Of a stretch of DNA of 40,847 nucleotides, positions 1 to 40,847 are shown one piece after another (within the stretch, counting starts at the first letter, position 1; each line of letters opens with the position of its first letter). The notes under the pieces were generated by a model that was not told the origin of the DNA, ran no database searches, and saw nothing but the letters and a program-made list of their open reading frames with translations. Position numbers and translations under genes: made by a program. The DNA is taken from assembly GCA_013287475.1 (NCBI GenBank), contig JABDDT010000020.1, positions 1-40,847 on the forward strand, given 5' to 3'. The DNA comes from Bacteroidota bacterium (GTDB lineage: Bacteria; Bacteroidota; Bacteroidia; Chitinophagales; Chitinophagaceae).

Positions 1-351
1 CAGGTAAAGGGAGCGGAAACCGAATTTGCTACAGTCATTGTTTTTTTACGTGAAGGACACGGTGGATTCATGTTCATTCATAATGAAAAAACAAAGACCC
101 GTTACAGCATTAAAGAACGTATGCTGGTGGAAGTAGCGAAAAGCATTGAAATCGCGTATGAACTTTGTCCCTTGTTTACCCAATACAATGTGGATATGGA
201 AGTTCATGCAGACATTAATACCAACCCGCATTTCAAGAGTAACGATGCATTGAAAGAAGCCATGGGTTATATTCTGGGTATGGGCTTTGCATTTAAAGCC
301 AAACCCGAAGCCTTTGCCAGCAGCAGCTGCGCAAACAAAGTGGTGAATTAA
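1..351 (+). CDS. YkuK-type ribonuclease H-like protein, 3' part only
   Basis: The reading frame is open from base 1 to the TAA at 349-351, so the N-terminus lies outside the window. The first residues, QVKGAETEFATVIVFL, match the strand that follows the GTDSQ motif of the YkuK/DUF458 RNase H-like family, and the first acidic residues must lie just upstream. The remaining 116 residues carry the conserved helix with YELCPLF, a second acidic motif (VDMEVHADIN) and the C-terminal GYILGMGFAFKAKPEA segment. Family members are about 150-170 residues, so roughly one third is missing. Function beyond a probable nuclease fold is not established. The gene converges on engB, and the stop codon opens a heptamer-repeat tract shared by the two 3' ends. 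Confidence 0.8.
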   Translation, partial: QVKGAETEFATVIVFLREGHGGFMFIHNEKTKTRYSIKERMLVEVAKSIEIAYELCPLFTQYNVDMEVHADINTNPHFKSNDALKEAMGYILGMGFAFKAKPEAFASSSCANKVVN

Positions 352-446
352 GCATAAGGCGTAAAGCACAAAGCGTAAGGCTTAATTCTGAATGCTGAAG
401 GCTAAAACTTAAATGCGTTACGCGTTTAGCTTTAGGCTTTAAGCAT
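349..446. repeat. Imperfect inverted heptamer-unit tract between convergent genes
   Basis: Degenerate units of the AAAGCGT/AAGGCGT type run right from the TAA stop of the upstream gene (349-386). A reverse-complement set runs at 412-446 and contains the engB stop codon (439-441). The arms pair imperfectly, so a long hairpin is possible on both strands. It may act as a bidirectional terminator (inference). The tract belongs to the same architecture as the other 7/8-bp tracts in this window. Confidence 0.65.
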
Positions 447-1068
447 TCTTCCAGTCCTCATTCATTTCTCCGATCAGTTGGAGTATGTCAGCCCTGCCTG
501 TTTTTTTTTCAGCGCTCGTTACAAAGTGTCGGGGAAGGAATTGCCAGTGCTCACTCATTTTTTTAAGAAAAGATTTCACATTTGCAGATACCGTTCTCTG
601 ATTTTCTTTATCTGACTTTGTAAATATCAATGTAAAAGGAATCTCCCATTTCCCCAGCCTGTCTGCAAAATCAAGATCCAGTTTTTGTGGTTCATGACGA
701 CTGTCGATCAGTAGAAATACATGGGCCAGGGTTTCTCTTTTTTTTAGAAATTCTTCGATCATTGTTTCCCACTTCTTTCTCTGTGATAAAGAAACTTTGG
801 CAAATCCGTATCCTGGCAAATCTACCAGCCACCATTTGGACGCGACTCTTTTCTCATCAATGCTTTCGATGGTAAAATGATTGATGAGTTGTGTTTTACC
901 CGGTGCTGCCGAAGTTTTCGCCAGTTTATCAATATCGGTGAGCATATTGATAAGTGAAGATTTGCCCACATTACTTCTTCCAATAAATGCATATTCCGGA
1001 AGGTCGGTTTCCGGGCAATCTTTATAAGAAGGACTGCTGATAACATACTTTGCCGTGCGGATCTCCAT
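439..1068 (-). CDS. engB: Ribosome biogenesis GTPase EngB (YihA/YsxC)
   Basis: This 209-residue TRAFAC GTPase has all G motifs: G1 GRSNVGKSSLIN near residue 31, the PGKTQ switch I segment, G3 DLPGYGFA near residue 83, G4 TKSD near residue 150, and G5 SAEKKTG near residue 185. The length fits the family (about 195-210). EngB acts in assembly of the large ribosomal subunit in the cytoplasm. The start ATG gives MEIRTAKYVIS, which is typical of the family. The last two codons and the stop (AAT GCT TAA) lie inside the heptamer tract shared with the convergent upstream gene. The gene diverges from the truncated ubiE with about 80 bases between the starts. Confidence 0.95.
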   Translation of the reverse strand: MEIRTAKYVISSPSYKDCPETDLPEYAFIGRSNVGKSSLINMLTDIDKLAKTSAAPGKTQLINHFTIESIDEKRVASKWWLVDLPGYGFAKVSLSQRKKWETMIEEFLKKRETLAHVFLLIDSRHEPQKLDLDFADRLGKWEIPFTLIFTKSDKENQRTVSANVKSFLKKMSEHWQFLPRHFVTSAEKKTGRADILQLIGEMNEDWKNA

Positions 1069-1137
1069 AATGCAAGATATGATTCCATCTTAAAGGTTAG
1101 GACGAATGAAAATATCTATTTCCTGCGACGAACCAAC

Positions 1138-1145
1138 TAATTTTG
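1138..1145 (+). promoter_or_regulatory. Bacteroidota -7 box (TAATTTTG) before ubiE
   Basis: TAATTTTG fits the TAnnTTTG consensus of the Bacteroidota primary sigma factor. It overlaps a possible TTG start at 1143 and ends 6 bases before the ATG at 1152. The mRNA would therefore have a very short or absent leader, and the ATG at 1152 is the better start. A -33 TTG is not obvious. Confidence 0.4.
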
Positions 1146-1151
1146 CATCCC

Positions 1152-1577
1152 ATGCCGGAATATCATCACGATACCATCGTTCCTTTTAAAAATTCGGATA
1201 CGCCTAAAAAACAACAGGTTGCAGAAATGTTCGATAAAATCGCATTTCGATATGATTTCCTGAACCGTTTTCTTAGTGCAGGTATTGACAGGAACTGGCG
1301 TAAAAAAGCAATCCGCGAACTTAGTCAGTTAAAACCGGGGACGATCCTGGATGTTGCGACCGGAACTGCAGATATGCCGATATTAATGCAGAAGATTCTA
1401 CAACCCGACCAGATTACTGGAATCGATATCTCAGAAGCTATGCTCGAACTGGGTAAACAGAAAATTGCAAAAGCATATGATAATAGGTTTTTCGAATGTA
1501 CCGAAAAAACATGTCAGCAAAAAAAATATATGTTACTAGTTGATTATCTTTTGTGCTCCGGAAACATATTCACCTGA
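1152..1577 (+). pseudogene. ubiE: Truncated demethylmenaquinone methyltransferase (UbiE/MenG), N-terminal half
   Basis: The first ~115 residues are a clear UbiE/MenG start: the FDKIAFRYDFLNRFLS segment and SAM-binding motif I (ILDVATGTADM), followed by ITGIDISEAMLELG. The similarity I can recognise stops around residue 115 (near base 1495). The frame then runs about 27 unrelated residues to a TGA at 1575-1577. Intact proteins are about 235-245 residues, so motifs II and III are missing. The tail overlaps by 42 bases the 3' end of the convergent metalloprotease-like gene. The enzyme normally methylates demethylmenaquinone. A deletion, replacement or insertion has removed the 3' half, unless the junction is an assembly chimera. 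A second intact copy would be expected elsewhere. Confidence 0.75.
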
Positions 1578-2480
1578 CCACTGCAGAACTAAAACTCCTG
1601 TATTTACAGTGCTTGTGCGGATTTCATTAAATCCTGTTTTCAGATTTCCCTGCATGAGTAATCGACCACTGATATCAAAAAGCCGGTAACTGTAATTACC
1701 TGAACTATTCAGTTCCAGGGATCCGGGTTCCTGTTTTTCTATCTTTACAGCATTGCCAGATAATGCAGTCTCTTCCCCGGTTTTCCGGTATCCTATATAG
1801 TTAGGTGCTCCAGCTATCATAGCTGTATCGCTTTGTAATTTTTGGGCTCCTGTTGATGGATGCCCGTCTTTCCAATCAGCCTGTTTATAAAACGGAATGC
1901 CCATCAGGGGTGCTTCACTTGATAGAATATTGTTTTCACCACCACTGAGCTCAGTAATCATGACTCCATAGGCGTCATACAGGCTTTGGTGTTGGAGACC
2001 TAATGTATGTCCTATCTGGTGTGTTGCTGCTGCTGCTATATATAAAGGATTATTTCCCATTGCATTCATAAAAACCCAGGCAGGCGTATCATCTCCCCAA
2101 ACAAATGATCCGATTGCCGAAACACCTGATACTTGTCCGTACCAGCTACCGTCCGGTGTGATGATGATTCGTATTCGCTGGTGTACAGGAGCTCTTTCAT
2201 ACACTGCAGGATCTGTAGTAATATTAAGATTGAACAATTTGAAATGGTCCGATATCAATTTATGGATCCAAATAACGGAGGCAGCGCTTAATCCGGATGG
2301 AGCAGCAAGTATCCTGCCCTGTTCATTCCAGATAGTACCATTCACTTCGGCTCCGTCAAAATCAAGATAAACTGTCGCTGCAGCAGGTGAATAACTATTA
2401 AGCAAGGGCGTTTGTGCGAATACATTTAAATGTATAAGCATGAATATGCAAACAATGATATGGATGGAATATTTTTTCAT
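1536..2480 (-). CDS. Secreted metalloprotease-like protein with T9SS tail; catalytic Glu replaced by Gln
   Basis: This 314-residue protein has a signal peptide (residues 1-22, ending VFAQ), a YLDFDGAEVNGTIWN strand, and a metzincin-like zinc site at residues 154-164 reading HQIGHTLGLQH. The three His ligands and the Gly of HExxHxxGxxH are kept, but the catalytic Glu is Gln155 (codon CAG). The C-terminal ~75 residues look like a type A Por secretion tail (YRLFDISGRLL, then TGVLVLQW), predicting export by the type IX system to the cell surface or medium. The zinc site should be intact but hydrolysis impaired, so this may be a binding protein or a decaying gene (inference). Its ATG overlaps the upstream gene's TGA as ATGA, so the two are probably translationally coupled. 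Confidence 0.75.
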   Translation of the reverse strand: MKKYSIHIIVCIFMLIHLNVFAQTPLLNSYSPAAATVYLDFDGAEVNGTIWNEQGRILAAPSGLSAASVIWIHKLISDHFKLFNLNITTDPAVYERAPVHQRIRIIITPDGSWYGQVSGVSAIGSFVWGDDTPAWVFMNAMGNNPLYIAAAATHQIGHTLGLQHQSLYDAYGVMITELSGGENNILSSEAPLMGIPFYKQADWKDGHPSTGAQKLQSDTAMIAGAPNYIGYRKTGEETALSGNAVKIEKQEPGSLELNSSGNYSYRLFDISGRLLMQGNLKTGFNEIRTSTVNTGVLVLQWSGEYVSGAQKIIN

Positions 2481-2902
2481 TCTGATACCAGAAATCTTTG
2501 TTGAGTTTCTATGAAAAAATACCGCTTGTCTTTTTCAATCAGCATCATTCCATCCGGATCATGCAATTTTAACAGACGACCGGTATAATAAATACCACCC
2601 TTTGGATCCCTGTATCGTGCAATGCTAAGCATGCTGCCTTCGGCATTATTTAGTTTGATCAGCAGAGAAATCACAGAATTTCCATGATCTGATTTGTTTT
2701 CAATTTTTCCTTTAATATGAAAGCCGGGGGCCAGTTCCACAGAAATATTTTCAGGTGCCTGGAACAGGGATTCCAAAGCCTGATCACTCACTTCAATTTT
2801 ATTTGAATAAGGAAGTTCAGCCGGGGCGGGTTTTTCTTGTGCTGAAAGCTGGAGACTGCATAATAAGCAAAGCCCGCTTAAGATTGTTTTCAGGGTGTTC
2901 AT
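2477..2902 (-). CDS. Small secreted protein of unknown function
   Basis: I do not recognise the family. Starting at the ATG at 2902 gives 141 residues with a good signal peptide (MNTLKTILSGLCLLCSLQL, then SAQ). An ATG at 2917 is possible, but it would overlap a dyad at 2913-2933 and put charged residues before the signal. The mature part is mixed beta-like, with IKGKIENKSD, then a RDPKGGIYYTGRL segment and a C-terminal KRYFFIETQQRFLVSE. Its stop overlaps the start of the metalloprotease-like gene (ATGA), so the two form an operon. It could be an accessory or inhibitor of that protein, which is only a guess from the coupling. Confidence 0.6.
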   Translation of the reverse strand: MNTLKTILSGLCLLCSLQLSAQEKPAPAELPYSNKIEVSDQALESLFQAPENISVELAPGFHIKGKIENKSDHGNSVISLLIKLNNAEGSMLSIARYRDPKGGIYYTGRLLKLHDPDGMMLIEKDKRYFFIETQQRFLVSE

Positions 2903-2912
2903 CGGATTCGGG

Positions 2913-2933
2913 GGCAATATTCGGAATATCGCC
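2913..2933. promoter_or_regulatory. 21-bp dyad upstream of the secreted two-gene operon
   Basis: The sequence GGCAATATTC-G-GAATATCGCC is a near-perfect palindrome with nine of ten pairs, centred on 2923. It lies 10-30 bases upstream of the ATG at 2902. The position suits an operator or a leader hairpin. No regulator gene is adjacent. Confidence 0.35.
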
Positions 2934-3000
2934 TTATTAAAAACGTATTCGCAGAGCTTTAATTGCAGTAAAAATCATCCCAATTTGGGAAAGGAAGCAA

Positions 3001-3141
3001 AGAAAGTATGGGAGTATGGGAGTATGGGAGTATGGGAATTCATAACTCATAATTCATATTCTATTCTAATCATAATTGGATTTAGTAAAAAGTTTTTAAT
3101 TCATTCCCATACTCCCATACTCCCATACTCCCATACTTTCT
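3001..3141. repeat. Perfect 39-bp inverted repeat made of four tandem octamers per arm
   Basis: The left arm 3001-3039 holds four copies of GTATGGGA (3007-3038) with a GAAA lead-in. The right arm 3103-3141 is its exact reverse complement. The loop of 63 bases is AT-rich. The right arm enters the TAG stop codon (3140-3142) of the minus-strand CoA-binding gene, so the transcript would fold into a very long hairpin right after the stop. The same octamer array with the same GAAA lead-in recurs after murD at 30747. It may act as a terminator or 3' stabiliser (inference). Confidence 0.85.
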
Positions 3142-3511
3142 AATATTGCCCTGTTGCCAATAAAACCAAAGTGCATGCCTCCATCACCTTAATCCCTTTA
3201 TCAGCAAGTATCATTTCAAACTCGGGATTTTCGGCGCCGGGATTGAAAATAACCCGACGTGGATGTTGTGAAAGAATATAATCGTAATAATTTTTCTGAT
3301 TATCCTTATTCAGATAAATCGAAACGGTATCAAGATCTGCATTCGGGGTGGTATTCACCTGAACAGTAACATCTGCAACTTGCGCTGGTCTTTTTCCAAT
3401 CGCAATAACAGGATGATTGTGTTCCCTCAACCTGTTGATGGCGAGAAAACTATAACGTGCGGGATTTGCTGATGCGCCGAGGACAACTGTTTTCTTGGAG
3501 ATAGAAGGCAT
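3140..3511 (-). CDS. CoA-binding domain protein (YccU-like)
   Basis: This 123-residue protein spans a single CoA_binding_2 Rossmann domain: VVLGASANPARYSFLAINRL at the N-terminus, PVIAIGK as the second strand, and RRVIFNPGAENPE with the NPG motif near residue 90. The family (about 115-145 residues) is thought to bind CoA. No enzymatic role is known, and none can be read here. The ATG at 3511 gives MPSISKKTVVLG with no room for more sequence. The gene stands alone between hairpin 3001-3141 and the TonB-domain gene upstream. Confidence 0.85.
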   Translation of the reverse strand: MPSISKKTVVLGASANPARYSFLAINRLREHNHPVIAIGKRPAQVADVTVQVNTTPNADLDTVSIYLNKDNQKNYYDYILSQHPRRVIFNPGAENPEFEMILADKGIKVMEACTLVLLATGQY

Positions 3512-3547
3512 AGTTTAATAACATCGGGAAGAACAGAAAGTTTAATA

Positions 3548-4294
3548 CTACTGAACTTCTAATTTAAAATTTACAGGCATCACTTTATATGTTGTAACCT
3601 TAATGCCATCCTTTATCCCCGGATCCCATTTACCGGATTCATTAATCACCTTGAGTGATTCCTGATCGAGGGAATATTCTATTGATTTTAGAATATATGA
3701 ATCCTTTACATTCCCATCTGCATCAACTTCAAAATAAATCTTAACCTGCCCCTGAATTTCTTTTGAAACAGCACGGTCAGGATAGGACAAATGATGACCC
3801 AGATAAGCATTCCATGCATTGATTCCGCCGGGGTAATCGGATTCTTTTGAATTGGCAGTATCCTTATCTTTTTCTGTATTGTTCTGTATATTGATCGATT
3901 TCACCAGGCTGTCTTCCACAAAATCATATTGGTGAATGATTGCAAAACTGTCCTTTGTATAAGTTCTGTATTTGTAAAAACTGCCGTTTTTCTTACCGCG
4001 ATCAAATACACCAACTGAGTCCAGGTTACCGTATGTGTTATATAAGCAAAATCTCCCATTAAGAATTTTGCCGTCATGGTCGGCAAAAGAAGTTGATTTC
4101 ACCAGTGATCCCCAGGTGTTATAATAATCCCATTGCCAGTTACTGTCTTCCTTTTCATGTATCCACAAAATATATTTAGAAGAATCCAGCACCGTTTGAT
4201 TCATATTCTTATCGAGGGCATAGAATTGATTTTTATCTTGGGAGAAAGAAAATAAAAAACATGAGCTGAAACAAAGGAGTAAAAGTAATTTCAT
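3548..4294 (-). CDS. Exported protein with TonB C-terminal domain
   Basis: The 248-residue product begins with a signal peptide (MKLLLLLCFSSCFLFSFSQ). The middle part, about residues 60-130, has MORN/YwqK-like strands (DHDGKILNGRFCLYN, then FDRGKKNGSFYKYR). The last ~95 residues form a TonB_C domain: GGINAWNAYLGHHLSYPDRA, then IQGQVKIYFEVDADGNVKD and a final VMPVNFKLEV. It lacks the uncleaved membrane anchor and Pro-rich spacer of classical TonB, so it is probably not an energy transducer but one of the many periplasmic Bacteroidota TonB_C proteins of unclear role. It stands alone, followed on the same strand by the CoA-binding gene 37 bases downstream. Confidence 0.75.
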   Translation of the reverse strand: MKLLLLLCFSSCFLFSFSQDKNQFYALDKNMNQTVLDSSKYILWIHEKEDSNWQWDYYNTWGSLVKSTSFADHDGKILNGRFCLYNTYGNLDSVGVFDRGKKNGSFYKYRTYTKDSFAIIHQYDFVEDSLVKSINIQNNTEKDKDTANSKESDYPGGINAWNAYLGHHLSYPDRAVSKEIQGQVKIYFEVDADGNVKDSYILKSIEYSLDQESLKVINESGKWDPGIKDGIKVTTYKVMPVNFKLEVQ

Positions 4295-4340
4295 TCAACA
4301 AATTATTAAATAATTGGGATATTACTAATCATCTTATTTT

Positions 4341-4398
4341 AGTGTGGCAGTATGATAGTGTGGAAGAGCAATAACTACCACACTTCCACACTTTCTTC
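4341..4398. repeat. Inverted AGTGTGG-unit tract after the FAD oxidoreductase gene
   Basis: Units AGTGTGG/AAGTGTGG appear at 4341-4363, with reverse complements at 4376-4396. The two arms pair over about 18 positions with three mismatches. The right arm begins directly after the TGA stop (4397-4399) of the minus-strand oxidoreductase with a GAAAG lead-in, as in the 3001 and 30747 tracts. It is a probable 3' hairpin of the operon that ends here. Confidence 0.65.
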
Positions 4399-5530
4399 AA
4401 AACCTTTCACCATGTGTTTTCCGGATCAGCGCCCGCACCAGGAATGGGAAGGGTTTCAGAACACGGATCAGGCATATTGACCAGAATGCTTTACCGAAAA
4501 AACGCTGAATCAGCCGACCCGTTTTTAACCTGCCTGCAAATTCAAGGTTCCAGCTTTTCTGATAGGATGCTTCCATCTCTTCACGGGAAATCTGATTTTC
4601 AAGAAAAAGAGGAATTATTTCAGCCGCAATTTTGGATGAATGCAGGGCCATACTCATTCCATTACCACAGAGAGGTGTAATCATTCCAGCCGCATCTCCG
4701 ATACAAAGTACATGACGTTCTAACTGCGTTTTTTCTGAAAAGCTGATTTGAGAAATTGTTACGGGTTCTTCATATAATATTAACACTTCATCCAGTAATT
4801 TTCGGAGGGCAGGATTTTTTTTCAGGATTTTTTCCTCCATAACCGGAATGGATGATTGGTTATTCTTTAGATTGTCAGATTGGGTGAGATAGCAAAGGCA
4901 ATATTTTCCATCTTCAATTTTAGAAATTCCGCAATAACCTCCCTGAAAATTATGGAGTGTGATCTCATGTTCAGGTAAATGACTTTTCACATGATATTTT
5001 ACCCCGACATAATTTTTGGATTCATCCTGTTGCAGGAACTTTCGCTTCCATTTCACATCGAGATTGCTTTTTTTCCCATAACAGGCACAGGCGATTTTTA
5101 CAATAAATGAGCCCTCGCTGGTTTGAATTCGATGATTTCCTTCTTCAAAATTGATATCATAGACTTTAGTATTTTCAAATATCTCCACATCAGCGGACTT
5201 TGCAATATCCGCCAATGAAGCATCCAGCTTATACCTGCTGATTCCAAATCCGCCGAGCGGCAGTTTTTCTGAAATGGATTCCCCATTGGGAGCCGATATA
5301 TTTACCTGATTTATCCTGGGCAAGTTCCAATTTTCAAGAGGGAGGCCGAGACGGATCAAAAAATCCCAGCTCTCCATACTGATGTATTCACCACAAACTT
5401 TATGAAAAGGAAAAACTTCTTTTTCGAACAGGCATACACGATAGCCCTTACGTGAAAGCAGGATGGATAAGGATAACCCGGCAAGGCCACCACCTACAAT
5501 TCCAACATCATATATTTGTTTTGTATTCAC
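4397..5530 (-). CDS. FAD-dependent oxidoreductase of the type III PKS operon
   Basis: This is a geranylgeranyl reductase/aromatic hydroxylase-type flavoprotein. The N-terminal Rossmann motif GGGLAGLSLSILLSRKG ends in the ribose-binding FEKE. KVCGEYIS follows, and the second FAD motif CIGDAAGMITPLCGNGMSMA sits about 100 residues from the end. I prefer the GTG at 5530, which overlaps the methyltransferase TGA as GTGA and gives VNTKQIYDVGIVGGG (377 residues). An ATG at 5569 in the same frame would overlap the upstream gene by 43 bases. It is the last gene of the UbiA-PKS-methyltransferase-oxidoreductase operon. By analogy with the Streptomyces srs operon, it may hydroxylate the phenolic ring (inference). 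Confidence 0.8.
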   Translation of the reverse strand: MNTKQIYDVGIVGGGLAGLSLSILLSRKGYRVCLFEKEVFPFHKVCGEYISMESWDFLIRLGLPLENWNLPRINQVNISAPNGESISEKLPLGGFGISRYKLDASLADIAKSADVEIFENTKVYDINFEEGNHRIQTSEGSFIVKIACACYGKKSNLDVKWKRKFLQQDESKNYVGVKYHVKSHLPEHEITLHNFQGGYCGISKIEDGKYCLCYLTQSDNLKNNQSSIPVMEEKILKKNPALRKLLDEVLILYEEPVTISQISFSEKTQLERHVLCIGDAAGMITPLCGNGMSMALHSSKIAAEIIPLFLENQISREEMEASYQKSWNLEFAGRLKTGRLIQRFFGKAFWSICLIRVLKPFPFLVRALIRKTHGERF

Positions 5531-6276
5531 GAGCGGACGATCACTAACCAACGGAAGGCCCATTTCCACTGAATGGTATAATGTAACATTCCAGCTTTAA
5601 GCAATAATTCTTCCAATTCTTTTTTTTTGAATCCACGCAATACGGATAAAGGTGCATCATTTTTTACCAGGTAGGATTTAGAAAATAATGAAGTCAGTAA
5701 GCGGATCGAATGATATGCCAGTGGATTTCGATGCAGATCATTTATGAAAAACCCGGAACGGCTGTTTTCCCTCATCCAGCGTAACATTTCAATAAGATCA
5801 GATTCTTTGAAGTGATGGCAGAATAAAGAACAAAAAATAATATCGGGTTTTGACTGAAAATGTACTTTTCTATAGTCATTCACCAGGAATAAAACGGGTC
5901 TTTTCCAATTAATATTTTCTGCAACCCGTATGCAATCCGGATTAATATCTACACCTGTAAAACGCATGTCCGGATATTTGCCGGTTGCTTTTCGTTCGAT
6001 AGTTTTCAGATTGTCCCCCCCTCCGCAGCCGATTTCACATACATGAGCCGCCTTTCCTTTTTTTGCAAGCTCAATAAATCCCTTCCAGGTGCATGCATGT
6101 CCGCCGAGTTTCTGGTTTATGATTGAAAGTTCCAGAAGATTCCGTTCAATATCAGCTACCGGAATATTGGGTTGGTCAAGTAGTTCCAGTCTTTCTGAGC
6201 GGAGTGAGAAATCCATATATTCAAAAAAATGCTTTGGGCCAGGAATTGTACTTAAACCTCTAATGTCTTTAAACAT
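5527..6276 (-). CDS. SAM-dependent methyltransferase of the type III PKS operon
   Basis: This 249-residue class I methyltransferase has motif I at HVCEIGCGGGDNL (near residue 90), the acidic end of strand 2 at FTGVDINPDCI, and IIFCSLFCHHF as the motif IV region. The start could be ATG 6276 or ATG 6216 (MDFSLRSERLELLD). The latter is where homology-like sequence begins, and the former is kept for lack of better evidence. The stop overlaps the GTG start of the FAD oxidoreductase. The gap to the PKS upstream (92 bases) contains the heptamer tract 6343-6384. It probably O- or C-methylates the polyketide-derived phenol (inference from context). Confidence 0.8.
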   Translation of the reverse strand: MFKDIRGLSTIPGPKHFFEYMDFSLRSERLELLDQPNIPVADIERNLLELSIINQKLGGHACTWKGFIELAKKGKAAHVCEIGCGGGDNLKTIERKATGKYPDMRFTGVDINPDCIRVAENINWKRPVLFLVNDYRKVHFQSKPDIIFCSLFCHHFKESDLIEMLRWMRENSRSGFFINDLHRNPLAYHSIRLLTSLFSKSYLVKNDAPLSVLRGFKKKELEELLLKAGMLHYTIQWKWAFRWLVIVRS

Positions 6277-6342
6277 TCAGTTTTATACCATATACGGTAT
6301 TCGTATTCACTAAAGTTACGAAAGATAAAGCCTTACAGCATT

Positions 6343-6384
6343 CAGCGTTTAGCGTTCAGCGTTAGGCGTTAAGCGTTAAGCGTG
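6343..6384. repeat. Six tandem heptamers overlapping the PKS stop codon
   Basis: Six consecutive 7-mers of the form NAGCGTT run 6343-6384 (cagcgtt, tagcgtt, cagcgtt, aggcgtt, aagcgtt, aagcgtg). The stop codon of the minus-strand PKS (6369-6371) and its last codons (Thr-Leu-Asn-Ala) lie inside the array. The repeat therefore supplies the protein C-terminus. There is no clear opposite arm. Confidence 0.85.
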
Positions 6385-7469
6385 GAACCAACCATAAAGG
6401 TTTCCATTGTTAAGCCCGGGCCGAATGCAGCGCCAAATACCGTTTGCTTTTTCGATTTGTCAAGGGTAGATAAAATTTCCTTTAACACAAATAAAATGGT
6501 GGGCGAAGACATATTTCCAAACTCACGAAGAACCTGATAGGATATTTCCATTTTTTCTTTTGGCAATGACAGGCTTTTTGCAATTGCCTCTAATATCCTT
6601 CTGCCACCCGGGTGAATGGCCCAATACGTTATCTGATCACGCTGAATACATTGCTTTTCCAGGGCCTGATTCACCAGTTTTTCAAAATCTTCTTCTATCA
6701 GTTCGGGTATATAACTGCTCAGGGTCATATTAAATCCTGTAGAAGATAATTCCCAGGACATATCCTGTTTTCCTTTCGGCATTACTTCACCATAAAATCC
6801 AATAAGCGGAAAACCGGTAGTATCACCCCGATCGCCGGTAACCAGAACAGCTGCCGAGCCATCTCCAAAAAGCAGGCTGGAAGTAATATTATCAGTTGTG
6901 GCAAGTTGTTGGAAGTGTAAAGTGCAGAGTTCCGTGCAAACGATCATTACTTTGGCTGAAGGGTCAGTCTGGCAAAATGCATCTGCCAGTTTGAGCGCAT
7001 GAATCGCAGCATAGCAACCCATAAAATTTACAGAACTCCTGAAAATATTTTTTGGAAGATCCAATAACTCCATCAGTTGTAAGTCCAGTCCCGGCGCACT
7101 TAACCCGGTACATGTAACTGTAATTAAATGAGTAATTTCCTTTGGATCGAGTTTATTTTCGATACAATTCTGAATGGCATTAGCTGACAAGCCCACTGCA
7201 TATTTGTTAAAAATTTTCATCCTCTTTTCAAGAGAGGGAAATGGCTCCAGATTTTCTGCCGGTGGATAGAAAGTCCATTCTTCGGGTTCCTTGCTATAAT
7301 CTGATAAAACTGAATAACGAGTGGAAATTCCACTCTGATGATATAAGTATTTAAGTGAACGCCTTTCTCTTTCATTAAAGGCATAAATACGGCTCATGAA
7401 ACGCAGAATTTCATTCTGTTCATGTTTGAAATGCGGGACTGCTGTTCCGATGAATTTAATCTGGCTCAA
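6369..7469 (-). CDS. Type III polyketide synthase (chalcone/alkylresorcinol synthase family)
   Basis: This 366-residue thiolase-fold synthase has the full catalytic triad: Cys152 in NFMGCYAAIHAL, His286 in WAIHPGGRRIL and Asn319 in REFGNMSSPT. The spacing of 134 and 33 residues is close to plant chalcone synthase. The C-terminal FGPGLTMET loop is the family signature. It condenses malonyl-CoA onto an acyl-CoA starter. Neither substrate nor cyclisation mode can be read from sequence. It sits 18 bases after UbiA and before a methyltransferase and a flavoprotein, a set that suggests a prenylated or long-chain phenolic lipid or quinone. The last codons are encoded by the heptamer array at 6343-6384. 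Confidence 0.9.
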   Translation of the reverse strand: MSQIKFIGTAVPHFKHEQNEILRFMSRIYAFNERERRSLKYLYHQSGISTRYSVLSDYSKEPEEWTFYPPAENLEPFPSLEKRMKIFNKYAVGLSANAIQNCIENKLDPKEITHLITVTCTGLSAPGLDLQLMELLDLPKNIFRSSVNFMGCYAAIHALKLADAFCQTDPSAKVMIVCTELCTLHFQQLATTDNITSSLLFGDGSAAVLVTGDRGDTTGFPLIGFYGEVMPKGKQDMSWELSSTGFNMTLSSYIPELIEEDFEKLVNQALEKQCIQRDQITYWAIHPGGRRILEAIAKSLSLPKEKMEISYQVLREFGNMSSPTILFVLKEILSTLDKSKKQTVFGAAFGPGLTMETFMVGSTLNA

Positions 7470-7487
7470 TCAATTATATTAAAAAGT

Positions 7488-8348
7488 TTATGACCATACC
7501 ATCAGAAATACAATAATAAAGCCAATGCTCGTAAAGCTGGACGCGACAATATTCATTCGCATTGTATTCCTGAAATTGGCTAAAGAAGGATTTCGCCAAA
7601 CTTGTAAGGCCCACCCTGTAAAGTATACGAGTACTGGCAGCATACAGGTTGATAAAATTAAAAATTCTTTTTCTTCGAGAGATATTAGTAAGAAATATGT
7701 TAAAATAGCAAAGGCAATTCCATAAATAATACCGCAGAATATAAATGTGCCCCGGATCCCCAACATTGCACTGATCGTCTTAACGCCGTCTTTTGCGTCC
7801 GCTTCATGCTGATAAATCTGTGTAAGCGGATAAAATCCACCAATCAACAAAGATGCAGAAATCATTCCCAGGGTTGGTACCTGAAGCGATAACATTGGAT
7901 GAGACCCGTGATATACCATAAAAAAAACCAGGGCGCCCTGGCAGGCAATTACTGTCGCATATCCTATCAGTGGATATTTTTTTAATCGAATGGATCTTGC
8001 ACTGTAAGCCCGGGATGCCAGAATATATATTGCTGTTGCGATTGTGAAATATATACTGATAAATAATCCGAGAAGCAGGGCGAGAGCGTCCATGACCAGA
8101 CTGACATAGAGTAATTCCTTTGTTGGCGGAAGTGGTGATTTGAGTCCACCAATACTACCTTCATCCCGGTCCATATAACTATTGAATCCATTGCTGGATG
8201 GATATATTAATAAGTGCAGAATTATAAAAATGAGAAGGGCTCTTTTAGTATCAGGATTGGCCACCTGACTAAGTGCAAACCAATAAACGGGCATAAGGAA
8301 AAAAGAAAAATGAAATCGCAGTAGCTGGATCGTAGATCGCCTGATCAT
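7488..8348 (-). CDS. UbiA-family prenyltransferase
   Basis: This is a 286-residue integral membrane protein with about eight hydrophobic segments. The first Asp-rich motif reads NSYMDRDEGSIGG near residue 55, and the second reads EADAKDGVKT near residue 180. Both fit Mg-diphosphate sites of the UbiA superfamily, although the canonical NDxxDxxxD spacing is altered in the first one. The start MIRRSTIQLLRFHFSFFLMP is typical of Bacteroidota members of this type. It is the first gene of the operon with PKS, methyltransferase and flavoprotein, so it probably prenylates the polyketide product (inference). The 246 bases upstream hold no gene or clear TAnnTTTG box on this strand. Confidence 0.85.
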   Translation of the reverse strand: MIRRSTIQLLRFHFSFFLMPVYWFALSQVANPDTKRALLIFIILHLLIYPSSNGFNSYMDRDEGSIGGLKSPLPPTKELLYVSLVMDALALLLGLFISIYFTIATAIYILASRAYSARSIRLKKYPLIGYATVIACQGALVFFMVYHGSHPMLSLQVPTLGMISASLLIGGFYPLTQIYQHEADAKDGVKTISAMLGIRGTFIFCGIIYGIAFAILTYFLLISLEEKEFLILSTCMLPVLVYFTGWALQVWRNPSLANFRNTMRMNIVASSFTSIGFIIVFLMVWS

Positions 8349-8594
8349 CTTTAGAATAGTTAATCTGATGGTAAACAGAAGGTAAGAAACTTAGCGGGAT
8401 TATATCTTTTTGGAAAATCCAACCACGACAAGTTTTCTCTTACAGCTGGAAATTCTTTCCGTTGCTGGGAAAAATACCTTTATTAACTTATTGAATTATA
8501 GCATTTTGTGCAATGGTATGGATTTCGTTTCCAATAAGAGAGAACAGCTTCACTGAGTGCAGGAAGCCACAAAATAATTAACCATGGACGGTTA

Positions 8595-10271
8595 TTAAAC
8601 AAGCATTCGCAGGGGCTCTTCAAGGAGCCCCTTCAGCGTTTGCAGAAATGCAGCGCCGGTTGCACCATCTACCACACGATGATCGCAGGTCATGGTGAGC
8701 TTCATAACATTCCCTGGAACAATAGCTCCATTCTTTACAACGGGAATTTGTTGAATTGAACTGATGGCGAGTATACATGAATCCGGTGGATTGATGATAG
8801 CAGTAAATTCATCCATTCCAAACATACCAAGGTTTGATATTGTAAAAGTGCTCCCTTCCCATTCTGAAGGCTGCAATTTTTTATTCTTTGCTTTGGTAGC
8901 AAAATCTTTTACTTCCACCGAAATTTGAGAGAGTGATTTGGTATCTGCAAACCGAACAACGGGAACCAGCAACCCATCTTCAACAGCAACAGCCACGCCG
9001 ATATTCACATGATGATTTACACGTATCTTATCACCCATCCAACTGCTGTTTACAGCAGGATGTTTTTTCAGGGCCAGTGCGGTGGCTTTCAGGACAAAAT
9101 CATTGAAAGATATTTTAACAGGAGCGGTTTCATTAATTTTTACCCGGCTATTTACAGCCTGGTCCATATCGACCTGAATGGTCAGATAAAATTCCGGAGC
9201 TGAGAATTTGGCTTCTGACAGCCGTTTTGCAATGGTCTTACGCATTTGAGAAACAGGTACATCCTCAAAGCTTATTTGTCCTGCGGGAGCTGAAGGAATT
9301 GAAACATTTTTTTGTGCCGCCGGTTCAGATATTGATGGCTTAAATTCAACAACGTCTTTCTTGATAATTCGCCCATAATCTCCGCTTCCATGAAGTTGTG
9401 AAAGATCTATTCCTTTTTCGCTAGCCAGTTTTTTTGCCAGGGGCGATGCTTTGATCCTCCCGTCACCATTCAGGAAATGCGAGGTAGAAGCTGAAGCAAC
9501 GGGTTCAGGCACTGGTTTCGATGACATGGGTTCAGCTGCTGGCTCATTCGCAGCTGCCGGTGCGGCCCCTTTATTTTTTGATGCTTCTACTATTTGCTGC
9601 ACGTTTACTTTTCCTTCTTCGCCAATGATGGCCAGTAAATCATTTACTGCAATCTTCTGACCTTTTTCTGCACCCGTATATAATAATTTTCCTTCCTTAT
9701 AACTTTCCAGTTCCATCGTTGCCTTATCCGTTTCAATATCTGCAAGAATATCTCCTTTTTTCACCATGTCCCCCACTTTCTTATGCCAGTCTGCAATAAC
9801 ACCTTCTGTCATCGTATCACTAAGCCGGGGCATGAGAATTACTTCCTGCATGTTTGCTAAATTAAGACCAGTCGAAGTTGAAGTTGACGGTTGACGGTTG
9901 GCGGTTGGTGGATTTTCCTGTTTAGCTGCCACAGAAGCCGGAGCATTACTGGATTTAGCATCAGGTGCGGGTACGGGAGAAGGCGCCGGAGTTTTTGAAG
10001 TACCACTCTTCACGAGTGTACTGATATCTTCTCCAGGTTTACCGATGATGGCCAGTAAATCATTCACCTGAATTTTACCTCCTTTATCAGTGCCGGTAAA
10101 TAAGAGTGTTCCGTCTTTGTAACTTTCCAGGTCCATCGTTGCTTTGTCGGTTTCCACTTCAGCTAGCAGGTCGCCTTTTTTCACACTATCTCCCACTTTT
10201 TTATGCCAGGCAGCAATCACACCTTCAGTCATGGTATCACTTAGTCTGGGCATTAAAATAACTTCTGCCAT
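8595..10271 (-). CDS. aceF: Pyruvate dehydrogenase E2, dihydrolipoamide acetyltransferase with two lipoyl domains
   Basis: The 558-residue product has lipoyl domain 1 (residues 2-78, Lys43 in ETDKATMDLES), a Pro/Ala linker, lipoyl domain 2 (142-218, Lys183 in ETDKATMELES), a second linker, a peripheral-subunit-binding domain (about 275-310, IKASPLAKKLASEKGIDL), and the catalytic domain ending with CDHRVVDGATGAAF, which contains the HxxxDG active site. It transfers the acetyl group to CoA in the cytosolic PDH complex. No E1 or E3 gene is adjacent. The first interdomain linker contains an in-frame heptamer array (9884-9911, residues about 121-130), which looks like a recent insertion. Confidence 0.93.
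   Translation of the reverse strand: MAEVILMPRLSDTMTEGVIAAWHKKVGDSVKKGDLLAEVETDKATMDLESYKDGTLLFTGTDKGGKIQVNDLLAIIGKPGEDISTLVKSGTSKTPAPSPVPAPDAKSSNAPASVAAKQENPPTANRQPSTSTSTGLNLANMQEVILMPRLSDTMTEGVIADWHKKVGDMVKKGDILADIETDKATMELESYKEGKLLYTGAEKGQKIAVNDLLAIIGEEGKVNVQQIVEASKNKGAAPAAANEPAAEPMSSKPVPEPVASASTSHFLNGDGRIKASPLAKKLASEKGIDLSQLHGSGDYGRIIKKDVVEFKPSISEPAAQKNVSIPSAPAGQISFEDVPVSQMRKTIAKRLSEAKFSAPEFYLTIQVDMDQAVNSRVKINETAPVKISFNDFVLKATALALKKHPAVNSSWMGDKIRVNHHVNIGVAVAVEDGLLVPVVRFADTKSLSQISVEVKDFATKAKNKKLQPSEWEGSTFTISNLGMFGMDEFTAIINPPDSCILAISSIQQIPVVKNGAIVPGNVMKLTMTCDHRVVDGATGAAFLQTLKGLLEEPLRMLV
9884..9911. repeat. Four tandem heptamers inside the aceF linker
   Basis: Four 7-mers (ttgacgg, ttgacgg, ttggcgg, ttggtgg) lie within the coding strand of aceF. 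They encode PPTANRQPST on the minus strand. The TTGACGG unit recurs at 18951-18965 between atpC and yqgE. The reading frame is kept, and the site is a flexible linker that can tolerate extra residues. Confidence 0.8.
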
Positions 10272-10341
10272 AAAACTGGATAATTTTGAAATTTGGAACT
10301 TCGAAATTAAGGCAAAAACGTGAAATGCAGGGTCATTCGGA

Positions 10342-13300
10342 TCACCCTTCCTGCAACACTGGAATTTCTTTTACATTTCCGGTGCGTTTAATAACTCCCC
10401 AGTGCTGCAACTCCCCTTTGATGGCCCTGCGGAACGATTTGAATAATACATACCACAAAAGCCAGCGCCAAACCAGTCGTTGCGGGATCAGCCAGACCAG
10501 TTTGCTCAGTTTTTCCTTTGCAAAGCTGAAAGCTAAAACTGCTACTCCGAGATCAACCAATAAAAATATCAGGTAATATTTGCCGATCCTTGCACCATTT
10601 CCATATCTGATTCCGATAAGCATAATTAAATCAGCTAAGGGAATAATGGATGGGATGATATATTGAAAGGTCAGGATATTTGGCAGGGCAATCCAGCCAA
10701 GTGCTTTGTTGCGGTTGCTGAATAACATATCCCTGTTTTTCCAGAAAGTCTGCATAACGCCAAAACTCCAGCGGAATCTTTGCTTGATAAACATTTTAAC
10801 GGTTTCGGGAGCTTCTGTCATGGCAATTGCGTTGTTCTCATTTTCAATAATATAATTGCAACGAAGCATCCGGATAGTGAGATCACAATCTTCCGCAAGG
10901 GTGTCGCTGGTAAATCCGCCTGCATCTTCAATAGCCTGCTTTCGGAAAGCACCGATAGCACCTGGCACTACCGTGATGGCATTCAGGTATGCGAAAGCCA
11001 ACCGGTCAAAATTCTGGCTGCTGATATATTCGATGGACTGCCATCGGGTTAACAGGTTAACCGTATTACCCACTTTTACATTGCCTGCTACAGCACCCAC
11101 TTTTTTCCCGTTATGATATTGAACATCACCAAAATGCATCATGAGTTTAGATACGGCATCTGAAAGCAGTTTTGTATCTGCATCAATACAAATCACATAT
11201 TCTGCACTTGATTGTTCTATCCCAAAGTTTAACGCAGAGGCCTTTCCGCCATTCGCTTTGGTGAATACTCTTACTTTTGAATATCCTTCAAAAGCATGTT
11301 GAACTTTATTGAATGTTCCATCCTTACTGCCGTCATCAACAAAAATAATTTCAAAATTCGGATAGTCCGTTCTGAGTAAATTCTCTACAGAACTTACTGC
11401 ATTCACTTCTTCATTATAAGCAGGAACGATGATGCTCACCTTTGGTGCATTTTTCCCGTCCGGTTGCCAGAAGTATTTTAAATTGAATTTCTTTTCCCAT
11501 TGACGTTGCTTACTGGCCATGATGGCCATAAAAATGATGCGTGAAAGGGAAAGAATAATAAATACTATAAATACTGAAGTCAGGAGATGACTTCCGATAT
11601 AACCTGCCATGGCGAGGAAATAATTCAGTTGAAGAAGATAATAACCGCTTCCTTTCGGAACAGCGGGCATGAGATCTTCTTTTTTCTTTCCAAGTAAATC
11701 TGCAATGGTTGTAAACTGATATCCCCTTTCTTTAAAATAATGGATTATACGCGGTAGAGCTTCAACAGTCGCTTCCCTGCTGTCACCTCCTGCATCATGG
11801 AGCAGGATGATATTTCCACTCAGGTTTTGATCAGTCATGCTTTGTTTCCGGGCGATCACTCTTGCAACAATAGAATCAGCAGACGTACCCGGTTCCCAGT
11901 CCAGCGGATCAATGGATTCACCAATATCCAGGTAGTTTTTTTCCCTGGCGATGGCGACTGGAATTAGTTCTTCCGCTTTAACAGGTTCAAAGTCCGCATT
12001 AAATGGAGCCCTGAATAATACAGTGGAATGACCGGTAATAGCTTCTATCAATAAACGTGTTGCGTCCATTTCAATGATTGCCCGCTTTCGACTGACCTTG
12101 GCAATATTCGGATGCGTGAATGTGTGATTACCTATCTCATGACCTTCTCTGTAAATTCTTTTTACAATGGGGATATTATTTTCTGCATTTATTCCGATGA
12201 GAAAAAAAGCGGCAGGTACATTTTCTCTGCTGAGTATATCCAGAATTTGAGGCGTGTATATCGGATCGGGTCCATCGTCGAATGTCAGTACCAGCTTTTT
12301 CTTATCCTTTGTTCCATATTTTCTGGCCAGCCACTTGGAAGGAAGCTGATCATAGGACTCTTCTGAAATCAGCAATTCGGCTGTATCCAGTTCCGGAGTA
12401 ATTTTTCCACTCGTCGGACCACCAATAACATCCAGCACTTCTCCTTCACCGGAATACGCAGGTGTTTCATCCGTAACCATGGTTCTAACGGTCGAGAATA
12501 GATGAAAATCAAAACTTTTCAGACTATTCTTACTCATATCATGGTCATAAAAATCCCACATACGTGAATCTTCATTTCCCAAACGCCAGAGAGCAACTCC
12601 TGCAAGTCCGGATTCCTCAGCAAAACGCATGGTATTAAAAGTAGTTGCAGCATCGGTGAATTGAACTTTATGCGGAGCGCCGTCATCACCATCATAGGTA
12701 AAGTGCAGATTGTAGGAGTCGTTATCAAAGATTATTTTACTATTAGCATAAGTGCGGGCCAGGGTCAATGCGTCCTGGTAACTGATCGGCGCTACTGAAA
12801 CAACCTTGTCATTTTCATCAAGCTTCCAGTCATATCCGAAACCTGCCACTGCGAGGATAAGCTTATTGGTTGGAATTTTTTTTATCGCATCATCTACCGC
12901 GCCTTCTATCCATTTCTGATGACAAATAGGTCCCGGACCGGTACCATCTGAAAACTGGTCATAGGCCATTAGGATTACATAATCATTGTAATTGGAAAGT
13001 TCTTTGAAATTATAATCTTCATTAAAGGGTTGAACATCCTGAGAAACGATCAATCCTATTGCGTGCATTTTTTCATAGAGAGATTTTTGAAATTGTACAA
13101 GTGCTTCATTCTTTTTTTCAATGAGATCTTCAAAATCTATATTAATACCATCCAGTTTATATTTTTCAAGGTATTTTATGATATCATTTATAAGCCTGTC
13201 CCTTTTTTCCGGGTTATTCAGAATACGATGTACGACATCACCTCTGAAAACACTGCCAATATTATTGGTAAGAAGAGGCATTACTTTAACTCCGGATTTA

Positions 13301-13839
13301 TCCATTACACTCAGGGCGGTGGAATCTATTTTTGTCCAGAGTGTATCCGTATTCGGATCCAGGAAAAACCACTCCGGCAAGACCATATTTAAGCGGGCAA
13401 TATTTTGATTCAGAGAAACCAGGGATGCGGGGGACCAGTTTACATAAAACCCGGCTCTTATACCCATTGAAAATTTCTTAAAAGAATAGAAGCTGGAATC
13501 TGCCTGAACAATAATCCCATTTTTTTTCCTGAAGCGTTTCCCTATCGGATAACCTCCTGCCTTATATGCAACTTTTTCGTTGATGAATTTCCGGAAACCT
13601 CCATATTGTTTTCCAATTTTGCTTTTATTAAAAAGCCAGCTCGAACTATCCAGCAATGCTTCTTTTTCCTGCGCACCAAAATTTGGAAGTGAAGGTGTAT
13701 ATACCCGGGTCAGCGTAATAATAATTGTAATAACCCCGAGAACAACAAAAAGAGCTATCAATCGGCTGCTCCAGATAAAACGGGACCAACGGGAGGATGA
13801 GCTGGTTTGAAATACCTGCGACGTAGAATTTCTTGCCAT
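10342..13839 (-). CDS. Three-enzyme fusion: GH18 glycosidase, NodB polysaccharide deacetylase, GT2 synthase
   Basis: In this 1165-residue membrane protein a TM helix at about 27-46 is followed by a GH18 domain (about 125-430), with the DxxDxDxE catalytic motif read as LDGINIDFEDL near residue 230. A NodB domain (about 510-700) has TFDDGPDP, HEIGNHTFTHP, RAPFNAD and LLHDAGG, covering the metal triad and active-site loops. A TM segment (about 725-760) leads to a GT2 domain (about 780-1040) with VSIIVPAYNEE, VDDGSKDGT and the QRFRWSFG product-binding motif, then C-terminal TM helices. This puts polymerisation, deacetylation and cleavage of a GlcNAc-type exopolysaccharide on one chain, with the first two domains probably outside the membrane (inference). 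It has no pga/ica neighbours. Confidence 0.9.
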   Translation of the reverse strand: MARNSTSQVFQTSSSSRWSRFIWSSRLIALFVVLGVITIIITLTRVYTPSLPNFGAQEKEALLDSSSWLFNKSKIGKQYGGFRKFINEKVAYKAGGYPIGKRFRKKNGIIVQADSSFYSFKKFSMGIRAGFYVNWSPASLVSLNQNIARLNMVLPEWFFLDPNTDTLWTKIDSTALSVMDKSGVKVMPLLTNNIGSVFRGDVVHRILNNPEKRDRLINDIIKYLEKYKLDGINIDFEDLIEKKNEALVQFQKSLYEKMHAIGLIVSQDVQPFNEDYNFKELSNYNDYVILMAYDQFSDGTGPGPICHQKWIEGAVDDAIKKIPTNKLILAVAGFGYDWKLDENDKVVSVAPISYQDALTLARTYANSKIIFDNDSYNLHFTYDGDDGAPHKVQFTDAATTFNTMRFAEESGLAGVALWRLGNEDSRMWDFYDHDMSKNSLKSFDFHLFSTVRTMVTDETPAYSGEGEVLDVIGGPTSGKITPELDTAELLISEESYDQLPSKWLARKYGTKDKKKLVLTFDDGPDPIYTPQILDILSRENVPAAFFLIGINAENNIPIVKRIYREGHEIGNHTFTHPNIAKVSRKRAIIEMDATRLLIEAITGHSTVLFRAPFNADFEPVKAEELIPVAIAREKNYLDIGESIDPLDWEPGTSADSIVARVIARKQSMTDQNLSGNIILLHDAGGDSREATVEALPRIIHYFKERGYQFTTIADLLGKKKEDLMPAVPKGSGYYLLQLNYFLAMAGYIGSHLLTSVFIVFIILSLSRIIFMAIMASKQRQWEKKFNLKYFWQPDGKNAPKVSIIVPAYNEEVNAVSSVENLLRTDYPNFEIIFVDDGSKDGTFNKVQHAFEGYSKVRVFTKANGGKASALNFGIEQSSAEYVICIDADTKLLSDAVSKLMMHFGDVQYHNGKKVGAVAGNVKVGNTVNLLTRWQSIEYISSQNFDRLAFAYLNAITVVPGAIGAFRKQAIEDAGGFTSDTLAEDCDLTIRMLRCNYIIENENNAIAMTEAPETVKMFIKQRFRWSFGVMQTFWKNRDMLFSNRNKALGWIALPNILTFQYIIPSIIPLADLIMLIGIRYGNGARIGKYYLIFLLVDLGVAVLAFSFAKEKLSKLVWLIPQRLVWRWLLWYVLFKSFRRAIKGELQHWGVIKRTGNVKEIPVLQEG

Positions 13840-13982
13840 AAGAATTTGTAAAGATCCTGAGAATCATTGGCTACGCAAAATCAGGGAGTCCAAATTAGAG
13901 GATTTTTAGCATTTGACAGGGTTTAAGTTTAGCAGGACAGGAGCTAGAAAAGTAGTAAGGTGAATTTCAAATCGAATAGTTT

Positions 13983-14003
13983 TAAGCTTTAAGCTTTCGG
14001 CTT
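13983..14003. repeat. Three heptamers abutting the dnaX stop
   Basis: Units taagctt, taagctt and tcggctt run 13983-14003 and touch the minus-strand dnaX stop codon at 14004-14006. AAGCTT is self-complementary, so a small hairpin can form after the stop. Its unit class resembles those at 349 and 6343. Confidence 0.6.
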
Positions 14004-15767
14004 TTAATAGTCCAATTCGAGCCTCAGCTTGTCTTTTAATTCTTTTACAAGCGGATACATTTCAACGATTTGAAGAAACTGATCCCTTTTACTTGGTGTT
14101 TTTTCCAAATGCAGATGATTGGAATCCTGCTCACGGATAGTAATAGAAAAGTAAATGTTTTTATTATTGAATTTTTCCTGAAGTAAATCGGAGAGCTTCC
14201 TTTTTTCCTGTTCTACAAATCGATGTTCAAGGTTATTATTCGTTAATATCTCAAATCGCAGATCATCAAGTATGCGGAGTTCTGCGCCTTCAAAACTCTG
14301 GGCAGCGGAATTTTTATTTTTTTTCAATTCAGCAGTGAATTGATTCCATGCTTCCATTAAAAGAACAGGATCCAGTGATAATAATTCTCCTGTTTCTTTT
14401 GAGATTTTACGGTTCACCAGTTCCTGTCTGATTTTTGAAAGAGCGCCCAGACTGGTTAATTCAGTTGTGGTGGTTTTCGGCTCTTCTATTATCAATTTTG
14501 GGCCCTCCTCATTTTTTTGAGCAATGGGGATCTTTTTATCAGGCAACAAATTGGAAGAAGTATTTGCGACTTTATAATTTTTTATTTCCAGTGGAGAAAC
14601 AACCCGGTAAGCCACCGGTCTTACAGCTTCAGTACCCTTTTTATTGTCCGCAATTCCTAGGGATAAATGAAGAGCCTGATTCAGGTAAGCCAGTTTAATA
14701 ATGGCGAGTTCGATATGCAATCTCTTATTTCTGGCTGCCTTATAATGAATTTCGGATTCGCTTAAAAGATTTAAAACGCTGATCAGGAAGGGGCCTTCGA
14801 CTATTTTGGCTTCTTCAATATATTTTTGTTTGAAATTATCCACCACATCCAGCAGGACTGCTGCTTTTTCATCTTTGCATATCAGCAGATTCCGGATAAA
14901 TTCCGCAAAACCATTCAGTAGCAGATCTCCTTCAAATCCTTTGCGATTGATTTCATCAAAAATCAACAGGGCGTCGGATAATTTTTGTTCACGTATGGCA
15001 GCGAGTAATTTAAAATAATATCCGTCGTCAAGGATATTAAGATGTTCGAGTGTATCAAGGTAAGTAAGTTTTCCATCTGAAAAACTTACCATTTTATCCA
15101 TGATGCTCAGGGCATCGCGCATGCATCCTTCACTTTTTTGAGCGATGATTTCAAGGGATGATTTTTCTGCCGGGATATTTTCTTTTTCGCAAATCTCCTG
15201 CAGATGGTCTATGATATCCTGGTTGGTTATCCTTTTGAAGTCAAACACCTGGCAACGGCTTAGAATGGTAGGAAGGATCTTATATTTTTCTGTCGTTGCA
15301 AGAATAAAGATGGCGTAGGGAGGCGGCTCTTCAAGTGTTTTCAGAAAAGCATTAAATGCTGAAGAGCTGAGCATGTGCACTTCATCTATGATATAGACTT
15401 TATATTTTCCAGGCTGAGGGGCAAAGCGCACCTGGTCAACCAGCGACCGGATATCGTCGACTGAATTATTACTTGCTGCATCCAGTTCGTGAATGTTCAG
15501 GGAACTGCCTTCATTAAATGAAATACACGAATGACAGGAATTACAGGCTTCCCCGTCGGGCGCGGGATTTTCACAGTTGATGGCTTTGGCCAGGATTCGT
15601 GCGCAGGTTGTCTTGCCTACACCACGCGGGCCACAAAATAAAAAAGCATGGGCCAGTTGTTTGTTGCGAATGGCATTTTTCAGAGTCGTTGTGATGTGTG
15701 ACTGTCCGACGACGGTTGAAAAAAGCTGCGGCCTGTATTTTCTGGCTGAAACGATGAATTTATTCAT
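14004..15767 (-). CDS. dnaX: DNA polymerase III subunit gamma/tau
   Basis: This 587-residue clamp-loader ATPase has Walker A GPRGVGKTT near residue 45, a four-Cys zinc module (CENPAPDGEACNSCHSC), Walker B IIDEVHML, and sensor 1 ATTEKYKILPTILSRCQ with the SRC arginine finger. The C-terminal tau-like region (about 440-587) would bind the polymerase. The start MNKFIVSARKYRPQLF is typical. A run of eight A residues in the coding strand at codons 482-484 is followed immediately by TAA in the -1 frame. This would allow a 484-residue gamma-like product. The gene stands between the GNAT gene upstream and the three-domain polysaccharide protein downstream. Confidence 0.95.
   Translation of the reverse strand: MNKFIVSARKYRPQLFSTVVGQSHITTTLKNAIRNKQLAHAFLFCGPRGVGKTTCARILAKAINCENPAPDGEACNSCHSCISFNEGSSLNIHELDAASNNSVDDIRSLVDQVRFAPQPGKYKVYIIDEVHMLSSSAFNAFLKTLEEPPPYAIFILATTEKYKILPTILSRCQVFDFKRITNQDIIDHLQEICEKENIPAEKSSLEIIAQKSEGCMRDALSIMDKMVSFSDGKLTYLDTLEHLNILDDGYYFKLLAAIREQKLSDALLIFDEINRKGFEGDLLLNGFAEFIRNLLICKDEKAAVLLDVVDNFKQKYIEEAKIVEGPFLISVLNLLSESEIHYKAARNKRLHIELAIIKLAYLNQALHLSLGIADNKKGTEAVRPVAYRVVSPLEIKNYKVANTSSNLLPDKKIPIAQKNEEGPKLIIEEPKTTTTELTSLGALSKIRQELVNRKISKETGELLSLDPVLLMEAWNQFTAELKKNKNSAAQSFEGAELRILDDLRFEILTNNNLEHRFVEQEKRKLSDLLQEKFNNKNIYFSITIREQDSNHLHLEKTPSKRDQFLQIVEMYPLVKELKDKLRLELDY
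14317..14324 (-). other. Candidate slippery site in dnaX (A8)
   Basis: On the coding strand the codons read TTG AAA AAA AAT AAA. The heptamer A AAA AAT permits a tandem -1 slip, and the next -1 codon is TAA. A stem GAGTT/AACTC with a ~12-base loop lies about 17 bases downstream, farther away than usual. Transcriptional slippage on the A8 run is equally possible. Confidence 0.4.
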
Positions 15768-15817
15768 AAACCAATAGCCTCCGAAATCTTCTTGTTTGCA
15801 ATAATAATAATAAAGTT

Positions 15818-16978
15818 TTAGAAGACGGGATGTCTTTTAAATTCGATTGTGCGATCGAAAATATAGCGATAAGTTCTGAGCTTTCTGCTTGGGTATGTAT
15901 CTGCCATATGTCGGATCAGATTGATCATTTTCGGATTGAAATCGCCTACCCACTGCATTTCATATTCCGAATACGGAAGTTTGAGTACCATTTTTCCTGT
16001 TTCCGCGATCAGATACGAATCGACTCCTTTCCCCTGATATTCAGGGATGACTCCAAAAACCAGTCCAGTGAATTTTTTATTTTTTTTTGTTTTTACCAAC
16101 CATAAAAACTTAAGTTTCTGCAGCAGACCGAATTTTCCGTTCAGATATTTGAACCACTGATTAAGATCGGGAATATTGGCAAACAATGCGATGGGTTTAT
16201 CGTTGTGATAGGCGAACCATATGAGTCTTTCTTCCATGAAAGGTTTCATCAGTTTAAACATTTGTTTCACCTGGTCCAGTTTCAATTGTTTCATTCCGCC
16301 ATGGCCAGACCAGGCTTTATTATATACGTCAGTGAAATAAACGGCGTAGAGATCCAGCTTTTTAATATCGATATGAGCAGCACTGTAGGCCGGATCTTCT
16401 GCTATGACGGCGTGCCTGTCCATAAGTTTTTTACTGAATGGTTTTTTCGGATCCATGCCAAAACAGATTTGTTCAAAAAATGGTTTAAACCCATAGTTTT
16501 CAAATAGCGCCTGGTAATAGGGAGGATTGAAATTCATCTGGTAAAGTGGTTCGTGAAAACCTTCAGTCACCAGCCCCCACCATTTATCTCTTTCGCCAAA
16601 ATTTATAGGGCCATCCATGGCTCCCATACCTTTTTGAAATAACCAGTGTCTGGCTACATCAAAAAGCCGGTCTGCTGCTTCCTGGTTATTAATACAGTCG
16701 AAAAAACCAATCCCTCCGACGGGAAATTCATCCCCTATGGTTTTATACCTTTTATTTACAAAGGCAGCAATCCTGCCCAGGTTTCTGCCATCTTCATCCC
16801 GGAGAATCCAACGGGCTGCTTCGCCATGGCGAAAGGCTTTATTTTTTTTGAGGTCGAAAACCTCATTTATATCTTTGTCCAACGGCCCTATATATCCGGA
16901 TACGTCGCTCAGGATGTCTACATTTACCTGGATGAATGCGCGGGCATCGTATTGATCCTGAACCTGAATTAATTGCAT
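15818..16978 (-). CDS. GNAT-like N-acetyltransferase family protein (YghO-like)
   Basis: The 386 residues resemble the large two-lobed GNAT-type proteins annotated as YghO-like or N-acetyltransferase. Visible segments are GRIAAFVNKRYK near residue 70, VGGIGFFDCINN, MGAMDGPINFGERDKWWGL and, in the second lobe, FGVIPEYQGKGVDSYLI, a motif A-like acetyl-CoA loop near residue 320. Substrate is unknown. It starts at ATG 16978 (MQLIQVQDQYDARAFIQVN), divergent from atpD with 109 bases between, so the two probably share a promoter region. Confidence 0.75.
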   Translation of the reverse strand: MQLIQVQDQYDARAFIQVNVDILSDVSGYIGPLDKDINEVFDLKKNKAFRHGEAARWILRDEDGRNLGRIAAFVNKRYKTIGDEFPVGGIGFFDCINNQEAADRLFDVARHWLFQKGMGAMDGPINFGERDKWWGLVTEGFHEPLYQMNFNPPYYQALFENYGFKPFFEQICFGMDPKKPFSKKLMDRHAVIAEDPAYSAAHIDIKKLDLYAVYFTDVYNKAWSGHGGMKQLKLDQVKQMFKLMKPFMEERLIWFAYHNDKPIALFANIPDLNQWFKYLNGKFGLLQKLKFLWLVKTKKNKKFTGLVFGVIPEYQGKGVDSYLIAETGKMVLKLPYSEYEMQWVGDFNPKMINLIRHMADTYPSRKLRTYRYIFDRTIEFKRHPVF

Positions 16979-17042
16979 ATTTAAGAGTTAACAGCCGTAA
17001 AAATACTTGGTTTTTCATTTCGGAATTCTGCGTCCGGACTCT

Positions 17043-17050
17043 TACCTTTG
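17043..17050 (+). promoter_or_regulatory. Bacteroidota -7 box (TACCTTTG) before atpD
   Basis: TACCTTTG fits TAnnTTTG and lies 37 bases before the atpD start, giving a leader of about 30 bases. A clear -33 TTG is not visible at the usual spacing. Confidence 0.55.
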
Positions 17051-17078
17051 CAGCCGATTTTAAGGTAACATTCAATAA

Positions 17079-18587
<1,509 letters not shown>

Positions 18588-18594
18588 CTAATTT

Positions 18595-18662
18595 AGTGTG
18601 AGAGTGTGAGCGTGTGAGAATGTGAAATCTCTCACACTCTCACACGCTCACACTCTCACACT
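18595..18662. repeat. 31-bp octamer-unit hairpin between atpD and atpC
   Basis: Arms 18595-18625 and 18632-18662 pair over 31 positions with a single mismatch and a 6-base loop. Each arm consists of 8-mers of the GTGTGAGA type. The hairpin starts 8 bases after the atpD stop and ends 7 bases before the atpC ATG, so the atpC ribosome-binding region lies next to the stem. There is no T-run at the position for a classical terminator; only a short TTGTTTTT follows. It could tune or decouple epsilon-subunit expression (inference). Confidence 0.9.
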
Positions 18663-18669
18663 TGTTTTT

Positions 18670-18921
18670 ATGAATCTAGAAATACTTACTCCGGAACGTA
18701 AATTATTCAGTGACGAAGTCTACGGCGTACAACTACCGGGTGTTTCAGGATCTTTTGAAGTGCTGGATAAACATGCTGCGATGATAAGTGCATTGAAAAG
18801 CGGCCGCATCAAAGTTTTAAACGATAAGAATCATTCTACATTATTTGAAATCCGGAGTGGTTTTGTGGAAGTAATTGCAAATCGTGTAACCGTTTTGGTG
18901 GAAGGGGGGAAAGCGATTTAG
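18670..18921 (+). CDS. atpC: F1F0 ATP synthase subunit epsilon
   Basis: The 83 residues cover only the N-terminal beta-sandwich of epsilon: MNLEILTPERKLFSDEVYGV, PGVSGSFEVLDKHAAMISAL and a final FVEVIANRVTVLVEGG. The C-terminal helical hairpin of longer (about 130-residue) epsilons is absent, which is normal for Bacteroidota. An upstream in-frame start at 18622 would lie inside the hairpin and code repeat-derived residues, so ATG 18670 is chosen. The protein belongs to the central stalk of F1. Confidence 0.93.
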   Translation: MNLEILTPERKLFSDEVYGVQLPGVSGSFEVLDKHAAMISALKSGRIKVLNDKNHSTLFEIRSGFVEVIANRVTVLVEGGKAI

Positions 18922-18930
18922 TTTATAGCG

Positions 18931-19002
18931 TATGGTATATGGTAGATGTTTGACGGTTGACGGTAAATAAAAGAACCATAAACCATTTACCATAAACTAA
19001 TT
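18931..19002. repeat. Inverted heptamer tract between atpC and yqgE
   Basis: Left units tatggta, tatggta, gatgttt, gacggtt and gacggta run 18931-18965. Right units accataa, accattt, accataa and actaatt run 18975-19002 and enter the yqgE stop codon. Period seven is kept on both arms. The position between converging genes suits a bidirectional terminator. Confidence 0.7.
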
Positions 19003-19548
19003 TAACTGCGGATCGATCGGAAAATTGAGCATCATCAGATAATTTCCCCCAAGATGCCTGATAGCATCTTTCCAGATTTCATCCGTCTTTTTATGAAAAA
19101 TGAGTTTTTGACTTGCTTTAGCCGGCAACCAGGATTTTTCTTTTAATTCATCTTCCAGTTGTCCGCCCGCCCAGCCTGAGTAACCTATATAAAATCGGAT
19201 CTTTGAAGTCTTGATTTTCCCTGAGCGAATGAGTTCCAGCGCTTTTTCAAAATTCCCACCCCAGTAAATACCATCAATTACCTGATAACCACCCTTTATA
19301 AGTTCAGGATACTGATGTAGAAAATGTATGGTATCCGTCTGAACAGGTCCTCCGAAATATACCGGGATTTCAAGATCATCTGCGTTGTTTACAAGATCTT
19401 TTAAGCTGTACTCGTAGGTTTTATTTAACAAAAAGCCGAAACTTCCCTCACTTTGGTGTTCGCAAAGGAAAATAACCGACCTTTTAAAATTAGGATCTTT
19501 CAGAAACGGGTCAGCGATCAGCAAGATACCAGCCGCGGGACTGTCCAT
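18997..19548 (-). CDS. YqgE/AlgH family protein (DUF179)
   Basis: This is a 183-residue single-domain protein. It opens with the family signature AAGILLIADPFLKDPNFKRSV, then FLCEHQSEGSFGFLLNK and YFGGPVQTD, followed by YIGYSGWAGGQLEDEL near residue 125. The molecular function is unknown; E. coli YqgE and Pseudomonas AlgH are the named relatives. ATG 19548 gives MDSPAAGILL. It is convergent with atpC and divergent from the histidine kinase. Confidence 0.9.
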   Translation of the reverse strand: MDSPAAGILLIADPFLKDPNFKRSVIFLCEHQSEGSFGFLLNKTYEYSLKDLVNNADDLEIPVYFGGPVQTDTIHFLHQYPELIKGGYQVIDGIYWGGNFEKALELIRSGKIKTSKIRFYIGYSGWAGGQLEDELKEKSWLPAKASQKLIFHKKTDEIWKDAIRHLGGNYLMMLNFPIDPQLN

Positions 19549-19583
19549 ATTGTAATTTAACGAATCTGAAGATAATTGTTTAA

Positions 19584-19591
19584 TAAATTTG
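19584..19591 (+). promoter_or_regulatory. Bacteroidota -7 box (TAAATTTG) before the histidine kinase
   Basis: TAAATTTG fits TAnnTTTG and lies 53 bases before the TTG start at 19645, in the 96-base gap between divergent genes. Confidence 0.45.
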
Positions 19592-19644
19592 CACGCAATA
19601 TAAAGACAGACAATGGGTTCAATTTAGTTTAAATACAGACTTTC

Positions 19645-21030
19645 TTGAAGAAAAATTTTACCATCATTTTTATTCTGATCAGCGTTTCCCTCATAGGAAT
19701 TATCTATATCCAATGGAACTGGATTTCGACCATGGTGGAAAACAAGGAAGAAGAATTGAATCATAAACTGAATGACGTTACAACCGACGTTTTCCGTGAA
19801 CTGATTGAGTATAAACAAACGGCTCTTTCGGGCAGTCAGTTGCTTCAGTCTCCACAAAGTTTTGGATTCCGGCCTTCAGAACAATTCAGGCGGGAACTTA
19901 TGAGACCCCTGTTGATTTCGCAGCGGTTCAGTTATCAGGAGATGTCAGATATTCTCAGAAAGGCTTTTAATTATAGGGGATTAAAAGATACAAAATTTGA
20001 ATTTTGTATCTTTTCGGGGGGAGGCTTCACCTCTTCCATATTTTCGAATAATAATGAATTAAAGTCACCTAATTATTTCGCTGCTTTCACGGATACTATA
20101 CATAACCTTCGTACGATTCTGCCTCTCATCGCTAATACGATGGAGCTCACCGGAACCGAACCAATTGAAACGCTTTCTATAGTAGTTCCGGATTACAAAG
20201 ATGTTGTAATGAAACAAATGAGGTGGATGATTTTTGGTGTGATATTTTTTACGCTGATCATCGTAAGTGCATTTTATGTTACGGTTAGGACTTTACTGAT
20301 GCAGAAAAAACTGAGCGAAATAAAAAATGATTTTATTAATAACATGACGCATGAATTTAAAACTCCACTGGCTACGATATCACTGGCCGTGGATGCCATG
20401 AGAAATGAGAAAGTGGTGCGCGATCAGGAAAAGTCAGCATATTTCAGTGGAATAATCAAGGAAGAGAACCGACGCATGAATAAACAGGTGGAGACTATTT
20501 TGCAGGCTGCGCTGATCGATCGCCAGGAACTGCAGTTAAAGCTGCAACCCCTCCATATTAATGATGTGATCCGGCGGGTGATGGAGAATTTTAAACTTCA
20601 ACTGGAAGAAATTCATGCAAACGTAATTCTGCAACTGGAAGAAGGCTATGACATAGCACAGGCAGATGAAGTGCATTTTACCAATTTGATTTCTAACCTG
20701 ATAGACAATGCGATTAAATATTCGAGGGAAAAACTTACAATTCGAATTCAAACCCATCGTAGTGGGAAAAATATGCTTATAAAAGTGGAAGACAATGGAA
20801 TAGGTATGTCCAAAGAAACACAGCGGCGGATATTTGAAAAATTCTTCCGGGCACATACAGGTAATGTGCATAACGTAAAAGGATTTGGACTGGGACTTAG
20901 CTATGTTAAGTCTGTCGTGGACGCCCACGGCGGTCGCATCAGAGTAGATAGTACCATAGGAAAAGGAACCACATTCACTTTGGAAATTCCACTTATCCGT
21001 CAGGAAAAAGGCTTAACTATCAAAGTTTAG
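19645..21030 (+). CDS. Membrane sensor histidine kinase
   Basis: The 461-residue kinase has TM1 at about 5-25, a periplasmic sensor of about 160 residues without recognisable domain, and TM2 at about 192-214. HisKA carries His236 in NNMTHEFKTPLA. HATPase_c has the N box NLIDNAIKYSRE, G1 VEDNGIGMS, F box IFEKFFRAH and G2 VKGFGLGLSYVKSVV. It autophosphorylates and signals to a response regulator, yet none is encoded next to it. The start is a TTG (MKKNFTIIFIL); no ATG lies close enough to keep TM1. The 3' end overlaps queA tail to tail by four bases. The ligand is unknown. Confidence 0.9.
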   Translation: MKKNFTIIFILISVSLIGIIYIQWNWISTMVENKEEELNHKLNDVTTDVFRELIEYKQTALSGSQLLQSPQSFGFRPSEQFRRELMRPLLISQRFSYQEMSDILRKAFNYRGLKDTKFEFCIFSGGGFTSSIFSNNNELKSPNYFAAFTDTIHNLRTILPLIANTMELTGTEPIETLSIVVPDYKDVVMKQMRWMIFGVIFFTLIIVSAFYVTVRTLLMQKKLSEIKNDFINNMTHEFKTPLATISLAVDAMRNEKVVRDQEKSAYFSGIIKEENRRMNKQVETILQAALIDRQELQLKLQPLHINDVIRRVMENFKLQLEEIHANVILQLEEGYDIAQADEVHFTNLISNLIDNAIKYSREKLTIRIQTHRSGKNMLIKVEDNGIGMSKETQRRIFEKFFRAHTGNVHNVKGFGLGLSYVKSVVDAHGGRIRVDSTIGKGTTFTLEIPLIRQEKGLTIKV

Positions 21031-22253
21031 GGAAGAAACAAACATCCATCTCCATAAGACAAAAAACGATAATTATTCTCTAACGCCCATCCGTATACGT
21101 TTTTCCACTCCGATCCGATCAGCGCAGCTACGAGCATCAATAATGTTGAGTGAGGCTGATGAAAATTTGTAATGAGACCCTTCACGATTTTAAAATGATA
21201 GCCCGGCACAATGAATAACCTTGTTTTTGTAATTAATTTATTCCCGGGTTTGCGCCTGATCCATTCAAGTAAAAAATGAAGCGACACTTTAGCTGAAATA
21301 TTTGGCACGTGAGTATAGGGAATCCATTGATCCAGTTGCAAATCAGCAGCAGATATATTTTTATCCAGGCTGATAAGAAATCCAAGCCAGTAAAGTGTTT
21401 CAAGTGTTCTAAGAGATGTGGTTCCCACTGCTATTATTGTTTGATCCATTTGCGAAATAAGTCTTTCTATGGCATCCACCTGTACTTCGATATATTCTTC
21501 ATGCATACTGTGATCTGATATTTTTTCAGTTTTTACTGGCATGAATGTTCCTGCTCCTACATGTAACGTGAGGAATAAAGCCTGTATGCCATTGTCAGCA
21601 AGATCACGTAGAAGTTTATCGCTAAAATGAAGACCTGCTGTAGGAGCTGCAACCGACCCTGATTCCTTAGCATAAATGGTTTGATATCTCTCTGTATCTG
21701 AACTGTTCGCAGTTCTTTTAAGATAGGGTGGTAGTGGGATCGTACCCATTTGGTGCAATACAGAAGCAAAAGGAAGGATGGTAGGTGTCCAGGAAAATTC
21801 CACCGTAAAATCATCTGTTCTTTTTTCAATGAAACGTGCCTCCAGTGCGGTTTCACTGATTTTTTTCCTGAGTATTTGTCCATGTTTCCATTTCGAAGCA
21901 CCTCCAATTAAGCAAGTCCATTTTACACTGCCGGTCTGTTCCATTGCATGGGATATACTTTTATATGAATCATGAGGTTCAAGACAAAAGATTTCAATCT
22001 GCCCTCCGCTTGGTTTCTGAAAAAGAATCCTTGCTTCAACTACACGGCTATTATTAAAAACAAGCATGGAAGAGCCAGGCAGAAATTCGGGAAGTTTCGA
22101 AAACACAGTATCTTCTATTTTTCCTTCCTTCCAAACCAGAAGTTTGGAATTTTCCCTTTGTTCAAGGGGAAACCCTGCGATTTTTTCATCGGATAAATCA
22201 TAGCCGAATTCTGAGAGGGAAAGTTCACCGGGGAATGAGGTTGATTCAGTCAT
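21027..22253 (-). CDS. queA: tRNA preQ1(34) S-adenosylmethionine ribosyltransferase-isomerase
   Basis: This 408-residue enzyme transfers and isomerises the ribosyl group of SAM onto 7-aminomethyl-7-deazaguanine in tRNA to give epoxyqueuosine. Visible signatures are FPLEQRENSKLLVW, MLVFNNSRVVEAR, SVAAPTAGLHFSDKLL, LHVGAGTFMPVKTEKISDH and, near the end, LITNFHQPHSTLLMLVAALIG. The length exceeds the ~350 of E. coli; an extra region in the second half fits the longer Bacteroidota form. It overlaps the histidine kinase stop by 4 bases and is divergent from the dcw cluster. Confidence 0.93.
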   Translation of the reverse strand: MTESTSFPGELSLSEFGYDLSDEKIAGFPLEQRENSKLLVWKEGKIEDTVFSKLPEFLPGSSMLVFNNSRVVEARILFQKPSGGQIEIFCLEPHDSYKSISHAMEQTGSVKWTCLIGGASKWKHGQILRKKISETALEARFIEKRTDDFTVEFSWTPTILPFASVLHQMGTIPLPPYLKRTANSSDTERYQTIYAKESGSVAAPTAGLHFSDKLLRDLADNGIQALFLTLHVGAGTFMPVKTEKISDHSMHEEYIEVQVDAIERLISQMDQTIIAVGTTSLRTLETLYWLGFLISLDKNISAADLQLDQWIPYTHVPNISAKVSLHFLLEWIRRKPGNKLITKTRLFIVPGYHFKIVKGLITNFHQPHSTLLMLVAALIGSEWKNVYGWALENNYRFLSYGDGCLFLP

Positions 22254-22262
22254 CTGTATAGG

Positions 22263-22302
22263 TTATGCACAGATATTCACACACATTAACATGTTATGCA
22301 CA
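22263..22302. promoter_or_regulatory. Two DnaA-box-like sites (TTATGCACA)
   Basis: TTATGCACA occurs at 22263-22271 and again at 22294-22302, both matching TTATNCACA on the plus strand with 31-base spacing. A third match, TTTTCCACA on the minus strand, lies at 22376-22384. The region between queA and mraZ is AT-rich. The sites may titrate DnaA or link division genes to replication, and an origin is possible but unproven. Confidence 0.5.
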
Positions 22303-22400
22303 GCTTATTTTATTAATTGGTTCTTTAGAGTGACTTAAACCCATACCTGTTGGGCATCTCATAATGAATAATTTCTGTGGAAAAATTAAAATCTTCTAAA

Positions 22401-22408
22401 TAGTTTTG
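22401..22408 (+). promoter_or_regulatory. Bacteroidota -7 box (TAGTTTTG) of the dcw operon
   Basis: TAGTTTTG fits TAnnTTTG exactly, 62 bases before the mraZ ATG. The transcription start would fall on the MraZ-box array that follows directly. Confidence 0.55.
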
Positions 22409-22409
22409 T

Positions 22410-22436
22410 AAAGTGGGAAAAAGTGTTATTTTGTGT
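22410..22436 (+). promoter_or_regulatory. MraZ operator: three GTGK boxes at 10-bp spacing
   Basis: AAAGTGG (22410-22416), a 3-base spacer and AAAGTGT (22420-22426) match the AAAGTG(T/G)-N3 repeats reported for MraZ in mollicutes, and have the 10-bp period of the E. coli TGGGN boxes. A weaker third box, TTTGTGT, is at 22430-22436. Placement just downstream of the -7 box predicts autorepression of the operon. Confidence 0.6.
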
Positions 22437-22470
22437 CAATTATTATAAACATTGTTTCAAGTCCTTATAA

Positions 22471-22926
22471 ATGAATGGTTTTCTTGGAGAATACGAGGTA
22501 ACGCTCGATGCAAAAGGGCGGTTTCTCCTGCCGGCTTCGCTCAAAAAGCAAACCGGTGAGGAAAGTGGTTCTTTTGTCATAAACAGGGGGTTTGAAAAAT
22601 GTTTGGGTCTGTATCCCATGAAAAGCTGGGAGCCCATTTTTGACCAGATCAGCAAATTGAATGATTTTGACCCGAAGGTAAGGTCATTCCGGAGATATTT
22701 TTTGAATGGAGCGACAATGATGGAATTGGATGGGGCGGGAAGGCTACTCTTACCGCAGAACCTGAAGGAGTATGCCGGACTGGAAAAAGATATCGTACTG
22801 GTTACAGCGGTTAACAAGATAGAAATCTGGGATAAAGTTAAGTACCAACAGTTCTTTGAAACCTTTTCACCGGATGATTTCAGCGGTCTGGCCAATGAAG
22901 TAATGAATGGCAAACCAGATAAATGA
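22471..22926 (+). CDS. mraZ: Transcriptional regulator MraZ
   Basis: The 151-residue protein has the two SpoVT/AbrB-like halves: EYEVTLDAKGRFLLPASLKK at the N-terminus and MELDGAGRLLLPQNLKEYAG near residue 88. MraZ forms a ring that binds repeats in its own promoter; such repeats are visible at 22410-22436. It is the first gene of the dcw operon and overlaps rsmH by four bases (ATGA). Confidence 0.95.
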   Translation: MNGFLGEYEVTLDAKGRFLLPASLKKQTGEESGSFVINRGFEKCLGLYPMKSWEPIFDQISKLNDFDPKVRSFRRYFLNGATMMELDGAGRLLLPQNLKEYAGLEKDIVLVTAVNKIEIWDKVKYQQFFETFSPDDFSGLANEVMNGKPDK

Positions 22927-23849
22927 ATTATATGAGGGACCTAAATCCCGCATATCATATACCCGTATTGCTTTCAGAAGCGATGGACGGTTTGAATATC
23001 AGGGCGAACGGGGTCTATGTTGATTGCACTTTTGGCGGAGGTGGACATTCAACAGAGATCCTGTCTCACCTGAGTACGGAGGGCCGGTTGTTTGGATTTG
23101 ACCAGGATGGAGATGCGATGAAAAATAGTTTGAAAGATGAAAGATTTGTTTTTATTCCTAACAATTTTCGTCATCTGCAACGATTCCTGCGTCTGCATGC
23201 CGTGACGAAAGTTGATGGAGTACTGGCTGATCTTGGCGTGAGCAGTCACCAGTTTGACGAACCCAACCGGGGTTTTGCAACACGGTCTGACGCAGACCTG
23301 GATATGCGAATGGACAAAAGGCAATCTCTTACTGCAGCATCCATTCTGAATACTTATGGAGAACAGAAACTTCAGGAAATATTCAGTTTGTATGGGGAAG
23401 TAACGAATGCGAAAACATTGGCAAGGACTATCGTTGGGCTCCGTAACAAAACGCCTTTTCGTAACATCATTGGATTTAAACAGGCAATTGCTGAACTGGT
23501 AAAAGGTAATCCCAACAGGTATTTCGCACAGGTATTTCAGGCATTGCGACTTGAAGTGAATGATGAAATAGGTGCGTTGCGTGAAATGCTGGAACAAACG
23601 CCCGTGTTATTAAAACCAGGCGGAAGACTTGTGATCATCAGTTTTCATTCGCTGGAAGACAGGCTGGTAAAACAGTTTTTCAGAAGCGGCCGATTTGAAG
23701 AAAAAGACGAACAGGATCCTTTTGGATCCTCACAATCAAACGCCCCATTCCGTACGATCACTAAAAAACCGATCGTACCATCTGCAAAAGAGCTTAGCCT
23801 GAACCCGCGTGCAAGAAGTGCCAAATTAAGAATAGCTGAAAAAATATAA
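22923..23849 (+). CDS. rsmH: 16S rRNA (cytosine(1402)-N(4))-methyltransferase
   Basis: The 308-residue MraW/RsmH shows HIPVLLSEAMDGL, SAM motif I VDCTFGGGGHS near residue 35, VDGVLADLGVSSHQFD near residue 95, and the C-terminal LVIISFHSLEDRLVKQFF. It methylates N4 of C1402 in 16S rRNA. The start overlaps the mraZ stop, and an 83-base gap separates it from ftsL. Confidence 0.95.
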   Translation: MNYMRDLNPAYHIPVLLSEAMDGLNIRANGVYVDCTFGGGGHSTEILSHLSTEGRLFGFDQDGDAMKNSLKDERFVFIPNNFRHLQRFLRLHAVTKVDGVLADLGVSSHQFDEPNRGFATRSDADLDMRMDKRQSLTAASILNTYGEQKLQEIFSLYGEVTNAKTLARTIVGLRNKTPFRNIIGFKQAIAELVKGNPNRYFAQVFQALRLEVNDEIGALREMLEQTPVLLKPGGRLVIISFHSLEDRLVKQFFRSGRFEEKDEQDPFGSSQSNAPFRTITKKPIVPSAKELSLNPRARSAKLRIAEKI

Positions 23850-23932
23850 AGAATATAAAAAAGTTAATCCCGAACTAAGAAATCTCAGTATGATAATCGT
23901 ACCCTAATTTTTTTATTCATCACACTGAAATA

Positions 23933-24253
23933 ATGAAAGTCTTCGGAACTAAAAAAAACAAGGCAAAGAGCCTGATCCGCTATCAGTGGATGGTACAAAA
24001 TCTGCCTTTTTTTCTTTTCCTCGCTTTCCTAGCAGTGATTTACATATATAACGGTCATTATGCAGACCGCGTAGTGCGTGATATCGGAAAAACGGGAAGG
24101 GAACTTCAGGAACTGCAATATGAATTTAAGAGCCTGAAAAGTGAAGTTATGTTTCGAAGCAAACAAAGTGAGCTTGCAAAAGCGGTTGAGCCATTTGGAA
24201 TAAAACCTCTGTCTTCACCTCCACTTGTCCTCAGCGACAGTCTAAACAAATGA
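23933..24253 (+). CDS. ftsL: FtsL-like cell division protein
   Basis: This small bitopic protein of 106 residues has a basic cytoplasmic N-terminus, one TM at about 25-43 (LPFFLFLAFLAVIYIYNGHY) and a leucine/glutamate-rich coiled coil at about 52-85 (GRELQELQYEFKSLKSE). Size, topology and position between rsmH and the PBP fit the FtsL-like family of Bacteroidota. It should link FtsQ to the FtsWI synthase at the septum. Sequence similarity to E. coli FtsL is not visible. Confidence 0.8.
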   Translation: MKVFGTKKNKAKSLIRYQWMVQNLPFFLFLAFLAVIYIYNGHYADRVVRDIGKTGRELQELQYEFKSLKSEVMFRSKQSELAKAVEPFGIKPLSSPPLVLSDSLNK

Positions 24254-24286
24254 AATAAATTTTATAACACATATCCCCAATACCTG

Positions 24287-26407
24287 GTGGAACTAAGAAG
24301 AGATATACTTTGGAGGGTTTACCTGTGTTTCCTGGGAATGGTACTTATATGTGTGGCTGTGCTTGGAAGGGTATTTTTTATCCAAAATGTACAGGGAAAT
24401 TATTGGAGGGCGCTGAGTGATAGTCTGCATCAGAAATATGTTGACCTCAGTGCAGAAAGAGGAACGATTTACAGTGAAGACGGAAATATGTTAAGTACCT
24501 CGGTTCCTTATTTTAATATCTATATTGATTTTGATGCTGAAGGGCTTCGGGAAAAAAAGGGAAAACGTTTCAAAGAAAATCTGGACTCTCTTTCTCTCTG
24601 TCTCGCAAATCTTTTCAGTGATCAGTCAGCATTAGCATATAAAAGACAATTGCTGCAGGGCTACAGGGAAGCTGATCGATATTATCTTCTTCATCGCAAT
24701 CTTCCTTTTGATCAATACAAACGACTCAGAACATTTCCTTTGGTGCGTGAAGGAAGAAATAATAGCGGATTTATAATCGACGCTTCAAGCAAAAGGATGA
24801 ATCCATTCGGATTGCTTGCAAACCGGACCATCGGCCTTTCACGCGAAAATGCGCAGAATGTTGGCCTCGAGAGAACCTACGACAGCATTCTGAAGGGCGA
24901 GAATGGAAGAAAGCTTGTTCGTTACCTGAATGCAGGTACATATATACCGGTGGAAGGATATGAGATCGATCCGGAAAACGGGAAAGATATATTGACAACT
25001 ATTAACGTGAATACGCAGGATATAGCTGAAAATGCCCTGCTCTCCATGATGATAGAGAATGAATGTGAACACGGAACCTGTATCGTCATGGAGACGTCGA
25101 CCGGAAAAATTAAAGCCATGGCAAATCTAGGTAGACAAGCTGATGGCAGTTATTGGGAAGATTTGAATTATTCGATCCGTGCGTCAGAACCAGGATCTAC
25201 TTTTAAACTTGCAACTCTTTTATCATTGTTAGAAGATCATGCAGTACGTTTAACTGATCGCCTTAATATTGAAGGAGGGACCTGGAAAATCGGAACACGC
25301 ACTGTGCACGATGCGGAAAAACAGGAAAAGAGTGATGTAACAGTAGAAGAAGCTTTTGAACACAGCTCTAATGTTGGGATGGCTAAACTCGTCATGGCCC
25401 ATTACTCACAGCATCCTCAGCAGTTTGTTGATCATATCAAAAAATTAAGACTTAACCAGGTTACCGGTGTGGACCTGGCAGGTGAAACTTCGCCCATTAT
25501 TAAATCACCGCAATCGAAAACCTGGAGTGCAAGCACACTTCCCTGGATGGCCTTCGGATATGAAGTACTGATAAGTCCGCTCCAGACCCTTACATTATAT
25601 AATGCTGTTGCCAATAACGGCAAGATGATGAAACCCTACCTGGTGAATTCTGTTCAATATGCCGGAGGCATTGACAGGCAAAACCAACCTGTTGTGCTCA
25701 TGGATAAAATCTGCAGCGATGAAACCCTTTCTGAATTAAAGACCTGCCTGGAGGGTGTTTGTGAAAGAGGTACAGCGAAATCAGCTTTTAAAAATACTTT
25801 TTATCCCGTTGCAGGTAAAACAGGAACTGCTCTCGTTGCTAATGGTAATCGTGGATATGCTGATCATATTTACCAGTCATCCTTCGTGGGGTATTTTCCG
25901 GCTAACCAACCCCGTTATACCTGCATCGTCGTGATCAAAAATAAACCCTTTTCAAAAAAATACCTGGGTGCTCTGGTAGCAGGGCCTGTTTTCCGGGAAG
26001 TTGCAGATAAACTCATGAGTATGGATGCACTGTCCCCGGACAGCAATCAGCTTGCCTCTTATACAGGCCTACTGAAAAAAGACAGTACCGCATATTATTA
26101 TGCCGGCTCTTCGGATGAAATAAAGAATGTCTTTTATACCCTGCATATGTCATATGCGGATTCCTCACACGATAAAAAATGGGCTGGTGTTTACCGTGAA
26201 AAAAACCAACCGGTTGTAAAGGCAAAAAATGAAGAACAGAAACTGGTGCCGGATGTAAAAGGAATGGGTTTGAAAGATGCTTTGTTTTTATTGGAGTCGA
26301 GAGATATACATGTTGCAACGAGAGGAACGGGGAAAGTAAGGCAACAAAATATTTTACCCGGAACTATTGTATCAAGAAATCAAAAACTTATCCTGGATCT
26401 TAACTGA
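24287..26407 (+). CDS. ftsI: Division-specific transpeptidase (FtsI/PBP3) with PASTA domain
   Basis: The 706-residue class B PBP has a TM at about 10-30, a dimerisation domain (LSAERGTIYSEDGNMLSTS), and a transpeptidase domain with Ser304 in SxxK (EPGSTFKLA), SSN in HSSNVGMAK and KTG in VAGKTGTAL. One C-terminal PASTA domain starts LVPDVKGMGLKDALFLLES. The start is GTG at 24287 (MELRRDILWRVYL); no ATG is suitably placed. The stop TGA shares its A with the murE ATG. It cross-links septal peptidoglycan with FtsW. Confidence 0.93.
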   Translation: MELRRDILWRVYLCFLGMVLICVAVLGRVFFIQNVQGNYWRALSDSLHQKYVDLSAERGTIYSEDGNMLSTSVPYFNIYIDFDAEGLREKKGKRFKENLDSLSLCLANLFSDQSALAYKRQLLQGYREADRYYLLHRNLPFDQYKRLRTFPLVREGRNNSGFIIDASSKRMNPFGLLANRTIGLSRENAQNVGLERTYDSILKGENGRKLVRYLNAGTYIPVEGYEIDPENGKDILTTINVNTQDIAENALLSMMIENECEHGTCIVMETSTGKIKAMANLGRQADGSYWEDLNYSIRASEPGSTFKLATLLSLLEDHAVRLTDRLNIEGGTWKIGTRTVHDAEKQEKSDVTVEEAFEHSSNVGMAKLVMAHYSQHPQQFVDHIKKLRLNQVTGVDLAGETSPIIKSPQSKTWSASTLPWMAFGYEVLISPLQTLTLYNAVANNGKMMKPYLVNSVQYAGGIDRQNQPVVLMDKICSDETLSELKTCLEGVCERGTAKSAFKNTFYPVAGKTGTALVANGNRGYADHIYQSSFVGYFPANQPRYTCIVVIKNKPFSKKYLGALVAGPVFREVADKLMSMDALSPDSNQLASYTGLLKKDSTAYYYAGSSDEIKNVFYTLHMSYADSSHDKKWAGVYREKNQPVVKAKNEEQKLVPDVKGMGLKDALFLLESRDIHVATRGTGKVRQQNILPGTIVSRNQKLILDLN

Positions 26408-27870
26408 TGATTCTACAGGAAATTCTATATAAAGTAGCCATCCGGTCCGTGCATGGAAAACTTGACGTTGAAGTAAAAGATCTGCAACTTGATTCGCGTA
26501 AAGTGAGCAAGGGTTCAGTGTTTATCGCTGTCAGGGGCACGCACAAGGATGGACACGAATTTATTGAAGCTGCAAGTGCTGAATTCCCTGCTGCCATCAT
26601 TTGTGAACAAATGCCGGCCATTCTTAAAGAAGATATTACTTATATACAAGTTGAAAACAGCGCAGTTGCTTCCGGATTGCTGGCACATAATTTTTTTGGC
26701 CAGCCGTCAGAGAAAATGAAACTGGTGGGAGTAACAGGAACCAATGGGAAAACGACCATCGCAACATTGCTATATAAATTATTTACTTCCCTGGGTTATA
26801 CCAGCGGCATGCTGAGTACAGTAGAAAATCGAATCGGGGATAAAACATTACCAGCTACACATACAACTCCGGACCCGATTTCGCTGAATCAATTGTTACA
26901 TGAAATGCTGGAAGCTGATTGTTCACACGTATTTATGGAAACAAGCTCCCATGCAATTCACCAGCACCGTATCGAAGGTTTACACTATTCAGGAGGTATT
27001 TTCAGCAATATCACGCATGATCACCTGGATTACCATAAAACATTTAACGAATATATACGGGTTAAGAAATTATTTTTCGACGGGTTGCCTTCAGATGCCT
27101 TTGCATTAACGAATTCAGATGATAAAAGAGGAGAAGTAATGATTCAGAATACAGCAGCAACAAAATATACCTATAGTTTGAAAACTGCTGCTGATTTTAA
27201 AGGAAGGATTCTGGAAAATAACCTGACGGGACTTGTTATGCTGGTTAATGACCAGGAAGTTCATTTCCGGCTGATTGGTGAATTCAATGCATACAACCTG
27301 CTGGCCGCATTCGGGGCGGCTATTTGTTTAGGTGAGGAAAAATCGGAGATTCTTCGCAATCTGAGTGTGCTAAGCGGAGCAGAAGGCAGATTTGATTATA
27401 TGATTTCCCCCAAAGAAAAAATAGTTGGCATCGTGGATTACGCCCATACGCCTGACGCATTGGAAAATGTGCTCAGTACAATACGTAAACTGCGCAGGAA
27501 TGATGAACGCATTATCACTGTAGTAGGATGCGGCGGTGACAGGGATAAAACCAAACGGCCCATCATGGGTGAAGTTGCCTGTAAATTGAGCGACAAGGTA
27601 ATATTTACATCAGACAACCCGAGGTCTGAAGAACCCGGAGCGATTTTGAATGATATGGAAGCTGGACTCAATACAGCGGCAAAAAGAAAACTTATTTCGA
27701 TTATTGACCGCAGGGAAGCTATTAAAACAGCGGTAAGCCTTACTCAACCTGCAGATATTATTTTGGTTGCGGGTAAGGGACATGAAAAATACCAGGAGAT
27801 AAAAGGTGTTAAAAAACCTTTCGACGATAAGGCAGTGCTAAAGGAAGTTTTTTTAATAATGGACAAATAG
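26407..27870 (+). CDS. murE: UDP-MurNAc-tripeptide ligase, meso-DAP adding
   Basis: The 487-residue Mur ligase has the ATP loop GVTGTNGKTTIATLL near residue 109, ITHDHLDYHKT near residue 201, and the DNPRSEEP motif near residue 403. DNPR is the signature for meso-diaminopimelate rather than lysine. It adds the third residue of the stem peptide in the cytoplasm. Its ATG overlaps the ftsI stop by one base. Confidence 0.95.
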   Translation: MILQEILYKVAIRSVHGKLDVEVKDLQLDSRKVSKGSVFIAVRGTHKDGHEFIEAASAEFPAAIICEQMPAILKEDITYIQVENSAVASGLLAHNFFGQPSEKMKLVGVTGTNGKTTIATLLYKLFTSLGYTSGMLSTVENRIGDKTLPATHTTPDPISLNQLLHEMLEADCSHVFMETSSHAIHQHRIEGLHYSGGIFSNITHDHLDYHKTFNEYIRVKKLFFDGLPSDAFALTNSDDKRGEVMIQNTAATKYTYSLKTAADFKGRILENNLTGLVMLVNDQEVHFRLIGEFNAYNLLAAFGAAICLGEEKSEILRNLSVLSGAEGRFDYMISPKEKIVGIVDYAHTPDALENVLSTIRKLRRNDERIITVVGCGGDRDKTKRPIMGEVACKLSDKVIFTSDNPRSEEPGAILNDMEAGLNTAAKRKLISIIDRREAIKTAVSLTQPADIILVAGKGHEKYQEIKGVKKPFDDKAVLKEVFLIMDK

Positions 27871-27919
27871 AGAAATGGGATTGCATCCATAATCAATATT
27901 AAACATCCGGTTCAACAAC

Positions 27920-29200
27920 ATGTTGTATCAATTATTCGAATGGCTTAGACAAACGGGAATTAAAATCCCCGGTGGTGCATTATTCCAGTTCATTACATTT
28001 CGTGTATTGCTGGCTGTTATAATGTCGCTGGTAATTTCAATGATGTTTGGAAGAAGACTTATCAATTATCTCCGAAACCTGCAGGTTGGCGAAAGTGTAC
28101 GGGAACTGGGCCTTGAAGGTGAACAGCAGAAAAAAGGAACGCCTACCATGGGAGGAATTATCATTATACTGGCTATCCTGATTCCGACCCTGTTGCTCGC
28201 CAATCTGAATAAAGCTTATATACGCCTCATGATTTTTAGCACACTATGGATGGGCATGATTGGATTTATAGATGATTATCTTAAACTGCGCGCTAAAAAG
28301 ATTGCACAAAGTCAGGGTATTAACTATAAGAAAGGAGATAAAGATGGATTGGCCGGATGGTTCAAAATTCTTGGACAGGTAGTACTAGGATTTGTAGTTG
28401 CAGCCACACTTTATTTTAACAGCAATACCAAAGTATGGCGTGAATTTGTAGGAGATACCAAACCAACTGATACAATCGGTTTAAAACGGGTTATCCTGGA
28501 TGGAAAGGAAAAACTTTTTGTGGAAGCCAGGGAACCCATAACCACCATCCCGTTTGTAAAGAATCATGAATTCAATTATTCCAAACTTTTACCATCGGCA
28601 TTACGCGGTGCTACCTGGATATTATACATCGTAATAGTTATTTTCATCATTACAGCAGTCTCAAATGGTGCTAACATTACAGATGGCATTGATGGATTGG
28701 CGACGGGTGTAAGCGCAGTAATCGGTGTATGTTTGGGTGTTTTCGCTTATGCCAGCGGCAATCTGCGTTTTGCAGAATATCTGAACATCATGTATATCCC
28801 TAACCTGGGAGAATTATCAATTTTCATCGGAGCGTTGATTGGTGCGTGCCTTGGTTTTCTCTGGTACAATGCGTATCCGGCTACTGTTTTTATGGGTGAT
28901 ACCGGAAGTCTGACACTAGGAGGCATTATTGCTGCGCTGGCAGTGATCGTGCGGAAAGAATTGTTAATACCCATTTTCTGCGGAGTTTTCCTGGTAGAAA
29001 ATATTAGTGTGTTGTTGCAGGTGAGTTATTTCAAATATACAAAGCGAAAGTTTGGTGAGGGGAGGCGGATTTTTTTAATGAGCCCATTGCATCATCATTA
29101 TCAAAAACTGGGATATAATGAAAGTAAGATAGTTACAAGATTTTGGATTGTAACGATTCTCTGTGTTGTTTTTGCGATAGTGACTTTGAAGATAAGATAA
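27920..29200 (+). CDS. mraY: Phospho-N-acetylmuramoyl-pentapeptide transferase
   Basis: The 426-residue polytopic membrane enzyme makes lipid I from UDP-MurNAc-pentapeptide and undecaprenyl phosphate. Motifs present are GTPTMGGIIII, GFIDDYLKLR, NITDGIDGLATG, MGDTGSLTLGGI and the HHH-containing SPLHHHYQKLG. A loop of ~60 residues after the third motif region (WREFVGDTKPTD onward) is longer than in E. coli (360 residues) and typical of the Bacteroidota form. Two hairpins lie between it and murD. Confidence 0.95.
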   Translation: MLYQLFEWLRQTGIKIPGGALFQFITFRVLLAVIMSLVISMMFGRRLINYLRNLQVGESVRELGLEGEQQKKGTPTMGGIIIILAILIPTLLLANLNKAYIRLMIFSTLWMGMIGFIDDYLKLRAKKIAQSQGINYKKGDKDGLAGWFKILGQVVLGFVVAATLYFNSNTKVWREFVGDTKPTDTIGLKRVILDGKEKLFVEAREPITTIPFVKNHEFNYSKLLPSALRGATWILYIVIVIFIITAVSNGANITDGIDGLATGVSAVIGVCLGVFAYASGNLRFAEYLNIMYIPNLGELSIFIGALIGACLGFLWYNAYPATVFMGDTGSLTLGGIIAALAVIVRKELLIPIFCGVFLVENISVLLQVSYFKYTKRKFGEGRRIFLMSPLHHHYQKLGYNESKIVTRFWIVTILCVVFAIVTLKIR

Positions 29201-29203
29201 TTT

Positions 29204-29260
29204 GGTTGATGGTATATGGTGTGTGGTGTATGGATATCCATAAACCATCTACCATTAACC
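29204..29260. repeat. Heptamer hairpin after mraY
   Basis: Left units ggttgat, ggtatat, ggtgtgt and ggtgtat (29204-29231) face right units ccataaa, ccatcta and ccattaa (29238-29258). The arms form an imperfect hairpin three bases after the mraY stop. The unit class is shared with 18931-19002. Confidence 0.7.
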
Positions 29261-29330
29261 GGAAACCAAAAAAATTGTGGTGCAGTATTTATCTATGCTT
29301 TTGAAAAACCCTGATCCGCCCTTTTTGGAG

Positions 29331-29384
29331 CATGGTGTAAGGTAGATGGGAAATCAAAAATCCATTAACCATCCACCACAAACC
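29331..29384. repeat. Second heptamer hairpin, before murD
   Basis: Left part catggtg, taaggta, gatggga (29331-29351) and right part built of ccattaa, ccatcca and ccacaaa (29362-29382) form a weak inverted pair 25 bases before the murD ATG. The 70 bases between this and the previous hairpin hold nothing I recognise. Confidence 0.5.
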
Positions 29385-29408
29385 AGAAAAGATTTAAGAA
29401 CTAAGAGT

Positions 29409-30746
29409 ATGTCAAAATTAGTGATCCTGGGTGCCGGTGAGAGCGGCGTTGGAGCAGCTATCCTGGCTGTTAAAGAAGGGTACCAGGTATTTGTTTCAGA
29501 TGCAGGGTTGATTTTAGAAAAATATAAATCGATCCTTGCAGAAAAAGAAATTGAATACGAAGAAGGTAAACACAGTGAAGAAAGAATACTGGAAGCAGAT
29601 GAAGTGATGAAGAGTCCTGGTATACCTGAAAAGAGTTCTTTGGTAATTAAAATAAGGAGTAGTGGCATTCCTGTGATCAGTGAAATTGAATTGGCTTATC
29701 GTCATAAAGGAGGAAGCAGGATTGTAGGGATCACCGGAAGTAATGGGAAAACAACCACTACTTCCATGACCTATCATATCTGTAAGCATGGAGGTCTGGA
29801 TTGTGCGATGGTCGGAAATATCGGTATCTCTTTTGCGAAACAGGTTGCAGAAGATCCGAAACAATGGTATATCGCGGAAATCAGCAGTTTTCAGTTGGAT
29901 GATATTAAGGAATTCCGGCCGGATATCGCTATTCTGACAAATATCACTGAAGACCACCTGGACAGATATGAATATAAGTTTGAGAATTATATCAGGAGCA
30001 AATTCAGTATTATAAAAAACCAGACGAAAACCGATTATTTTATTTTTTGTGCAGACGATCCCACGATCAAGCAACATATAAAAAAATTTAGTTTTCAATC
30101 TAACCCATTACCATATACCATGCAAAAGGAACCAAATCCGGGAGGTTTTATCAGGAACGGGCAGATGAGTCTGCAGGCAGGAAATGAAACTTTGAAAATG
30201 AGTATTTATGATTTCGCTTTGAAAGGAATCCATAACCAATATAATACACTTGCAGCGGGGCTGGCTGCAGTTACCATTGGTATACGCAAGGATAAAATCC
30301 GGGAGGCAGTCCAGAGTTTTGAATCGCTGGAGCACAGAATGGAGTACGTAAGTACGGTACGGGGAGTTGAATTTATTAACGATAGCAAAGCCACAAATGT
30401 AAATTCTACCTGGTATGCATTGGAAAGTATGCAGAAACCTGTTGTATTGATACTTGGTGGAATAGATAAAGGAAATGATTATTCCCTGATTCGTGACCTG
30501 GTAAAAGAAAAGGTTAAAGCTATCGTATGTATGGGTTTGGACAACCGAAAGATCCATGATGCATTTCAAAATGATGTACCGGTGATCGTCAATACAGGTT
30601 CGGCCATAGAAGCTGTAAAAAGTAGTTTTCAGCTGGCAGTTAAAGGTGATATTGTTTTATTGAGCCCTGCCTGCGCCAGTTTTGATCTGTTTAAAAATTA
30701 TGAGGACAGAGGTAATCAGTTTAAAGAAGCAGTGAGAGACCTATAA
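29409..30746 (+). CDS. murD: UDP-N-acetylmuramoylalanine--D-glutamate ligase
   Basis: The 445-residue Mur ligase starts at ATG 29409 (MSKLVILGAGESGVGAA). The longer frame from 29346 would translate repeat-derived sequence. The ATP loop ITGSNGKTTTTSM is near residue 112, ISSFQLDDI and ITEDHLDRYE follow, and the C-terminal domain has FINDSKATNVNSTWYAL and LLSPACASFDLFKNYEDRG. It adds D-Glu to UDP-MurNAc-L-Ala. The stop is followed at once by the octamer array 30747-30793. Confidence 0.95.
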   Translation: MSKLVILGAGESGVGAAILAVKEGYQVFVSDAGLILEKYKSILAEKEIEYEEGKHSEERILEADEVMKSPGIPEKSSLVIKIRSSGIPVISEIELAYRHKGGSRIVGITGSNGKTTTTSMTYHICKHGGLDCAMVGNIGISFAKQVAEDPKQWYIAEISSFQLDDIKEFRPDIAILTNITEDHLDRYEYKFENYIRSKFSIIKNQTKTDYFIFCADDPTIKQHIKKFSFQSNPLPYTMQKEPNPGGFIRNGQMSLQAGNETLKMSIYDFALKGIHNQYNTLAAGLAAVTIGIRKDKIREAVQSFESLEHRMEYVSTVRGVEFINDSKATNVNSTWYALESMQKPVVLILGGIDKGNDYSLIRDLVKEKVKAIVCMGLDNRKIHDAFQNDVPVIVNTGSAIEAVKSSFQLAVKGDIVLLSPACASFDLFKNYEDRGNQFKEAVRDL

Positions 30747-30793
30747 GAAAGTATGGGAGTATGGGAGTATGGGAGTATGGGAGTACGGGAGTT
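30747..30793. repeat. Five tandem octamers after murD
   Basis: Four GTATGGGA units and one GTACGGGA run 30751-30790, preceded by GAAA directly after the murD TAA. About 36 bases are identical to the left arm of the 3001-3141 hairpin 27.7 kb away. Here no reverse-complement arm is present, so this is a single-arm form. Confidence 0.85.
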
Positions 30794-30840
30794 TTAATTG
30801 AATAATTAGTTAAGAATTGCAGGATAACAGTACGATAGAA

Positions 30841-32070
30841 ATGAGAGCCTTTAAGCATCTTGGCACAAAAACCAAAGGTGATAAAGTGATCTGGGCAGTA
30901 GTCGTTTTACTGGCGCTGATCTCTCTGTTGGCAGTGTATAGTTCTACTGGTTTGCTCGCTTACAAAATGTATAAAGGGAATACAGAAATCTACCTGTTTA
31001 AGCAATTTGCATTTATCATTACCGGAGTGATGATCATTTATTTCGCACACCAGGTCAACTATATTATTTATGCCCGGGTGGCGAAGATTCTTTTTCTGAT
31101 ATCCATTCCCTTATTATTCTACACTTTATTTTTTGGTGTAAAACTGAATGAAGGCAGTCGCTGGATACGGTTACCCATTGTAAACATGACATTTCAAACC
31201 TCGGACCTCGCCAAGCTGGCACTGATCATGTATATCAGCCACCTGCTAAGCAGGAAACAGGATCAGATAAAGGATTTTAAAAAGGGATTCTTACCTGTTA
31301 TCATTCCGGTGACAGTTGTTTGCCTCTTGATCGTCCCAGCGAATCTTTCCACCGCCCTGCTCATAGGTGCAACCTGTATGATGCTGATGTTCATCGGGAG
31401 AGTGAGTGGCAAACATCTTCTGCTTACAATTGGAGTGGCCATGATACCTGTTTTATTACTTGTCATGGCGGCAGTTATTCGGCATAAAACTTCAGAGTCG
31501 CCATCCGTCATCAGTCATCCATCATCCCATGCGGGTTTGCTGGTGCGTGTTGACACATGGATAAACCGCGTCGGAAATTTCATGTATGGTACAAAGGAAG
31601 ATAAGCAGGATGATAATTACCAGGTGAATCAGGCCAAGATTGCAGTTGCCAACGGGGGCTGGATTGGGCTGGGTCCCGGCAACAGCCGCCAGCGTAATTT
31701 TCTTCCGCATCCCTATTCTGATTTTATTTATGCTATCATCATTGAGGAATATGGTTTGATTGGCGGCGCTATCATCATGTTTATTTACCTGGTGTTTCTT
31801 TTCAGGAGCATACGCATATTTAAAAAGTGTCCATTTGCCTTTGGCGCTTTTCTGGCCCTGGGATTGAGTTTTACTCTCATGATACAGGCAATAGCAAATA
31901 TGGCAGTAAATGTAAATCTGTTTCCTGTAACAGGTGTTACGCTGCCCCTGATTAGTATGGGAGGGAGTTCCTTTTTATTTACCTGTCTGGCTATCGGAAT
32001 TATATTAAGTGTTGCCAGAAATGCAGAACGCATTGAAGGAGAAGTGGCGGATAAGAATTTGGAAACTTAA
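30841..32070 (+). CDS. ftsW: Septal peptidoglycan polymerase FtsW
   Basis: This SEDS-family membrane protein, about 409 residues from ATG 30841 (a TTG at 30817 would add eight residues), polymerises lipid II at the septum with FtsI. Motifs include LLAVYSSTGLLAYK after TM1, VKLNEGSRWIRLP, FQTSDLAKLAL, IGLGPGNSRQRNFLP, PYSDFIYAIIIEEYG and the C-terminal LPLISMGGSSFLFTCLAIGI. The extracytoplasmic stretch around residues 220-260 (KTSESPSVISHPSSHAG) is longer than in E. coli. It is followed four bases later by murG. Confidence 0.93.
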   Translation: MRAFKHLGTKTKGDKVIWAVVVLLALISLLAVYSSTGLLAYKMYKGNTEIYLFKQFAFIITGVMIIYFAHQVNYIIYARVAKILFLISIPLLFYTLFFGVKLNEGSRWIRLPIVNMTFQTSDLAKLALIMYISHLLSRKQDQIKDFKKGFLPVIIPVTVVCLLIVPANLSTALLIGATCMMLMFIGRVSGKHLLLTIGVAMIPVLLLVMAAVIRHKTSESPSVISHPSSHAGLLVRVDTWINRVGNFMYGTKEDKQDDNYQVNQAKIAVANGGWIGLGPGNSRQRNFLPHPYSDFIYAIIIEEYGLIGGAIIMFIYLVFLFRSIRIFKKCPFAFGAFLALGLSFTLMIQAIANMAVNVNLFPVTGVTLPLISMGGSSFLFTCLAIGIILSVARNAERIEGEVADKNLET

Positions 32071-32074
32071 GAAT

Positions 32075-33166
32075 TTGAACAAACGTGTAATTATAGCAGG
32101 CGGCGGTACAGGCGGACATATTTTCCCCGCCCTGGCTATCGCAAATGCGTTGAAAAAAAAAGAACCGGATATGGAAATACTTTTTGTAGGCGCTAGAGGT
32201 AAGATGGAAATGGAAAAAGTTCCTGAAGCGGGTTATCCTATTGAAGGAATTGATATCACAGGATATAACAGAAGTTCTATATTAAAAAATTTTACACTTC
32301 CTTATAAACTGGTTAAAAGTTATTTTCAGGTGAAAAACATTTTTAAAACATTTAGACCACAGGCAGCTATTGGTGTCGGCGGATACAGCAGCTTCCCAGT
32401 ATTACGATACGCACAGGCAAAAGGAATTCCTACGTTTATTCATGAATCGAATTCTTATGCCGGCAAATCAAATATACTGTTGGGGAAAAAAGCTACCCGC
32501 ATTTTTACAGCAAGCGATGGTATGGAAAAGTTTTTCCCTTCTGATCGTCTCCTTCAAACCGGAAATCCCGTACGAAAAAACGTAGTGACAAAACAGATAT
32601 CAAGAGAAGAGGGGCTTGCTTTTTTTGGTCTCGATCCAAAATATACTGCCGTTCTGATAACCGGAGGAAGCCTCGGAGCCATGTCAATGAATGAAGCTAT
32701 CGATTCCGGTATTCCAATTCTGAATAAAAATCAGATTCAGCTTATCTGGCAAACCGGGAAATCCTTTGCTGCTCAGGCAGCGGTTCATGCAGCGGAATCT
32801 AAAATGATATGGACCGGTGAATTTATTTCTAAAATGGAATATGCCTATGCCGCAGCAGATATAGTTGTTTCCAGATCCGGAAGCGTATTATATGAACTAT
32901 GTGTGGTTAAAAAGCCAGTGATTTTTGTGCCCTATCCACATGCAGCAGAAGACCATCAAACCGTGAACGCAGAAAACCTTGTAAAAAAAAATGCAGCTAT
33001 TATGATATCGGACAAAGATGCCCGGAATAAAATGGTACCGGAAATACTGGCCCTGGCAAAAAACAAGATGGAGCAGGAAATTTTGAGAAATAACATCGGT
33101 AAACTGGCAGTTACAGATGCTGATGACAAGATTGCTAATGAAATTTTGAAAACACTCAATGGCTGA
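32075..33166 (+). CDS. murG: Lipid I GlcNAc-transferase MurG
   Basis: The GT28 enzyme converts lipid I to lipid II. I chose the TTG at 32075, giving MNKRVIIAGGGTGGHIFPAL; an upstream ATG at 32009 would overlap ftsW by 62 bases and put an unrelated 22-residue tail before the first strand. Visible motifs are GGGTGGHIFPALAIA, GVGGYSSFPV, HESNSYAGKSN, ITGGSLGA and SRSGSVLYELCVVKKPVIFVPYPHA split over the donor site. The final TGA overlaps the murC start by eight bases. Confidence 0.93.
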   Translation: MNKRVIIAGGGTGGHIFPALAIANALKKKEPDMEILFVGARGKMEMEKVPEAGYPIEGIDITGYNRSSILKNFTLPYKLVKSYFQVKNIFKTFRPQAAIGVGGYSSFPVLRYAQAKGIPTFIHESNSYAGKSNILLGKKATRIFTASDGMEKFFPSDRLLQTGNPVRKNVVTKQISREEGLAFFGLDPKYTAVLITGGSLGAMSMNEAIDSGIPILNKNQIQLIWQTGKSFAAQAAVHAAESKMIWTGEFISKMEYAYAAADIVVSRSGSVLYELCVVKKPVIFVPYPHAAEDHQTVNAENLVKKNAAIMISDKDARNKMVPEILALAKNKMEQEILRNNIGKLAVTDADDKIANEILKTLNG

Positions 33167-34529
33167 TCTGAAAAATATACACAGTATCTATTTTATCGGT
33201 ATCGGTGGTATCGGAATGAGCGCTTTGGCGCGCTATTTCAGGTTTCATGGGAAAACTGTGAGTGGATATGATAAAACTGAAACTGTTTTGACAAGGACTC
33301 TTGCAGAAGAAGGAATCCATGTTAGCTATATCGACGACCTCTCCGCGATTCCGAAAGATATACAGCTGGTAGTATATACACCAGCTATCCCGAAAGATCA
33401 CAAAGGACTGAATTACTACAGGGAACATGGATATGATTTGATGAAAAGAAGCGAGGTGCTGGGCTTGATTACAGAAGATTCATTGAATATATGCGTTGCA
33501 GGGACACATGGAAAAACAACCATCAGCACTATGATCGCACATATACTGCGCGACAGTGGCGTGGGATCCAATGCTTTTCTGGGAGGTATTTCAGTAAACT
33601 ACAATACAAACTTCTGGAGTAATGAAAATAATATTTGTGTCGTGGAGGCAGATGAATACGACCGGAGCTTCCTGAAACTGCATCCGGATATCGCGGTGAT
33701 CAGTTCTATGGACCCCGATCATCTGGATATTTATGGAACTGCTGAAGCTGTAAAAGAAGCATTTCTTGCTTTCTCTGAAAAAATAAAATCGGGCGGTACC
33801 CTGGTACAGAAACACGGATTGCCAATTCCAAAGCCGGCGGGTGATATATTACAACTTAGTTATCACCTCACCGATCATAACGCTGATGTTTATACGAAAA
33901 ACCTCCATATCCGGTCGGGTAATTATGTATTTGATGTGGAAGGCAGTGAAGGAAAAATGGAAGGCGTGGAACTTCATGTGGGCGGCTGGCATAATGTTGA
34001 AAATGCCCTGGCAGCAATTACAGCCTGTCGTAAACTGGGTCTGAGCGGTGAAAAAATAATTCCTGCTTTGCAGAATTACAAGGGTGTAAAGAGAAGATTT
34101 GAATATCATGTGCAGAGTGGAGGTCACGTATATATTGATGACTATGCGCACCATCCCAGAGAACTTGAAGCCCTGATCAGCAGCGCCAGGGAACTTTTCC
34201 CAAATAGAAAGCTGATGGTTATTTTTCAACCGCATTTATTCAGCAGAACCAGGGATTTCGCAGATGGATTTGCTAATGCACTCGATCAGTCGGATGAGGT
34301 GATTTTATTGCCTGTTTATCCGGCACGAGAATTTCCAATCGAAGGAATCAGCAGTGCCACCATTCTGGATAAAATGGTAAGAGCTGAGAAACAAATTCTT
34401 ACCAAACAGGAAGCCCTGGCCTATATAGCGTCAATTCAAAAGAAAGAAAAAATATTACTGATTACAGCGGGCGCTGGCGATATAGATGAATTGGTTAAAC
34501 CGCTGACAGAAATTCTAAAAACAAAATGA
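33159..34529 (+). CDS. murC: UDP-N-acetylmuramate--L-alanine ligase
   Basis: The 456-residue ligase has IYFIGIGGIGMSALARYF at the N-terminus, the ATP loop VAGTHGKTTISTM near residue 112, DPDHLDIYG near residue 187, and DDYAHHPRELEALI near residue 328. It adds L-Ala, the first residue of the stem peptide. Eight bases overlap with murG and four with ftsQ show tight coupling. Confidence 0.95.
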   Translation: MADLKNIHSIYFIGIGGIGMSALARYFRFHGKTVSGYDKTETVLTRTLAEEGIHVSYIDDLSAIPKDIQLVVYTPAIPKDHKGLNYYREHGYDLMKRSEVLGLITEDSLNICVAGTHGKTTISTMIAHILRDSGVGSNAFLGGISVNYNTNFWSNENNICVVEADEYDRSFLKLHPDIAVISSMDPDHLDIYGTAEAVKEAFLAFSEKIKSGGTLVQKHGLPIPKPAGDILQLSYHLTDHNADVYTKNLHIRSGNYVFDVEGSEGKMEGVELHVGGWHNVENALAAITACRKLGLSGEKIIPALQNYKGVKRRFEYHVQSGGHVYIDDYAHHPRELEALISSARELFPNRKLMVIFQPHLFSRTRDFADGFANALDQSDEVILLPVYPAREFPIEGISSATILDKMVRAEKQILTKQEALAYIASIQKKEKILLITAGAGDIDELVKPLTEILKTK

Positions 34530-35515
34530 ATATAAAAAGCCCATTAAAAAAAATTTTTACGGTTATACTCTGGTGCCTGTTGGGCGGCTCCGGACTGGCC
34601 ATTTTAATTGCGGCCATCAATGCTAAAAACAGCAGTCTATGCCAGGGACTTGAAATTGAAATCAACGGAGGGAACAGAGCACAGTTTCTTAACAAAAGAG
34701 ATCTGGTCTCCATGCTTGAAAACGAAGGATTAAAAGATTTATCCAATAAAAAAACGGCATCAATAGACCTGCTGAAAATGGAAAACTTTCTCAAGAAAAA
34801 CAACTGGATCAGGGATGCGCAACTTTATTTTGATAACAACCAGAAATTAAAAATTCGTATACAGGAAAGACAGCCGTTCGCAAGAATATTTACGGTTTCA
34901 GGAAGCAGTTATTTGATCGACAGCGGTGGAGTACAAATGGCGGTACCTGAAAGAACTGTTTTCAGGCTTCCGGTTTTTACAGGTTATCCCGTAGAGAAAT
35001 TTGGATTAAGGCGTGACAGTGGGCTGGACCGTCAGATCAGGAACCTTGCAATTTTTCTGAATAAAGATCCTTTCTGGTCGAACCAGATTCAGGAAGTGAA
35101 TATCAGCGCTACAAAGACTTTTTTAATGACACCATTGATTGGTAACCAACAGATATTCTTTGGAGACGGAAGCGATTATGAAAATAAATTTCACCGTCTT
35201 TTTATTTTTTATGAGCAGGTTATTTCCCAAACAGGATTTGAGAAATATACGGGTATCAATCTGGCATATACAAACCAGGTAATTGCAATAAGGAAACAAG
35301 GTTTGATTTCCAGAGCGGATTCTATTCAGGCCAGGAAAAATGTAATGGAAATGATCCGCATCGCGCAGAAAATGGAATCAGATACATCAAAAATAAGGGA
35401 TATAAAACCGCTGGAAAAAAACACTATTACTGAACAAAACCTCCGGGGTTATGACCTCCCGGACGAGAATGAAAATAAAAACGAAACAAGCAATAAACTT
35501 CAAAAACAACAATAA
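34526..35515 (+). CDS. ftsQ: Cell division protein FtsQ/DivIB
   Basis: The 329-residue bitopic protein has a TM at about 12-32 (LWCLLGGSGLAILIAAI), a POTRA-like domain (about 40-115, ending KLKIRIQERQPFARIF) and an FtsQ beta domain with YLIDSGGVQM and EKYTGINLAYTNQVIAI. The C-terminus is a charged tail rich in Asn/Glu/Lys. It scaffolds the FtsL and FtsWI complex. Its start overlaps the murC stop (ATGA), and ftsA follows 13 bases later. Confidence 0.9.
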   Translation: MNIKSPLKKIFTVILWCLLGGSGLAILIAAINAKNSSLCQGLEIEINGGNRAQFLNKRDLVSMLENEGLKDLSNKKTASIDLLKMENFLKKNNWIRDAQLYFDNNQKLKIRIQERQPFARIFTVSGSSYLIDSGGVQMAVPERTVFRLPVFTGYPVEKFGLRRDSGLDRQIRNLAIFLNKDPFWSNQIQEVNISATKTFLMTPLIGNQQIFFGDGSDYENKFHRLFIFYEQVISQTGFEKYTGINLAYTNQVIAIRKQGLISRADSIQARKNVMEMIRIAQKMESDTSKIRDIKPLEKNTITEQNLRGYDLPDENENKNETSNKLQKQQ

Positions 35516-35528
35516 ATTAAACCAAACC

Positions 35529-36905
35529 ATGAACCAGGAACAACCCATTATTGTAGGACTCGATATAGGAACAACAAAAATAGCTGCCATTGCAGGCCGT
35601 AAAAACGAATACGGCAAATTGGAGATACTTGGCTTTGGTCGCGCCAATTCCAATGGAGTAAAACATGGTCAGGTGCTAAATATTGATGAGACCATCAAGG
35701 CAATCCGTATGGCACTGGATAATTGTTATGCTTCCAATCCCAACCTGAGTATTTCAGAAGTCTATGTTGGCATTGCAGGTCATCATATTAAAAGCCTGCA
35801 AACCCGCGGTGACATTGTACGACAAACCACCGAGGATGAAATAACACAGAAAGAGATTGATCAGTTGGTTGCGGACCAATACAAAACATATATTCCCGCA
35901 GGTGATCAAATCATCGATGTCATTCCTCAGGAATTTGCCGTAGATAATTTTCAGAATATTATTAGTCCGATCGGATACGGTGGGGTAAAAGTAGGAGCCA
36001 ACTTCCATATCATTACCGGTGATAAAAATGCGATTAAAAATATCAGCCGGGCAGTTGAAAAAAGCGGGCTGCATACTAAGGACCTTGTATTGCAGCCACT
36101 GGCATCCGCAGCTGCTGTGATGGGACAGGAGGATCTGGAAGCAGGCGTGGCCATTGTTGATATCGGTGGTGGTACAACGGACCTGGCCGTATTTTACGAA
36201 GGCATTCTCAAACACACTGCAGTTATTCCTTTTGGCGGAGAAAATATTACAAACGATATCAAAACAGGTCTTGGTGTTTTAAAAACCCAGGCTGAGCAGA
36301 TGAAGGTTCAGTTTGGCTCTGCACTTTCGAATGAAGCAAGGGGAAATGCTTTTATTACAATTCCCGGTTTACGCGGAATGCCTGCAAAGGAAATCAGTGT
36401 GAAAAACCTGGCCAATATTATCCAGGCCCGTATGAGTGAGATTATGGATTTTGTCTCTTACCACTTAAAACAGGTTGGCCTGGATAATAAAATGCTGAAT
36501 GGAGGTATCGTGCTCACAGGCGGCGGCGCTCAATTAAAACACCTGATACAATTAACGGAATATGTTACCGGATTAAATGCGCGCATCGGTTATCCGAATG
36601 AACACCTGGCATCAGGACAAATCGAAGAACTTGCAAAACCAACATATTCCACCTGTATCGGTTTAATACTAAAAGGGTACAGTGACTATGAACATAACAG
36701 AAAACAGTTTGAATTGACCCATATTCAGGTTGAAATCCCTACTGCATTGAAAACACCCGATAATACAAGAGAAGAAGTTTTAATCACGGAAGAAGAAAGG
36801 CAGGTTAGGAGAGTTACGAACCGAAAGGGCATTAAGGACTTCTGGGGTAAGTTTAAGGACGGAATCATCGACCTGTTTAAAGAAGAAGAAGATCACGCAC
36901 TGTAA
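35529..36905 (+). CDS. ftsA: Cell division protein FtsA
   Basis: This is an actin-fold protein of 458 residues. I start at ATG 35529 (MNQEQPIIVGLDIGTTKIAAIAG) because the upstream frame only adds residues overlapping ftsQ. Phosphate 1 is GLDIGTTK, phosphate 2 is VDIGGGTTDLAVF near residue 207 and the adenosine motif GGIVLTGGGAQL is near residue 330. The C-terminal amphipathic helix (DFWGKFKDGIIDLFKEEE) is the membrane-targeting sequence that tethers FtsZ. Confidence 0.95.
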   Translation: MNQEQPIIVGLDIGTTKIAAIAGRKNEYGKLEILGFGRANSNGVKHGQVLNIDETIKAIRMALDNCYASNPNLSISEVYVGIAGHHIKSLQTRGDIVRQTTEDEITQKEIDQLVADQYKTYIPAGDQIIDVIPQEFAVDNFQNIISPIGYGGVKVGANFHIITGDKNAIKNISRAVEKSGLHTKDLVLQPLASAAAVMGQEDLEAGVAIVDIGGGTTDLAVFYEGILKHTAVIPFGGENITNDIKTGLGVLKTQAEQMKVQFGSALSNEARGNAFITIPGLRGMPAKEISVKNLANIIQARMSEIMDFVSYHLKQVGLDNKMLNGGIVLTGGGAQLKHLIQLTEYVTGLNARIGYPNEHLASGQIEELAKPTYSTCIGLILKGYSDYEHNRKQFELTHIQVEIPTALKTPDNTREEVLITEEERQVRRVTNRKGIKDFWGKFKDGIIDLFKEEEDHAL

Positions 36906-36936
36906 AATTTCTATACAAACCCATTAATTCTATTTT

Positions 36937-38796
36937 ATGATCCAGTTTGATTTACCCAAGGAAAGGTCGTCCATAATTAAAGTGATTGGCGTAGGTGGAG
37001 GTGGTAGCAATGCTGTCAACCATATGTTTGGTCAACAAATTGAAGGAGTCAATTTTATTATCTGTAATACCGACGCGCAGGCCCTTGCCCAAAGCCGGGT
37101 TGCGAACAAAATTCAACTTGGACCCTGCCTCACACAGGGACTGGGTGCAGGCGCAAACCCCGACATTGGGCGTCAGGCAACAGAAGAAAGCCTGGAGGAA
37201 ATTAAATCCATTCTGGAAGTTAATACCAAAATGGCTTTCATAACGGCGGGAATGGGTGGCGGAACAGGAACAGGAGGTGCACCCATCATTGCAAAAATTT
37301 GCAGAGACCTGGGAATACTTACCGTAGGTATCGTTACAACACCTTTTTCTTACGAAGGCAAAAAAAGACAATTACATGCAGAGGAAGGAATTCATTTTTT
37401 GAAAGACTATGTGGATACGCTGCTGGTTATCAGCAATGATAAACTGCGCCATCAGTTCGGAAATCTGAAAATGAAAGAAGCATTTTCAAGAGCAGATAAT
37501 GTTCTTGCAACGGCAGCTAAATGCATCACGGATGTAATCAATAGTACCGGACAAATAAATGTGGATTTTGCGGATGTATGTACTGTTATGCAGAATGGTG
37601 GCGTTGCAATTCTCGGAAGTGCTGTAGCCGCGGGAAACAACCGGGCGCAACAGGCAATCGAAGAAGCATTAAATTCTCCTTTGCTTAATGATAATGATAT
37701 TCGCGGAGCGAAATGGATACTCATCAATATAAATTCGTCTGAAGGAGATTTCGAATTTACCATGGATGAGGTCGAGATCATCCAGCACTATCTGATCAGC
37801 CAGGCCGGTGAAGATACAGATGTGATCCTCGGGTTGGGTTACGATGCTGCACTGGGTGATAAAATTGGCATTACGATTATAGCTACAGGATTTGAATACA
37901 AGGATCCTTTTAAACGTGAAGAAAAACCGGCAACGCCAAAAAAAGAAGAAAAAATAGTAATGCCGCTGCAGATGCCTCTCCAGGAAACTTTTAAACCTAA
38001 TGATAAGCCTGCAACAGAATTTCTTACCAATGAAAAACCCCTGGAAGAAAAGGTAAATAATCCAAAAATACCGGTTCCTGTTGCATCCATTCGCCAGGAA
38101 TTGGAACCCAAACTGGTTGAAAATCCGGAACCATCAGGAACACAAAGAAAAGCAGGACCATTTGTTGTTATGCCGGCAAAAACGGAAAGCAGAACTATTA
38201 TTGAACAACCTGTGGATAAAAAGATCGTGCATGAACCGATAGAATGGATATTTTCACAAGAGACAATTCCGCCGCCGACTTCGGGCGGATATCTTTCCAG
38301 GCCTGCCAATATTTATGACGATGAACCATCAGGATCGGAATCCCTACCTGAAGAACTTCCTTTGAAGGACCAGAAGGTCTTTACTATGGCTGTCAGAAAT
38401 CCTGCTCAGGATCAAAATCCTTCTGCAGATATGCAGCTCGTATTTAAAGATGAAATTCCAGCGGCGGATGTGCCTGGGGCCCATCAGACACAATCGGAAT
38501 CTATGGCGAATCAGCCTGCAGAGGAGCCTGCAGTGCAGGACGAAGCAGAAGGCCTGAGACGCCGGGCAGCAGAAAGGATCAACAAATTGCGCAACTTGTC
38601 GTTCAATATGAATGCTGCGGATCCGAACAATGAGTTTGAAACTGTGCCGGCCTACATCCGCCGAAACCTGGAACTTTATAATACGGTGACAAGCGTTGAG
38701 AGTTTTTACAGTCAGTATGAAGTTAAAGCCGATAAAAATAATCAGGGAGAGATTAGTACCATCAATAGTTTTCTGGATGGCAAGAAACCCGATTAA
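36937..38796 (+). CDS. ftsZ: Cell division GTPase FtsZ with long C-terminal linker
   Basis: The 619-residue tubulin homologue has [17 protein letters not shown] at the N-terminus and the GTP signature [10 protein letters not shown] near residue 109. The globular part ends near residue 320 with [14 protein letters not shown] ~245-residue Pro/Glu/Lys-rich disordered linker follows. The C-terminal peptide that binds Fts[12 protein letters not shown] (about 570-580), is followed by a further ~40 residues instead of being terminal. Family members in other phyla are 350-400 residues. An intrinsic terminator follows at 38830. Confidence 0.95.
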
Positions 38797-38829
38797 GAAT
38801 TTGAATATCGTTTGTTTTTAGTTGTTTAG

Positions 38830-38864
38830 TCCCTTCCAGCTTACCGCGGGAGGGATTTTTTTTT
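38830..38864 (+). terminator. Rho-independent terminator of the dcw cluster
   Basis: Stem TCCCTTCC (38830-38837) pairs with GGGAGGGA (38848-38855) with one G-U pair, a 10-base loop, and is followed by nine T (38856-38864). It lies 34 bases after the ftsZ stop. Confidence 0.85.
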
Positions 38865-38879
38865 AAAAATATTGATTCA

Positions 38880-39800
38880 ATGGATACTGTGATCATTACA
38901 GGTGGTACAGGCCTTATCGGAAGGTCTCTTTCAATTTTTCTTGTATCCCGAGGTTTCAGGGTGATCATTTTTTCCAGAACTCCCAGAACATATAGAAAAT
39001 CTTCACCCGAAATCTCTTACGCGGCATGGAATTTAGATGAGCAAACTGTAAATGAAGAAGCATTTCAACAGGCAAAATATATCATTCATCTTGCAGGAGC
39101 AGGTGTAGCAGATAAACCCTGGACTGACAAAAGAAAAAGAGAAATTATTGAAAGCCGTACCAGGAGTAGTGAACTGCTAATTAAAGCAATGAAAAGTATT
39201 CCCAACAATATCGTTTCAGTGGTGAGTGCGTCTGCTATCGGTTGGTACAATCAAAATATTCCGGGACCTGCTACAGAAACGGATTCACCAGACTCTGGTT
39301 TTCTTGGAGCAACGTGCCAGGCCTGGGAAAAATCCATACAACCGGCAACTTCTCTGGATAAGAGGCTGGTCATTCTTAGAACCGGTATCGTACTGAGTAA
39401 TGATGGCGGTGCTTTTCCTGAATTTGCAAAACCCATCAGGTATGGCATTGCAGGTATTCTGGGAAGCGGAAAACAAATTATCAGCTGGATCCACATTGAA
39501 GATATATGCCGACTTTATATGGAAGCTATGACAAATGCTGCATGGTCCGGCGTATACAATGCTGTGGCACCGAATCCCGTAAATAACAGAACCTTTACCC
39601 TGGAACTTGCAAAAAAAATGAAGGGAAGTTTTTATATACCAATCCCTGTTCCAAATTTTATCCTCCGGCTGATGCTTGGGGAAAGAAGTGAAGAGGTCCT
39701 GAAAAGCAGCAACATCAGTGCAAACAAATTAAAACAACAGGGTTTCCAATTTATTTATCCTACAATCGATGCTGCTTTCAGGGATCTCATTCAACATTGA
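38880..39800 (+). CDS. TIGR01777-family NAD-dependent epimerase-like protein (YfcH-like)
   Basis: This 306-residue SDR protein has the Rossmann motif ITGGTGLIGRSLS at the N-terminus, IIHLAGAGVADKPWTDKRK (family hallmark) near residue 73, SASAIGWYN near residue 118, and a C-terminal DUF1731-like part (FILRLMLGERSEEVLKSSN). Substrate is unknown. It begins 15 bases after the dcw terminator and has its own unit. It is convergent with the M16 gene, whose stop codon abuts its own. Confidence 0.88.
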   Translation: MDTVIITGGTGLIGRSLSIFLVSRGFRVIIFSRTPRTYRKSSPEISYAAWNLDEQTVNEEAFQQAKYIIHLAGAGVADKPWTDKRKREIIESRTRSSELLIKAMKSIPNNIVSVVSASAIGWYNQNIPGPATETDSPDSGFLGATCQAWEKSIQPATSLDKRLVILRTGIVLSNDGGAFPEFAKPIRYGIAGILGSGKQIISWIHIEDICRLYMEAMTNAAWSGVYNAVAPNPVNNRTFTLELAKKMKGSFYIPIPVPNFILRLMLGERSEEVLKSSNISANKLKQQGFQFIYPTIDAAFRDLIQH

Positions 39801-40847
39801 TTAATTTTTATTATTATTCTTTACTTTGGATTCGGGCATTTTTGTATCTGAAGGTGCAGTAGTATATAATGCAGGAGTCACCTTACTCGTATCGCCCTGA
39901 TATACCCAGGTAAAATCCTTTACATATTTATTAAATGCCTTATTAACATCCTCCACACTAACTTTTTTCATGTCTTCATTGATTCGGATGGAACGGCGCC
40001 AGTCATTGAAAAGAACTTCGTTTGCAGCAAGAGATGCTGCCTGGGCAGAGTTAGTTTCCATTTGGTAATAAAAAGACGTTACATAACCTGTTTTAGTGTT
40101 TTTAACTTCATCTGAACTAAATCCTTCGCCATGTGTTTTTGCGAGAAGATTGTCCATGACATTAATATACTTATCCGGATTGGTTGTAGTAACCTGAATA
40201 AAAGTATAAGGGGATAATCCGGGATTAAAACGTGTTTGTGGTGCATAGGACAAACCATTGTTCGTTCTCACTTCCAGAAATTGCCGGTTGCCAAATATTC
40301 GCATAGCGATAACAAATGCGTTGTAATCACCCGTACCAGGTTGAGGACCACTGGTGATTCCCTGGATATAGTTTGTCGCCACATCTCTTTTCTGATCAGC
40401 AAAAGTATTTTTTGAAGGAACATAGCTGTATCTGTTCAATTTTACTTCCTTTCCCTGCGGAATATTTTCTGTAAGCTGTCTAACTTTTTGTTCAATGACT
40501 GACCGGTCAAGTTCACCCACAATTACAATCAGCATACGTGATTTGGTAAGGATGGATGAATAATATGCTTTTGTCTCAGCTGCCGTTAATTTGCTTAAAG
40601 TTTCTTCTTCACCAGTGGGAGACTTGGAATAGTCTTTTCCTTTAAAGGCAGTTTCCTTCGCCATTTTTGAAATGGCAAAATCCGGACGGGATGCCTGCGA
40701 TTTAATCCGCTGATGGCATCCTGTTAGATCCGGCTAGATTCAGTTGTAGCAAAAACAGGAAGGGTGATAGGATCACCGTATAGTGGCCATACCTGATCAA
40801 GATCGCTTTTAATACAATTGAGTGTGACGGAAGAATAATCCATTCCG
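39801..40847 (-). pseudogene. M16 (insulinase-like) peptidase gene, C-terminal part, disrupted
   Basis: The open 3' frame (39801-40664 and a few codons further) gives the C-terminal half of a secreted M16 peptidase: MAKETAFKGKDYSKSPTGEE, VIVGELDRSVIEQKVR, and MRIFGNRQFLEVRTNNGLSY. Upstream, frame-shifted sequence continues the same protein (MDYSSVTLNCIKSDLDQVWP, then LYGDPITLPVFATT), but it contains a TAA (complement of 40724-40726). A single-base frame change near 40700-40712 is also needed to join it to IKSQASRPDFAISK. The HxxEH zinc site would lie beyond the window. Both lesions sit within 150 bases of the window end, so sequencing error at a contig edge is a serious alternative to a true pseudogene. 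Confidence 0.65.

Follow-up and report, generated by a model that had tools for sequence, protein, structure and literature searches.

What process sets short tandem arrays of 7- or 8-bp words, spelled differently from locus to locus, beside the stop codons of a member of the Chitinophagaceae (genome G000)? The question arises from a 40,847-nt stretch of its DNA, the window, in which the initial annotation had described 11 such tracts. Their existence is borne out by Tandem Repeats Finder (TRF; 27 rows in the window at score 30), which covers 9 of the 11, with rows at 350, 3005/3105, 4374, 6328, 9883, 13981, 18595/18629, 18950/18974 and 30750, the first of these (350-378) being given as period 14, i.e., 2 × 7; the tract at 29204 has a weak row only, at 29209, and the tract at 29331, with no row at score 30, was read by eye (Table 1). 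Further TRF rows of period 7/8, unnamed in the initial annotation, lie at 3040, 20398, 23131, 24586 and 31502. A period scan of the window (score of at least 10) gave 3 tracts of period 7, 5 of period 8, 2 of period 13 and 1 of period 14, and none of periods 4-6, 9-12 and 15, against at most 0.5 tracts per period in ten shuffles of the window. Rfam returned 0 matches in the window at the gathering score.

Table 1. Arrays and hairpins of 7- and 8-nt units in the window. The names atpD-like and atpC-like are our presumption; G005 to G019 are other genomes of the genus.
Position	Strand	Feature	Located by	Context
348..444	.	degenerate heptamer hairpin	sequence read, TRF row 350-378	arms ~348-384 (TAAGCAT/AAGGCGT units) and ~415-444; stop TAA 349-351 inside
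3005..3037	+	octamer arm AGTATGGG x4.1	TRF	
3105..3137	-	octamer arm AGTATGGG x4.1	TRF	inward partner of 3005-3037; 2 nt from stop end of gene 3140-3511(-); missing from orthologous gap of G005
4341..4392	.	octamer hairpin AGTGTGGN	TRF	adjoins stop end of gene at 4397 (-); missing from orthologous gap of G005
6328..6383	-	single heptamer array, AAGCGTT class, sense TAACGC	TRF	overlaps stop of gene 6369-7469(-); not found at orthologous gap of G005, G016, G006
9883..9908	+	heptamer array GTTGACG	TRF	in dihydrolipoamide acyltransferase gene 8595-10271(-)
13981..13997	-	short heptamer array TTTAAGC, 2.4 copies	TRF	6 nt from stop end of dnaX-like gene 14004-15767(-); none seen in orthologous gaps of G005, G016, G008, G006, G019
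18595..18662	.	octamer hairpin AGTGTGAG		between atpD-like (stop 18587) and atpC-like (ATG 18670); rare unit CGTGTGAG in both arms
18932..18997	.	degenerate heptamer hairpin ATGGTAT		after atpC-like stop (18921); TTGACGG array at 18950-18964 within loop
29204..29260	.	degenerate heptamer hairpin GGTTGATGGTATATGGT	by eye	3 nt past mraY-like stop (29200); arms unequal by one 7-mer; none seen in G016, G019, G006, G008
29332..29384	.	degenerate hairpin, ATGGTNN units	by eye	upstream of probable murD start (29409)
30750..30792	+	single octamer array AGTATGGG x5.4	TRF	directly past murD stop (30746), upstream of ftsW-like gene; none seen in G016, G019, G006, G008

More than 100 arrays of 7- or 8-letter words, mostly intergenic, often just 3' of a gene and many of them hairpins, are present in a genome sample of 840,847 bases (the window and 40 further 20-kb stretches; contigs C1-C21), approximately 27% of an assembly that is 74% complete. 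Our period scan of this sample found period 7 in 90 tracts and period 8 in 46, periods 3, 11 and 13 in 1 each, and periods 4-6, 9, 10 and 12 in none, so that 7 and 8 with their multiples are the sole prominent periods; one Markov shuffle of the sample contained no period-7 or period-8 tract. At least five array families of differing sequence coexist in this genome.

The initial annotation placed the tracts at gene 3' ends, and 9 of its 11 do contain, touch or trail a stop codon by 0-10 nt. The exceptions are 29332-29384, on the 5' side of murD, the start of which is probably the ATG at 29409, since most of 80 relatives match the open reading frame (ORF) only from about residue 24, and 9883-9908, which lies inside a gene and encodes acyltransferase residues ~122-130, part of a linker stretch that is 61 residues long here versus 52, 46 and 54 in G005, G016 and G008. 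In the larger sample, 149 of 163 merged tracts are intergenic and 9 are genic. The density per kb is 3.22 in convergent gaps, 1.71 in tandem gaps and 0.51 in divergent gaps, some gaps being misclassed because our own ORF scorer, the source of the gene calls, overlooked genes in the window (ftsW-like, 30817-32070; 34526-35515; the atpC-like gene). Proximity to stop codons, predicted from the 11 tracts, holds in this 840-kb sample: 75 of 135 tracts lie within 10 nt of one, versus 33.8 expected from random placement (sd 4.3, maximum 48 in 2000 trials). Exclusive targeting of 3' ends is nevertheless not supported, given the genic tracts, the tract in the coding linker and the 14 tracts in divergent gaps.

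Placement extends to strand. Within 25 nt of a stop codon, the motif has one orientation relative to the gene in 76 of 79 tracts, a count that omits 5 tracts of class "other" and in which the family patterns and the "sense" strand were derived from the same data, a bias favouring small families. The rule is weaker when referred to the nearest gene edge (112 of 147 classed tracts pointing away, 35 toward), and solo arrays near stops in tandem gaps are divided into 18 sense and 8 antisense.

Two inverted arms, described initially as the usual layout, are visible by eye in 7 of the 11 window tracts, but not in those listed at 6343, 9884, 13983 and 30747; across the sample, a comparison of 12-mers out to 150 nt reveals no partner, inverted or direct, for 92 of the 163 tracts. 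Where neighbours belong to the same family, 30 pairs point inward, 3 are direct and 0 point outward. The two arms of octamer hairpins are alike: both belong to the same subfamily in 12 of 12 pairs, and their similarity is 0.96 within a hairpin versus 0.58 between loci, the latter value mixing subfamilies. For AATTGTY arms the values are 0.92 and 0.82, and in the large TAAVGC family 0.73 versus 0.67 for unrelated arms (6 of 9), only a slight excess. The two arms are equally long, or unequal by a multiple of 8, in 7 of 12 octamer pairs; for heptamers the same holds, with multiples of 7, in 4 of 18 pairs, which is near chance. Octamer arrays have a fixed outer start, AGT (37 of 48), and a loose inner phase, and heptamers lack a fixed start. 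Comparison of arm with arm yielded 865 matches, 16 G-U wobbles, 17 A-C mismatches and 35 transversions; RNA-level selection, which would appear as an excess of G-U, was thus rejected, and the equality of G-U and A-C fits copying at the DNA level. Decay outside the arrays showed no clear polarity.

The words are specific to lineages, as judged from pattern counts across genomes of the genus. Pattern matches overlap, several per array, and AGTRTRRG has 307 in G000 and 0 in G006, G008 and G015, with 77 in G000 and 2 in G005 for its reversed control, the backward reading also fitting AGTGTGAG arrays; the reversed control is 0 for the remaining patterns, including AATKTGAA (67 matches in G006, 23 in G008, 0 in G000) and GGTRTRA (140 in G015, 0 in G000). 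One shared site is the atpD-atpC gap, followed by atpC in 27 of 27 genomes (67-100% identity, in-frame query). Arrays occupy it in 6 of the 27 readable genomes, with differing words, AGTGTGAG in G000, AATGTGAA in G008, AATTTGAA in G006 and GGTATAA in G015, mostly the word common in the respective genome. The array of G016 is one-armed and its word has one match genome-wide, a poor fit to word replacement; because AATTTGAA, AATGTGAA and AGTGTGAG are stepwise 1-2 letters apart, they may also derive from one ancestral octamer through drift in every unit. The site of 29332-29384 carries other heptamers in G016, TTGACCG and GGCGTTG, as read by eye. Among the orthologous sites examined, no identical tracts were found.

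In a density survey (16-841 kb sampled per genome), 11 of 28 genomes had at least 1 tract and 17 had none, G024 among the latter (0 tracts in its sample, 8 AATKTGAA matches genome-wide). In G005, densities per kb are 5.51 (convergent), 2.25 (tandem) and 1.2 (divergent), inflated because 3 of the 6 stretches were picked for holding AGTATGGG matches; a stop is no more than 10 nt away from 16 of 26 tracts (raw count), and partners are inverted for 11 of 29 and direct for 1 of 29. Seven other congeners pooled show little convergent excess (0.86, 0.72 and 0 per kb, respectively), with 14 of 26 tracts within 10 nt of a stop (raw count), 8 of 40 genic, and inverted partners for 8 of 26 and direct for 1 of 26.

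The single period, many units, 3'-end enrichment, lineage specificity and resemblance of arms bear out the earlier view that an active process, not one ancestral repeat, is at work; of the two outcomes that would have spoken against that view, missing enrichment at stop codons and identical tracts at orthologous sites, neither was observed. With about even confidence, we infer that it combines replication slippage, template switching within hairpins and spread between loci. Arrays of 7- or 8-base words would lengthen and shorten by whole units through slippage, and inverted partners would be copied when the replicating strand switches template within the hairpin, a reaction that can create and repair hairpins (PMC8794818). 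New words would spread among arrays at separate loci, so that a site could take on the word prevailing in the genome. The arrays would persist mainly between genes beside stop codons as short hairpins that probably serve as structures of gene borders or 3' UTRs and locally as terminators. The differently spelled arrays at one shared site suggest ongoing copying rather than old leftovers; spread between loci is argued from one gap, atpD-atpC, where independent insertions are possible. Slippage and template switching leave the choice of a 7- or 8-nt step unaccounted for, and the partnerless tracts and the strand bias of solo arrays are outside the reach of hairpin copying. The fixed octamer start also suggests a defined end, which slippage alone would not produce. 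A broader formulation, in which hairpin slots at gene borders are respelled in concert with the species' current word by a process copying in 7- or 8-nt steps regardless of sequence, strikes us as unlikely; the same process may also lie behind the heptamers known from Nostoc, Xanthomonas and Geobacter.

The dispersal of many copies with flanks that, by eye, seem to share only A-rich bases preceding AGT would suit a mobile element, the hairpins being non-autonomous insertions (REP/REPIN or MITE type) mobilised by a transposase, Y1 or another, as would the fixed AGT and the absence of arrays from several orthologous gaps of relatives. We nevertheless consider this origin unlikely: the number of units varies among copies, no target-site duplication was noticed by eye, and array-bearing G000, G005, G016, G019, G006 and G008 have no Y1_Tnp (PF01797) match, which sets the arrays of G000, as far as its 74% complete assembly goes, apart from REP/REPIN elements with RAYT. 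Y1_Tnp matches do occur in array-bearing G026, G015, G025 and G020.

It is equally doubtful that the hairpins are ordinary intrinsic terminators with stems periodic by chance. The excess in convergent gaps and near stops is what terminators would show, and at least 5 T in 8 nt follow 12 of 42 hairpin exits versus 9.9% of 1116 background 8-mers, but 30 of the 42 exits have no T-run, and periods 7/8 and solo arrays are left unexplained. Moreover, window arrays sit between mraY and murD, murD and ftsW, and atpD and atpC, pairs that are usually co-transcribed. A simple terminator scan of positions 1-20000 of the window gave 23 sites versus 17.8 in shuffles (sd 5.0), none at arrays.

RNA-templated synthesis of repeats by a telomerase-like reverse transcriptase predicts outer ends in constant phase, inner ends that vary, a fixed step and, on both sides of a break, arms that point inward. 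The fixed outer and loose inner phase of the octamers, the 30 inward and 0 outward same-family pairs and the single subfamily of each octamer pair agree with it; the many families would require many templates, however, and array-bearing G000, G005, G016, G019, G006, G008 and G015 have no RVT_1 (PF00078) match, making this origin very unlikely. RVT_1 is matched in 13 of the 33 genomes of the genus, array-bearing G025 and G026 included (assemblies 58-99% complete). Paired sites for a protein that organises the chromosome or acts as a global regulator, the proposal made for Geobacter metallireducens, where the same layout of opposite-strand 7-/8-mer pairs in several classes per genome is published (PMC2700814, in the part available), seem just as improbable, given the preference for 3' ends and avoidance of divergent gaps and because at least five families in one genome and other words in other species are hard to reconcile with one binding protein.

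The initial statement that no named family exists was too strong, very similar layouts being published for G. metallireducens, Xanthomonas and Nostoc. The arrays can be grouped with the heptamer short tandem repeats of bacteria (STRR type) in being dispersed and mainly intergenic, the octamers coming on top. Heptamer STRRs dispersed in cyanobacterial genomes were reportedly described by Mazel et al. in 1990. In the open-access literature searched, no report of this layout in Chitinophagaceae was found. The accessible text of PMC2700814 describes 3-5 tandem 7-/8-mers, mostly in opposite-strand pairs, of several classes with 8-24 pairs each, hypothesised to be "global regulator binding sites" and not found in G. 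sulfurreducens. Opposite-strand pairing recurs here, yet more than half of the tracts are partnerless, and placement at stop codons, arm likeness and unit replacement at orthologous sites go beyond the features described there. The heptamers GGGAATC and GGGGA(C/T)T of Xanthomonas and Nostoc are, in the portion of PMC4692102 at hand, mainly non-coding, rarer between divergent genes, on the coding strand near stops and on the non-coding strand near starts; they form one G-rich unit type with quadruplex potential, whereas many units occur here, most without GGG (e.g., AGTGTGAG, AATTGTT and TAAAGC), together with octamers and inward arm pairs. Four G-tracts of at least 3 per array, the mark of a G-quadruplex, are missing from arrays of such units, although four-unit AGTATGGG arrays would qualify. 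In excerpts of PMC4476775, the P6b stem of the Nostoc trnL intron is a degenerate heptamer repeat with indels of entire 7-nt units on one side or both and repeat classes repeatedly swapped at the same site, but at a single intron locus, unlike the dispersed arrays here. TAACTGA direct repeats of Beggiatoaceae, Cyanobacteria and five Bacteroidetes, also dispersed intergenic heptamer arrays, comprise one unit, which in the main genome lies mostly immediately 5' of start codons (PMC4679880, as excerpted). An excess of bacterial heptamer repeats has been noted before, with no explanation in the part of that literature available. Here, several families, periods of only 7 and 8, a strong strand rule and species-specific words separate the effect from any particular sequence and therefore from quadruplexes or one binding protein. 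In these arrays, hairpins may be built and maintained naturally by template switching at the DNA level, and orthologous sites are available in which word replacement can be followed.

The 11 tandem tracts listed in the initial annotation (348-30792) are present in the sequence, and the proposal that they lie at gene 3' ends holds for 9 of them, each of which includes or abuts a stop codon or lies just past one; the other 2 are located elsewhere (see table). The protein linker that contains one of the latter spans 61 residues, compared with 52, 46 and 54 in the congeners G005, G016 and G008, the array DNA apparently having been accepted as coding sequence. The window is contig C20 of the source genome, G000 (3.16 Mb in 137 contigs, 74% complete), and carries what we take, from protein families, to be a cell-wall and division cluster and the atpD-atpC pair. 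In protein comparison, the closest relatives of its murD product are mostly Chitinophagaceae.

Across the window and 40 stretches of G000 (840,847 bases), a score threshold of at least 12 yielded 90 tracts of period 7 and 46 of period 8, none of periods 4-6, 9, 10 or 12, and 1 apiece of periods 3, 11 and 13; a single Markov-shuffled copy of the sample contained no period-7/8 tracts. The longer periods common in this sample (14, 16, 21, 24 and 28, with 13-64 tracts) are all multiples of 7 or 8, and periods 17, 18, 22, 26, 27 and 29 have 1-2 tracts each. A threshold of 9 gave 198 tracts in 54 unit classes, and a threshold of 10 gave, after merging, 163 tracts (110 of period 7 and 53 of period 8), with 149 being intergenic, 9 genic and 5 at stretch edges.

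Tract density in G000 depends on gap type: per kb, convergent gaps hold 3.22 tracts, tandem gaps 1.71 and divergent gaps 0.51. Of 135 tracts, 75 (74 with another offset) lay no farther than 10 nt from a stop codon, 35 of these overlapping the gene, whereas random placement into the same gaps put 33.8 there (sd 4.3, maximum 48). Among tracts with a stop codon no more than 25 nt away, 76 of 79 carry the motif on the strand, relative to that stop, that is fixed for their family; the 5 tracts without a class were excluded. Scored by the nearest gene edge, the 147 classed tracts divide into 112 pointing away from the gene and 35 pointing toward it (away/toward: 41/5 in convergent gaps, 40/18 on the tandem 3' side, 22/7 on the tandem 5' side, 9/5 in divergent gaps). 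Near the upstream stop, solo arrays in tandem gaps comprise 18 in sense and 8 in antisense orientation; near the start, the antisense arrays number 7 and the sense arrays 2.

Most octamer arrays of G000 follow the consensus AGT-R-T-R-R-G (AGTATGGG, AGTGTGAG, AGTATAAG), and AGTGTGGT also occurs; the heptamers fall into the groups TAAVGC, GGTTGRC, AATTGTY, TATGRGW and smaller ones, leaving 7 of the 163 tracts without a family. By eye, arrays are often mosaics of near-variant units, many variants being A/G changes. The AGT start is on the outer side in 37 of 48 octamer arrays, the inner end being looser, whereas the heptamer arrays have no fixed outer start. In G005, an identical pair of heptamer matches recurs 3 times at 185-base spacing, so that these heptamers seem nested in a longer tandem repeat. 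The murD-ftsW gap of a more distant relative (L060) departs from the 7/8 period, with hexamer-type arrays CTGTTC/CTGTTT and an inverted partner.

Neighboring arrays of one family face inward in 30 cases, are direct in 3 and never face outward in G000; neighbors from unlike families share this tendency, with 9 inward-facing pairs, 6 direct and 1 outward. Both arms belong to one subfamily in all 12 octamer pairs, with an arm similarity of 0.96 versus 0.58 between loci (subfamilies being mixed in the latter value). The corresponding heptamer values are 0.92 versus 0.82 for AATTGTY (4 pairs), 0.82 versus 0.79 for TATGRGW (3 pairs) and 0.73 versus 0.67 for TAAVGC (9 pairs). The length difference between the two arms is zero or a whole number of units in 7 of 12 octamer pairs (multiples of 8) and in 4 of 18 heptamer pairs (multiples of 7). 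The rare unit CGTGTGAG is found in each arm of the atpD hairpin of the window, and the arms of the hairpin at 29204 differ, by eye, by one 7-mer. A-C and G-U arm mismatches are equally frequent (17 and 16), so nothing indicates selection on RNA pairing. Two hairpins at different loci (L114 and L141) share arm and loop lengths of 33-19-25, with unlike loop sequences.

Repeat units in the atpD-atpC gap (read by eye) and positions of other features.
Genome or stretch	Position	Location	Unit or feature
G000 (window)	18595-18662	atpD-atpC	AGTGTGAG
G008		atpD-atpC	AATGTGAA
G006		atpD-atpC	AATTTGAA
G026		atpD-atpC	AATTTGAA mixed with 7-mers
G015		atpD-atpC	GGTATAA heptamers
G016		atpD-atpC	TTTTCAAT, one arm only
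Window	9883-9908	within linker of dihydrolipoamide acyltransferase	heptamer array
Window		murD 5' side	tract
Window	~29272-29325	mraY-murD	AATTGTGGTGCAGTA (29273), then CTTTTGAAAAACCC and ATCCG
Window	8513-8527	between genes 7488-8348(-) and 8595-10271(-)	ATGGTATGGATTTCG
G005	C32:15115-15511		heptamer pair, 3 times
L114	11821-11897		hairpin
L141	9648-9724		hairpin

The words are lineage-specific. Among the 33 genomes of the genus, AGTRTRRG matches (pattern matches overlap within arrays) number 307 in G000, 99 in G005, 1 each in G016 and G019 and 0 in 29 others, with 77 and 2 for the reversed control in G000 and G005; TAAVGC matches number 437 in G000, 117 in G005, 48 in G016, 4 in G019, 2 in G015 and 0 in 28 others. 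AATKTGAA occurs in G006 (67), G019 (41), G025 (35), G008 (23), G026 (19), G024 (8), G015 (5), G020 (2), G016 (1) and G010 (1), and in none of 23 others, including G000 and G005. The unit of G015, chosen for scanning after it had been seen, has 140 matches there, 12 in G020, 1 in G026 and 0 in 30 others. Several window tracts have no counterpart at the orthologous position in G005, G016, G006, G019 or G008, and 16 orthologous gaps in a collinear stretch of G000 and G005 carry arrays in both genomes in 2 cases, in G000 only in 3 and in neither in 11. By eye, the mraY-murD heptamers of G016 differ from those of the window, and a more distant relative (L028) has GTGAATN heptamers in this gap.

The atpD-atpC gap was readable in 27 of the 33 genomes (partial in G018, without a match in 5), always followed by atpC. 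By eye, arrays are present in 6 of the 27, G000 included; G024 has two decayed octamers, and the remaining 20 have no 7/8 array, G020 and G002 having another stem. Genome-wide counts of the G015 unit and AATKTGAA suggest that this one site tends to hold a word common in its own genome, G016 being a poor fit. Alternatively, the words may be independent insertions at a preferred place, or one old octamer drifting in concert. On the atpD tree, the six carriers require 3 changes (shuffled mean 5.5), and G000, G016, G006 and G008 form one clade (support 100/98); several words are near variants of one another, and the period changes in G015 only.

In the mechanism we propose for the arrays, slippage would alter unit number, template switching inside the hairpin, of a kind that the PMC8794818 abstract describes, would copy one arm onto the other, words would spread from locus to locus, and selection would hold most arrays outside genes and promoters. 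As to the step of 7 or 8, PMC4692102 quotes others who relate it to how much DNA the polymerase holds. No member of the reverse transcriptase or Y1 transposase families was detected in G000, G005, G016, G019, G006 and G008, whose assemblies are incomplete; some array-bearing congeners do have them.

Closely similar layouts have been published. Tandem 7- or 8-mers of several classes occur as opposite-strand pairs in Geobacter metallireducens, where they are interpreted as regulator binding sites; Xanthomonas and Nostoc heptamers obey a strand rule at starts and stops similar to that of the G000 arrays; and the Nostoc trnL stem displays whole-unit indels and repeat-class replacement at one site. 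G000 unites such features within a single genome, and does so with numerous unlike words; this argues for a rule independent of sequence.

The window, in which no Rfam matches were found, also holds a non-array element in the mraY-murD gap that many of the compared relatives show, by eye. Another short sequence, ATGGTATGGATTTCG, is recognizable in the same gap of congeners and is perhaps the promoter or leader of gene 7488-8348.
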